Assembly: GCA_021018995.1 (NCBI GenBank)
Contig: CM037585.1
Coordinates: 67,458,646-67,522,645, forward strand
Direction of reading: 5' to 3'
DNA: 64,000 nt
DNA from: Chloranthus sessilifolius
Taxonomy: Eukaryota > Streptophyta > Magnoliopsida > Chloranthales > Chloranthaceae
In this document: positions 1 to 64,000 of the stretch, piece by piece
How positions within the stretch are numbered: the stretch's first letter is position 1
How the letters are laid out: each line of letters starts with the position of its first letter
The notes under the pieces: model-generated
What the model was told of the DNA's origin: nothing
What the model saw: only the letters and a program-made list of their open reading frames with translations
The model's database searches: none
Program-made: the position numbers and the translations under genes

Positions 1-1090
1 GTGAAACCATGGGTCCTCTTTTGAGCATGGTCAAACCCCCCTTTTTACTAATTGATTCTGAAAGAGTTTCAACAGTCCTACCAAGGCCGGAATGTTCATC
101 CCCTTGTGATTGAGTCAAACCTTTCTCCTTACCTTGAGTCATACATTTGACAAAGCAATTTCATGAAAACAAATCTAGTTGGGACTCGATTCGAACTAAC
201 ATGAGAGGCCCCATTGAAAAAAGGGTATCAAAGAGAGTAACCAAGAGGACTGCTCATGCATCAATCCTCTCAATCAGTCCAAACCTGTCCTCTTTTCTTT
301 TTTTTTTTTTTTCCTTTTTTATTATCTCCATTTTTACCCGTGGCGCCCTTTCGGATTTTCACCACGTCCATGGGTATAGCTCTCTTACCCCAAGCACCCT
401 TTCGGGTTTTCACCTAGTCCGCACAAACTCGTTGTTTTTACTCGTAGCGCCCTTTCAGGTTTTCACCACACCCATCTTGCTTTGAGCTTATATTTTTATT
501 TTTATTTTTCTCTTTTTTTATTTATTCCATTTTATTCTTTTTATTTCTTTCATCATTATTTTTTCAACAACCACGACATAGACGTCGATTCCGTCATAGC
601 CGGCTCGACGGGGTTCTGGTGTCGTCTCATAACTCGGCTTGTGTTGACTTAACAGATATTATGACTGCTTGTGAACCTAAAAGAGGGCTTTCTTCAGAGT
701 GTAGCTTGGCAATGGGTTAAGTTAGGATTTGAAGGTATGCTAGGGTAAAAGGGTTTCCTTGATACGACTTCAGTTTTCTCAACATACTTTCTCCCTTAGG
801 GGTTTTTCACTGTACATGCCCCGTGATTCTTCTATATATTTTTTTTGTTCTTTTTGCTTTATTTCCGGTAATCTGTTTTTGAGGTTTTGCTTTTTTGATT
901 TTTTTTGGATTTTGATGGTTACTTTACTTACCTTTTTCTGTATATGTACACACATTTTTTGGGGAAGGGGGACTATTAAAAGAAAGGCCCAGGCTCAAAT
1001 GGGATAGCAAAGGACATCATCATTTTCAGGGATGCTTTTTGGCTACTGTGTTTGGAACGATGGCCTCTTTTGGGTGGTTCTTGAGCAATC
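1..1090 (-). other. Element A 3' untranslated region with short tandem repeats
   Basis: There is no convincing coding sequence here; the ORFs are T-rich low-complexity shadows. Between about 340 and 470 a block containing CCCTTTCGGGTTTTCAC recurs three times at roughly 55-60 bp spacing. The same repeat recurs in element F at about 53640..53800. The whole stretch aligns by eye with 53335..54370 of F, for example the shared CATACATTTGAC near 140 and 53463. That homology fixes it as the region between integrase and the 3' LTR. Confidence 0.75.
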
Positions 1091-1116
1091 ACGTATCTAT
1101 TTCACCAATACTTACC

Positions 1117-2400
1117 TTATCGTGATAGACTAAGAGTAGAACCGTCAGACGTATCCAGCATGATGGGCTCAGGAAGATGATCTCCATCCATGGTGGCGAG
1201 GCGGATGGTGTATCCTGGCAGCATTTCTCGAATGACATAAAGTCCTTCCCAGTTTGGCTTGAACTTCCCTCTCGGATCGGCATGGAGGGACGGGAAGATC
1301 TTCTTCAACAAAGTGTCTCCTACCTTTAATTCTCGATCGCGGACACATTTATTATAAGTGCGTGCGATTCGCCCGTGGTAAACTTGAGTGTGACACAAGG
1401 CTAGGAGTCTCTTCTCGTCCAATAAGTTCAATTGTTCAAAGCGGGATCTCTCTCTCTCTACTTTGGGTATGCCTGATTCCATGAGAATTCGAAGCGAGGG
1501 TACTTCAACCTCAATCGGTAGGATGGCCACAGTTCCATACACAAGGGAGAACGGTGTTGCCCCTGTAGCGGTACGGATCGATGTTCTATAGGCTCACAAA
1601 GCAAATGGCAGCAATTTGCTCCATTCTCGGTAAGTGGCGACCATTTTCTCTAAGATGCAGACGATTGTCTTATTCTTGTAAACTAATGCAGCTTCTACGG
1701 CTCCATTAGTTTGAGGTCGATAAGGGGACGAGCGATGGTGCTTGATCTTGTATTGCTCGCAGAAGGCTCAGATGCGTTTATTTGTAAAATTTGTGTCGTT
1801 GTCCGTGATGATATCTTTGGGTACTCCAAATCGGCACATAATATTACTCTTGACAAACTTCTCGACATGACTAGCTGTGATGTTGGTATATGATGCCGCT
1901 TCTATCCACTTGGTGAAGTATTCAATGGCGGCAAGGATGAACCGATGTCCATTCGATGCTTTTGGGTGAATCATTCTGATGATGTCTAGGCCGCAGGTAG
2001 TAAATGGCCAAGGAGTGGTCATGCAGTGTAGATCAATGGCAGGAGCGTGTGTCAAACTGGAATGTTCCTGACACTTGTAGCATTTCTAAATATGTTGGCA
2101 GTAATCTGATTCCATAGTAGTCCAAAAGTATCCGTGCTACAGAATTTTTCTAGCAAGCATGTGACTGCTGATGTGGGCTCCGCATACTCCTTCGTGGCTC
2201 TCTCTCATAATATTGGTCGCTTCACTTTCAGTAAGGCACCTGAGCAAAACATTATTGTAGGATCACTTGTAAAGGTATTCTTCGCAAATGACGTAGCCTA
2301 CCGTAAAACGCTGAATGGTTCGTTGGTCCGTCTTGGATGTACCCTTAGGGAAAGTAAGTGTCTCGAGAAAATTCTTGATATCTGAGAACTAAGGTGGCTC
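1117..2400 (-). pseudogene. Integrase of element A (degenerate)
   Basis: The protein inserts retrotransposon cDNA into the genome. The core is visible at 1768..2055, with CGLDIIR around the first catalytic Asp and IITDNDTNF around the second; the third region (QTNGA-EAA) reads in another frame near 1710. The HHCC zinc-binding region lies upstream, at about 2060..2250, with HEGVCGAH and CYKC but interrupted by stops. The C-terminal part (1117..1542) holds the usual RARTYNK-like and GDTLLKK segments before a WEGLYVI block. No chromodomain is seen. Several stops and at least one frameshift separate the parts, so it is not functional. The closest relative in the window is the integrase of F. Confidence 0.85.
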
Positions 2401-3011
2401 ATCATCAAGATTTATAGGTTCCTCAATCTAGAGGCAAAAGGCTGGCTCATTCCTCTGCTCGATCATGATTGGCTTCATCTCAGCACCATATGGGATTTCT
2501 ATTATTGAAGCCAAAGTTGCTAGTGCATCGGCGAAGCGGTTCCTTATCCGAGGGACATATGAGAATGTCACGTCTTAGAAGCAAGCTATCAGATCCTCCA
2601 AGTGTTCATGATAAGGGATCAGTTTCTCATCCTTCGTCTTCCAATCAATTGTGAATCGCCAAACACTCAAAGGTGAGTAATATTTAGATCGAGAGCCGCT
2701 TGCAGGCCAGTGGCACAAGCTTCGTATTCAGCCATGTAGTTAGTACAAGGGAAGTTGAGCTTGATAGAGACGGGTACGTGGGATCCTTTTGGCGAAATCA
2801 GAATGGCGCCAACTCCCTGACCCTCGACATTTGCTACCCCATCGAAGTGCATTACCCAAGAATCTTCTACTTCTTCTGTATCATCTTCTGTCATAAAAAG
2901 GATGTCCTCATCAGGGAATTCAGTTCTTAATGGATCATAATCTGTCATAGGATTGTCGGCAAGATGATCAGCGAGTGCCTGCCCCTTGATTGACTTCTGA
3001 GTGACGTACAT
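2400..3011 (-). pseudogene. Second (archaeal-type) RNase H of element A
   Basis: At 2667..3011 the translation contains DSWVMHFDGVANVEGQG followed by NYMAEYEACATGL. This is the pattern of the additional RNase H found in Tat-lineage elements between the original RNase H and integrase. The Asp of HFDG and the Glu of AEYEA are plausible catalytic residues. The C-terminal half continues in a shifted frame to about 2400. The enzyme would remove the RNA strand during cDNA synthesis. The presence of a second RNase H is the best single reason for assigning A to Tat. Confidence 0.8.
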
Positions 3012-3038
3012 GATGTCAAACTCAGATAATAAAAGCTA

Positions 3039-3506
3039 TCAGCGTGCAGTCCGCCTAGTAAGAGTGGGCTTCTCAAAGAGGTATTTCAGTGGGTCCATTC
3101 GGTCCAACAGTAGAATGGCCTGAGATAGCAAGTAATGGTGGAGCCTCTGAGTAGCACATATAAGAGCCAGGCATGCTTTCTCTAGATGAGAATAGCGTGT
3201 CTCATAATCAGTTAATTTCTTGCTTAGATAGTATATGGCCTGCTCTCTTCTTCCTGTCTCGTCATGCTGCCCTAAGACACATCCCATCGAGACTTCTGTC
3301 ATGGAGAGGTACATTAAGAGTGGTCTCCTCGGCTCGAGTGGTACCAAAAAATGTGGGTTGAGGAGGTAGCTTTTGTTTTTATCGAATGCTGCCTGACAGT
3401 CATCGTTCCATTTGACGGGCGAGTTCTTCCTTAGTAGCTTGAAGATCAGCGTGTAGATTGGAGTTAGTTGTGCAATGAACCGATTGATATATTGTATTTT
3501 ACCCAA
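3039..3506 (-). pseudogene. First RNase H and connection region of element A
   Basis: The ORF follows the RT. It contains AAFDKNKSYL, LLMYLSMTEVSMGCVLGQHD and QAIYYLSKKLTDYETRYSHL, then KACLALICATQRLHHYL. These mark the Ty3/gypsy RNase H and tether. The usual catalytic Asp before the GCVLGQ segment is replaced (LSMTEVSMG instead of a CDAS-like motif). That fits the known decay of the first RNase H in Tat elements that carry a second one. It overlaps the RT ORF start by about 40 bases in another frame. Confidence 0.8.
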
Positions 3507-4480
3507 GAACCCTCTAACTTCTCGGTAGATGGTGGCGGCATTTCTGTGATGGCTTTAACTTTGATTGGGTCGACCTCGATCCCTCTCCTACTGACGATGA
3601 ATCCTAACAATTTTTTGGACATAGCACCAAATGCGCACTTCTGTGGATTCAGACATAACCTGTACTTTCTCAACCTCTCAAACAGCTTCTGAAGGTTTAC
3701 CAAGTGATCGCTTCACTCCGGTGACTTGGCTATCATATCATCGACATATACTTCAATCTCTCGGTGCATCATGTTGTGAAACAGTGTGGTCATAGCTCTC
3801 TGGTACATTGCACTGACATTCTTTAGCCCAAACGGCATGACTCGATAGCAAAAGGTTCCCCAAGGGATAATGAATGTCGTCTTCTCCCGATCGGCCTCTA
3901 CCATCTTTATATGGCTGTATCCTGAGAATCCATCCATGAAGGAAAGCATCCCGTGCTTAGCATTGTTATCGACCAAGATGTCGATGTGTGGCAGTGGGAA
4001 ATCATCCTTCAGGCTCACCTTATTCAAGTTTCAAAAATCGATACACATGCAGACCTTTCCATCTTTCTTCGGCACAGGCACGTTATTGGCTAGTCACTGT
4101 GAGTATTTGGATACCATGAGAAATCTCGCATCATACTGCTTGATGACCTCATTTTTAACTTTCAACATCCACTCGGGTCAAAGACGTCTCAGCTTCAGCT
4201 TAACCGGCTTCATATCAGGGTAGAGAGGCCACTCATGCTCAACCAAATTGGTGTCCAGACCAGGCATGTCCTCGTACGACCAGGTAAAAATGTCTTGGTA
4301 TGACCAAAGGAAGTCGATCATGCTTTTCCTTTCTTCAGGGGACAACGACGTTTCAATTTTGGTTATTCTGGGAATCTCTTCAGTCCCTAAATTGATGTCT
4401 TCTGTCTCTTCGACAACGGGGGTAGGGCCATGGTCAAAGTCGGTGAACCAGTCAAGGATCTCATTGGGGAGCTCCTCCAA
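3464..4480 (-). pseudogene. Reverse transcriptase of element A
   Basis: The minus-strand ORFs 4178..4480, 3713..4027 and 3464..3703 together give an RT. The N-terminal part has SPEERKSMIDFLWSYQDIF and the typical EDMPGLD. The palm contains DGFSGYSHI, PWGTFCYRVMPFGLKN and the active-site box EVYVDDMIAKS (YVDD at 3738..3749). The thumb has LGFIVSRRGIEVDPIKV. Stops and frameshifts break it into three pieces. Unlike the copy in F, the YVDD box is intact. Confidence 0.9.
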
Positions 4481-5269
4481 AGGACCATCCTCTTCCAGAT
4501 TCGTAACTCCTACCTCTTCTTATATTTCTACAGGAAAGGGGTCGATTTTGTGTGGGACGGGTATTTCGATTAAGGCATCTTTTTATGATTTTATCTGAAA
4601 TTTTAAAAGACAATATTTTTCGTTTTTGTATTTTTTCTATATTTTTAGGATTTTGTATTTTTTCAATGTTCTTGAGGTTTTGTATTTCTTCAGAGATGGA
4701 CCCTTGGCAGCACGAGTTTATGTATATACAAGGTATTTCCTGCCAAGGGCTTATCTCACTTTTTATAGGTTTTTTCTTTTTTGAGAAACAGGTGCCAAAC
4801 TTTAGGCCACTCCCTGCTTCCAGAGTTTGGGGTAAAGATGCCCAGTTGCGTACCTGAGGAGCAGCTATTTTACCTGTTTGGATGGAGGGTGTTGACTGAT
4901 ATGGCTCATTGGAGTCAGCCTCCATCATGTTGACCCCCATTTCGTCTGAGATGATATCCTCAAATGTCAATACCACTTTGTGGCGATTTACCACAGGGGG
5001 CGTTTGTTCAAGTACTAGCCATCATTCCTCGAAGAGGGACAACACAGTCAAATCTATTTCCAGGCTGGGAAGGGATATCTGGAGATTGGTGGGATGTATA
5101 GGGGTTATGGGTTTGTGTGGGGTCAAATGGGTTACCCGATTTCGATCGATCTTTACGAGCCCAGCGCTGACAAAGGAATCCCGAATGTGCGGCCTAGGGC
5201 GAGGTTTCTCTTCTATGTTGATTCCTCTAACTCTTGCCGCTGTGGCGACCTTGGCTTTTTATTTGCCTC
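4481..5269 (-). other. Element A linker between G-patch and RT
   Basis: ORF 4461..4994 encodes a poorly conserved segment with repeated lysine-rich IQNPKNIEKIQ-like units near 4620..4690 (A/T-rich tandem imperfect repeats). It then runs into the RT N terminus. No known domain is recognised. The same spacer exists in F (about 57880..58570), including matching blocks such as CTCACTTTTTATAGG at 4756 and 58021. It is probably a polyprotein linker, now out of frame. Confidence 0.55.
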
Positions 5270-5536
5270 TCAGACCTCTTCCTTTGTGGGCTTGTACCCC
5301 AGCCCGAATTTTACTTTCTGTCCCTTTGCCACCACTAGCTCTCTTCTGCCTGGTAATCTAGGCCTGAGTCCTCGGCCTTTTTGGTAGCCCCACTTTTGGA
5401 GCATAGCCACCACTGCTACCATACCGCCTCCTGTTTTAGGCATGATGCCCTCAATGGGCTCCGGGAGTATTGCTGACACCTCATATTCAAAACTGTGGAG
5501 GTCGACATCCTCAGCGGTGTGCGGTATATCCAACAC
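5270..5536 (-). pseudogene. G-patch domain of element A polyprotein
   Basis: The 88-residue ORF contains AMLQKWGYQKGRGLRPRL, which fits a G-patch (aromatic-x-KGxGLG pattern) with the last Gly of GLG replaced by Arg, followed by GLGYKPT. G-patches bind RNA or helicases. In Tat-lineage elements a G-patch lies between protease and RT, as here. The homologue in F (58573..58803) keeps KGLGPRLQG. Its role in the element is unknown; an RNA-binding role in virus-like particles is an inference. Confidence 0.7.
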
Positions 5537-5559
5537 ATTAGATTTTTGATGCTATTGGC

Positions 5560-6129
5560 GGCTTTTTCTTTCTCGCTATGCCCCTCACCAATGATTGTAA
5601 TAATTTTGTGCCCAAACGCAAACTTGAGTTTCTAGTGCAAAGTGGAAGGTATGGCTCCGACCTCGGGCAGCCACGGGCGCCCCAATAAAAGATTAAATGA
5701 AGATTTGATATCCATGACTTGAAACAAGATGGAAAAGGTCATTGGCCCTATCAATAGCTAAAGATCAACTTCTCCCATTATTTCTCTCCTGGTATTGTCA
5801 AACCCTCTTACACCGGTTCTGGTGGGCCTCAGGATGCATGGATCGACCCCTATCTTAGTGGTGGTTCTTAACGGGCATATGTTCAATGCGGACCCATTAT
5901 CAATCAAGACCAGGGGAATGACCATATTTTTGGACTCAACTGTTATATTCAAAGACTTTGAGTGGCTACACCCTTCCTCAGGTAAATCAACATAAGAGAA
6001 TGAAATGGCATTTAGAGCCATCACTTGCCCAATTATCTGCCAGACTTCATCTAGGCTAACTTGGAGTGATACATGTGCATTTTTTAATGCCCCCATTAAT
6101 GCTTGAAAATGGAGTGGGGACGTCATCAA
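5560..6129 (-). pseudogene. Aspartic protease of element A
   Basis: The protein would cleave the gag-pol polyprotein. The active-site box reads PLVLIDNGSALNICP (D-N-G-S instead of the more common D-S/T-G), followed by TRREIMGEVDL. The flap and C-terminal part (FNLLLGRPWLPEVG) continue after a stop, at about 5660..5750. Upstream sequence (SPLHFQALMGAL) is conserved with F. One in-frame stop near 5757 ends the ORF early. Confidence 0.85.
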
Positions 6130-6444
6130 CAGATCTCAGACAGTTATATGGGTGGGCATTCTTCTCAGTTGAGACTCTAGTATATGTTATCGACTCATTT
6201 TTTTGAAGGGGTTCACAGTGTTGTCTTTCTTCTCTTCTGGTTGGGCTTGTGCTGCGTCGGTGCTTCTAGCTGTTTCGATATTCTCCCAGACCATGTGATA
6301 AAATCCACTGCCCCTTCTCTGCTGCTGCTGTCGGTATTGACATCTGTTTACTTGTAGCTTAGCGGGACCTGATGAGGGTCATAGGTTGGTCCCAAAAGCT
6401 GGAAAGGTATGGTTGTCGGTACTTGAGGCTCTTGCACTGTCGGC

Positions 6445-6951
6445 TCAGAAGGTGTAGGTAACACCTAATTTATTTCGATGGTAGCGGGTTGGGTGGAGAA
6501 ATTGGGCCAAATGGGGGTGGTGAAGCTTGAGGGTTGTGGTATTGGGGGGAAGGAGGTAAAGGTAGGCCATTGATAGTTGGCAGGTGCTGGTGGGAGATGG
6601 GGGGTCTGATGGACCATTAGGTAATTGACCTGGGTGGTGGAGTTCGTAGGCGAAACTAGGGGTGATGGGGTGGATGTGAACCATTGATAACTGAAGGGTG
6701 TGGGTGTGGGATTGGGGGCCTGATGGCTTATTGGGTAATTGATGGGAGCGGTGGAGTTTGCTGATAGTTGAACTGGGAGAAATGGGGTGGGCGCAGGCCA
6801 TTGATAACTGGCGGGTGTGAGTGTAAGATTGGGGGCCTGTTGGCTTATCGGGTAATTGATGGGGGGGTGGTGTATGGTTGGTATGCATTAATATGTACAT
6901 AATTGATGGGTGTGGTGGATGGAAAGTATACCCTAAGATCCAAGGGTTCAA
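6445..6951 (-). repeat. Tandemly repeated Pro-rich linker between gag and protease in A
   Basis: The ORF shows three consecutive units of about 39-40 residues, each starting near HQLP-(D/N)KP and containing (R/L)QLSM. The DNA period is about 118-120 bp between roughly 6514 and 6866. Element F has a single Pro-rich linker at the matching place (59618..60022). The array is therefore probably an expansion specific to A or its subfamily. It may act as a flexible spacer; no function is shown. Confidence 0.65.
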
Positions 6952-8442
6952 TTTGTCGGATTGGGGAAATATTCTGACAAATTTAGGAGTTCAATTACCC
7001 CTATGTTCCTTCCTTTAATATTTCTCGATAATGGTGCCACATAACTCTCCCGATCACTAATATAATCGGATGGGTCAAATTTAAACTCCTCATCTTCTAT
7101 CATTCCAACAGTGGGTCTGGGACCTGCTCCTCCGATAGGATGTAGGGGAAAGTGGCACTTGGTGAATATTAGCATGCTGAGAAGGTGTAGGGGGAATGAA
7201 TTTCCCGGCGTCAATCAAATCCTGAATGTCATGCTTCAAGGGGAAGCAACGATCAGTCGGGTGACCCGGTCCCTAATAAAAATTGCAGTGTGTATTTGGG
7301 TCATAGTTCTTTACAATTGGATGGGGAGGAGGTTACGGTTGACGAATAGTGACTAATCCTTTTTCCAGTAACAGAGGCAGAAGTACACTCAAAGATTGCC
7401 CCAGATGCATAAAAACTCGATTGTAGCGAGCTCTCTTATGCTCTGGAGTCATCTGCATTCCTTGCCCATTCCCCATTCTCTGCATCTGCTCAAGCCTAAC
7501 TGGTGCTAGTGGGGCTGCCTGAAATTGAAATAGGGTAGGGGTAGTATTGTTATTGGGCCTGATATTGGCAATATTCTAGACATCGGCTCTGGTTTTTTAA
7601 TCATTTCTTTGCTCTAAAAACCTCCTAACTCTATTGGGTTCACTCGGTGTGCTCTTGTTCAGAGGACCCTCCCTAATGGAATCCTCGCATCGATTAGCAT
7701 TTCTTACCAGATCAACAAAACTGGACTACTGTTGGTACACCAAGAAGTCCAAGATCACTGGCAGGGTATTCTTTGAGATCATCTCAATCTGTTCATCATC
7801 AAGTATTCTATTTCTAACCTGAGCTACCAGTGCTCTCCAACATCCCAAGTAGTCGCTGAAGGTCCCGTTCTGGTTCTGTTTTAAGCGAGCCAAGTCTGAC
7901 TTTTGTGGCTCAATGTTTATGTTGTAGATATATTATTCTTGACAAAGGTGTGTCAAGTCCCTGCACGTTTTTATCATGGATGGTTCTAAAGATGTGAACC
8001 ATCTCAAAGCCGGACCGGTCAGACTCTTTTGAAAGACTTTTATTAGTAGTCTTTCGTCCCTTCCATATTGACACATGTCCCCACAGTAGGACTTCATCTG
8101 CACAATAGGATTGCTAATGCCATTATATTTGTCGAAGGCTGGCATTTTAAATTTGGGGGGAAAGGGGACCTCAGCGAACAAGCACAAATCTGTGAAGTTC
8201 GTGGCATGGATTTCAGCACCACCCATTTTCATCAATTGTTTCTGTACTTTGTCCATCTGTTCTTTCAACTGTTTTGACTCTTTCGATGCAAGGGCCACTT
8301 TCTTGGCCATCGATTGGACTTCACTTTGGGTATCGGAGATGGCGGGGCCTAAACAAGGAAATAAGCACACTGATCGGGGGACTCGGGAGGTGAAGAAGGC
8401 TACAGATTCAGGCTGGTGAGCTATTAAACAGACTTGGCGCAA
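6950..8442 (-). pseudogene. Gag of element A
   Basis: Gag is the capsid protein. The core is at 7933..8442 (PKFKMPAFDKYNGISNPIVQ, MKSYCGDMCQY, GPALRWFTSLEP), which matches the plant Retrotrans_gag fold. A coiled region (KVALASKESKQLKEQMDKVQ) precedes it. After a stop at about 7930 the frame continues to a zinc knuckle variant near 7250..7310 (THCNFY...GHPTDRC, a CX2-x-X4HX4C form). The Pro-rich N-terminal half present in F (61520..62811) is missing, so A has a shortened gag or a deletion between 8442 and the leader. Confidence 0.8.
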
Positions 8443-8601
8443 CTAATACATGTGCCCAATTTGCAGGACACCTTTTTTACACTGACGCAACTATTAGTTG
8501 CGCCAAGGTAAAAATTTGGATTTTAAAGCTAGCGCAACTATTAGTTGCGCCTGTTATAAATTTCAGTTTTTTTGTACTGGCGCAACTAATACTTGCGCCA
8601 G
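8435..8601. repeat. Four palindromic repeats in element A leader
   Basis: Four copies of an inverted repeat lie at 8435..8456, 8483..8505, 8531..8552 and 8577..8601. Their arms read GGCGCAACTA and its reverse complement around a single central base. The first and fourth carry variant second arms (TACATGTGCC, TACTTGCGCC). Spacing is about 47-48 bp. The same motif occurs in the LTR of A and in element F. No gene explains it. Confidence 0.85.
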
Positions 8602-9111
8602 ACAAAAAATGGTGTTCCAGAATGTATAACAGTAGAGACAGCAGGCCAAAATGAGTCTCTTTTTTTTGGTTTTTGTGGAAGCTAGGCTTCCGGGAACTGA
8701 GCTATTTTTTGGTGATCGATTCTCTCCTCACTACTCCTAAAGGGTTTGAGTTCGGTATAACTCGCTAGCGCGCTCCCCAAGGGTTTTAAGCTTCGAAATG
8801 GGAACCCACCCGATATACCTTTGGCACAAGCACCTTCTCAGATACTAGGTGGGCTGGGACTTTTCTGGATCATCACCACTAAGGGTTACCACCATACTAA
8901 GACCCGGGTGGTTGTATGTGTGTCTAAACCCAACCCTTTGAAAATCTATCCCATAAAAAACAAATTGATTAAGCTCCCTAACTTGGTTCAATTTTATTTT
9001 TTTTCAAAGCTTTTCTTCTTTTTTTTGGAAGTTTTCTTTAGTTCAAAGACCAGGAGTGATGACCCCGTGACGCCACTACGGGCCGGCGTCCACTGTCGGA
9101 ATATGTTTGTA

Positions 9112-9300
9112 CAAGTAAGCCCGCAAATCGGCTAAGGCACTTTAAATGATAGAAAATTAAAGAAATTAAAAGTCAATACTCAAGTAGGCCTGCCAATCAG
9201 CTAAGGCACAAAAAATGATGGAAATGTAAGGAAAAAAGAAAGACAATACACAAGTAAGCCCGCAGATCGGCTAAGGCATGTAAATGACGGAAAAGTAGGG
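9112..9300. repeat. Leader tandem repeat next to element A PBS
   Basis: Three units of about 65-70 bp each contain AAGTAAGCCCGCAAATCGGCTAAGGCA or a close variant (starts near 9112, 9180 and 9248). They are separated by A-rich spacers. The same unit appears at about 63870..63990 in the leader of F, so it is an old shared feature of the region between PBS and gag. The A-rich stretch 9300..9400 is low complexity. Confidence 0.7.
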
Positions 9301-9435
9301 GTGAGTAAAACAAAAATAAAATAATATAAATAATAAAAATAATAATAAAATAATATTAATAATAAAAATAATAATAAAATGGTTAGTAAAATAAAAATAA
9401 AAAGGCCAAATTTCAAGGAGAAGCTCTACAAGCTA

Positions 9436-9453
9436 TCCCCAGCAGAGTCACCA
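9436..9453 (-). promoter_or_regulatory. Primer binding site of A (tRNA-Arg type)
   Basis: On the minus strand the site reads TGGTGACTCTGCTGGGGA, four bases inside the LTR edge. From memory, the 3' end of plant tRNA-Arg matches with about two mismatches. This is where minus-strand cDNA synthesis would start. Confidence 0.8.
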
Positions 9454-10182
9454 TCTATGCAACCGTGGGATTTGTGACCATCCCGTCGCGGCGATGCCCT
9501 CGCTTGCAAAAAAAATAAATATTAGAGTCGCCACTAGGAACTTTCGGTGTCCCGAGAAACCTAGTTCATTTTTATGAGCACCGAAGTGCAAAAAATATGA
9601 CTTTGAATCCGGTCTACACCAAAGGCTCTTGGGTAGGAGTTTCGATTATCGATCGGGAAGGTGTTAGGCACTTGATCAACCCGCTTAACGCGGTCTCTAC
9701 TTATGGCCAAAAATAAAATGAAGCAGAAGAAAAGAAAATAGCTTCCTCTTGCCCAAAAGGGGTTAGAATCCTATTTGTGCCCCTCCGTTCCTACTAAAAC
9801 GTCGGTGGCGTAACGGCAAAAATGCGAGGATGGAGGGAGCTAGAAAGAGATAGGAGAAGAAAGGGGAGAACCGAAGACCTCGGGCCCATGTAGCATCGTA
9901 GGAGAGCCTTGCGTGGCTTACTTTGATGAGCTTTTGAAGGCCTTGTATGGTGGAAAATGGGATTCTAACTCCTAAGGCTTGAAGCTAAGAGGTAGGGGAG
10001 GGAGGCTAGGGGATCATACACAGCTAGGCTAAGGGTTTTGGATGCAAGAACAAGCTTGAAATGAGGTTGGGAGATTCTACAATTTTGGTGAAAAATGTGC
10101 ACAAAAGGGAGGAAGAACTTCTCACTTTGAGCTCTTTCTCTCTTAAGCTAATTTCTCAACTCCTAAACCAAGGGGTGGGGGG

Positions 10183-10194
10183 CTCAATTTATAG
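10183..10194 (-). promoter_or_regulatory. TATA box of element A LTR
   Basis: The minus strand reads CTATAAATTGAG. F has CTATAAATAGAT at the matching place, and the surrounding TATAGGAAAAG is conserved. Transcription would start about 30 bp further left. Confidence 0.65.
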
Positions 10195-10475
10195 GAAAAG
10201 GGTGGGTTAGGAGGCTACTTAAGAGTTAAATGGGTTTAGCAATTAGGTAATCTCACATCTAAGGATTCCTAGGATTTTTGGAGCCTTGAGATGTGTGGAA
10301 GGATCCTCCAATGATGGATGATGGGGTGAGGCCTTAAGCCACTTAAGGGGTTGCAAATAGGTAGTGAATGAGTGGAACAGAACTAGTAAAACATACCCCA
10401 AAGGTCAAGGTGGTCAATAAGTCAAACCTCAATCACGATTTTCGGGGTAAAATCTCAGGGTTACTGTTCATATGC

Positions 10476-10730
10476 CTGGCGCAACTATTAGTTGCGCGCC
10501 ATAAAAATATACAGTAAAATAGTTTTAAATAGTGTCTGGAAGTTGGTTCGCGAGGGTGGGGTCCACAATTAATACTGGCACAACTATTAGTTGTGCTAGG
10601 ATTAAATCATGGGAGAAGTGGCCTGGCGCAACTAATAGTTGCGCCAGGAAAAATTATCACTGGCACAACTATTAGTTGTGCCAGGTCATTTATGGGGAGA
10701 AATAGCCTGGCGCAACTATTAGTTGCACCA
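10476..10730. repeat. Five palindromic repeats in the A LTR upstream of TATA
   Basis: Copies lie at 10476..10500, 10575..10599, 10622..10648, 10660..10684 and 10706..10730. The third is a perfect 27-nt palindrome with 13-nt arms (CCTGGCGCAACTA) around one base. The fourth has arms CTGGCACAACTA and TAGTTGTGCCAG: both arms changed, yet they still pair perfectly. The cluster lies about 290-540 bp upstream of the TATA box in the direction of transcription, a position expected for an enhancer. Confidence 0.9.
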
Positions 10731-11153
10731 AATCCCTTGGGGGGCCACTTGATTTTACTCTTATGCCCTCCGGGCTCAGTTCGCCGTATCTTTTGACGTA
10801 TACCTCAGATTGGGGCGATTCTTGGACCGTTGGAAAGCTGATGACCTCTTCCTTTTCAATAGTATGAGATTCAATCATGGTAGAAGGTCGTAGCTAGTTC
10901 CAGTGTACCCCTCCTCAACTATTTGCTTGATAAGGTTAAGTTTAGGTTCAGAACGGGTGCTAAGGGTCGGAATTGATTTCTTAAGGTTTGGGTCAGGTCC
11001 CTAATGGATCTAGGTTGATTCCTAAGGGTTTGGAAAGGTTCCTAAGTGTTCTATGGGGGGCCTAAAGGTTTCGTACATGTCTTCAAAAGCTCAAATTGCG
11101 CCTCTCTCGAAAGGTGTTTCGATCGGGGCTTGGACCAAATTTGGGTGTCTGTA

Positions 11154-11451
11154 CCCGTTGGAAGTCTGGCGCCTCTTCGACAATCGGTGTTTCTTCTTCA
11201 TATTCGATAAGCTCATACACTACAAAATTGCTACGTTGAGGATTTGATTTTGCAGAAGGTAATCCTTCATCGGTGCAATTTATGACTAAGAGATCCTTAG
11301 TAAGGTGAAGGTCAAGGCTATTGATTCTTCTCTCAAAGTCACGAAGTATCTTGTCATATATGATCACTGGCTTGTTATTTAGCCTGGATGCTTTGCGTCC
11401 TTGTGTAGGAGATGGGATAGAAGTCTTAGTAGAAAAGTCTCCTTGTTGGCC
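11154..11451 (-). pseudogene. Remnant C, left part (unrecognised minus-strand coding fragment)
   Basis: This short stretch sits between the LTRs of A and B. On the minus strand it encodes an open segment containing KPVIIYDKILRDFERRINSL and FVVYELIEYEEETP. I do not recognise the family. It is the continuation, across the insertion of B, of the fragment at 25813..26735: the five bases before B and after B nearly match. It is probably part of an older retrotransposon polyprotein. Confidence 0.5.
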
Positions 11452-11747
11452 TGTTGAGAACTGGAAAATACCATTTTTCACCCCTCAACCTGAGTCTTGA
11501 TAGACTTTTGAGAGAACTAAATAAGTGTTCTAAGTGCTTGTGTTTCAGCTAACAATAAAGACAGGCTTAACCATGAAAGCAGCTTAAAAGTTCCAAAAAG
11601 ATGATAATCCATGTCGATCCAAAGGAAGAAAGAGAAGGGACAACCTCACTAACTGTTAAAAGGTCTGAACTTAAGAGGCAAAGACCTGGTCTCAACCCAG
11701 AAAAGAAGTGTGGGGCAATTCGAACAGAAAAATGCACTACAGAGTGC

Positions 11748-11925
11748 TTTTCGAAAAGAACCTGAACTCTGCGAAAAGAACTAAAAACTCCAGGCTTAGT
11801 TTTCGAAGAGAACCTGAACTCTTCGAAGAGATGATTAACCTTTTCGAAAAGAAGAGAACTCCTTTCGAACAGAACCTGAATGTTGCGAAAAGAGCTTTAG
11901 AAGTTACAACACCTTGCGAAAAGTC
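11748..11925. repeat. TTCGAA-type motif cluster in the U3 of element B
   Basis: At least eight sites of the form (C/G)NTTCGAAAAG or GCGAAAAG occur: near 11748, 11770, 11801, 11819, 11839, 11863, 11884 and 11914. Between several of them the phrase GAACCTGAACTC repeats. Full copies are the 12-nt palindrome CTTTTCGAAAAG. The cluster lies about 380-550 bp upstream of the TATA box and recurs in the 3' LTR (24250..24380) and before the accessory ORF (19150..19485). Confidence 0.85.
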
Positions 11926-12299
11926 TCCTAAACTATGCGAAATGGTATTCTGGAGATTCCCAGCTTTTGCAAGGGTAATTCAGTAATCGTTTTCATGCGT
12001 CCCAATGCATTTAAAAACCTAGGGACATTTCAGAAGATTCTAAGCATGAAGCGAAGGCATATTCCACCCCATGTGAGCACCCAGAGATGAAATAACTTGG
12101 CGGGAACTTCTAGAAGCTCTAACAGATTTTCAAAATGCATAACAGAATTGATGCTTATGTCGCCTAATTGGCTGAACCAGATCAAGCAATTCTGATTGGC
12201 CATAACAGATCTGGATCCTTGTGCTCGACTATCATTGGTTGATACAGATCTGAGCACTTCTGATTGGTTGATACACATCTGAGCTGGACTTAGGGAAAA

Positions 12300-12310
12300 C
12301 TATAAATAGA
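12300..12310 (+). promoter_or_regulatory. TATA box of B 5' LTR
   Basis: CTATAAATAGA, repeated exactly at 24828..24838 in the 3' LTR. It is a good match to the plant consensus. Confidence 0.75.
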
Positions 12311-13300
12311 CGAACCATTTGCCCAATTTGGGCATCGAGATTTTGAGTTTCATTCCTATTCCCCCATTTCAAAACCAGATAGTTTGTCTGAAATCCCTGT
12401 AATAGCCTCACTTTTACTTGCAATTGAGAGCTTTGAGATACTTCTATAATTCAAAAGGGAGTTGTATTCAAGACTACAAATCTGAGAGCTGTTTAAGCTG
12501 TGCTTTGTAATTGTAATGGTGAATTTGAAAAGGTTGCTGTAAACCGTACATTCTCAATTGGACTCATGTTAAGGGTTCCCTCTGATCTCCTTATTGCATT
12601 AGACTCCTTTAGATTTACTGTTTTTCATGCAATTTCCCTTGATTCATTAATCCTGTGAGAATTAGTGTTTGTAACCTAATCACTCACGGCATTCGTAGTG
12701 ATGTTTCTTATTCTAAATTAAGGATTTAGAGTAAAGACTATTGGATGGTCTGTGGCAATTAAAGTGGACAGACCATAGCTATAAGCCTAAATCTAATCCT
12801 TGAGTTAGATTTATTTCTCTTATATCTGTGCTTGTAGCCAGATGAAGATTGGATCATCTCTCATTTGATCTGCAGTCATTCTCATTGTATTTCAAGGACC
12901 AAATCAAAGTTAGATATTATTTCTCCATTTTTATAAGTTTACATCAAAATTCCACCATCTCAGATCTGGATCATTTAGTTTAACTTTTACTTTTATCATT
13001 TAGTTAATGTGACAAATTTAACCTCCCATCTTATGTGCTTTCTAGATAGGATAAGAGGCCAGATCTGGTAGCTCAGATCTGGAGGTTTATCTTGCATTTT
13101 AAACAAATTCTCTGTGGACGATCTTTTACTCACTTACATTTAAAACTTGCTACAATTGGCCCTGATCTTGCAGGCTAATTCACTTCTCTCTGTGCTGATA
13201 TTTCTTTACTCTTTTTAATGTTCTAGATAACTTAGCAGTTGCAAATCTGTTTTCAAAACACAAATAAATCATGCACACTTAGAATTAAACAACAAGTTTT

Positions 13301-13318
13301 TGGCGCCGTTGCCGGGGA
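13301..13318 (+). promoter_or_regulatory. Primer binding site of B (tRNA-Asp)
   Basis: TGGCGCCGTTGCCGGGGA, six bases (AGTTTT) after the LTR. It is the complement of the 3' end of plant tRNA-Asp, the usual Athila primer. Confidence 0.95.
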
Positions 13319-13493
13319 ATTTGTTCTAAAATAGGTAGACCTAAGTTTTCATTTTTATTTTTATATCAGTACTAAACTATTCTATTGTTTATACCTGTGC
13401 ATTATTCATATCCAATTTTTGAAGGAGGGAAACTACTTAAAAAGGAATTCTGAAGGTTTGCTGTGAATAATCTAATTTTTTGTTCTGCGTTGT
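13319..13493 (+). other. Leader of element B
   Basis: An A/T-rich noncoding stretch between PBS and the gag start. I see no further signal in it. Confidence 0.6.
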
Positions 13494-15341
13494 ATGTTTG
13501 GTAGGAGGACTCTCAGCCCTGAGATTGTCCCACTGAATTTAGAAGTTGAAAGGCTATTATGAACCAAATAAACAACACAGAATTCTACTACTATGGGTGA
13601 AGAATCTCGACTTTTGAGGGATTACTTTACACCTAGTGCTTATAATTCTCCCTTTTGCATTCAATTTCCTACTGTTGAAGGAAATTATGAGATCAAATCA
13701 TTGACCATCCAAATGCTTCCTTCCTTCCATGGGTTGAGTAAGGAAGATCCATACAAACATGTGGATGAATTCTTGGCTCTTTACACCACATTCAACATAG
13801 CTGGACTTGGTCCAGAGGCAACCAAGCTTAGGATCTTTCCTTTTTCATTAAAGGACAAAGCTAGAGCATGGTTGTCTATGTTAGCACCAAATAGTATCAC
13901 TTCTTGGAATGATTTGCAGTGTCAATTTTTAGCCAAATACTTCCCAATGTCTAAAACAAGCCAATTGAGACAAAGCATCATTTCCTTCTCACAAAACTCA
14001 ATTGAAACTTTCTATGAAGCATGGGAAAGATTTAAGGAACTTTTAAGGCAATGTCCTCATCATCAAATTCCCAGATGGCAACTGGTTCAAAGCTTCTATC
14101 AAGGAATTGATCAAAAAGGCAAAAATATGGTGGATGCCTCCTGTGGAGGCACTTACTTGCAAAAAACAGTTGAGGAGGTTTGGGACTTATTTGAAGTAAT
14201 TGGTGAAAACTCAACTCAACAGGAATCTCTGTCAAGAGATATTGAAAATCCTGCTAGGTTGAACAATCAGCAAACCACCAAAGGAAAGATTTATGAGGTG
14301 AATGAGATGGAAAGAAAGATGGACAATTTAACCACAAAGTTTGATAGATTGATGGACTCACTTAAAAATCCAATGGTTGCAAGAGTAGAGGAGGCATGTC
14401 TGATATGCCAGTCCCCTACTCATTCAATTGACCAATGTCCTGCTGCACCACAGTTCCCAGATTTAGTGGTGGAACAAGCTCATGCTGCCCAATCATTTGG
14501 ATAGATGCAGTCAAATGAATATCCATGGAGAGGGCACCCCAATTTGAGGTGGAGCCAGGGGAATTATCAATCACAACAGTAGCAGCAACTAAAGAACCAA
14601 ATGCCTTTCAAAACTGCACAGCCTTATCAGCAGAATTTTTATGCCAAGCCAAATTTTCAGCAGCCCATTCCACAACAACCTGTGCAGCAATCTGCCCCAG
14701 TTCAAATCCCTTCCAGGTCCCCTTCTTTTGAAGATCAAGTCCTAAATTCACTACAGAATTTAGGATCTTTAACTCAGACTGTGAACTTTCACAGCCAGAG
14801 CATAAAGAAGATTGAAGAAACATTGGGACAGCTTTCAAATACTTTGGTCAAAAGATAGGAAGGAAAGCTACCCAGCCAACCTTTGAACAATCCCAAAGGA
14901 CAGTTCATGGTTGGAGAAGCTTCTATTTCACATGAAGAAGTAAAAATTGTCACAACTTTGAGAAGTGGAAAAATTATAAATAACAAAGTGGGTATTGAAG
15001 AAGAAAAAAATAAAGAAAATGATAAAGATATGCAGCAAGAGCAGCATAATGATAGCAGTGGGGGTGCTGATGTACCTCAGAAAAATCAAACAAATGAAAA
15101 ACAAAAAATTCAAAAAGATTCTGATAATGCTTCTAAAGCTGTAGATGAAGGACTAGTTCCTCATTTGCCATTTCCTCATGCAATGATATTTGTATCCCCT
15201 TTTGATAAAGGGAACACAAAAATAGATGAAATGATGGAGACTTTCAAGCAAGTCAAGATAAATCTACCTTTGCTTGAGGCAATCAAACAAATTCCAGCAT
15301 ATGCAAAATTTTTGAAAGATGTTTGCACTCACAAAAGATAG
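13494..15341 (+). pseudogene. Gag of element B (in-frame stops only)
   Basis: Capsid protein. The start at 13494 is chosen because its first residues (GRRTLSPE) match those of D's gag (GRRSLSPT at 46921). The Retrotrans_gag core spans 13650..14130 (NYEIKSLTIQMLPSFHGL, KDKARAWLSML). A perfect CCHC zinc knuckle CLICQSPTHSIDQC is near 14397. After it come a Gln/Pro-rich segment and a conserved SFEDQVLNSLQNLGS block near 14727, which recurs in D and E. Stops fall at 13560, 13569, 14502, 14580, 14856 and 15339, all in the same frame, with no frameshift. Confidence 0.9.
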
Positions 15342-15374
15342 TCTAGGATACAGTTATCCAAGAAGGTCTTTGTT

Positions 15375-15840
15375 GTGGAAAGAGTTAATCAGGTGTTGTC
15401 TATTGCCACACCTCCTAAACTTCAAGATCCTGGAATCCCCACAATCCCTTGCATTATTGGGGAACATACCATTGAAAAGGCTTTATTAGATCTGGGTGCT
15501 AGTGTCAACCTACTTCCATATTCTGTATATGAGAAACTAGGTTTGGGAGAATTAAAACCCACTCATGTGGTGTTACAACTAGCAGACAGATCTGAAAGGA
15601 ACTCAGTTGGGATGATTGAAGATGTATTGGTGGGAGTAGATAAATTTTTCTATCCTGTTGATTTTCTAGTTTTGGACATGAAACCTACCAAAAGCAAAAC
15701 TTCCATCCCTGTCATTTTGGGAAGACCATTCCTGGCTACAGCAAATGCTTGCATTCAATGCAGGTCTGGTATTATGGAAGTCTCTTTTGGAAACATGAAG
15801 GTAAAATTAAATGTTTATAATGCAGTCACACAGCCTCAAT
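15375..15840 (+). pseudogene. Aspartic protease domain of element B
   Basis: This is the first part of the 674-residue open segment 15375..17399, in frame with gag. The active-site motif is LLDLGASVNLLP with the Asp at residue 39 (15489..15491). The DLGA form is usual in Athila. The C-terminal ILGRPFLATANA near residue 115 completes the fold. The domain is open and could be intact, but the upstream stops separate it from gag. Confidence 0.9.
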
Positions 15841-16079
15841 TCAGCTCTGAGGAATGTTTTCATGTTGATCTATTGGATGAACTGGTAGAAGGGACTTTAC
15901 AACAGTTTCTGCAGTGTGAAGATTTCACCACAGATGCTAAAGATGCTTGGGGAAATTCTGAGGAAGAAACAATTTGTACCTCAAAGTCTGAGGAAGTAAA
16001 TGTTGTGCAAGGAACTCATAATCAATCAGCAAGTTTCTCTTCTTGGAAACCTGCTACTCTTCCCCTTCCACAAATAGCT

Positions 16080-17240
16080 AAGGTACCTTTGTTACCTTCT
16101 TTTCTCAGCCCACCTGATTTAGAACTGAAGCAGCTGCCAAAAAATTTGAAATATGTGTTTTTAGGAGATCATAAATCATTGCCTGCGATTATTTCTTCCT
16201 CCCTCACAAAGGAGCAGGAGGAAGAGCTGTTGATTGTTTTGAAAGAATATAGAAGGACAATTGGCTGGACTATTGCTGATTTGGGAGGAATCAGTCCAGC
16301 TGTTTGCATGCATAAAATTCATTTGGAAGAAGATGCAAAGCCTTCTAGGGAAATGCAAAGGAGGCTGAACCCTCATATGCAAGAAGTGGTCATGAAAGAG
16401 GTTGTTAAGTTGTTGGATGCAGGGGTCATTTACCCCATTTCAGATTCAGCTTGGGTGGCACCTACACAGGTGGTACCTAAGAAATCTAGGATCACTGTTG
16501 TAACCTCAGATTATGGTGAGCTTATGTCAACCAGACAAACAACTGGGTGGAGGGTCTGTATTGATTACAGAAAATTAAATTCAATGACCAGAAATGACCA
16601 TTTCCCTCTCCCATTCATTGATCAGATTTTAGATAAGCTAGCAGGAAAAGCTTATTACTGTTTTCTTGATGGTTATTCTGGTTACAACCAGATTCCTGTG
16701 TACCCACAAGATCAGGAAAAGACCACATTCACTTGCCCTTTTGGCACTTTTGCCTATAGGAGAATGCCTTTTGGTCTTTGTAATGCTCCTGCTACCTTTC
16801 AAAGATGCATGTATTCTATTTTCTCTGATATGACTGACCAATTTATGGAGATTTTTATGGATGATTTTTCAATCTACGGAGACAATTTTTCCCAGTGTTT
16901 ACATCATCTCAAATTGGTGTTACAGAGATGTGAAGAAACTAATCTAGTTTTGAGCTGGGAGAAGAGCCATTTCACGGTCACCCAAGGCATTGTCCTTGGC
17001 CATGTTGTTTCCCACAAGGGCATTGAGGTGGACAGAGCAAAAATTGATTTAATTGCACATTTACCACCTCCCAAAACTGTTAAACAAATCAGAAGTTTTC
17101 TGGGACATGCTGGATTTTACAGAAGATTCATTAAGGACTTCAGTAAAATAACCAAGCCTCTTTGTCATTTATTATGTCAAGATGTCCCTTTTATTTTCAA
17201 TAATGAATGCATGAAGGCATTTGAATTCTTAAAAAAATGT
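16080..17240 (+). pseudogene. Reverse transcriptase of element B
   Basis: In the same open segment. It has WRVCIDYRKLNSM, FLDGYSGYNQIP, FGTFAYRRMPFGLCNAPATF, the catalytic box EIFMDDFSIYG (FMDD at about 16853..16864), and the thumb IVLGHVVSHKGIEVD. All expected palm motifs are present and uninterrupted. It is preceded by the region with IGWTIADLGGISPAVCMHKI, typical of the Athila RT N terminus. A spacer (15840..16080) of no known domain separates it from the protease. Confidence 0.95.
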
Positions 17241-17762
17241 TTGATTTCAGCTCCAATATTGCAGTCTCCAGATTATTCACTACCTTTTGAACTGATGTGT
17301 GATGCATCAGATTACGCTTTGGGAGCTCTCCTTGGACAGAGAAAGGAAAAGCTGCCTCATGTCATAGCTTATGCCGGTAGATCAATGATTGATGCATAAC
17401 TCAATTACACAACAACTGAGAAGGAGCTGCTGGCAATTGTTTTTACTTTAGAGAAATTCAGGTCATATGTATTGAGTTCACAAATAGTGGTGTTCACTGA
17501 CCACTCTGCCTTGAAATACCTTCTGTCTAAGAAGGACACCAAACCAAGATTAATCAGGTGGATTCTCCTATTACAGGAATTTGATTTACAGATCAAAGAT
17601 AAAAATGGTGTGGAGAATGTGGTGACTGATCACCTATCTAGAATTTTAACTGCTGAGATCGATAGGCTGCCTATCAATGAATCTATCCCTGATGAGCAAC
17701 TTTTTGCTATTAGTGTACACACTCCTTGGTTTGCAAACATAGTCAACTTTTTGGCTACTTGA
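17241..17762 (+). pseudogene. RNase H of element B
   Basis: It has FELMCDASDYALGALLGQ, then a stop at 17397, then TEKELLAIVFTLEKF, VVFTDHSALKYLL and VVTDHLSRIL. The Asp-Glu-Asp-Asp set of a Ty3/gypsy RNase H is present apart from the stop. A second stop at 17760 separates it from integrase. Unlike Tat elements there is only one RNase H. Confidence 0.9.
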
Positions 17763-19016
17763 AGAATTCCTCAACATTGGAATAAAATGGATAAAGATCT
17801 TTTCTTCTCAAAGGTTAAACATTTCATCTGGGAAGATCCTTATTTGTTTAAGAGTTGTGCAGACCAAATAATAAGAAGGTGTGTCCCTGACCAAGAATTT
17901 CATAGAATACTTTCTATGTGTCATGAACAGGCCTGTGGAGGTCATTTTAGTGGAAACAAAACTGTTGCAAAGGTTTTGCAGTGTGGATTTTATTGGCCTA
18001 CACTTTTCAAAGATGCTCTGCAGCATTGTAAGTCTTGCCAGAACTGCCAGAAAGTGGGCAGCATTTCCAAGAGAAACTCAATGCCTTTACAGCCTATTTT
18101 GGTAGTTGAGTTATTTGATGTTTGGGGGATAGACTTCATGGGTCCCTTTCCTCCTTCCAATGGGTATAATTTCATTTTAGTAGCTGTGGATTATGTATCG
18201 AAATTGATTGAAGCCACAGCCACTAAAACCAATGATCACAAAGTGGTTCTTAAATTTCTAAAGGATCACATTTTTTCCAGGTTTGGTTTTCCCAGAGCTA
18301 TTATCAGTGATGGGGGAAGCCATTTTTGTAATAAACATGTTGAAACTTTATTGAAAAAATACTCTGTGACTCATAGAGTAGCTACTCCATATCATCCACA
18401 AACCAGTGGACAAGTAGAGATTTACAATAGAGAAATCAAACATATATTGAAAAAGACTGTGAAGAAGGACAGAAAGGATTGGTCCTTTAAGCTGAATGAT
18501 GCATTGTGGGCATATAGGACAGCCTATAAAACCCCAATTGGCATGTCCCCATTCAGGTTGGTCTATGGCAAAGCATGCCATTTACCAGTGGAATTAGAAT
18601 ATAAAGCCTTTTGGGCCATTTAAACATTGAATATGGATCTAACTACTGCTGGTAATCACAGGAAATTGCAACTTGCTGAGTTGGAGGAGCTGAGAATGGA
18701 TGCATACACAAATTCAAGAGTTTACAAAGAGAAAGTCAAAGCCTTCTATGAGAAAAATTTGTTGAGAAAAGAGTTCATAGCTGGCTCTAAGGTATCGTTA
18801 TTTAACTCAAAACTTAAGTTTTTTCTTGGAAAGCTGAGATCCAGATGGGAAGGGCCATATACTGTCATTCAGGCAACTCCTTCTGGAGCTGTTGACATCC
18901 TAGATCCCAGTAATGGAAGAATCTTAAAAGTAAATGGTCAGAGGCTCAAACCATGCATTGAAAATACCCAGGAGGCTCTGCTGCCCATCTATCATCAAGA
19001 GCCTCCCCAAATCTGA
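17763..19016 (+). pseudogene. Integrase of element B
   Basis: In the open segment 17787..18623 the HHCC finger is [12 protein letters not shown] plus CKSCQNC. The catalytic triad is D116 (DVWGID), D175 (AIISDGG) and E211 ([10 protein letters not shown]), that is DD35E. A stop at 18621 precedes the C-terminal domain 18627..19016 (SRWEGPYTVIQATPSGAVDI). There is no chromodomain. The true stop is TGA at 19014. Apart from two stops the enzyme looks complete. Confidence 0.92.
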
Positions 19017-19149
19017 TGGTAGACAACTGTACAATATGTTTTTATTTCATAGTTTTTGCTTAGTTTTCTTTTTCTCTGTTTTTATTCATGTTTGTTCTCT
19101 TTTCGCATGGTTTAAATATGTGAAAAGTTAAGTCGCAATGTAAAAATTG

Positions 19150-19485
19150 TCTTTTCGCAAAGTTCAATTTACTTTTCGAAAAGAATCTGGATTTGTAACG
19201 AACTGCTCGAAAGCAAGGATTTGCTTTTCGAAAAGATGTTTCTGAAGCCATTTTCTTTTTGAAAAGATGTTTCTGAAGCCATTTTCTTTTCGAAAAGAAG
19301 TTTCTGAAGCCATTTTCTTTTCGAAAAGATGTTTCTGAAGTTATTAACTTTTCGAATGGTACTGATGCCATTCTCAGTTGTAAAAAGGTCTGTTTTGGAA
19401 CTTTTCGAAAACTTAAAAAGGACTTTGCGAAATTAACTTTGAGCATATTTAAACCCTTTCGAAGTAAGGGTTTCATTTTCGAAAG
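19150..19485. repeat. TTCGAA-type motif cluster before the accessory ORF of B
   Basis: About twelve copies of CTTTTCGAAAAG or one-mismatch forms occur between the end of pol and the accessory ORF (for example 19150, 19174, 19224, 19285, 19316, 19399 and 19474). Several form a tandem array of about 31 bp with TTTCTGAAGCCATTTTC between 19230 and 19340. A TATTTAAA at 19446 may be a TATA box, about 310 bp before the ORF start. The motif is the same as in the LTR U3. Confidence 0.85.
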
Positions 19486-19760
19486 CTTTCTGAGAATGTC
19501 CTGTTCCACAGAAACCCTATTTCTTTCTTTCCTTGCGTGATTCTAGAATTTAGCCACACTTTTCTTCACCTTTGTTCGATCATTTGAGCTTTCAGAGAAG
19601 GATTTTAGCTTCTGGTCTGGGGGATTTCAGCAAGCAAGCAACACGCTCAATCAAAAACCCTAGATCTCGGTATTTTTCTGCGCATTCCCTCTGTTTATCA
19701 TTTGAAAATTTTGATTTTGCGTCAGCATTTGTTGTGGGCGTTTTCATACACAAATTGAGA

Positions 19761-22179
19761 ATGGGAAAAGCTGAAAAATCATTGGCTGCCATGTTCCCAA
19801 AATCCTCTGCTAAGAAAGTTAACAAACCTACCCCAAAAGGAAAAAACAAAACTTCAGCCAAAAGAAAACTATCAATGGATAAAGCGGATAGGATTGAGAA
19901 AGGGAAGAAAGTGAGACATGAGGAACCCATCCCTGCAGCTGCTAGTCTTGAGCCTGAGCTTCCTCCTCTGCCTATGCATTTGGTACTGCCAAATCCATTC
20001 ATTGAAGCTCAGAAGCTAATTCCTGAGCTTATTGTGCACGAAACATTTTTCGTCAACAAACCGGATTGTCTGCTATCTTTAAGATACATGAGAGATGCCT
20101 CACTAAGCAATATCCTTACCCCTCTGCCAGAGAAAATTTATCCGTGAATGGTGATGGTATGGTACCAAAACCTGGTAAAAGTCACTGAAAAAGATGTTGA
20201 TGTCCCTACCCTGGTTATCTTTATTGATGATTGCGATCTAATTGTCACATATGAAGACATAGGAAATGCTTTGGGGATACCCTTCCAATTTGATCCTTCT
20301 GGTCCATTGGCTGCACCAGAAGCAGCCACCTTTAGAGAAATGGCTGCACATTTAACCCAAGGGATCGTAGGCACTGGACAGTCCATAATGAGGAGAGACC
20401 TAGCACCTCAATTTTTATTGATGGATTCAATTTTGAGGGGAAGTTTTTATGTCACTGGGCACAGGCAAGAAAGGAGAACACCAATTTTAGAGGCTCTCAT
20501 TCATTTTTCTAAGGGGCAGTTTTTCAATGCCCCTATGTTAATTTTTGAAGCCATGGCTGATATTAGTGCCAAGTTGAAAAAGGAGCAGAAATTAGCAGAA
20601 CTCCCATTTGGTAGACTGATCACAGCCCTCCTAAGAGCTAAGTTTGACATTGATGACCAGGAGCCATTTGAAGTCATAGCTCCTCACAATTTTGGGAAAA
20701 AGGCTCGGACTACAAGCTAAGCCATGCTGAAAAGACTGAGAGAGGAAGGTGAGCTCAGACAAGAATTGCTAATCGAACTCGCAGACTGCACTGTTAATGA
20801 ACTCGCCTGCAGCCTCCCTTTAGAACTGCTCGCCAGATCCTGTGGTGACCAGCTCTTCAGCTGCACCAATACTTGAGGAAGTTGGCCTTTTACCCTCCTC
20901 ACCTAGTCCAGCTCCTGCAACTTCACCTATCCCAGCTGTCCCATCTCCCATACCCACCATTATCCCAATTGCAGATTCCCCCTCTACACCAACCACTCCA
21001 ACCATACTCACACCACCAATTTCTCCCACCAATGCCCAAGTTTTGGCTACAGATTTTATTGCCCAATCTCCTTGTACTCCTCTACTCCAAAGCCTCTCAA
21101 GTTCACCTGCTCATTCAGCCCACACACCTGAAGTATCCCATACACCTGAACCTGAGCCTTTCACTACAGAGGCTTATTCCTCATTAATGGGATCTATTTT
21201 TGAAAACGTGGGGCTTGAACCTGTCCCTATACCTGACCCTCATCATTTCACTCACTTACCTACTTCTCCCTTTACAGCCATTTCACCCATTGCACCTCCA
21301 CCATCCACTTCAGTTTTACCAGTCCCTGCTATGCATACCTCCCCCACACCTGAATCTATTAACCAAATACTTGCCTTCCTCCAATCCATCCAAGCCCAAC
21401 TATCAACACGAGAAAACCGATCATGACCAATGACCATCTCTAAACCTTAGCCTCCACATCCCACACAACTACCATTACCACTGTACCTACTGTTGATGCC
21501 CATGCTACCCAAACTAAACCAGAGGTAGTCTTGGTTGATCTGCCCACCCCCACCACTACTGCCCATGCTATCCAAACTGAACCTGAAGTACCTCTGGTTG
21601 AGTCCCCTTCAACACTCCTCACTTTCTCTGATCAAGCCACTCAGACCGACCCTGAAGTCATCCTTCTGGACACTTCTTCTCCCACTCCCACAGCTGGGAT
21701 ACCTTTGGTCCCCTACCATTCCATTCCCCTTCCCAGATTTGCCACCCTCAGAAGAGCCATGGAAGAAAATCCATATATCTGAAGAGATGTTCTCAAGGGG
21801 TTAGTTGATTTACAAGCCTACATTAGAACCCCTTATGAAAACTAGATTTGGAAATTGGAGTTATTCATGAAATTTGAGAGAGAAAATGAAGGACCTGCTG
21901 GGTCAAACTTTTCAGATGGTTCGGAGTGAGCAGCACAAGGTGACCATGTTGCAAGCACAGCTTGACCAGGAAAAATTGAAGACCACTAGACTTGGAAAGT
22001 ACATTGGCCTCACCAGAAAGATCAAATCAAAGGAATACACTGAGCTACAAAACACAATCCAAGAGAAGGCTAAATCAAGTTCAGACTCCAATACTGATTC
22101 TAGTTCTGACTCTGACAGTGGCTCCAGTTCTGATCCCATTGAACCAACCTATGATACAGATTTTGACCCCAGTTATTAA
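19761..22179 (+). pseudogene. Athila accessory ORF of B (historically called env-like / ATHILA ORF)
   Basis: Start at 19761 (ATG GGA AAA). Residues 1-55 are strongly basic (KKVNKPTPKGKNKTSAKRKL; KGKKVRHEE), like a nuclear localisation signal. Then comes a conserved globular part (20148..20720) with a counterpart in D (EDIGNALGIPFQFDPSGP versus EVMGIPAIFDPNCG; IMRRDLAPQFLLMD versus IRRRDLDPKILFID). A Pro/Ser/Thr-rich stretch follows (20842..21430), then three TQT-type motifs (21490..21660), a coiled coil (21874..22070) and an acidic Ser/Asp tail. I see no signal peptide or membrane helix. Stops at 20145 and 20718 and frameshifts near 20840 and 21430 make it a pseudogene. Its role is unknown. 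Confidence 0.75.
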
Positions 22180-23942
22180 AGCACTTTGTACTTATCTGTG
22201 TTATGAGTTTGTAATATAAACTTCTGGTTTTTCTTGTGAAATTACTGTGCATTTCTGTTCTTTCTTCTTGTCATTATGATTTTTTATTTTTTATTTTTTT
22301 CTAATTGTTCTTTTCTTTACTTTGGACCAGTGTGGACCCTGCTCCCCTTAGGTTTGGGGGTGTGACAGAAATGTCAATAATCAATAATTGAGTTAACATC
22401 AATACAGCTTATGATCAATGGAATTTTTGAAAATGAAGTAATTTCACACCTGCTGTTTTGAAAAAAAATGAAGAAGTTAAAAACTTTTTGAAATTTATTT
22501 CTAGTGTAATTCTAATACTTTCATGAAGTGAATGTCAGGAACTTTCCAAAAGAAAATTGATGTTTTAGTAAACCTAAAAAGAGGGAAAACAGTGATGATA
22601 TACCTCAGGAATTTGATAAAAAACCACACCCAGTGAGGTTTGGGCCTGAAATGTATTCTTTGGAGGTATGAATTGGCAATTTTTTCTGCTTTTGGGACTG
22701 ATTGAACCTTCTTACTTTCACTAGAAGTTACACATATCCAAATTGAAATAATATGACAGCAATCGTGATATTAAAGACATGATGTAAGGCCTCCTTTTGG
22801 ACAGTTTGAACCTTACAATGCCCCACCTTTTGAAACTGCCCTTGATACACACCATTTGAGCTTTACAAATCTAAGATTTCTTTGAAACCTCATCAAATAA
22901 CCTCATCAACTTCATTTAGCCTAACCCTCACTCTGAGAAGTCAGAAGATAAAGGGAAGGAAGCTGAAGAAAGGAGAATTGAGTAACAGTTGGACAACAAA
23001 AGAAGAATAATAATTGAAGGCAATGATGTATCAGCAGAAGAAATGTGGCATTCCAGTCAATGCTAATTTGAAAAAAAAAAAAGGAGATGAAAAAGAGAGA
23101 AGGCATTTCATTGGAAGTTTGAAAAAGAAAGAGAAAAAGATGGCCACTTTGGCTCTGGAAATTCAAAGAAGAAGATGAAAATATGCTGAATTAAAGAAGG
23201 TTTGTTTACCACCTCCTTACCTTGACTAACTTCTCAATTTTGAACACCATTCCACCCCTTTATTCTTGATAAATTTCACCCATAAGCCACACACAACCCA
23301 AGTAAAGTCCTTACTGATCAATGATGGATTGAGCTGTCACATGGAGATAAGAATTTGTGTAATCTATGGTGAAAAGAGCAGTGAATTCAGAACTAAAAAG
23401 CAATGCCTATGCTCATGCTTACAGTCCTATTTGAGGGCTGTAACTGCTCTTGAGCCGTGTGAAATAGTACAACCCTCTTACTTGCATGTTGAGTGAAAAT
23501 CCTGGAGAGAGTTGGGTTTGAAATCAACTCATTGGGGTAACATCAAAGCTGGATTCTTAAATAGAAGGCAAGCTGTTCATTAATTTTTCTTGTAAATAAC
23601 TTTTGACATAAATTGACTGAATGGTAACAAGAATTACAGCAGAATTTTAGTTTTGAACTGATGTTTTTCTTGAAAATCTTCTTACAACATGACTGATGCA
23701 GGTGTGAATAATCAGATTGGATGAAAGTTTGCTGTAACAGAACTGCAGTGATCTTAACTGATTTATTGAAGAAGTTTGTGGGTACCTTCACTGAAAACCC
23801 TCAGGAGACTTCACTCCTCCACTAGGGATCACCTAGGGGTTTAAAAGGCTTGTTGCATATGCTAAATGCAACTGTGCTCCCTACAAAAGTGGCTTTTTAC
23901 TTTGTTTTTAATTTTGTCTTTGCTCAGGGACTAGCAAAGCTT
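22180..23942 (+). other. 3' noncoding region of element B
   Basis: There is no gene here; ORFs are short and A/T-rich. It contains the internal polypurine tract at 22349..22367. It also holds a block (about 23280..23440; CATAAGCCACA, CTGATCAATGATGGATTGAG, ACATGGAGATAAG) found reverse-complemented in E (27180..27320) and D (39490..39630). The conservation across three diverged elements suggests a function in RNA processing or packaging. Confidence 0.7.
22349..22367 (+). promoter_or_regulatory. Internal polypurine-tract-like site in B
   Basis: TAGGTTTGGGGGTGTGACA, about 170 bp after the accessory ORF and 1.6 kb before the 3' LTR. It nearly duplicates the PPT at 23941 (TTAGGTTTGGGGGTGT). Counterparts are at 28234..28252 (E) and 40604..40622 (D). 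Confidence 0.7.
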
Positions 23943-23953
23943 AGGTTTGGGGG
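23943..23953 (+). promoter_or_regulatory. Polypurine tract of B
   Basis: AGGTTTGGGGG directly before the 3' LTR (TGTATTGAG...). Plus-strand DNA synthesis would start here. Confidence 0.85.
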
Positions 23954-25812
23954 TGTATTGAGAACTGGAAAATACCATTTTTCACCCCTCAACTTGAGTC
24001 TTGATAGACCTTTGAGAGAACTAAAAAAGTATTCTAAGTGCTTGTGTTTCAGCTAACAATAAAGACAGGCTTAACCATGAAAGCAGCTTAAAAGTGCCAA
24101 AAAGATGATAATCCATGTCGATCCAAAGGAAGAAAGAGAAGGGACAACCTGACTAACTGTTAAAAGATCTGAACTGAAGAGGCAAAGACCTGGTCTCAAC
24201 CCATAAAAGAAGTGTGGGGCAATTCGAAAGGAAAAATGCACTAAGAGTGCTTTTCGAAAAGAACCTGAACTGTTCGAAAAGAACCTGAACTCTGCGAAAA
24301 GAACTAAAAACTCCAGGCTTAGTTTTCGAAGAGAACCTGAACTCTTCGAAGAGATGATTGACCTTTTCGAAAAGAAGAGAACTCCTTCTAAGAACACGAA
24401 CGCTATGAAAAGAGCTTGAGTTACAAAGACTCATGCAAAAGTCCCCTAAACTATGCGAAATGGTATTCTAGAGATTCCCAGCTTTTGCAAGGGTAATTCA
24501 GTAATGTTTTTCACGCATCCCAATGCATTTAAAAATATAGGGACATTCCAGAAGATTCTAAGCATGAAGCGAAGGCATATTCCACCCCATGTGAGCACCC
24601 AAAGATGAAATAACTTGGCGGAAACTTCTAGAAGCTCTAACAGATTTTCAAAATGCATAACAGAATTGATGCTTATGTCGCCTGATTGGCTGAACCAGAT
24701 CAAGCAATTCTGATTGGCCAGTACAGATCTGGATCCTTGTACTCGACTACCATTGGTTGATATAGATCTGAGCACTTCTGATTGGTAGATACACATCTGA
24801 GCTGGACTTAGGGAAAACTATAAATAGACGAACCATTTGCCCAATTTGGGCATCCAGATTTTGAGTTTCATTCCTATTCTCCCATTTCCAAACCAGATAG
24901 TTTGTCTGAAATCCCTGTAATAGCCTCACTTTTACTTGCAATTGAGAGCTGTGAGATACTTCTGTAATTCAAAAGGGAGTTGTATTCAAGACTACAAATC
25001 TGAGAGCTGTTTAAGCTGTACTCTGTAATTGTAATGGTGAATTTGAAAAGGTTGCTGTAAACCGTACATTCTCAATTGGACTCATGTTAAGGGTTCCCTT
25101 TGATCTCCTTATTGCATTAGACTCCTTTAGATTTACTGTTTTTCATGCAATTTCCCTTGATTCATTAATCCTGCGAGAATTAGTGTTTGTAACCTAATCT
25201 CTCATGGCATTTGTAGTGATGTTTCTTGTTCTAAATTAAGGATTTAGAGTAAAGACTATTGGATGGTCTGTGGCCATTAAAGTGGACAGACCATAGCCAT
25301 AAGCCTAAATCTAATCCTTGAGTTAGATTTATTTCTCTTACATCTGTGCTTGTAGCCAGATGAAGATTGGATCATCTCTCATTTGATCTGCAGTCATTCT
25401 CATTGTATTTCAAGGACCAAATCAAAGTTAGATATTATTTCTCCATTTTTAGAAGTTTACATCAAAATTCCCCCATCTCAGATCTGGATCATTTAGTTTA
25501 ACTTTTACTTTTATCATTTAGTTAATGTGACAAATTCAACCTCCCATCTTATGTGCTTTCTAGATAGGATAAGAGGCCAGATCTGGTAGCTCAGATCTAG
25601 AGGTTTATCTTGCATTTTAAACAAATTCTCTGTGGACGATCTTTTACTCACTTACATTTAAAACTTGCTACAATTGGCCCTGATCTTGCAGGCTAATTCA
25701 CTTCTCTCTGTGCTGATATTTCTTTACTCTTTTTAATGTTCTAGATAAATTAGCAGTTGCAAATCTGTTTTCAAAACACAAATAAATCATGCACACTTAG
25801 AATTTAACAACA
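23954..25812 (+). repeat. 3' LTR of element B
   Basis: Length is 1,859 bp; see the 5' LTR. It carries the same motif cluster (24250..24380), with an extra GTTCGAAAAGAACCTGAACT unit near 24270, and the TATA box at 24828..24838. It ends CAACA at 25812, followed by TGGTC. Confidence 0.95.
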
Positions 25813-26735
25813 TGGTCAGAAACTTGATTCGGGATGATGGGTTCCCTTTCTTTTCTGAGGTATTCTGATTTTTTTGGATTTTATGCTTCTAAATTTTTAG
25901 GGTTTTCTATTTGTTCTACTTTTTAAATTTTTGATAATAAATATGGTACAGGGTCGGTCGCCTCAAAAGGCGCCGGGAGAGTTGCTTCCTCTAACTGAGG
26001 GAGCGAGACGGTTGCTGGAGCCGTTCTAGCGATTCTTCGAAAAACTTGGACTTGTTCGGATTTTGATATTTTTTTTTGGAGTCCTCATCTGATGAGACTT
26101 TTTTAATAAGTGATGTTGGTGACAGTGGCACTAATGCTCGGATTTCCTCTATCACATTGATTGCCTCTTCTTTGAAGAGGCTTTGGAGATCATAATAAAT
26201 CGAACTATCCACCTCTGAGTTATAATATGGTTGTTCTTCCTGTCGAGGGTGATCTCTTAAGGGATCCTTGGGGGTGGTGAGTTCTTTCCCTTGAACTTCA
26301 TAATATGTTAGAATGAGCACGCATGCTCCGCACCGAGGCTGATAATGGTGAGAAATGTAGGGAGATCCCCAAGGACATTCTCATCCTTCTAAGTTAGAGT
26401 CGAAGATGGTATCGAATTCTTCTTCTTGATCTGACAGTGCTTGAAGTCCTAGGTTAGCTTTCTCTGCTAACTCGAGTGCAAGGAGGTCTATCCAGTAGTC
26501 CTCGTCATCACTCGGTGGAGGTCGCCACTCTTCCTCGAGAGATTTTCAGAATATTTGGAGTTGTGGTTCATTTGGGGATGAAGAAGTGTCTAGTTCAAGT
26601 TTCTCTTCAAACTCTATGAGGGCGATGTGGGTGTTTCCCCCTGGGTCAACCAAATGACTATTAGAATTTTCTACTTCTTTGGCAGGTAGCTTAGTTGGTG
26701 GAGTTTGTATTAGAATTTTCAGAATATCTGCAGCT
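25813..26735 (-). pseudogene. Remnant C, right part (unrecognised coding fragment)
   Basis: On the minus strand a mostly open frame with two or three stops reads ALIEFEEKLELDTSS, EEWRPPPSDDEDYWIDLLAL, LEEFDTIF-like acidic segments, then ORF 25991..26320 (LTYYEVQGKEL; INVIEEIRALVPLSPTS). It is acidic and has no domain I recognise. It could be the variable linker of a Tat-type polyprotein or a separate ORF. It continues at 11154..11451 across element B. It ends at the right, where an LTR fragment of E begins. Confidence 0.5.
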
Positions 26736-27123
26736 GCTGCTTATTACCTATAAAATGGGCTTAAGACACATTTATTAAATGACTAAGGGTCTAACAGAGA
26801 TTAAGTTAATGGGTGAAAAGTAGCACTTTTCAGGTCTTAACAGTTTGGCTCCACTTCTCACCCTCAACAAGCCTTCTAGGACCCCGAAGCATGCTAAATT
26901 GCCCCAATGGTGTGAACCACCATGGTGCATTCATTGTAAACTCATAAGCTCCTCAGCTTAACACAAAATTCCTTCTTTTTGGCTTGGAAATGATAGATTG
27001 CAGCACTAAGCTATACTTTCCTATTATCTACACAAACACACTTAAAAGTTTTTATTAACTAGCTCAAAGGTCTATTAAAGGTCAGGTTAAGAGGTGAAAA
27101 ATGATATTTTTCAGTGCTCAACA
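26735..27123 (-). repeat. 3' LTR fragment of element E with two LTR-start motifs
   Basis: On the minus strand an LTR begins TGTTGAGCACTG at 27123, after a PPT. About 280 bp further on, near 26842, a second LTR-like start TGTTAAGACCTG appears. It is followed by sequence very like the start of D's LTR (AAAAGTGCTACTTTTCACCC; TTAGACCCTTAGTC). Only about 390 bp of LTR remain; the end that should resemble 31228..31853 is missing. The piece is either an internal duplication or two LTR fragments joined by deletion. Confidence 0.6.
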
Positions 27124-27136
27124 CACCCCCAAACCT
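27124..27136 (-). promoter_or_regulatory. Polypurine tract of E
   Basis: The minus strand reads AGGTTTGGGGGTG immediately before the LTR start TGTTGAGC. It is the same as in element B. Confidence 0.8.
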
Positions 27137-28233
27137 AATCTTTGCTAGTCCTTGAGCAAAAGAAAAAAAAGTCTGCAAGCATGAGCATAGGCATTGCATC
27201 TATGTTCTGACATCCTCATGTACTTTCACCATAGATTAGACAACTCTTCATCTCCACATGATAGCTCATTTCACTTTGGATCAGTAAGGTCTTTTTAATG
27301 GGTTGTAATGTGGCTTATGGTTGAGGTTTACAAAGAATAAGAGGGTAGAATGGATTCAAATTTGAGAAATCAGTAAGGTGAGGAGGTGATTCATGACTTC
27401 ACAACCTTCATTTCAGCACAATTTTATCATCATTTGTGTTTTTCATATCTGAAGGGGCCAACTTCTTCTCTTCCTTTCAATTTTTAGATGAAGTACTTCT
27501 CTTGACTTCTCTTCTATTTTTTTTTCTTTTTTTTTTTTATATTTTTTATATTTTGATGATGACTTGCCACACACATACCACTGTTACATTGTTGTTTTTA
27601 GGTTGCTTCTCTTCTCCTTCTACCAAATGTTGTACTCCTCTCAACTATCTTCAACATCTTCTCCTTTACCTTCTGAAATCTCAAAGTGAGGGTAAGGTTG
27701 AATCAAGTCATGAGGTTTGGGTTCAAGTACTCTAGTGTTTGTTGAAGAAAATTAGATTTAAAGGCTCAAAGAGTGTTTGCAAATGGGCAGTAGAATGGGT
27801 AAGAAATTTTTAAGCTCAAACTGTCCAAATGAAGGCCTTATATCATCTCCTTAGTGCCATGAGTGCTGTCAATCAGTTTCAATTTGGAGGTGCCTAACTT
27901 TTAGTGACAAAGCGTTGAATCAGTCAATCCTTAGAGTAGGAAAAATTTGCCAAAAACACTCTTTAAAAAAAAATTGATAGGCCCAAATCTCATTGGGTAG
28001 GTCTTCAATTTAATCCGTGGGGTGTATTTTCACCAATTGAAAAAAATTTCTTGATGTTAAAAAAAAACTTCATGGAGGTGATAATTTTTCCAAGATTTTT
28101 AGTTTTAAATGTCAGCGATTTTTTTTTTTTTTAAATTTCCTCATTCTCACATGGGGGTGGGAATTGACGTTATTTATCTCAATTCAACCCACACTGCTGC
28201 ACTAAAATTAACTATTCTACTAGCCTACCAACC

Positions 28234-28252
28234 TGTCATACCCCCAAACCTA
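28234..28252 (-). promoter_or_regulatory. Internal polypurine-tract-like site in E
   Basis: The minus strand reads TAGGTTTGGGGGTATGACA, about 1.1 kb before the 3' LTR. It matches the sites in B and D. Confidence 0.7.
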
Positions 28253-29068
28253 AGATAAACAGTGTCTTCACTGTTTCAACAGACGTGTATAGGGACAATA
28301 GGGTGTATAACAAAAAAAAAACACACAAAAGGACAACAGCAAACTAAGAGAAAATTAACTAAAACTTACAAAAAATTATCCTAAGAAAGGGAAAAAGAGA
28401 GTATAACAAGCATGACAACTAAGAAAACAAAACATCCACATAAATTCCTAAAATAGTAACTATATATCTCAGAAATTACACTAAAAATAGCAGGTCTATA
28501 CAAAACATTAACTATCCTAAACACATAAAACAGTAAAATCCTAAACACAAATTCCTAAAAATGATCTGAGTATGAATCTAAATTGATGGCAAAGAATTTT
28601 CAACATTAATAGCACATAGTTGAAAGCAAGGTTCATACAAACTTAGATCACCAAACAGAATATTTACACAACAGTCCGAATGACGGTGCATGAATGTCAG
28701 AAATTATGGTTACCCCAGTTGGAACTCATCTAAATTGGAAGGAACTGCAATAAAAAAATGAAAGGTCATACCTTTGCATTAGCACTAAACCAAAGATCCT
28801 CCAGCTCAGCAATTTACAGTTGCATGCCAGATGAAGGGAGCTGCTCCAGCTCCATAACAGGTGGGCAGTCAATAGAAGACTGAGGGAGCACATGGGTGGG
28901 TGCCTCCTCAGTCCAAACTTTTAAAATTTTCAGCACACTCCTTAGCCCAGTCCAGTAGATTGGGCAAGGTCTGCTCCACCAATGGCTACAACTGTGAAAC
29001 AACCCTCATTTCCTCCATCATAGCCTTCTCCTTGGTAAGAAGGAAAAGGCTCCATAAAAGCATGAGGA

Positions 29069-29113
29069 AATGGGGCTCAACATGGTAATTTTTTATTTTA
29101 TTCTTTAATTTTT

Positions 29114-29149
<36 letters not shown>

Positions 29150-29162
29150 AAATGGGGCTCAA
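29069..29162. repeat. AT microsatellite insertion flanked by 13-bp direct repeats
   Basis: AAATGGGGCTCAA occurs at 29069..29081 and again at 29150..29162. Between them is an A/T-rich stretch with an (AT) run of about 30 bp at 29115..29145. It looks like a small insertion or fill-in with a duplicated target. Confidence 0.65.
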
Positions 29163-29191
29163 GAGCATCCCATTATTCAGCTCCTGCTACA

Positions 29192-30642
29192 CTACAACAG
29201 GAACTTAGTCCTCTCTCTCTCTCTTGCACACCTTTTTCCATTGAAAACCTCTTGGTGCTCCACCACCTTACCAGTCCTCAGGGCATGATTGGCCCTAGCA
29301 TCCTCATTGGTTGAAGAAGCTTCACCAATCATGTAATGCCCTTTGGGATTGTTCACAGTTTGGCTTTGGAGCTGACCCTCTTCCCTTCTCATCAGAGCAT
29401 TTGAGAGATGACCAAACTGGTCTTCAATTTTCTTGATGCTCTGAGTGTGGGAATCCACAATTTGTGAAACGGAGCTGAGGTTCTGTAATGAAGACAAAAC
29501 CTTTTCCTCAAAGGAGGGGGCTCTTGGTTGAGGTGGGGCAAAAGCTAATTGACCTGGCTAAGGGGACTGATGTGGGAAATGCTGTCTTGAGGTATAACCA
29601 TGAGGGGGTTGCTAGTTTGAATTGTAGGGCAATGCCTGCTGTTGCTGGATTTGAGACAAATCAACTTGTCTCTACCTCAAATTCGGGTGTTTCCTCCAAG
29701 TATACCCAGTAGGCTGCTGTCCAAATGATTGGACAACATTGACTTGCTCATTTGCTATCTCTTAAAATGAACCAGCAGATGGGCAATCAAGATGGGAGTG
29801 TGTGGATGAGTAGCATATCAAACATGCCTCTCCAACCTGTGCAGCCACGTGGGGCTGCAACACACTTAACACTTTATCAAATTTTCTAGACAAGTTGTCC
29901 ACCTTCCTCTCTAGGTTATTGTATATAGTTAATTCATACAATTTCTCAGTAGAAGTGGGTTCTTTTAAACCTCTAGCAGCTAGTTCAATGTCATTGCTTG
30001 ACAAAGACTTCTGCTAAATGGAGTTCTCACTTATCACATCGAACAAATCCCAAGCCTCTACATCAGTTTTGTTGAGGTATGTGCCACCACTTGATGCATC
30101 AGTCATGGATCTACTTTTAGCATCTAGCCCCCCTGGTAGAAGCTTTGAACAGGCTATCACCTGGGGATCTGGTGGTGTGGGCACTACCTCAACAACTCTT
30201 TAAATCTATCTCAAGCTTCATGAAATTGTTCAGTTGGAGATTAAGCAAAAGAGATAATGCTCCTCCTCAACTGTCTGGTTTTACCAATTGGGAAAAATTT
30301 AGCCAAGAATTGGCATTACAGGTCATTCCAAGACTGTATGCTATTTTTCGGGATCAAGGTGAGCCATGTTCTAGCCTTATCCTTCAATGAAAAAGGAAAA
30401 GGCCTCAGTTTGGTGGCTTCCTCTCCCGGATCAACAATATTACAGGTAGTACATAAAGCAAGAAACTGGTGTATGTGCTGGTAAGGGTCTTCCTTGCTCA
30501 ACCCATGAAAACTTAGTAACATTTTGATGCTTTGAGCCTTGATCTCATAATTACCCATAGCAGTAGGGAGTTGAATGCAAGAGGGGGATAAGTATGCCCC
30601 TGGTGCATTATATTTCCTAAGGGGTCTAGGCTCCTCACCCAT
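29192..30642 (-). pseudogene. Gag of element E
   Basis: Start at 30642 (MGEEPRPLRKYNAP). The core has NYEIKAQSIKMLLSFHGL and KDKARTWLTLI, close to B's gag. The frame breaks near 30316. A zinc knuckle CLICYSSTHSHLDC (CCHC) is in 29762..30004. The conserved block MSSLQNLSSVSQIVDSH, with IKKIEDQFGHL, is in 29192..29497, followed by NPKGHYMIGEASS. These blocks are the same ones seen in B and D. Stops and frameshifts are present. Confidence 0.85.
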
Positions 30643-31203
30643 CTCAGCTGTTAATAAATTTTCACCAGGGGTGTGTTGCTGGCCTAGGACTCAAGACTCT
30701 CTCAATCTTAAGATACAAAGGTTCTAGCTCGGGATTGAGAGGCCTTATTGCCAGCATACAACATACACAGAGCAAAACAAGGGTAGCTTACAGCAAATAG
30801 ATAAAGAAAAATACAAGCTAACATAACTCCTGGAATTTAAAACTGCAGAAAGGAAACAAAAATAGGGGAGATAGAGATGCAAACTGATGCAGGAATGCTC
30901 CAGCTACATCTAAACTCCTCTATTTGCTACTGCTCCAAGCCTGCAAAAATCAAGAACTGCAGCAGGAATTTATTCAAACACTAAACAAGAAATAAATTTT
31001 AAAAAGAAAAATAGTAAAATAAAAGAAAGGATTATAGCTATAATTTATACAAACACTTCAAAGACACACAAAACCTAAAACAGAAAATAAAGGAAAAAGA
31101 AATGCAAAAATAAAATAAAAACTATAGTTGTAATTTATTCAAACACTACATCTACAACCAATATATCTAAACAAAAACTCAGATTTACTACATAGATCAA
31201 AAC
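30643..31203 (-). other. Leader of element E
   Basis: An A-rich noncoding stretch between PBS and gag. Nothing else is recognised. Confidence 0.5.
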
Positions 31204-31221
31204 TCTCCGGCAGCGGCGCCA
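31204..31221 (-). promoter_or_regulatory. Primer binding site of E (tRNA-Asp)
   Basis: The minus strand reads TGGCGCCGCTGCCGGAGA, two mismatches from B's site. It is separated by six bases from the LTR. Confidence 0.85.
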
Positions 31222-31227
31222 AAAACT

Positions 31228-31853
31228 TGTTGGGCAGATTTGATTGTTTTGTTCTTATTATAAAAATGATAAAGAATAAAATGTGGAAAATAAAGAAAAG
31301 CAAAAATAAAACCAAATAAAATGAATTGAACAAAGAACAAAACCAAACTCACAATCCTGCAAGATCCAGGGCCTGTTGTAGTAAGTTTTAATAAGTAAGA
31401 GTTTGTCCCACAGGGAGTGATGTTCTAAACCACAAGGGCTGTATAGTAAATCTCCAGATCTAGCTACAGATCTAGCAACTCTAAACCTAAACTAGAAAGC
31501 AAGTTAAAGAGAGGGTCTTTAAGTGTCACAACTAAACTAAAAATATAAATAAATTATAGCTAAAGAAGGGGGAAAAGAAGGATGATGATGGAATGATAAA
31601 ATAAAGTTAAAATGATGAGAAGTAGTTATGGGTAAATCAGCACTGCAACTCAGATCAAGAACTAGATCTTTAGCAGTCCTTCAGATGGCTATAAGCACAT
31701 CTACAAGGTAGAAGAATCTAACCTAACCCAAAGGAATGAATTGATCATAGGGCTGTATTTTATCCACTTAAATTGTCACAAAATACCCAAGGATTTCTTT
31801 CAATCAATGGATTAAATCAGAATAGTAAAGCCATTGCAGACACTATGTTTGTG
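31228..31853 (-). repeat. 5' LTR fragment of element E
   Basis: The plus strand starts TGTTGGGCAG and runs 626 bp to the edge of F's LTR. Blocks such as GTAAGAGTTTGTCCCACAGGG are shared with D's LTR (36810, 47420), showing that E and D are related. The promoter half is missing here. Confidence 0.75.
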
Positions 31854-32529
31854 TGCAACCGTGAGATTTTCAACGATTCCATCGCGACGATGCGCTCTCT
31901 CTAAAAAATAGAGTCACCACCCGGAGATTTTGGTGTCCGGGAAAACCTAAATCAATTTTATGAGCACCGAAGTGCCAAAAATGTGACTCTGATTCACCGG
32001 TCTATGCCATCGGGAAGGTGTTAGGCACTCGATCAACCCGCTCTAAAGCGGTCTCTAATTATGGCCAAAGATAAAATAAAAATGGAAATAAAAAAGAGCA
32101 CTTCCTCTTGCCCGAAGGAACTATGATCTTATTTGTGCCCCTTCGTTCCTTTTTTAACCGAGATTTTGGTGGTGTAACGACACAAATCTTAGGATAGAGC
32201 AAAGGCTAAGAAGGTAGAGGAATAGAAGGGAGAGCCGAAGCTCTCGGGCCCTTGTAGCTCCAATGTGGATCTCCACATAGGTGAACCTTGGTGAGCTTTC
32301 GATGGCTCGGATGGTTGACTGAAGGGTTCTAACTCTAAGGCTCGGTAGCTAAGGGGTAGAGGAAGAAGGCTAGGGGATAGTGTTCTCCTAAACTCAAGGG
32401 TTTTTGAAGAAGGATTGGGTTTCTAAGCTGATTTAGAGTTCTAGAATTTGTATGAGTAATGGGGCACCAAAGGGAGAAACGGTTCTCTCTTAGGAATTTT
32501 TTTCAAGCCATTTGCAAGGGGGGGTACCT

Positions 32530-32541
32530 ATCTATTTATAG
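32530..32541 (-). promoter_or_regulatory. TATA box of F LTR
   Basis: The minus strand reads CTATAAATAGAT. The matching place in A reads CTATAAATTGAG. Confidence 0.7.
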
Positions 32542-32820
32542 GAAAAGAGAGGGTTAGGGTGGTGCTTAGAGGCTAATTAGGGTTAGCAATTAGGTAATCC
32601 TAGCATCTAAGGTTTCCTAAGGTTTCAAAGGCTTAGAAAAGTGGACAATGATCATCAATGGTAGATGATAGGGTGAGGTTTCAAATGACTAAAGGGTTGC
32701 CAATAGGGTAAGCATAGGTGCAACAATCCTAATGAAAATCATCCTATACTTTAAGATGGTCAACAAGTCAAAGTCCAAAAGTGAAATTCGAGCTAAAAAC
32801 CCATAGTTACTGTAGCTAAG

Positions 32821-32971
32821 CCTGGCACATGTATTAGATGTGCCAGGAAAAAATACAGTCCCTGGAAGTTCAAAGCCTGCGGGGGGACCCACCTGTGATT
32901 GGCGCAAGTATTAGATGTGCCAAGCTATTTCTGGGCAAAAATGGCTTGGCACATGTAATACATGCGCCAAG
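32821..32971. repeat. Three palindromic repeats in the F LTR
   Basis: Copies lie at 32821..32847, 32899..32924 and 32945..32971. The third has 13-nt arms CTTGGCACATGTA and TACATGCGCCAAG around one base, with one mismatch. The arms use CATGTA where A uses CAACTA. Position is 280-440 bp upstream of the TATA box, as in A. Confidence 0.85.
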
Positions 32972-33401
32972 TATGCCTAACTTCGCGAGGAGTTCTCGCA
33001 AGGTTCAGATCCTATCACGAGGTTCACTTCTCTTGGTATGTTGGAGTCACTTCAGGCCCGAAACTTCGGATCACCGTAACTTCTGATGTAGGGCTCGGAT
33101 AGGGGTGATTCTTAGCTTGCAGGAAAGTTGGGAACCTATACTTTTCAAGGGTGTAGGATTTGATCTTAGTAGAAGGCCCTGCCAGCCCTGGTATATCTCT
33201 CTCTAACCATTGCTTGAGAGGGTTAACTATGGGTTCGGAGGGGTTTCTAAAGGTTGGGATTGGTTCCTAGAGGTTCAGGGTGAGTTTTAAAGGATCCAGG
33301 GTGATTCCTAAGGGTTCAGATAATGCTATCAGAAGCTAGGAGGTGCGCCTCTCGCGAAGTATGTCTCGATCGGGCCTTGGGCCAAATTTGGGGGTCTACA
33401 G

Positions 33402-33419
33402 ATGCCCCTCTTTGGTATT
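33402..33419 (-). promoter_or_regulatory. Polypurine tract of F
   Basis: The minus strand reads ATACCAAAGAGGGGCATC directly before TGTAGACC. This PPT form is usual in Tat elements. Confidence 0.8.
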
Positions 33420-34232
33420 CGATCACTAATAATCAAACGCCAAAGATAAGAGACATCTAAAGAGACCCAAGGCATCACTAACTGGTGTACTATATTCAGA
33501 ACGAATCTCAAATATCATATGGTAACATGGTGAGTAAACGAAAGCCCTGTATGTCAGAAAAAACATTCGTTTATCAAGGTTATCGATCCTCAAGCGCTTT
33601 CTCAAGGTTATCGATCCCCAAGAGCTTAGCGACATTACTGGGCATAACCGAGATAGAGTGAGTTGTGAAAGTCCAATATGCTGGGAAAAATATCTGCTTC
33701 TCAAGATGATTGAAGATGTTTTGATGTTCAAGTTTCATTTTTAATCCAACAACTTCATAAGTGAGGCGGTGATCGACCTACTTAAAGATAGGCACGAAGC
33801 AAATACGCGAAGGTCCACGGTTTGAGTTCAATCCCATGAGACATTGACTGCCCCATTTGATTGGCCACGAATTTCCCTACGTAAAGTAGGGTTCAAGATC
33901 TTTGGGCAAACCCATTGGTCTCGAACTTGATATAACACGATTACCCGAGCGGAGCGAATAGATGTCGCCACGCTTTTTGGGAGTATGTGCCGCTTTTTGC
34001 TATTATTTTATGTAGAATTTTTGTTATTTTATGTAGAGATTTTTTTTTATGATTTTATGTGGATTTTTATATGGGATTTTTTTGTGATTTTATGTGGATT
34101 TTTTACATGAGATTTTTACATGAGCAAGCTCACCGATCTAAGACCAGACTTTATGTGCACCTGGCTTTTATGTGGATATTTTACATGAGATTTGATGTGC
34201 ACCTGGGAGAGTCCAAGGAAGACCAGTCTTTG
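33420..34232 (-). other. F region between PPT and antisense gene 1
   Basis: I see no gene. A CAAGGTTATCGATCC unit repeats at 33577 and 33605. Between 34010 and 34200 there are repeats of TTTTATGTGGATTTTT and TACATGAGATTTT. Confidence 0.55.
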
Positions 34233-34376
34233 TGTGCGTAACACATACGCCAAGCTAAAAATAAAAACAGCGGGCAGGAGTAGCCTGGCCAGAAAAATAG
34301 CCTGATGCTTGTATTAGTTGTGCCAGGCAAGTAGGGGGGCCAAATTGGGTTGGCGCGTGTATTAGTTGCACCAAGC
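34233..34376. repeat. Palindromic repeats upstream of antisense gene 1
   Basis: Three copies of the F/A motif lie at about 34233..34255 (partly decayed), 34301..34327 and 34349..34375. The last has arms TTGGCGCGTGTA and TAGTTGCACCAA. A TTTTTAAA at 34391 follows, then a C/T-rich 5'-UTR-like stretch (34430..34460). The position is that of a promoter for the plus-strand gene. Confidence 0.8.
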
Positions 34377-34399
34377 AAGACTTGGGGAGGTTTTTAAAC

Positions 34400-36660
34400 C
34401 CCCAAGCCCGAGCCAAAAGGGCATTTTTTCAAAATTTTCTCTCCCCCCCTCTCCAAACCGAAACGGGGCTTCCCCTTAGGGTTCTTTAGGATCAATTCCA
34501 AGCTGCTTCATTGCCGGTGTTCGCATGCGTTGATTAAACACCCGCTCTACACCGGATCAAGGAACTAATTTCTTTTGGAAGTAATCACTTTAAACCTATT
34601 TTTGTTTGATTTTTTTTTTAAATCTTTTGCAATGTGGTTATGGTTCTTACTTTTCTAGATGATAAGTGAATGATATTTCTTGCAAGTGTGATTATCTATG
34701 ATTGGTTTGATCCTATTCCATGTAAATGATGCCCTATATATTTTATTTTTTTTTCTTGAGTTATTTCATGATTAGGGCACTTTCTTTTCTTCTCTTTTTT
34801 TTGGATCTAGATGTATTATGAGTGATTTTTTTTTTTTGTTTTTTTTTTTTTCGAAACCTTGCATTGTATATATTTGTTCTTTTTTTTTTTCTTTTTCGCA
34901 TGTTATTGAGTATGCAAAATGTATATATATTTTTTTGGATTTTTATTTGTCTTCTTGTTTGTTTTTTTTAGAAATGGTGGGTGGCATTCCTTCCCTCTTT
35001 TTTTATTTCCTTTTGAAAATGTGGATGATGATTTTTCTTTGAAAATGATGGGTGGTGATTTTTTGGTTTTTTGTTGGAAATGATGGGTGATATTCTTTCC
35101 CACTTTTTTTGTTTCCTTTTTGAAAATGTGGATGATGATTTTTCTTTGAAAATGATGGGTGGTTCGTATTATTGTATTATTTTTTGTTGATGATTAGGAT
35201 CGACGGAAAAGAAAAGGGGCCTACTTACCTTCCTGTGAGACTATTTGGAAAATGATTTCTTGCTACGCATATTACCTGATTTTATTGCTTGTTGCTGTCT
35301 CAGAATGTCGAGGGAGGGGGAGCATGTGCAGGAGGAGGGGCAGGAACAAGAAGAGGGGCCGGACGTGATCTATGGTTCTTGGGGGGAGTAAATTTTCGTG
35401 GTGCAACGCTCTTCCCGTACCTGGTTCAAAATGCAAGGCGAGGCCACCCGTACTGGCCTCCTTCATCTTCAATACACTCACATCTCCAATTTTGGGATTA
35501 CCGAGAAGGTGAAAAGCTTTGTGATTGTTCTTTATGAGAGCTTGCAATGCCTTCAGGATCTGATGCCCCTTTATTTGGATGCGGGACTTGCCTCCCATCA
35601 CCTTCTGAGAAGGCTGATTGGACCTCCAGTGCTTCTACCTCTAGCTCCCTCTGATCGTGAGGTTCCTTCTTGCACAGGCCAATTTTGGGGACTTCCTCTC
35701 GTGCCCTACTATGCGGGTGGACTCGGACTATCTGAAAGCCCTAATTGAGAGCTTCCATCTCGAGACTATGACATTTCACATGGCCATGGTGGAGATGACT
35801 CTTACCCTCATCGATTGGGTGATGATTACGGGGATTCAGAAAGGAGGGCTATCGGTAGCTAACCCTCGCATCCCTAGTCGAGATGAGATAGTTCAATTAA
35901 TCGGAGATCACCCTACCTCTGGGAATCTGCATGACATCGAGGTTAAAATGTCATGGTTGTTCTACCTATTTGGTGAGAAAGAGCTTGTAGATCTAGGGCA
36001 GCCGGATGCATACATCCTTCTTAAGCCTGAGCGTGCCTTGCAATTGACCCGTATTTCATTCCTTTTCTTGCTGGGTAAGACCCTCTTTTTGAATGCCAGT
36101 GGTGGGCGAGTCTCATTATCCCTGCTCAGCATTATGGGGAATTGAGACAAGGTGCACAAATATGACTGGGTGGGGCCGGATATGCCATTCTAATGTCTAG
36201 CATAGCCTGAGCCTCATTGGGACACTCAGTGATTGAGGTAACCACTGATCCCTTTTTACCTTCGTTGGTTTGTCTATTAGTCATCCGTCCTATTTCTGAC
36301 ACATCCTTTCTATATATGACACATCTTTTCTGTATACTGTTCTATTCAGATTTGGGGCTATCTGCACTTCCAGCCCGACCGCCCCCTCCTTCACTCTAAT
36401 GTACCCACCTATCTGCTTATGAGTAATTAGAACACGCACCGCCGCAGGGATGTCTGCATGAAGCACTTGGAGATGGGCCTGAGGTCCCAATTTGGCTTAC
36501 TGATCTCGGAGCAGGTTTGGCTATCTCTCTTTCTTCCTTCTTAGGGCTTCCCCTTTTGTTATACTACACGTTTGGCTGATGAGACACCTTTCTGCGTGGG
36601 CAGGTTATCCACGATCCTTATGCCAGTTCCCCCTTTTGGGATTGAGAAGCTGCAGGTTTG
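34400..36660 (+). pseudogene. Antisense gene 1 of F: plant-mobile-domain-like pseudogene, 5' part
   Basis: The gene is on the strand opposite to F. A probable 5'-UTR intron runs 34581..35303 (GTAATC...CTCAG), and the ATG follows at 35305 (MSREGEHVQEEG). The domain reads FGITEKVKSFVIVLYESLQC, then, after a frameshift near 35650, ETMTFHMAMVEMTLTLIDW and GDHPTSGNLHDIEVKMSWLF. I match this to the plant mobile domain (aminotransferase-like, PF10536) from memory of its THTFHFPxGEMTxTLxDV signature. A second intron fits 36238..36349 and a third about 36511..36601. A stop at about 35386 and the frameshift kill it. D is inserted 11 bp after the exon-like end GIEKLQ. In Tat elements extra antisense ORFs after pol are known; their job is not. 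Confidence 0.7.
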
Positions 36661-38115
36661 TCCCCATGTTGCGAATCCCAATGTGCTTACTTTATTTGTT
36701 GGTAGTAAAAGCAATTTAAAATCAAAGTAAAATAGGGGATGGAATCAGCACAATTGTGAAATCCTAGACCTGCAAGATACAGGGTTCATTGTAGCAAGTT
36801 TTGATAAGTAATAGTTTGTCCCACAGGGAAAGATGATCTACGGCTCCAAGGGAGCCATCTCTAGTAGTTCCTCCAGATCTGACTACAAATCTGGCTGTCC
36901 TAAAAGGAGGAGAGTTTAGGGTCACTTATTCTAAATATCCTAAGGTAGCCTAATGAATTAACTACTGAAAGGGTTGAGGAGATGGATGGAGTGTGGGAAA
37001 ATAAATATAAAAGGGTGAGAAGTATGCTATTCGGTCTAGATCAGAGGAGTTTTGTAACTCAGATTCAGATCTGATGTTATAGAAATCCTGTCCAATGGCT
37101 ACATTATCACCACTAAGGAGAAAAAATCCAACCCATCTCTGTGCCATGATCCAATCCCTTAAGGCTATAACCTGTCCACTCAAATGGTCACAGACTATCC
37201 CATAGGGAAACCACAGTCCAGAGATGGGTCAAAACAAGTTAATCATTGTAGGCACTACTTCATCCAGGCTACAAGCTCAAGAATCCATAGGGAACCTCAA
37301 CCTCTAAAGCTTTATGTGTGGGGCTAGGGCTGTATAGTACCATGTTAGCCCAGACACATAGAACCAGCAAGGGATTGAGTACAACCTTCGATCTAGCTGT
37401 CCATTGCTTGAGTGGGAATACAATGGTCCAGTCACAAGCCTACAATCTCCATAACCAGATCAGATCTAACATATAATGGCGGGTCTATACAAATATAGGG
37501 GAGTCTGCCTCTGTACAATCTCCCACAAGGCTACAAGCACATGTGCAGAGAAGAAGAATCCATCTTGGATTCTACGGATTGGATTCACCCTAAGGCTATA
37601 GCCTGTCCACTTGAATGGTCACAGACTATCCCAGAGGCTATGCTCCTCATAGAGTCCAAAACAGAATAGTAATATTGCTGCCACCACCATGGTCACAAGG
37701 CTACCAGCTCAGGCTCCCATGGGGATTTCAGATCTAGTGGGTCCTGTGGTGGGGCTAAGGCTGTATCAGACCATGATAGCCCAGACACACAAGTCACTTG
37801 GATCTGAATGGATCATTAGAATCAGTCCTCCATTACTTTGAATCACAGCCAAAGCAATGGCGGATCACAAGGCAGCAGCCTTGCACAGAGCAACTCTCAT
37901 TCGCACACATCCCATAAAAGTACATATCCTATTACAAAACATCCATTAAGCTAGTTAAAAAATATATACAAAGGCATAGCCAGCAAGTGCTGGACTATGG
38001 AGAGAAAGAAAAAGAAAAAGGAAAACTACTTACAACTACAGAAGAACAGAAAAGAAAATGATCTCAGATCCTGTATCCGTGATAAAGTATGAACTCCTAA
38101 ACCTAAACCATGTTT

Positions 38116-38127
38116 GGGTTTATATAG
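38116..38127 (-). promoter_or_regulatory. TATA box of D LTR
   Basis: The minus strand reads CTATATAAACCC. The other LTR has TTATATAAACCC at 48720..48731. Confidence 0.7.
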
Positions 38128-38339
38128 CAGTGGTGTGGCAGCGCATTAGGGTTAGGAAACCCTAATTTTAACGATGCCACATGGCTGAATACTGTTCCTT
38201 GGATGCCTCAGGGTGCGTGCACGGAGATTTGAGGGTGGGAGTGCGTGCCCTAATCACTAGAAATCCCCAGAAAGTCCTCTACTGAAGCAGTGGAAGGTTA
38301 AAGTTTAGAGCATCACTAGGTAGCCATTATTTCCCAGGC

Positions 38340-38770
38340 TCGTCGCGTGGTAGCTCTGTTCTTCGTGTGGTTGAGTTTAACTCTGAAGCTTCAGCTATCG
38401 CGAGATTGGTGCGCTCTCGCTGGATTGAGCTTCACTAGGTTGGGTTGGAATATCGCAGGAACTGCGCGAGCATCACTCCAATGGATCTTCGCGAGGATCC
38501 TCGCGAGGCTTTAATAGTTTCTTAGCTGCGTGAGAGTCCATTTCTTGATAGATCTTCACGAGGATCCTCGCGATAGCTTTGAGGCTTTTCTGAACTGCGC
38601 GACAGGTTCTCTTGGCATTTGCTTCCATGACTCTGCGCGATAGGCTGAGGCGGATTCAAGCTAGTCACTCACTCAAGTTGTTGTGAAGTCTTGGGAATTC
38701 ACGAGGACTGCGCAAAGCATATTTTTCTGAATCCTCTAAAGCTTTGGGAAGTTGCGCGAGGCTCTTCTCA
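38340..38770. repeat. CGCGAG-type motif cluster in D LTR upstream of TATA
   Basis: About ten CpG-rich sites of the kind TCGCGAG, GCGCGAG or GCGCGAC occur: near 38397, 38465, 38489, 38556, 38598 and 38755, among others. The one at 38489..38506, TCGCGAGGATCCTCGCGA, is a perfect 18-nt palindrome. In the other LTR the same site has become TCGTGAGGATCCTCGTGA. The cluster is 215-650 bp upstream of the TATA box. The same motifs recur before the accessory ORF at 44769..44980. Confidence 0.82.
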
Positions 38771-38961
38771 GGTCTGGATTCAGTTCTCATTCTTCTGAGG
38801 GACTTCTGGGGTCAAAACAGGCTCCTTAGCAGGATTTATGGCCTTATTACACTGTTGTTTATTACCTATAAAAATAGCTTAACAAACATTTATTAAAGGG
38901 CTAAGGGTCTAATCACAGGTTAAGTTAAGGGGTGAAAAGTGGTACTTTTCTGGTCTTCACA

Positions 38962-38975
38962 CACCCCCAAATGTA
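38962..38975 (-). promoter_or_regulatory. Polypurine tract of D
   Basis: The minus strand reads TACATTTGGGGGTG next to the LTR start. It is a decayed form of the AGGTTTGGGGGTG seen in B and E. Confidence 0.75.
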
Positions 38976-40856
38976 ATCTTTGCTAATCCCTTAGCAAAGC
39001 TATATTAAATCAACTATAGAAATTAAATGCCACTTTCGTAGGGAGCACGGAGATATTTAGCATATGTACCAAGACTTTTAAACCCCTAGGAGATCCCTAG
39101 TGGAGGAGTGAAGTCTCCTGAGCGTTTTCAATGAAGACACCCACAAACTTCTCAATGAGACAGTTAACAAAAGTGTATTATTATCAAGTGAGCAGTCAAG
39201 AAATAGAGTCAGTTCACCCTTTAATCAGTAAGAATATAAGAAATTCAAACACATTGGCCGCACAGAAATTTGAACAGCATCAGCATCTCATGAAAGCACA
39301 ACATTTCCAATCAGTTTACACCAAAGAACAATTCACATGTGTGTCAGCACTGAGCTCATCACTAGATCAAAAATTAGGTTGTAGATCATACTTAATGCAT
39401 TCAATATCAGACCCAAAACTCTCCAAGGCATACTCTCATGAGGAACTTTTAAGGGTTTCACTTTCTCTCAAGCTCAAGAGTAGTTACATCCCCCAAATGG
39501 GTCTGTAAGTATGAGCATAGGCAAAGCTCTTAAGTGCTGGCATCATTGACAGAGAGATTGGATAACACTTTATCTCCACATGACAGCTCACTCAACTTTG
39601 GATCACAAGGGCTTTAACTGGGCTGTAATGTGGCTTATGGAGTGGGGTTAAAAAGAATGGAAGGTTGAAAAGGGGTTCAAAATTGAGAAATCAATAGGTG
39701 AAGGAGGTGATTCATGACTTCACCTTCTTTAATTCAGCTCCTTTCATCTTCTTTGAGGTTTTCAGATTTGAAGTGACCAGTTTCTCTTCTTGATTTCGAT
39801 TTTTCCAATGAAAGTTCCCTCTTGACTCCTCTCTTACTCCTCTTCATTATTATTTTTGTTTCTTTTTTATGCATTTTTCTTCTTTTTATTTTGTTTTTGC
39901 TTTTCTGAAATGCCACCATTTTCTCAGTTACCATACTGCCAAAATTTTGAGATACTTTTTCTCCATTCACCTAGTGTTGACCATAGCTAGTCCATCTTCA
40001 ACTCTTTCTCCTTTACCTTCTGAATTCTCAGAGTGAGGGTAGGCTGAATCAGGTTCATAGGTTCAGGTACAAGTACTCAGGTGCATTTTGAAGAAATTTA
40101 GGATTTAAAGCTCAAAGGGGGTATGGACAAAGGCAGTTGCTTAAGGTTGGTCTATTTAGGCTCAAACTGTCCAAGAGAAGGCCTTGATCCTTTCCTAGGT
40201 CTCATGAGTGCTGTTAGTTGTTTCAACTTGGAGTTGCCTAACTTCTAGTGAGCACAGTGACTCAACCAGTCTTTAGAGCTAGAAGAATTTTGCCTTAGTC
40301 ACTCCTCAAGGAAAAAAGTTTTGTGTAGGCCCAAATTTCACTGGTTATGGTCTTCCTTTGAATTTTTAAGTATGTCCTTACCTTTTTCTCTCTCTAATGA
40401 TTCAGTAAGTGCGGATACAAGTGAGTTTCCTTGGTGATCTCATCATGGAAATATGAAATTTTAAAAGTTTATACTGTCTAAAGTTCTGGCAAAAGTTTAA
40501 ATTCCTTATTTTTCATGATTCTTAGATGAACATGGTTCCATTTTCATATTACTCACAAGATTCTGCTGCACTTAGGTTAACTATTCCATTGGCAGGATCT
40601 GCCTGACACACTCCCAAACCTATGAGGAGCAGTGTCCCCACTGATTCAAAGGTGGGTGTGCAGCAGATTTATTAATGGCAAAATAAAAGGAAATAACATG
40701 GAGCAAAACAGACACAAGACAAAGAAAAATAGCAATGACAAAAAAAGAAGATCTATTATAAGAGAGAAATGTACAAAATGAAAAACAACAGGAGAAAAAG
40801 AAAATGCAGAAACAGAAAAATCCTAGGTACAAGCTAATCGGAGCCTGAATCAATCC
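38976..40856 (-). other. 3' noncoding region of D
   Basis: No real gene is seen. It contains the block shared with B and E (39490..39630: GAGCATAGGCA, TCTCCACATGACAGCTCA, TGTAATGTGGCTTATGG). It also holds the internal PPT-like site at 40604..40622. Repeated A/G-rich stretches such as 39830..39910 produce spurious ORFs. Confidence 0.65.
40604..40622 (-). promoter_or_regulatory. Internal polypurine-tract-like site in D
   Basis: The minus strand reads TAGGTTTGGGAGTGTGTCA, about 235 bp after the accessory ORF. It matches the sites in B and E. Confidence 0.65.
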
Positions 40857-43800
40857 CAGTCCCAACCCATCTTCTTGGCATGCTCTCGAAGGAGAGCCTC
40901 TTCCTCTTTTTTCTTTCGTTCCCTCTCTTCCTTTCTTTGGGCTGCAGTTTTGGGCATGGGTGGTTTTGGTGCCCTCACCCTCATTTTGGGGGCCTTTGGT
41001 ACATGAGGGATCACTGGGGATTTGTCTGTGGTTTGCTCAGGTGATTTGATAGGACTTTTTCCTTTGGGACTCTTCCCTTGCTGAGTCTGAGGGGGAATAA
41101 GAGGAGATTTTACTTATTCAGGCGCAGGAGGGACAACCGGGCTCTTACCTTTATCTTGCGGGTTCAGTAGTGGTGCCCCCTCAGACTGGGCAGATTGTTC
41201 TTTTCTAATTTTTATAGAGGCAGCTGTGTGAGTAGTCCTCTTGGTTGTAACTTTCCTTCTCTAAGGATAAGTTTGCTCAGTAGGGTTTGATGAAGGAGGA
41301 GCAACAGGACTTTTAACACTTGGATCCACAGGTGGTGCAGAGTCAGACTCTGAATTAGAGGGAAAAAGAGCAGTGGGATCCAATCTAAGAGCAGCAGTAG
41401 CCTGTCTGCGTTCATCTTTGGAAAGTAACTGACCATGGGGGTCATCCTGAGCAGAAACTCTAGTGACCTTTGGGGGTGGAGATGGAGGTGCAGGCTTTTT
41501 CCCTTTTTGGGCAGTAGTGGCTCTTTTGGAGGGAGAAGGTTTCTTAGAAGCAGCCCTTTTTCTCTTGGGTGCAGGAGATTTAGCAGGGGGAGGCACTGGA
41601 GCAGGAGGTGGTGGAGGTACTTGAGTAGGAGGTGGAGGAGGTACTTGAGTAGGAGGTGTAGGAGGAGGAGATGTAGATGTAGGAGCAGGGGGAATGGAAG
41701 AAGATGGCCCGAGGTGTGTGGAAGGTGGGGTCTTAGGGGGTACTGTAGTAAGAGGGGTGGCTTGAATTGGTTGGCCTAACAGAGATACAATCCTTTTTTG
41801 CAAAATTTCAATCTACTTTTCAGCATAGAGGAGTTTGGCATCAGAAAGCCTCTTAGTGAGCGTGTGGATCTCCTGAGCGTTATTAAGTCTCTTTTCATAC
41901 ATCCGGGCTCTCTTTTGCTCCAGTTTGGCATTGGCTTTCTCCATCTCCGTATTCAGTTTGTAGTAAGTTGCCGCAGACTTTTTCTCATTGAGGATCTCCA
42001 AAATTTTCTCCCACCCCCGTGAAATACCTACCAGCTTCTCTCTATGAGCAAGCTTCAGGTCACTCAACTTTTGCAGTAAACGGTACTCAATGGATTGTCT
42101 AAGTTAGGCCATTCCCCTGAGAACATCCCTCTTGATGTAGACATTGTCCCTCATGGCATGGAGGAGGGTGAAGTAAGGAGGGGTGTAATAGGAATGTCTT
42201 GGTAGGATAGGTAGAAAGGGAGTGGAAGAAATAGAAGGTGATGGGTCCTGGAGGGGTGGAGTAATGGTGGTAGAGGGCAAAAAGTTTGGGGTCTGTTTGA
42301 GTCGAGTTGTCAGAGAATCTAGGAGGAGATAATATGAGAGGTGGAATGGAGGGCATGGGTGGAAAGGAAAATGAAGTGGATGCAGTGGAAGTGGGTGGAG
42401 CTAAGGAAGGGTAATAGGGGATAGTGAATGGGATGAAAGGAACTGGAGGGGCCAAAAGTGTGTGTGGGTGGATGGAAAATGTGGATGGGAAAGGAATGGG
42501 GTCTGTTTGGGTGGAAGTGTCCGTAAATTGTGGTGGAGGCAATAGGAGGGGGGGACGGATAGGTAGGGTGGGGAAGGAGTGGTGGGGTATGGTGTCTTAG
42601 AGGGTGAGGGTTATAGTTAAGTCAATGGGGGAAAGTTCTGGTTGCACTGTGGAGTCAGAGGTGGAAGGGGACTGGATTTGTGGGGTAGGAGGTGGTTGTG
42701 CAGAGATGGGTGGTTTTGTCAATGTTTGAAGGGTGGATTTGATGTTGGTGATGTCAGTCTGCATTTGGTCTTGGGTATGTGTTGTGGTTGATAGTTGGGT
42801 CTGAATGTCATGTATTAGGGAAAGGATATGGGTAAGTGTGTCTGAGTTTGGTTGGGGTGGAGTATGAGAAGAAGAGGGAACAGGTTGGAAAGCGTAAGTA
42901 GGGGCATGGTGAAAGGTTGTAGGAGGAGGAGATGGAGGGTCTGGTGAGTGATGTGGAGAAGGAAGAGGGGAATCTGGAAGACGGATATCATGGGTTGGCA
43001 TGGTGTCAAGCAATGTAGTCATGAAGGCCTGATATCCGAAAGTAGTGGTGAGGTTATAGTCAAGGTCTGTGAGTGGAGGTGAAGTAGGGATGACTGGGAT
43101 GGTGGCTGGGTCAATGTGTATGGTTGCAATGGTTGTACAAAGAGTAGGGTGTATCTGTGAGGGAATGGTAGAGGTTGTGGTCTTCCTTTTTAGGTAGGAT
43201 ATTAGGGGAGGGCTGTCAGGGTTCTGTGCCGGTGATGGAGGAATTGGGGCTGGGTACTGAGGTAAGGTAGGTGAAGGTAAAGGGCTGTCATGGGGGTCAA
43301 TGTCCTCAATAGTACTAATCACATGGAAACGTGAGGGTATGGATAAGGGAGACAAAAGAGAAAAAGGGAAAGATGGAATAGGCAAAGGAACTGATGGAGG
43401 GACAGGGAGGGCTGGAGTAGGAGGTGTGGTGGATGGAGGGACTGCTGCAGTAGTAGAGATGACAGGAGCTTCCACCACCTTCTTCAGAGCAGGTGCTCTA
43501 ACCATCTTTTTGGGAGCAGGGGTGGCCTTTGCAATAGCAGCTCCTGCTCCTTGCTCTGTAGCAACCTGAGCCTCAACCTTCTTCTTCTTCTTTTGGGGAT
43601 CCATTAGACTCCTGCTGATCCCCCATTGCCTCTTTACAAAAGTTGTAGGGTGAGGTCATCAGTTAATTCTCCCACTGGTATCTTGTACCCCCCCCTCAAA
43701 AGTAATTTGGTAATGAGTCTTGCATAGGGGAGAGTGTAGGGCTTCTTTTTCTGTCCTAGCTTCACCATCACATCCTTCATTGCTTGAAAAATTAACCTTG

Positions 43801-44488
43801 CAGCATGAAAACCGTGGCTCAGAGAAAAGGAATAAACAGCATCTGTAATAGGGGTCCTCCTCTCCTGCTGATGGTCGGCACATTAAATGTTCTTCCGCAG
43901 AACTTGATCAATGAACAGAATTTTAGGGTCCAGGTCTCTTCTCCTGATGGAATCCCCTGTGGCCTTCAATCCTCTGGTAAGGGCCTGTGCAATGGTATTA
44001 ATGGGGGCACTCACAGGGGGGCCATATCCACAGTTGGGGTCAAAGATAGCAGGGATGCCCATCACTTCAGCAATCAACTTAGGGCTGAGTAACATTTCAA
44101 AATTGTCAACTAACACAAGGAGGCCTGGCTACCCACGTTGGTCTGGTCTAGCCCTAATGTGCTGGTAAAAGAGTTGCACTAGTCTAGGGTAGGCTAGTGC
44201 AGGGATAGCTTGCAGCAGGGGGGTCAAACCAGCCTTGCACATGAACTCAATGGCAGGGGCTGATAGAGGTTCCGTTTCAAAGAAAGATAGGTCAAAAACA
44301 GCTTCAGGCTCCAAGGGAATGGGAGTCAGGAGCTCAGAGGGTGTAGAGTAATCAGGTGTTAGCTCAGCCACTTCCTGAACCACTTCTTTCCCTTTTTGCG
44401 ACGCCTTTGAGGACTTGGCCTTCTTGGGAGTGGGCTCCACGGGAGCCTTATCCCTTGCTCTTTTCACAGGTGCGCCCTTAGGGGCCAT
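40857..44488 (-). pseudogene. Athila accessory ORF of D
   Basis: Start at 44488 (ATG GCC CCT AAG). The first 40 residues include PVKRARDK and PKKAKSSKASQKGK, spaced like a bipartite nuclear localisation signal. A globular part follows in 43883..44260 (LLSPKLIAEVMGIPAIFDPN; DSIRRRDLDPKILFIDQVL), similar to B. A very long Pro-rich stretch (41261..43604) holds basic islands (MDPQKKKKKVEAQ; KRKRAASKKPSPSKR) and two STQTDP motifs (42099..42542). A coiled-coil part (41813..42067) reads in another frame. The end is charged (KEERERKKKEEE). Stops and frameshifts break it into about seven pieces. I see no membrane segment. It is about 50 % longer than B's. Confidence 0.72.
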
Positions 44489-44768
44489 TGAACTTCTCCT
44501 CTGTGAATGTGTAGTTTGAAAATTGAAAAGAAAAGGTTGAGAGCTGAGTCTTACCCTAAAACTTAGGGTTCTGTTCAATCTGATGCACGAAAAATCGTGA
44601 GAGCTCCTATCAGAGGGAAACTGGTGATGGAGGCTGTAGGAGCAAATCCCCTGAATTTGAAAATGAATGGAGGACTGTAGAAAGGATGCCGGAGGAGAGA
44701 GATTAATGGGAGTCAACGCTAGGGTTTCGCTTGCTGGAGAAGAAAGAGAAAATAGAAAAGGAAAGCAG

Positions 44769-44980
44769 CGCGAGGTTGGATTATATATATCGCGAGGCTT
44801 GGCGTGCTTTAAAATTATTTGCTCGCTGGATAGAAATGAGTGGGTCGCTAGATTGGACTTTCATTTGGATTGCGCGAGAGAGTCTACACAATTGTATTAA
44901 ATCTCGCGACAGCTTAGCAGGCTAACATCTTATGAACTGCGCGAGAAGAAACCACGCCAAATCTTCATAACCTCACGACG
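44769..44980 (-). promoter_or_regulatory. Putative internal promoter of D with CGCGAG motifs
   Basis: CGCGAG/CGCGAC sites occur at 44769, 44791, 44873, 44914 and 44940, with decayed CACGAC at 44976. Within the cluster the minus strand reads TATATATAATCC (44779..44790), a TATA box about 290 bp before the accessory ATG. The arrangement copies that in the LTR. It lies directly after the place where pol is missing. Confidence 0.65.
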
Positions 44981-45372
44981 GCTTAAACAGAGTAAAAAAA
45001 TCACACACCCACCAATCAGCCTTTGACCTTTGTTTTGTGGGTGGATTCTCTCATATGCTCTCGTCCAGGGACACCCTTAGTCATTCTAAACAGGACTCTC
45101 CATGCTTTCCCAATAATTAATCATGCAATTACTCAAAAAGCATTTAATCAAAACCTCATATCCAAAAAAAAACATTCTCACTATCAAAACAGTATAATCA
45201 TCATTCATTCACTCAAAATCATCAATTCAAAGGGGACAAGAAGCAAAGTAGGCAGAAGAATTTTTAGGTAATATACACTCAGACTCTGACAAGATCACTA
45301 GAAATTCCTATAAATATAAAAAAGACGAACCATACTAAAATACATAACATACACAATGCACAGTTCTGTGAA

Positions 45373-46921
45373 TCAATTTAATGAAAGTTCCCCCTGCCCC
45401 TCAAGGTTCGAGGATCCTTCACCAATCAAAAATTGGCCATTGGGATTAACCACTGGCTGACTGGGCAACCTCCCTTCCTCTCTTTTAGCTAAGGCATTCG
45501 CTAGTTGGCCAATCTGCTCTTCCATCTTCTTTATGCTCTGACCATGAGAATTCACAGTCTGAGTCACGGACCCCAGGTTTTGCAGTGAGGTCAAGACCTG
45601 GTCCTCGAAAGAAGTATTTCTGGGTTGAGATGGGGGTAAGACCAATTGATTTTATTGCTAATGGGGCTGCTGCTGGTGTTGGAAATTAGACCTAGGGGCA
45701 TATCCCTGATTGAACTACTGTTGTGGCCTTTAAGGTAAGGCCAACATTTGCTGGGGCTGCATATAATTGTCTTGCCTCCACCTCAGATTTGGGTGGTCTC
45801 TCCATTGGTAGCCAGCATTTTGGTGCTGGTATCCAAATGGCTGTCTGTTGTAGCCACTAGATTGTTGCTGGCCAAAAGAGTGCGCAACAGCAGCATGTTC
45901 CAATACCAATTCAGGATATTGCCTTGCAGATGGACATTCCTCTACTATGTGTTGTGGGGACTGGCATATCAGACATGCCTCCACCACTTGAGCAGCCCTT
46001 CTAGGTTGCATCACAGTCAATAATTTGTCAAATATCTCCGAGAGGTTTGCCATCTGCAGCTGCAGGTCATTATTCCTAGACACCTCATAAACTTTTCCTC
46101 TTGACAATACAGCAGGCCCCACTTTTGACATAGACACCTGACTAGTTCTTGTCAGGGATAGCTTTTGAAAAGCATTTTCACTGATTACTTCAAACAATTC
46201 CCATGCCTCATCAGCAGTCTTGTGCATGTAGGTTCCACCATACGAGGCATCAACCATATCTCTATTTTTCTCATCAATCCCATTGTAGAAGCTTTGTACA
46301 AGCTGCCAGTCTGGGATCTTGTGGTGGGGGACATTGTTTGAGCATTTCCTTAAACCTATCCCAGGCTTGATTAAAATCCTCAGTTGGGGATTGGGCAAAA
46401 GCAAGAATTTCCTTCCTCAACTGGCTAGTTTTGGTCTCAGGGAAGAAATTTGTCAGGAACTTGTTCTGTAGGTCTTTCCACAAAGTGATGCCATTGTTGG
46501 GAAGAGTAGCCAACCAGGTACTAGCCCTATCCTTCAGAGAGAAGGGAAAGAGCCTGAGTCTAGTGGCCTCTGGTCCCAAACTAGCGATATTGAATGTGGT
46601 GCACAAGGCCAAGAACTGGTCAATGTGCTTGTAAGGGTCTTCCTTTCTAAGCCCATGGAAAGAGGGCAGCATCTGGATGATTGAAGTTTTAATTTCATAA
46701 TTCCCTTGAACATCAGGGAATTGAATGCTAAATGGAGAGTTATAGTCATCCGGAGCATTCAACTCCTTGAGAGTTCTGGGTTGTTCTTCACCCATGGCTA
46801 CTGTCTCAAATTCAATTGAGGGATCTACTGTGGTGTGCCTGTTCCTTCTAAGTCTTCTACCCCTTTCTAGCTCAGGGTTGAAAGGCTCTAAAGTAGGACT
46901 AAGAGATCTCCTACCTAGCAT
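45373..46921 (-). pseudogene. Gag of element D
   Basis: Start at 46921 (GRRSLSPTLEPFNPELERG), in line with B. The core is NYEIKTSIIQMLPSFHGL and KDRASTWLATLPNN. After a frameshift near 46280 come DASYGGTYMHKTADEAWELF and the zinc knuckle CLICQSPQHIVEEC (CCHC). A stop near 45730 precedes the block SFEDQVLTSLQNLGSVTQTV (45373..45645). The ORF ends after IGEGSSNLEGQG, and no protease follows. Confidence 0.88.
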
Positions 46922-47251
46922 ACAAACACACCATCAGCAGGGACAACTCCTTGCAGGCACATTGCACTTGACTCAAAAAATTTATCTAACAAATTTACAG
47001 CTATTTAAGAAAACATAAATTTACAACTATTAAATAACTGCTATGGAATTTTCAACGAAACTAGACTGAGTTTTAAAGGTTAGAGAATTGCAAACAGAGG
47101 TAGTTAATCTCCAAATGTAGTCCACTGTCCTTCTCTGCTGCTGTCTAGATCTGTAAGAAAAATCACATATACATCAGCAGTATCAATTATTCATAGCCAA
47201 CACAGAATACCAACAATACAAAAATCCTAGGGGCTACTATTAGATCAACGT
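46922..47251 (-). other. Leader of element D
   Basis: An A/T-rich noncoding stretch between PBS and gag. Nothing else is seen. Confidence 0.5.
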
Positions 47252-47268
47252 TCCCCGGCACGACGCCA
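47252..47268 (-). promoter_or_regulatory. Primer binding site of D (decayed tRNA-Asp)
   Basis: The minus strand reads TGGCGTCGTGCCGGGGA, with one substitution and one missing base compared with B. Six bases separate it from the LTR. Confidence 0.8.
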
Positions 47269-47274
47269 AAAACT

Positions 47275-49576
47275 TGTTGCGAATTCCAGTGTGCTTACTT
47301 TATTTGTTGGTGATAAAAGTAATTTAAAATCAAAGTAAAACAGGGGATGGAATCGGCTGGCAAGAAATCCTAGACGCAAGAATCTGAGGTCCATTGTAGC
47401 AAGTTTTGATAAGTAAGAGTTTGTCCCATAGGGAAAGATGATCTACGGCTCCAAGGGAGCCGTCTCTAGTAGTTCCTCCAGATCTGACTACAAATCTGGC
47501 AGTCCTAAAAGGAGGGGAGTTTAGGGTCACTTATTCTAAATATCCTAAGGTAGCCTAATGAATTAACTATAGAAAGGGTTGAGAAGATGGATGGAGTGTG
47601 GGAAAATAAATATAAAAGGGTGAGAAGTATGCTATTGGGTCTGGATCAGAGGAGTTTTGTAACTCAGATTCAGATCTGATGTTATAGAAATCCTGTCCAA
47701 TGGCTACATTATCACCACTGAGGAGAAAGAATCCAACCCATCTCTGTGTCATGATCTAATCCCTTAAGGCTATAACCTGTCCACTCAAATGGTCACAGAC
47801 TATTCCATAGGGGAACCACAGTCCAGAGATGGGTCAAAACAAGTTAATCATTGTAGGCACTACTTCATCCAGGCTACATGCTCAAGAATCCATAGGGAAC
47901 CTCAACCTCTAAAGCTTCATGTGTGGGGCTAGGGCTGTATAGGACCATGTTAGCCCAGACACATAGAACCAGTAAGGGATTGAGAACAACCTTCGATCTA
48001 GCTGTCCATTGCTTGAATGGGACTACAATGGTCCAGTCACAAGCCTACAATCTCCATAACCAAATCGATCTAACATCTAATGGCGGGTCTTTACAAATAT
48101 AGGGGAGTCTGCCTCTGTACAATCTCCCACAAGGCTACAAGCACATGTGCAGAGAATAAGAATCCATCTTGGATTCTACGGATTGGATTCACCCTAAGGC
48201 TATAGCTTGTCCACTTGAATGGTCACAGACTATCCCAGAGGCTATGCTCCTCATAGAGTCCAAAACAGAATAGTAATATTGCTGCCACCACCATGGTCAC
48301 ATGGCTACCAGCTCAGGCTCCCATGGGGATTTCAGATCTAGTGGGTCCTGTGGTGGGGCTAAGGCTATATCGGACCATGATAGCCCAGACACACAAGTCA
48401 CTTGGATCTGAATGGATCCTTAAAATCAGTCCTCCATTGCTTCGAATCATTGCCAAAGCAATGGCGGATCACAATGCAGCAGCCTTGCACAGAGCAACTC
48501 TCATTCGCACACATCCAATAAAAGTACATATCCTATTACAAAACATCCATTAAGCCAGTTTAAAAATACATACAAAGGCATAGCCAGCAAGTGCTAGACT
48601 ATGGAGAGAAAGAAAAAGAAAAAGGAAAACTACTTACAACTACAGAAGAACAGAAAAGAAAATGATCTCAGATCCTGTATCAGTGATAAAGTCTGAACTC
48701 CAAAACCTAAACCAAGTTTGGGTTTATATAACAGTGGTGTGGCGGCGCATTAGGGTTAGGAAACCCTAATTTTAACGATGCCACATGGCTGAATACTGTT
48801 CCTTGGATGCCTTGGGGCACGTGCATAGAGATTTGAGGGTGGGAGTGCGTGCCTTAATAATTGGAAATCCCTAAAAAGTCCTCTACTGAAGCAGTAGAAG
48901 GTTAAAGTTCAGGACTTTGCTAGGTAGCCATCGCTTCCCAGGCTCATCGCGTGGTAACTCTGTTCTTCGTGTGGTTGAGTTTAACTCTGAAGCTTCAGCT
49001 GTCGTGAGGTTGGTGCGCTCTCGCTGGATTGAGCTTCGCGAGGTTGGGCTGGAATAGCACAGGAACTGCGCGAGCATCACTCCAATGGATCTTCGTGAGG
49101 ATCCTCGTGAGGCTTTAATAGTTTTTGAGCTGCGCGAGAGTCCATTTCTTGATAGATCTTCACGAGGATCCTTGCAACAACTTTGAGGCTTTTCTGAACT
49201 ACGCGACCGGTTCTCTTGACATTTGCATCCATGACTCTGCTTGACAGCCTACGCAAGGCGAGATTGGGCTAGTCATCACTCAAGCTGAGAAGTTGTTGTG
49301 AAGTCTTGGGAATTCACGAGGACTGCGTGAAGCATATTTTTTTGAATCCTCTGAAGCTTTGGGAAGCTACGCGAGGCTCTTCTCAGGTCTGGATTTAGTT
49401 CTCATTCTTCTGAGGGACTTCTGGAGTCAAAACAGGCTCCTTAGCAGGATTTATGGCCTTATTGCACTGCTGTTTATTACCTACAAAAATAGCTTAATAA
49501 ACATTTATTAAAGAGCTAAGGGTCTAATCACAGGTTAAGTTAAGGGGTGAAAAGTGGTACTTTTCAGGTCTTAACA
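47275..49576 (-). repeat. 5' LTR of element D
   Basis: Length is 2,302 bp. See the 3' LTR. Many CpG in the motif cluster (48950..49380) have become TpG or CpA, for example at 49093..49110. The outer end TGTTAAGACC is intact. Confidence 0.93.
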
Positions 49577-50640
49577 CCCGCCTCTTCGTGGACTGTCGCG
49601 TCATCTTCTTTCATGGGGATTAGGCCAGGGCCTACTACCTGGGAGAGTGAGTGGTCCATCAGTATCGAGACCACTTCGTTGTATCCCAAGCTCCTCTTAC
49701 GAACGTTATGATACCTGAGGGTACCATCAAGGTGCTTATTACAGTACTTCATCATCATGGGGTCCCTATAAATGATCTCCTCGTGCCTGAGAGTTATGAG
49801 CTGTGGTATGAATCTTTGCCCTACCAGTTCATCCTACCACGTTTCGTCCCTGGCGCCAACTTTTTAGCCTTTGGTGGCCCACGATCCCAGGTAATTCTTC
49901 TTTCTCTTAGTTTTCTTTTTTTGCTTTGACTGATTGACACCCTACTATCTCTCTCACGGTTCTACCAGAGAGGCGATTTGGATGATGATGATGATGATGA
50001 GACGGGGGCAGGTACAGGGCTGCGGGAGCTGGTCCTTCTGATCCTTCCGGCATGGGCGCTCTTGGTTGTTTGACTGTAGAGATTTAGGGGACCTTTAGGC
50101 ACCTTGATGATGCTTTCCTCTCGGGTTTATGTACAACCGTGGAGGAGCAGGCCCCCAAATCTGTTGAAGTGATCCATATCCCCCCACCTGAATTAGTTCC
50201 TGAGGTAAGCAAGTTTTCTCTTTCTGCATGCTTGTTTCTCAAAAAAATACATGTGCTGGCGCCTATAGCTGAAGGTCTCTTTCCTTTTTTTGTAGGACTA
50301 CGAGTCAACAGTGAACCAGGCAGAGTATTACCGAAACATAGTCAGCCTTCGGGACGTGGAGGTGGTGAGTATCATACTGACTGGTTCCGATCATTGCCTT
50401 GCTATTTTTCTCTTTCAACTAATCTTGATTGATGGCTTTGGGTGTGACTTTCAGCGTGCTCATGAAAAAGAGTCGCGCTCCCTGCTTAGCTGACTTTCTC
50501 AGGCCTGGGACCGAGTGGGAGATGTCTGGACATATCAGAGCTCTTCGCGTAGGCACAAGAAGTCCAATGGCGCTACTGAGGATTAGGCTTTGCTTTAGAA
50601 TTTTAAGACTTTTTGGGACATATATTTTTTAAGACTAAGT
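49577..50640 (+). pseudogene. Antisense gene 1 of F, 3' part with introns
   Basis: This continues the plant-mobile-domain-like gene after D. SYELWYESLPYQFILPRFVPG lies in 49651..49929 and resembles the C-terminal WYR-type block of such proteins. Later exons fit GT-AG rules: one ends PPPELVPE at 50204; an intron runs 50205..50295; an exon 50296..50364 (23 codons, DYESTVNQAEYYRNIVSLRD); an intron 50365..50454; then RAHEKESRSLLS and a stop. The reading frame is kept across both introns, which is strong support. The end is probably a coiled coil. Confidence 0.65.
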
Positions 50641-51026
50641 AATGGATGATGTGGCACTTGTTGATTTTGTTTGAATGGTTTTTCCAGCTTCTTCATATGA
50701 ATGTTGGTGCCTTTTCTTTTAATTGCATGCTCTATCTCCCCTTTGCTTGTTGTAGTACATCAGATTGCTTGCCGAGATGGGTTTGATTTTGTCAAAAGGG
50801 ATGGCCTCCAGGGCCACATACTTGGTTAACACTTGGCCACTCTTTCCACGCCGGTGTGGATTTTTCTTGCATGAGGATTTATATAAGTTAGATGTGACCA
50901 AAAACCAAATTTGCCACTCTGTATAGGGCCTATTGTATCTTGTAGATAAGAGGCATAAAGTGTAGGCCAATAGTAAAAAAAGAACTGCTTTCCAACCCTC
51001 ACTTTTATGCATGTGGGGATCTAAGT

Positions 51027-51103
51027 GACCTAGTGCATGTATTACATGCGCCAAGCCAAATCTGGGAAAATTTGCTCTGGCGCATGTATTACATGCGTTA
51101 GGC
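51027..51103. repeat. Two palindromic repeats upstream of antisense gene 2
   Basis: At 51027..51056 and 51075..51103. Both have CATGTATTACATG centres; the second reads GGCGCATGTA T TACATGCG. They lie 80-155 bp before the DUF7745-like ORF, which is the plus-strand promoter position. Confidence 0.8.
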
Positions 51104-51182
51104 CAAATTTGGGAATAGTGGGGCCGTTTTATGCCCGAGACTGCACTTTTTCCTTCTCTCTTGACTTTGGCTTGCTATTTTT

Positions 51183-52800
51183 TTGCTCCCATTTTTTTCC
51201 TCTCCTTGCCCCAAGGTGGGTCCATCGTCCTACATTGAATTTGTATCCTTGAAACATCTTTGTACGTCAAGGGACCTACTTTCCAACCCCGCCTCTCATG
51301 GGGGGCCCGGGACCACGATACTTCCCTCTTTGGGCATGGGGCCCAGTTTTCTATGGAAGTGGCATGAGAGCATGAACGAGAGTGAGCTTGTAGGTTTGGA
51401 TCGGCTTGGCTTGGCCCGTCTTGCGTCCTTCCTTGAAGTTCCTCCGCTTTGGGATTTCATTTATGCTGCGGCTTCCATTTGGGGAGTTATCGCCCATGTT
51501 TTCCGTTTTGGGAGTCGTGAGTTGACTCCTACTCTCGAGGAGCTCTCCAATCTATCATATTTAAAGTTGAATAGAGACCGCGCGAGAGTGTTGCTAAAAC
51601 CGGGCTACGCCAAAGCCACTCAGATCACCTTGGGCTTGAAGAAAAATGATTATAAGAAAAGTCTCATTTGGGGGCCCACCAGGTGTTCGGTGAAATTCCT
51701 AAGAGAACTTTTTGGAGAGGAAAGCCTGCGAAAGTTGTCGATAAAAAATCCTCATAACCTGAATGCCTTTGCCCTTTGCCTTATCTTTGAGGTTCTTTTC
51801 TATACTTGGGGAGAGAGCTCCTCACTTGAACTTTGTGATGTCTTGGCAGAAATAGAGGGAGGTCATTCTGTGATGCATATGGTGCTGGCAGAGCTTTATC
51901 GGCGCCTTGATGCCTTCACTCTGGGCAAGGTGGAGGGCCTCCGAGGATATCCCATCTTGCTCCAACTTTGGCTTGAGGAGCATTTTGCTATCTTGGGACC
52001 CGTGCCTTACTTTTACATTGCTCATGGAGAGGTGGCCCGTTGCTTTATGGGTTGATGTCATATGCTTCCACTAGGAGATATGCAAGGTTTGAAGCTTTGA
52101 CTGGCTGAAGCCGAGTTGGTGTGGAGACTTCCTTGGTTAGATCGGACCTTCCCAGTGGTTTTCTCTAGAGATCATGAGGGCATCACCCTCCTCGGTTTCA
52201 CTGGCAACACTCACTACTTCCCATTTCGGGTGTTACGCCAGTTCGATTGCCCTCAGAGGTGCCTTGTGTGATGAAGCTGCCCCTGTGTGACTTGATTTTC
52301 TCTCGGGGGTCCTCTGAGGATGTGGATAGGATAGCAGCTCTCTGATAGAAGTGTCAGTCGACGCTCATGTGTGATCTAGAGCAGGGGGATTCGGTTTGGT
52401 CCTCCCCGGAGTACGAGGCTTGGCTACTATCCCAGAAGCTTGCTGTTGGTCACTTGGACCAGACAGAGAGCACTGATATGACGGGGCCTTGGTCAAGGAA
52501 GGAGTCAATGCTTCAGAGGCGTATTGAGCTATTGAGGGATGAGAAGCGCATCCTGCATGAAAATTTAGAGAAACAGGTGGTTGGAGCAAAGGTTGCAGAG
52601 GCCAGGGCTGATGCAGCTGAGTGTGAGGTCTTTCGTCTGGAAGGATCCGTGAGTGACGCTCTTGGTTCCACTGACGCTTCCTGAAAGCGGTATAGGAGTC
52701 TCCATGGTCGCTGAATGACGAAGCGAGATGTACGGGAGGATGCTTTACTCTCAGAGATCCGTGCTTTGAAGCACAAGTTGGGTCGTTGGTTCCCTCATGC
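51183..52800 (+). pseudogene. Antisense gene 2 of F: DUF7745-like protein (pseudogene)
   Basis: A 290-residue ORF (51183..52055) on the strand opposite to F. It has LARLASFLEVPPLWDFIYAA, HVFRFGSRELTPTLEEL, NAFALCLIFEVLFYTW and GYPILLQLWLEEHF. I match these, from memory, to DUF7745, a plant family whose members mostly lack a known function. After a stop the sequence continues (TLLGFTGNTHYFPFRVLRQF near 52190..52240). A coiled-coil-like part (RRIELLRDEKRILHENLEKQ, 52367..52684) follows in another frame. The start codon is uncertain; a later ATG at about 51336 is also possible. The function is unknown. Confidence 0.72.
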
Positions 52801-54372
52801 ACATACTTTTTGCATAGATCAAACCATAAAAAGGAGCGTAAGAAACCCCTAATTAGATACAACTTTTTGGTATCATATTTTCTTTATGTCTTTGTCATTT
52901 TTGCACTTTTGTAAAAAAGAACGATAGAAGCTAGACATCACACATATTATGTTTTGGGATGTGGTGTCAGCCAGGTAAAGACTTGTAAGCAAAACAAAAG
53001 GAAATCTATCTTTTTATAAGGATTTTATCTTCTTTGTTTTGTTTTCATAAAATGAGAAACTGGGGTGTTGTGCCGGCTATTCCTGTGGCGCACACAGTGC
53101 TGGCTTAAAATGGGAAAGGAATATTTATTATATTTTGCGACAGTGGCCTCTCCGCCTGTGGTGGTGCACACAGTGTGGGTGTGAAAATGGGAAAAGAAAA
53201 TATATTATCTTTTACAAAAGTGGCCTTTCTGGTCATCGAGCCAATCATTCCAGAGTGGGGCATGCACAGTGTTGGGAAGAGAAGATTATTTTCTTTCTCT
53301 CTTTTGTTGGTGCTTTTAAACATAAGGGGAAGTAAACAGATCACAGTTTTGAGCTTTGCCGAACCCCCTTCACGTTATTGGGTTCGAGTGAGGTCAGCAA
53401 TTTTACCAAGGCCGAAACACCCATCCCTTTGGATCGAATCAACCTCCTCTCCTTACCCTAGGACATACATTTGACGGTGCAGTTTATGAAGACATTCTAA
53501 ATTGGGACCCTTATTTGAGCTAACATGAGTAGCCCCATTGAGAATCGGGAGTATGGGAGGGTGACTGAAGGATTCATTCTTATCTTCTTTCAACCTTTTC
53601 TCCTTTTCAACATTCTTACTCACAACGCCCAAGGTGGGTTTTCGTCGTGCCCATTGTTTCCCTCTTTTTACTCGCAGCACCCTCTCGGGTTTTCACTACG
53701 TCCATGGGTTTGCATTTTTTCCCCCGACGCCCTTTCAGGTTTTCACCTGGTTCGTACAAGCTCGCTCTTTTTACCCATAGCGCCCTTGCGGGCTTTCACC
53801 ATGCCCTATTTACTTTGAGCTTGTATTTTTTATTTTTTATTTTATTTTTCTTTTATTTTATCAAAAGCCACGACATGGACGTCGATTCCGTCATAGTCGG
53901 CTGAGTGGGGCTCTATTTGTCTCACAGCTTGGCTCGTGCTGACTCAATGGGTACTGTGACTGCTTGTAGATCTTAAAGAGGGCTTTTTCTTGGGATGTAT
54001 CATGGCCATGGGATGGGTTAGGAACTTTGAAGGTATTCTGGGTTTTAAAAGGTTTCCTTGATTAGGTTCCAGCTGCAATAATACTCTTCTTCCTTGAGAA
54101 ATTTGGACTATACACACCCAATTTTTTTTGTTCTCTATATTTTTTATTCTTTTTGACATCCTTTTTTTTGGATTTTGCTTTTCTGATGTTTTTGGTTTTT
54201 GAGGTAACTCTTTTTTTTGTTTGGTATATACATTTTCACATTTTCTTTTGGGAGTGGTTATAAAGGAAAGGCTCATGGCTCTACAGGTGTAGCAAAGGCT
54301 ATGATCATTCAAGGATGCTTTTTGGCTATTTGGATTTGAAATGATGGCCTCTTTTACTGGGTCCTTAAGCAG
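52801..54372 (-). other. F region between antisense gene 2 and integrase, with tandem repeats
   Basis: No gene is seen. Two repeat blocks occur. Near 53085..53300, three units of about 75-95 bp contain GCACACAGTG and AAAATGGGAAA. At 53630..53810, four units of 45-60 bp hold GCCCTTTCAGGTTTTCAC-like sequence. The second block and the rest align with 1..1090 of element A. Confidence 0.65.
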
Positions 54373-55682
54373 TCACATAACCATCTTGTCAATACTTACC
54401 TTGCCACAGAGACTATGAGTAGAACCAGCGGACATACCCAGCGTTGATGGGTTAAGGAAAGTGAACTCCGTCCATGGTGGCGAGGCGGATTGCGTATCCC
54501 AAAAGCACTTCTTGGATGACATAAGGTCCCTCCTAATTAGGTTTGAACTTTCCTCTTGGGTTAGGCATGGAGGGATGGGAAGAATTTCTTTAGTACGGTG
54601 TCTCCCACCTTCAGATCTCAACTGCGGACACGTTTGTTGTAAGGGCATGCGATTCGCCCTTCATAAACCTGGGTATGACACAAAGCAAGGAGCCTTTTCT
54701 TGTCTAGCAAGTTCAACAGCTCAAAGCGAGATCTCTCCCTTTCTACTTTAGGAAGGCCTGATTCCATGAGGATACGGAGTGAAGGTACCTCAACCTCAAC
54801 TGGTAGGACGGTCTCAGTTCCCTATACAAGGGAGAATGGTGTTGCCCTTGTAGCGGTACGGATTGATGTTCGGTAGGCCCATAAAGAAAATGGCAACATT
54901 TCGCTCCAATCTCAATAAGTAATGACCATCTTCTCAAGTATGCAAACGACCCTCTTTTTGGCGGCCTCCATGGCCCCATTGGTTTGCGGACGATAAGGTG
55001 ATGAGCGATGGTACTTGATTTTGTATTGCTCACAGAAGGCCTTGATGTGCGTGTTCATAAAATTAGTGCTGTTATCAGTGATGATATCCTTGGGCACGCC
55101 AAACCGGTAAACTATGTTGCTCCTGAGGAATTTCTTGACGTGATCGGTCGTGATGTTTGTGTAGGATGCTGCCTCTACCCATTTGGTGGAATACTCAATG
55201 GCGATAAGGATAAATTGATGTCCGCTCGAAGCTTTCAGATTGACTTTTTCGACGACGTCGAGGCCCCAGGTGGTAAAGGGCCATGGAGTGGTCATGCTGT
55301 GTAGATCGATAGTTAGAGCGTGTATCAGACTAGAGTGCTCTTGACATTTGTAGCATTTTTGAATATGCGTGTAACTATCTGACTCTATAGTGGTCCAGAA
55401 GTATCCTTGGCATAAAATCTTCTTAGCGAGCATACGGCCATTGACATGGGCACCACATACTCCCTCATGAATCTCCTTCATGATGTTTACTGCCTCACCT
55501 TCAGTTAGGCATCGGAGTAGGATATTATTATATGATCGCTTGTAGAGGCACTCGCCAAAGATGATGTAGTTTGTTGTTAAACGTTGAATGATCCGTCTGT
55601 CCACTCTGGCCGTCTCCTCGGGGAATGCTCGGGTCTCGAGGAAATTCTTGATATCCGAGAACCATGGTGGCTCATCATCCAA
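54373..55682 (-). pseudogene. Integrase of element F
   Basis: ORF 54912..55682 has the zinc finger (HEGVCGAH, CYKC) and the catalytic residues in TTWGLDVVEK, DIITDNSTNF and QTNGAMEAAKK. It is better preserved than A's. The C-terminal domain (54373..54870) is split by stops and frameshifts. Two shadow ORFs on the plus strand have no meaning. Confidence 0.88.
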
Positions 55683-55684
55683 CC

Positions 55685-56300
55685 CTATGGGTCCTCGATC
55701 TGGAGGCAGAAGGTCCGCTCGTTCCTCTGTTCAATCATAATTGGCTTCATCTCGACACCATACTGGATTTCTACCATTGATGCCAAAGTTGCTAACGTGT
55801 TGGCGATGCGATTACTTATGCGTGGGACACAGGAGAATGTGACGTCCTCGAAGCAGGCTATTAGATCCTCGAGATGTTCATGGTAAGGGATCAATTTCTT
55901 GTCCTTTGTCTTCCAATCTCCTTTTGTCTGGCATATGATCAATTTTAAATTGCCAAATACCCTAAGGTGGGTTACGTTGAGGTCAAGGCCGCTTGCAGTC
56001 TAGCTACGCAGGCCTCATACTCGACCATATTATTGGTACAGGGGAAATTGAGTTTAATGGAGACTTGTATGTGTGACCTTTTTGGCAAAATTAGAATAGC
56101 ACTGACTCCCTGGCCCTCGGCATTTGCTGCCCTGTCGAAGTGCATTACCCATAATTATTTTGTCTCTACTGTATCATCCTCTGTCATGAACAAGATGTCT
56201 TCATCTGAGAATTTGGTTTTTAAAGGCTCATAATCAGGTAAAGGATTCTCACAAGATGATCGGCAAGTGCTTGCCCCTTGATTGAATTCTGAGTGACGTA
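55685..56300 (-). pseudogene. Second (archaeal-type) RNase H of F
   Basis: The C-terminal part is ORF 55685..55942 (YHEHLEDLIACFEDVTFSCV, IANTLATLASM). The N-terminal part lies in 56000..56180 in other frames, with traces of the MHFD and EYEACVA blocks of A. Its position and sequence match A's second RNase H. Confidence 0.7.
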
Positions 56301-56760
56301 CATGATATCGAATTATGACAGTAGGAGCTGCCAGCGTGTAGTCCACCCAGTGAGAGTTGACTTTTCGAATAGGTACTTCAATGGATCCTTGCATGTTAGG
56401 AGTAGCACGGCTTGGGATAACAAGTAGTGGCGGAGCCTCTGTATGGCCCAAACGAGAGCCAAGCATGCTTTCTCCATATGAGAATCACGCGTCTCATAGT
56501 CGGTAAATTTCTTGCTCATATAGTAGATGGCCTGCTCTCTTCTTCCTGTTTCGTTGTGCTACCCTAGGACACATCCCATCAAAACTTCTGTCATGGAGAG
56601 ATACATTAGGAGTGGTCTCCCAAGCTCAGGTGGTACTAAAAATGATGGGTTGAGGAGATAACCTTTGATCCTATCGAATGCTGCCTGACAATCATTGTTC
56701 CACTCAACGGGCGAATCTCAGTAGTTTGAAGATCGGTGTGCAGATAGGAGTGAGTTATGC
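56301..56760 (-). pseudogene. First RNase H of F
   Basis: ORF 56313..56519 reads SKKFTDYETRDSHMEKACLA and RLRHYLLSQAVLLL. The N-terminal part is broken between 56520 and 56750. Confidence 0.75.
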
Positions 56761-57660
56761 AATGGACCGACTGATGTATTGTATTCTTCCCAAAAATCCT
56801 CTCACCTCTTTCTCAGTAGACGGTGGTGGCATTTCTGTGATGGCCTTTACCTTGATTGGGTTGACCTCGATACCTCTCCTGCTGAAGATGAATCTTAGTA
56901 ACTTCCCTGACATAGTGTCCAATGTGCATTTATGAGGATTCAAGTGTAACCTATATTTTCTCAGCCTCTCAAATAGCTTTTAGAGGTTAATCAGATGGTC
57001 ACTCCTCTCCGGTGACTTAGCGATCATCTCGTCGACGTATACTTCAATTTCTCGATGCATCATGTCATGAAATAGTGCTGTCATAGCTCTTTGATACGTT
57101 GCCCCATCATTCTTTAGCCCAAATGGCATGATGCGGTAGCAGAAGGTTCCCCAAGGGGTGATGAATGTTGTCATCTCTCGGTTCAACTCTACCATTATGA
57201 TTTGATTGTATCCTGAGAATCCATCCATGAACGAGAGCATCCCCTGCTTAGCAATGTTATCGACCAAGATGTCGATGTGTGGCAAAGGGAAGTCATCCTT
57301 CGGGCTCGCCCTGTTGAGGTTTCTGAAATCAATACACATGCGGACCTTTCCGTCTTTCTTTGGCACCGAGATGATATTAGCTAACCACTGTAGGTACTTG
57401 GAGACCATGATAAACCCTGCGTCATATTACTTGATGACCTCATCTTTTACTTTCAGCATCCACTCAGGTTAGAGTCACCTCAGCTTCTGCTTGACTGACT
57501 TGATATCAGGGTAGAGTGGCAACTCATGCTCGACTAAATCGATCTCCAAACCAGGCATTTCCTCGTATGACCATGCGAAGACGTCTTGATATGACCGAAG
57601 GAAATCAATTATGCCTTTTCTTTTCTCAGGAGATAATGGCGTTCCAATCTTGGTAATTCT
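56755..57660 (-). pseudogene. Reverse transcriptase of F with altered active site
   Basis: ORF 56980..57408 has VRMCIDFRNLNRASPKDDFP, FMDGFSGYNQI and PWGTFCYRIMPFGLKN. The catalytic box reads EVYVDEMIAKS: the second Asp of YVDD is Glu (codon at 57028..57030), which should abolish activity. The thumb (LLRFIFSRRGIEVNPIKV) is in 56755..56943. The N-terminal part (57400..57660) is out of frame. Confidence 0.88.
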
Positions 57661-58572
57661 AGGGATCTCCTAGGTCCCCAGTTTAACGTCCTCTATTTCT
57701 TCAACAATGGGGGTAGGGCCATGCTCAAAGTCGACAAACCGCTTAAGGAGTTTATTGGGGAGCTCCTCAGTAGGGATTTCCTTATCTAGACTCGTGACTC
57801 CTACCTCTTCTTGTATTTCTACAGGAAAGGGGCCGGTTTCACGTGGAACGGGCTTTTTAATTAAAGCATCATTTTCTTTGACTTTATTCAAAATTTTGAA
57901 AGACAATATTTTTTACTTTCATATTTTTTCTATATTTTGGAGATTTTTGTTTTCTTCATAAATGGGCTCCTAGCAAAGCAAGTACCTATATATACATTAT
58001 ATTGCCTGCCATGGGCTTATCTCACTTTTTATAGGTTGTTTTTTCTTGGGAAGTAGGTGTCGTATTTTAGACCACTTGCCGCTTCTAGAGTTTGGGGCAC
58101 AGACGCCCAATTCCATACCTGCGGTGCCTCTCCTTTACTTGTTTGGATGGTGGGGGGTGGCTAATATGATTCTTCAGAGTCAACCTCCATCATGCTTATC
58201 ATGGACTCGCCTGAGATTTTATCCTCAAACGTCAGTAGAGTCCTATGGTGATTTACCACAAGGGGGATTGCACAAGTATGGGAGACTCTTCCTCAAATAG
58301 GGACAGAGCGGCCAGGTCTATCTCCAGGTTAGGAGGGATGATCTGAGGATTGGTAAGGTGGACATGAGGTGCTGGTTTGTCGAGGTTAACTGCGTGGTCC
58401 CATCCCGATCTATTTTTATGATCCCTGCACTTACAAAGGTGTTCCAAATGTGAGGTCTGGGACGAGGCTTCTCTTCTAAGTTGATTCCTCGAGCTCTAGC
58501 AGCCACTATGGCTTGGGCTTTTTCTTTGGCCTCTCGGACCTCTTCTTCTGTGGGCTTGTACCATAACCCAAA
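57661..58572 (-). other. Element F linker between RT and G-patch
   Basis: Short open pieces (57670..57906: LPNKLLKRFVDFEHGPTPIV) match A's 4178..4480 upstream of the RT. The rest, including the A/T-rich 57880..58050, has no recognisable domain. Confidence 0.55.
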
Positions 58573-58803
58573 TCAGACCTGCTGCCCACCTTTAGCCTTG
58601 ACTGGCTCCCTCCTGCCTTGTAATCGAGGACCTAATCCCTTCCTTTTATGATAACCCCATTTTTGGGGCATGGCCACAGCCACTACCATTTCGCCTTCGA
58701 TTTTCAGAGTGATGCTTTTCGAGGGTTTTGGGATTATCGTTGATACCTCATATTCAATATTATGGAGGTCCGTATGTTCGGTCGTGTGCGGCACATCCAA
58801 CAC
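58573..58803 (-). pseudogene. G-patch domain of F polyprotein
   Basis: MPQKWGYHKRKGLGPRLQGR keeps the KGLG core of a G-patch. It directly follows the protease in the direction of transcription. See A for the possible role. Confidence 0.72.
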
Positions 58804-58833
58804 CTTGGGGTTGTCAATGCTGTGGGTGGCTTT

Positions 58834-59292
58834 TTATTTTTCATCATGTCCCTCACCTATGATGGTGATGATCTTCTGCCCCGACACGAACTTAAGCTTC
58901 TGATGCAACCTGGACGGTATTACCCCTACTTCATGCAACCAAGGGCACCCTAACAACAGATTGAAGGAGGACTTAATGTCCATTACTTGGAATGGCAAGG
59001 AAAAGGTCATTGGCCTAATTACTAGCTCAAGATCAACTTCCCTATTTATTTCCCTTCGCGTATTATCAAACCCTCTACTGTTAGTTCTTATTGGTCTCAG
59101 CATACAGGGGTCCATGCCTATTTTGGTGGCAGTTCTCAGGGGGCACACATTCAGAGCGGACCCATTATCAATCAACACTAGTGGGATCACCATGTTTCTG
59201 ACCTCTACGATGATGTTGAGGGATTTAGTAAGAATATTTCCCTCCTCCGGTAGATCCGTATCCAAGAAAGAGATGGCATTGGGAGCCATCAC
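58834..59292 (-). pseudogene. Aspartic protease of F
   Basis: The 152-residue ORF has the active site PLVLIDNGSALNVCP, then TRREINREVDLEL, FQVMDIKSSFNLLLGCPWL and the end FVSGQKIITIIGEGHDE. It is intact over the domain. The GC in LLLGCPW replaces the usual GRPW. Confidence 0.88.
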
Positions 59293-59339
59293 TTGTCTGA
59301 TTATTTGCCCAACCTCATTTGGGCTTACTTGGAGTGAGA

Positions 59340-62300
59340 CGTGTGTATTTTTTAACTCCCCCCATTAAAGCTTGGAAATGGAGTGGGGACATCATTACCA
59401 GATCCCAGACTGTGATATGAGTCGGCATTCTTCTTAGCTGAGTCTCGCGTATGTGCTCTTAGCTCATCTTTTCAAACGGGTTTACTATCGTAGAATCTTT
59501 CTTCCCCTCTGGTTGGGCTGGCACTGGTGTTGATGTGTCTGGCTGCTTGGATATCTTCCCAGACCTGGTGATAAAATCCACTGCCCCCTCCTTACTGTTG
59601 CTGGCATTGACGTCCGTCTATTCGTAACTGAGCGGGACTTGATGTGGATCATAAGTTAGTCCTGAGATCTGGAACGGGGTGACAGGGGGTACTGGAGATG
59701 TTAGTATCACTGGATTGGGATGGGTGGGCCATACCTGGTTAACCTCTGTAAGAGACAGGTGGGTGGAGAAAGTGGGATTGGTTAGGATTGTGGGTGACTG
59801 TATTGGGAGTGATATGGAGGGGGTGGGCCATTGATAATTGATAGGTGGTGGAGGGGGATGGGGGACATAATGAGTCATCGAGTAACTAGTGGAGGATGCA
59901 GAATATGATTGGTAGGAGTTTATTTGGACGTAATTAACAAGAGTTGGCACCGAAAAATATGCCCTAAGATCTAAGGGTTCTATTTGTGGTGCAAGGTTGA
60001 GGAAGTAATCTGCCAGATTCAAAGGTTAAATCACCCCAATATTCCTATTTTCCCAGTCTCTCTACGATGGGGCCACAAAATTCTCCTGGCCACAGATGTA
60101 ATCTGTCGGGTCAAACTCTAACTCTTTGTCATCCTCTTCTTTCATGCTGATAATGGGTCTTGGACCCACTCCTCCGAGAGGGTGTGGGGGTAGCGGTACT
60201 TGGTGTATGTTGGCATGCTGGGTTGCTTGGGAAATTGTTGGAGGAATAATTTTACCAGCCTCTATCAAATCCTATATTGCGTGCTTCAATGGAAAGCAGC
60301 GATCAGTAGGGTGGCCCGACCCTTGGTGAAAGTTACAATGGGTGTTGGGGTCATAGTTCCTTGGGATGGGATTTGGGGAAGGTCGTGGTTGGAGTGCTGT
60401 GACCATTCCCTTTTCTATTAATAAGGGCAATAAAACATTCAGTGATTGCCCCAAAGGTGTGGAAACTTGGTCAAAGTGGACCTTTCTCTGATCTGGAGTC
60501 ATCTGTGCCCCCTGCCCATTCCCGGTTCTCTATATTGACTCGCTTCTGGCTGGAGCTGGCTGTGCGGCTTTAAATTGAAATGAGACTATACTGGTGTTGG
60601 GCCTTGTATTTGTGACATTCTAAAAATTTGTCCCAGCTCTTCTATCATTCCTCTGCTCTGAGAATCTCTTGACCCTGTCAGCCCCATCGGATACATTCTT
60701 GTCGAAACGCCCTTCTCTGATTACGTCCTCACAATGATTGGCATTCCTCACCAAATAAGAAAAACTGGATTGTTATTGATACACTAGGAAGTCTGAGATA
60801 ATGGGCAAGGTATTTTTTGAAATCATCTCTATCTGCTCGTCGTCAGGTATTCTATTTCTTACCTGAGCTGCTAACGCTCTCCAGTGCCTGAGGAAATCGC
60901 TGAAGGTCTCATTAGGGTTCTGCTTTAACTATGCTAGATCCAACTTGCGAGGCTCAATGTCTATGTTGTAGACATATTATTCTTGAAACAGATGAGTTAG
61001 ATCCTTCCATGTCTTTATCATGGATGGTTCTAAGGATGTGAACCACCTCAAGGCCGAACTTGTCAGGTTTTTCTGGAAGACCTTTATAAGTAGGCACTCG
61101 TCCCCCCTATATTGGCACATGTCCCCATAGTAGGACTTGAGGTGTGCGATGGGGTTGCTCATGCCGTTATATTTATCAAAAACCGATATTTTAAACTTTA
61201 GGGGCAAGGGAACTTCAGAGAAGAGGCATAGATCTGAAAAGTCTGTGGCGTGGATCTCCGTTCCACCCATCTTCATTAATTACTTCTGAATCTTATCCGG
61301 TTGTTCTTTCAACTGCTCAGACTCCTTAGACAGTGGGTTTCTTTTTTCAATAGTCAGCCTTGATTCACTTTGTGCTATTAGGGGGTTAGTGATTATAGGG
61401 GGGTTGACGCTGGTAAACTCCCCAGCGTAAGCCCCACTATTTTTTATCTCATCTTCTTCATATTATGGGTCTATATATGGTGCAATGAGGGTGAAATTTT
61501 CTTGTTGGTGCTGACTAGGCTAGATAGGTGTCGGGTGGGACCATGAAAGGTGAGGAAAATTTTGTCGAGTGATAGGATGAGTGGAATTTGGATTTTGGGT
61601 GAAGCCTTGATGGGGCCATTGTGTTTGAGGGAATGCTTGGAGATGGCCTTGAGGTGTATGAGGATGGGGGAATTGGTAAAGGGTATGTGTCGGGTTCCCG
61701 CCTGGGGCAGGGTGTGAGGTTTGTGTGTGAGGGAGATATTGAGGGAATTGTGGAGGGTATAGGTATTTGGACCGAAGATTTGAGCTTTGCTGGGCTTGGG
61801 TATTAGATGAGGGATTTGGAGGGGTTTGGGCCGTAAGGCCTTGGGAAATTTGGCCCATTGGACTTTATTGGCTTTGGGCTATTGGGCCCTCGTAAGTCTG
61901 GCTCGTTGGGCCTTGATGGGTTTGACCCATTGGACCTTAATGGGTCTGGCCCATTAGGCCTTGATGGGTCTGGCCCAATGGGCCTTGAAGGCGTGGGTGA
62001 TGGGGGTTTGGGCCATTGGGCTTTGGTGGGTGTGGATGATGGGGGTTTGGGCTGTTGGGCCTTGGTGGGTTTGAGGTAATGAAGCATGGAGGCTTGGGAA
62101 TGTGGATGATGGGTTGGAAGATGTGTGGTGAGAATGAGGGGGGATGTTTTGGGAGGCTTTCCAACTACTATAAGCCAGGACCATTTCATCCATCATGGCC
62201 ATTGGAGAGGGATTGGATGGAGGTGGTTCATTTGAGGGTATTTGGTCTGTGGATGATGTAGATGTGTGGAAAAAATTGGGCATGGCCCTGGTAAAATTGG

Positions 62301-62811
62301 GCATGACCTGGGAAAATGGAGGGATATGGGGTGGATCAGAGAAACTAGGTGTGGCATGGGTAAATGTGGGTGGATTGTATATATGTTGGGAGGATGAAGA
62401 ATGGGGTATGTTGGTGAAGGTGGAAAATTGGGTCAGGTTTTGGGTGGATGTGGATGGAATGTGAGACGGATCTGGGATGGACATGGTGGGGGGAATAGAT
62501 CTTGTTTGTGGGAATGAAAGGGAGTGGGGTGTCGGATTTTGGGGGTTTTGAGTGGTGGTGGATGGGAAAATGGGCATACCGAAAGATTCGGTGACGGAAA
62601 ATGGGGGTTGAGTGAGGGGGATGGATGTGAAAACCTCTTCCGTATGGGAATGAGTTGTGGAATGTGGTGGGGATGAATCGGGATCGGCGTATGCCGGATC
62701 CACTACCCATGACATGGCTTGGTTACGGGTGAGGTACGGGTGCCTCGGATGGGGCCCGTAAAGTTTTCTCCTTCTTCCCCTATGGGATGACGGAGAACAA
62801 GGCGGTGTCAT
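59340..62811 (-). pseudogene. Gag of element F
   Basis: The probable start is at 62811 (MTPPCSPSSHRGRRRK). The N-terminal 400 residues are very rich in Pro, Ser, Thr and His. They end in tandem short units such as SRPNGPDP (61860..62080), which on the plus strand are about 30-bp repeats. A frameshift near 61960 and stops break this part. The core is at 60977..61276 (LKFKISVFDKYNGMSNPIAH, SSALRWFTSLEP). The zinc knuckle THCNFHQGSGHPTDRC (CX2HX4HX4C, common in Tat gag) is in 60272..60502. A Pro-rich linker (59618..60022) leads to the protease. Confidence 0.8.
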
Positions 62812-64000
62812 TGTGCCGGCACCACAACAATTTGGTATTTTTGGTTTATTTAATTTTTTTGAAATTTTGTATTTGGATTTTTATGATGAAGGATTTCAGG
62901 GCCTTTGAATTTCCGTTTTGGGTGGTATTTGTACCCTAAATAAATCCCACTACAAGACCCCAACACGCTTCGAAAGAATCAAAGGGGAGCCCTTTTGATC
63001 TATTGAAGGCACGGGAACCAACACAAACAACCCAATCCCTCAGAGCGAGTCAATAAGAGGTTACCCTCTTTTGATCAGTGGAGGTGTATTGGGTGTTGGA
63101 TAATACAGGACCTAATCAGAGGTGCTAAACCACTAAGCGGGGGAGCTCCGGGATGTGAAAAGGCCTCCGATTTCCAGTTATTCTGCTCAATTGGATCAAT
63201 TACTACTTGGCACGAGTATAATATGAGCCAGACCAGCTTTGGTCCAAATTGTGCTTGGCGTATCTATTACATGTGCCAGAGAAAATCTGGGGTTTCTAGA
63301 CTTGGCTCATGTATTAGTTGCACCAGGCAAAATCTGGGGTTTCCATGCTTGGCGCGTGTATTAGTTGCGCTAGGCAAACAGTGGGGTCAGATACCCCCCA
63401 ATAGTAGGCCAACAAGCCCGAATTCAGTCTTTTTTACCTTGGTTTTCTAGAAGCGATGCTTTCGGGAACTGATCTCTTAATTGAAATGGGCTTTCCTCAC
63501 CGAATCTAGGGATACAAGGCCGATTCAAGACTACTAACACTCTCCCCAAGGGTTTTAAGCTTCGTAACGTGATAGGTTCCCCAACCTATATACCTCCAGC
63601 GCAAGCGCTTTCTCAGTTATTGGAAGGGGTGGTACTTTTTCGGATCATCACCACTAGGGGCTGCCGCCGTACAAAGAATCGGGTGTTTGTATCTTTGCCT
63701 AGAATTCCCAACCCTTGAAAAATCTACCCCCATTAAAAATTCAATTAGAGTCCCCTCTTGGTTCAATTTTAATTTCAGTTTTTAGAGGAATTTTTCTTTT
63801 AAGTCCAAAAGCGGGTGGTGATTGTCCCGTGCCACCTCTACAAGCCGACGTCCACTGATAAAATATGTTTGCGGAAATGTAAAAGCTCACGTAAGCCCAC
63901 CAAACACCTAAGGCATGTAAAAGTGCAAGTAAACCCGCCAATCGGCTAAGGCATGTAAATGATGAAAAAATAAGGGAATTGTAAGGACGATGCTCAAGTA
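62812..64000 (-). other. Leader of element F
   Basis: Noncoding; it aligns with A's leader 8640..9300 (for example TCCCCAAGGGTTTTAAGCTTCG at 63542 and 8774). From about 63870 to the edge are the leader repeats (GTAAACCCGCCAATCGGCTA) that lie next to the PBS in A. PBS and 5' LTR should therefore follow within a few hundred bases. Confidence 0.75.
63206..63374. repeat. Four palindromic repeats in the F leader
   Basis: Copies lie at 63206..63231, 63254..63279, 63301..63327 and 63348..63374, about 47 bp apart. The last reads TTGGCGCGTGTA T TAGTTGCGCTA: one arm of the F type, the other of the A type. Position matches the cluster at 8435..8601 in A. Confidence 0.82.

Follow-up and report, generated by a model that had tools for sequence, protein, structure and literature searches.

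Dyad-symmetric motif clusters in the LTRs and before the accessory genes of Tat- and Athila-like retrotransposons as candidate shared operators

In foamy viruses, the accessory gene lies downstream of pol. The available part of PMC517496 describes one element-encoded factor, Tas/Bel1, that binds sites in both the LTR and the internal promoter. Sireviruses, which are Ty1/copia elements, carry RM boxes, palindromic CpG repeats that are found in the LTR and again before the env-like gene (Bousios et al. 2010, PMC2829016); env is present in nine of 13 RM elements, in all nine of which the linker holds copies ahead of env, where 77 of the 79 linker copies are found, and the authors took these pre-env copies as support for an internal promoter. 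In VANDAL elements, the related accessory proteins VANC21 and VANC6 are associated with different short motifs in the non-coding tandem repeats of their own elements (Hosaka et al. 2017, available part of PMC5735166). The available parts of PMC7264820 and PMC11963269 describe the function of Athila env-like genes and of Tat/Retand antisense genes as unknown.

The window (the whole 64-kb stretch of DNA analysed) holds one copy per family, with two LTRs for B and D. Elements A and F carry Ty3/gypsy-type pol domains, and their name, Tat, is the label given by an earlier, sequence-only reading of this DNA; Athila B carries LTRs, gag, RT (15342-17399) and, after it, integrase (17763-18623), while in Athila D LTRs and gag are seen and no RT or integrase match was found. 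Arrays of dyad-symmetric sites are present in the LTRs and before the accessory genes; their sites are family-specific in the window, better conserved than the spacers and, in B, phased. The sequence-only reading had proposed family-specific palindrome clusters in U3 and before the accessory gene, and these exist where it placed them, to within a few tens of bases. The placement holds in each family; the motif of D is found in the F LTR as well.

The motif of the Tat-like elements is a 23-bp dyad with the half-site TGGCRCAWSTA, which occurs in the following places.

10477..10730, minus strand: Tat A LTR, five 23-bp dyads, the nearest 284 bp upstream of the TATA (10193)
8435..8600, minus strand: Tat A leader, four dyads at intervals of 47-48 bp, immediately before gag
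32823..32969, minus strand: Tat F 3' LTR, three dyads, the nearest 283 bp upstream of the TATA (32540)
63208..63372, minus strand: Tat F leader, four dyads with spacings of 48, 47 and 47 bp, the one at 63208 degenerate (PWM cluster 63256-63372)
34303..34373, plus strand: two dyads before F antisense gene 1, with a TATA-like TTTAAA at 34393
51031..51100, plus strand: two dyads before F antisense gene 2

The PWM was seeded with A's palindrome and trained on the A LTR only (10440-10760). Its best 21 matches in the 64 kb (score at least 12.3) all fall in six clusters, namely the LTR and leader of each element and the putative promoters ahead of the two antisense genes of PMD type in F, as the sequence-only reading had them, and the next matches drop to a score of 7.0; two of the 21 are half-overlapping neighbours, which leaves 19 sites at a score of at least 12.5. 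A PWM from the A leader alone returned, as its 20 best matches, the same 19 sites and the F leader dyad at 63208 (lowest score 13.1, next 5.9). An IUPAC dyad count against 40 shuffles (best shuffled match 19/23, a score of at least 20 being reached by 19 real sites) is circular because the consensus was written from the same sites, and it is the hold-out PWM that constitutes the evidence. The distance from the first dyad to the TATA is nearly equal in A and F, and 11 of 14 dyad spacings are 47-48 bp. For Tat, the earlier statement that every motif has a CpG needs correcting, since half-site position 5 is the G that gives a CpG in 26 of 40 half-sites. The leader clusters of A and F, lying before gag and not before an accessory gene, are an additional location that a model of LTR plus accessory gene does not predict. 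Outside the window, the dyad matched two viral contigs, whose frames read by eye as phage, and a scan of prokaryote contigs gave no match.

The two F genes preceded by dyads are antisense ORFs located between pol and the 3' LTR.

35645..36145, plus strand: F antisense gene 1, PMD exon (PF10536, E 8e-12)
51165..52055, plus strand: F antisense gene 2, a 296-residue open frame, PMD-like (PF10536, E 4e-7, below its cut-off)

Judged by eye, gene 1 resumes on the far side of the D insertion and extends to about 50.6 kb, and the first in-frame ATG of gene 2 is at 51336. A simple pattern gave no TATA-like match before gene 2 or in the F leader. The pieces of the two genes show no BLASTP similarity to each other (E 0.32), and TRP28 (PF04195) is absent from the two F frames scanned with Pfam, which have PMD instead. 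A protein search with gene 2 returned one weak relative, P0005 (26% over 74%, PF24924/DUF7745); the viral-contig scan gave no relatives, the comparison with PDB sequences gave 0 matches, and the structure model (mean pLDDT 34) is too poor for use.

In Athila B, sites of another type lie in U3 and before the accessory gene.

11745..11946, plus strand: Athila B 5' LTR U3, CTTTTCGAAAAG-type sites, at least 355 bp upstream of the TATA (12301)
24248..24464, plus strand: Athila B 3' LTR, where the U3 cluster recurs
19097..19414, plus strand: Athila B pre-accessory cluster, nine sites at a PWM score of at least 12, with a TATA-like TTTAAA at 19448
19554..20720, plus strand: Athila B accessory gene, divided by an in-frame stop into two stop-to-stop frames (19554-20147 and 20148-20720)

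All eight TTCGAA in the B internal region (13295-23957) are found at 19175-19478, just before the accessory gene. With no motif supplied, 8-mer sharing between U3 and the pre-accessory region reaches 12.7, against 4.9 for the best segment outside them, and both results bear out the placement that had been read from the sequence. With sites chosen by a fixed rule, their spacing is helically phased at all seven score thresholds (distinct spacings, R 0.91-0.94, p 1e-4 to 3e-4). The accessory gene has an ATG at 19761 and, by eye, a basic N-terminus; a piece of it, after pol, is Transposase_32-like (E 7e-5, below the Pfam cut-off). Neither a protein search with this piece nor the viral-contig scan gave relatives, and the B motif has no match in the viral contigs.

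The corresponding features of Athila D are on the opposite strand.

38335..38770, minus strand: Athila D 3' LTR U3, TCGCGA/CGCGAG cluster with nine CGCG, upstream of the TATA (38126)
48940..49385, minus strand: Athila D 5' LTR, where the copied cluster retains six CGCG
44764..44982, minus strand: Athila D pre-accessory cluster, with core-promoter-like TATATATAA at 44789
43634..44860, minus strand: Athila D accessory gene, broken (frames 44129-44860, 43883-44128 and 43634-43882), homologous to that of B

The cluster reported for D is likewise present at both places, and its motif is the weakest of the three families. The internal region (38963-47274) has five CGCG, all of them at 44769-44940, immediately ahead of the accessory gene, and CGCG reads TCGCG on a strand in 20 of 20 cases in D's three clusters, compared with 13 of 20 in other places (Fisher p 0.008). 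In the 8-mer test, the 3' LTR U3 scores higher against the F LTR (6.0) and the A LTR (5.3) than against the pre-accessory region of D itself (4.6), and the 5' LTR U3 higher against the F LTR (6.0) and 22591-22950 (4.9) than against that region (3.9); when the comparison starts from the pre-accessory region, the U3 of D comes first (5.2, next 4.5). The accessory gene has an ATG at 44488 and, again by eye, a basic N-terminus. The accessory protein of D is homologous to that of B (37% over 78 aa and 49% over 65 aa), and the motifs of the two elements are unrelated. On its own, a scan for palindromic 8-mers of any sequence failed to pick out every cluster, and its top two segments (31141-31500 and 49681-50040) are not part of the finding.

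The clusters could be a functionless by-product of tandem duplication and of copying an LTR block into the internal region. Tandem arrays are indeed present, with units of 31 bp (B), 47 bp (F leader), 84 bp (A LTR) and 12 bp (D U3, 2.2 copies), none being listed over the D or F pre-accessory clusters; the clusters are partly tandem duplications, and duplication can create regular spacing. The sites are nevertheless better kept than the spacers, with identities of 0.80 versus 0.31 between the A leader and A LTR (shuffled spacers 0.29), 0.70 versus 0.33 between the A and F leaders, whose spacers in register match at 7/25, 12/24 and 11/24 positions, and 0.83 for the 12-mers versus 0.33 for the flanks between B U3 and pre-accessory. 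When the 55 pairs of 47-48 bp units are taken together, sites score 0.74, spacers 0.41 and shuffled spacers 0.29; spacer identity is 0.45-0.62 inside clusters and 0.49 between the F pre-gene clusters and the F LTR and leader, so shared ancestry contributes to the clusters. Recent copying of one block, which the sequence-only reading had named as a possible refutation, does not explain the clusters of A's LTR and leader or those of B, where spacers are near random, while the F spacers retain similarity. In addition, self-BLAST (E 1e-5) aligned U3 with the pre-accessory region in neither B nor D. A by-product is already hard to sustain for A and B, and very improbable as a general explanation.

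The presence of clusters in the A and F leaders would also suit structures in the genomic RNA, such as packaging or dimerisation hairpins, or sources of small RNAs, which are attracted to the palindromic clusters of Sireviruses (Bousios 2016, as cited in the available part of PMC10760457). Against this, Tat half-sites lack compensatory variation, with 47 mismatches between own halves compared with 45.4 when partners are shuffled within a family and 51.6 when shuffled over all; half-sites that vary independently fit DNA sites of the homodimer type and not RNA hairpins, which are rejected for Tat on this statistic. In B and D the palindromes are short, with no loop, and sites also lie upstream of the TATA and before antisense genes. 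An RNA-level role is very improbable. As to co-variation, which the sequence-only reading had named as a check, LTR and internal sites resemble each other within an element, the true grouping ranking first of 15 splits, which corresponds at best to p about 0.07. Since insertion, CpGs in the clusters have decayed as fast as those outside them (kept in both LTRs: D, 19/32 inside and 11/21 outside; B, 6/11 and 9/16), and so these copies show no sign of methylation protection.

Many plant LTRs are driven by stress-responsive host factors. The sites could be shared operators that are bound by a host transcription factor or chromatin reader, a different one in each family, and the Sirevirus boxes have themselves been compared with host sites (PMC2829016). 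Three families would each have to recruit a different factor at both promoters, however, and consensus sites for E2F, CAMTA, HSF, SOG1, G-box and W-box, in the consensus forms tried, match 0 or 1 time per motif and cluster. A host factor is a real possibility, if a rather doubtful one.

The most likely explanation is that the clusters are operators shared by the LTR and the internal accessory promoter of each family. Every family would have an array of predicted protein-binding dyads at both kinds of promoter; the LTR arrays sit about 220-640 bp upstream of the TATA, and core-promoter-like sequences adjoin the internal clusters (D, TATATATAA at 44789; B, TTTAAA at 19448; F gene 1, TTTAAA at 34393). 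The arrays are probably protein-bound and regulatory. A single family-specific factor may bind at both promoters, in which case genomic RNA and accessory protein would be turned on together. The likeliest candidate for that factor is one encoded by the element itself, at about even odds, and the odds on the explanation taken as a whole, with such a factor, are much the same. The accessory protein is a plausible candidate by analogy, either the nuclear-type protein of Athila or an antisense PMD-type protein of Tat F, and it might act as an autoregulatory activator or anti-silencer in the manner of foamy-virus Tas or VANC. The sign of the effect could be the reverse, the accessory protein repressing the LTR and its own promoter as copy-number control; the host PMD proteins MAIN and MAIL1 act in silencing, and some genes nonetheless need them for expression (available parts of PMC5418596 and PMC7156037). 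The LTR clusters lie far upstream of the TATA, as enhancers do, and autorepression appears unlikely.

A cis signature common to the LTR and the accessory promoter turns the role of the accessory genes into a direct question, namely whether each protein binds the dyads of its own family. Self-binding would unify the Athila and Tat accessory genes with VANC anti-silencing and the Sirevirus boxes of 2010, and a Tas- or VANC-like self-activation circuit, if true, would account for the long-standing env-like and antisense accessory genes. It is a fair possibility, at somewhat less than even odds, that each of the Tat, Athila and Sirevirus lineages has a DNA-binding regulator of its own, fast-evolving and specific to the family, for the dyads in its LTR and in the internal promoter of the regulator's gene.

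The layout had been thought new for LTR retrotransposons; the Sirevirus precedent of 2010 (PMC2829016) means that it is not wholly so, and in the open-licence literature we found no report of Ty3/gypsy Athila or Tat elements with unrelated family-specific motifs and antisense genes. As in the RM elements, a dyad cluster lies in the LTR upstream of the TATA and the motif is clustered again before the accessory gene. Those elements are Ty1/copia with an env-like gene, whereas the present ones are Ty3/gypsy, B having RT before integrase; their core is CGG-CCG in 12 of 13, and the unrelated cores here are GGCGCA, TTCGAA and TCGCG, the two spacings CGGNNNCCG and CGGTNNACCG occurring 0 times in the window. 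Phasing in B and two antisense PMD-type genes in Tat F are further features of this locus. F genes 1 and 2 resemble Retand in being antisense ORFs between pol and the 3' LTR and differ in having PMD where Retand has TRP28; the available parts of PMC7264820 and PMC11963269 describe no cis motif common to the LTR and the antisense ORFs of Grande or Retand. With foamy viruses (available part of PMC517496) the elements would share a single self-encoded factor for LTR and internal promoter, although those are animal retroviruses with proven binding, and here protein and sites are unrelated to theirs. VANDAL is a MULE DNA transposon with motifs that are not palindromic as written, in contrast to the dyads of these LTR elements; YAGTATTAY occurs 0 times in the window and AGTTGTMC twice, with none in the clusters. 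For VANC, binding and demethylation have been demonstrated (available part of PMC5735166). As in VANDAL, non-coding tandem repeats hold the motifs (in U3 and the pre-accessory region of B, the LTR of A and the leader of F), and the homologous accessory proteins of B and D are paired with unrelated motifs, like VANC21 and VANC6 in the available part of that source.

Five LTR elements are partly present in the window, one of which (D) sits inside another (F). The minus-strand elements A and F are related to each other and of Ty3/gypsy type; the sequence-only reading labels them Tat. B, on the plus strand, is of Athila type, retains frames for gag, RT, integrase and the accessory gene, and has LTRs that are 95% identical. 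C is a fragment. The other Athila-type element, D, lies on the minus strand (LTR identity 93%) and has kept gag and accessory frames. The D internal region (38963-47274) has no match to the RT or integrase of B, and D is a non-autonomous element retaining its accessory gene and the cluster belonging to it. A match to Rfam snoR71 (RF00097; 13963-14068, minus strand, 62.3 bits, E 2e-10) lies antisense within the gag of B; either the snoRNA family overlaps Athila gag or the snoRNA was captured.

In F, pol and the 3' LTR are separated by two antisense genes, both matching PMD (PF10536), gene 2 below Pfam's cut-off. Gene 1 (34380-50600, plus strand) is split by the D insertion and by eye apparently bears introns, which, being antisense, would be left in place by splicing of the genomic RNA. 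A second frame 3' of the PMD-like frame of gene 2 (52300-52800, plus strand) has a long stretch that looks coiled-coil-like by eye, resembling the SMC-like antisense ORFs described for Retand in the available part of PMC11963269. Around 1.8 kb, absent from A, separates the leader cluster of F from gag; it contains a 308-residue proline/serine-rich open frame (61954-62880, minus strand) with no Pfam match at E 0.1.

A matrix (PWM) for the Tat motif was seeded with the palindrome of A and trained by EM on the LTR of A only. Its 21 best matches in the 64 kb all fall in six clusters:
LTR of A
leader of A
LTR of F
leader of F
region before F gene 1
region before F gene 2

Two of the matches are half-overlapping neighbours, leaving 19 sites, and a degenerate 20th lies in register at 63208; the same 20 are the 20 best of a matrix made from the A leader only (lowest score 13.1, next 5.9). 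The half-sites, with consensus TGGCRCAWSTA, flank a single central A or T. Spacings are 47 or 48 bp in 11 of 14 cases (the remainder being 37, 77 and 99), and the first site is located 284 bp from the TATA box in A and 283 bp in F. Both leaders hold four sites in identical register, and BLAST gives no alignment between these leader stretches. Several F spacers (63256-63366, 51031-51100 and 32900-32969) carry a AAATCTGGG-like stretch between dyads, which may be a further component of the 47-bp unit.

Recent copying of a single sequence block, raised in the sequence-only reading as a rival origin, fails for the LTR and leader of A, whose sites are 0.80 identical and spacers 0.31, so neither of these two clusters is a recent copy of the other. 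Across all pairs of the 11 Tat units of 47-48 bp, identity is 0.74 in sites and 0.41 in spacers, with 0.29 for shuffled spacers; between the A and F leaders it is 0.70 and 0.33, the spacers matching at 7 of 25, 12 of 24 and 11 of 24 positions when compared in register. What stands of the copying explanation is residual ancestry: spacer identity is 0.45-0.62 within clusters, the pre-gene clusters of F compared with its LTR and leader give 0.72 (sites) and 0.49 (spacers), and the unit keeps some common ancestry within clusters and among those of F. The predicted co-variation of LTR and internal motifs runs in the expected direction, but weakly; site identity is 0.816 between different clusters of the same element versus 0.767 between elements, and grouping the six clusters by element is the best of 15 possible groupings within A and F.

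Reading the Tat dyads as RNA stems was rejected, as base-paired halves would not vary independently. The halves of the 20 dyads mismatch each other at 47 positions, compared to 45.4 with partners shuffled within a family and 51.6 over all, and thus vary independently within a family, which fits a dimer touching each half-site.

In Athila B, all eight TTCGAA sequences of the 10.7 kb internal region are located at 19175-19478, directly before the accessory gene (ATG at 19761). A matrix made from the B U3 only finds, at score 12, eight sites in the 5' LTR, seven in the 3' LTR, nine before the accessory gene and two in all remaining sequence, and the 8-mer score of U3 against the pre-accessory region is 12.7 (next 4.9). 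The 12-mers of these two regions are 0.83 identical and their 4+4 flanks 0.33. Spacings (e.g. 20, 21, 31, 32, 51, 52 and 53) lie near multiples of 10.4 bp (distinct spacings only, seven thresholds: R 0.91-0.94, p 1e-4 to 3e-4), a regularity due in part to tandem arrays, one of 31 bp ahead of the accessory gene and others of 20-21 bp in U3.

The five CGCG sequences in the 8.3 kb internal region of D all lie at 44769-44940, surrounding TATATATAA at 44789 and preceding the accessory gene (ATG at 44488). CGCG reads TCGCG on one strand in 20/20 cases in the three D clusters versus 13/20 elsewhere (Fisher p 0.008). The nine best matches of a palindromic D-U3 matrix outside the D LTRs (score at least 10.8) comprise five before the accessory gene, two in the F LTR and one each at 51576 and 19421, and by the 8-mer test the U3 of the D 3' LTR resembles the F and A LTRs more than the pre-accessory region of D. 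With so short a motif and such 8-mer sharing, D by itself is not convincing. The top palindromic 8-mer segments of the window, 31141-31500 and 49681-50040 (TAGATCTA, ATCATGAT), are outside the finding, and the segment at 49681-50040 overlaps a GAT repeat.

CpG observed/expected is 0.18 in B and 0.26 in D, and the pre-accessory regions hold 12 of 53 and 16 of 75 internal CpGs respectively. CpGs decay between paired LTRs at equal speed inside and outside the clusters, hence no post-insertion protection is visible; the CpG density of clusters in these CpG-poor elements suggests retention while the lineages were active.

That the clusters exist and are shared is close to certain, and they are probably regulatory protein-binding sites serving LTR and internal accessory promoters. 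One factor would act at both promoters through the dyads, and the odds that the element itself encodes it are about even. The simple model of joint LTR and accessory-gene control leaves the leader clusters before gag unaccounted for.

The accessory proteins of B and D are homologous (tblastn, 38% over 162 residues, E 9e-34), with N-termini rich in lysine/arginine and nuclear-signal-like by eye, and are paired with unrelated motifs. For an Athila of sunflower, the accessible sections of PMC11728184 describe an aORF that is Transposase_32-like and bears nuclear localisation signals. PMD is the commonest extra domain in Gypsy elements according to the part of PMC9289625 available, and the corresponding parts of PMC5418596 and PMC7156037 describe Gypsy elements carrying PMD genes, suggest that PMD genes captured by MULEs act in anti-silencing, and connect MAIN/MAIL1 with a promoter motif.

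The architecture, first thought to be new for LTR retrotransposons, is already known in Ty1/copia, judging from the available portion of PMC2829016. There, 13 Sireviruses have palindromic repeated LTR boxes, upstream of TATA in figure 4; nine of the 13 have an env-like gene, all nine with extra linker boxes (77 of 79 located before env), and the four without env also lack linker boxes. In 17 papers that mention Athila together with palindromes, titles and abstract openings contain no report of this layout for Athila or Tat. Antisense ORFs are proposed to have regulatory roles in PMC11963269 and PMC7264820, the latter giving Grande gene23 its own promoter, and the parts of both available describe no motif common to LTR and antisense ORF. 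A VANC comparison has been drawn for LTR elements (PMC12844716, in part), and PMC10398659 provides, in the part available, further data on these anti-silencing proteins of VANDAL transposons. Going by the accessible parts of each source, the proposed shared control of LTR and internal promoter has a parallel in foamy virus (PMC517496), and the B and D pair, homologous proteins with unrelated motifs, has one in VANC21 and VANC6 (PMC5735166).
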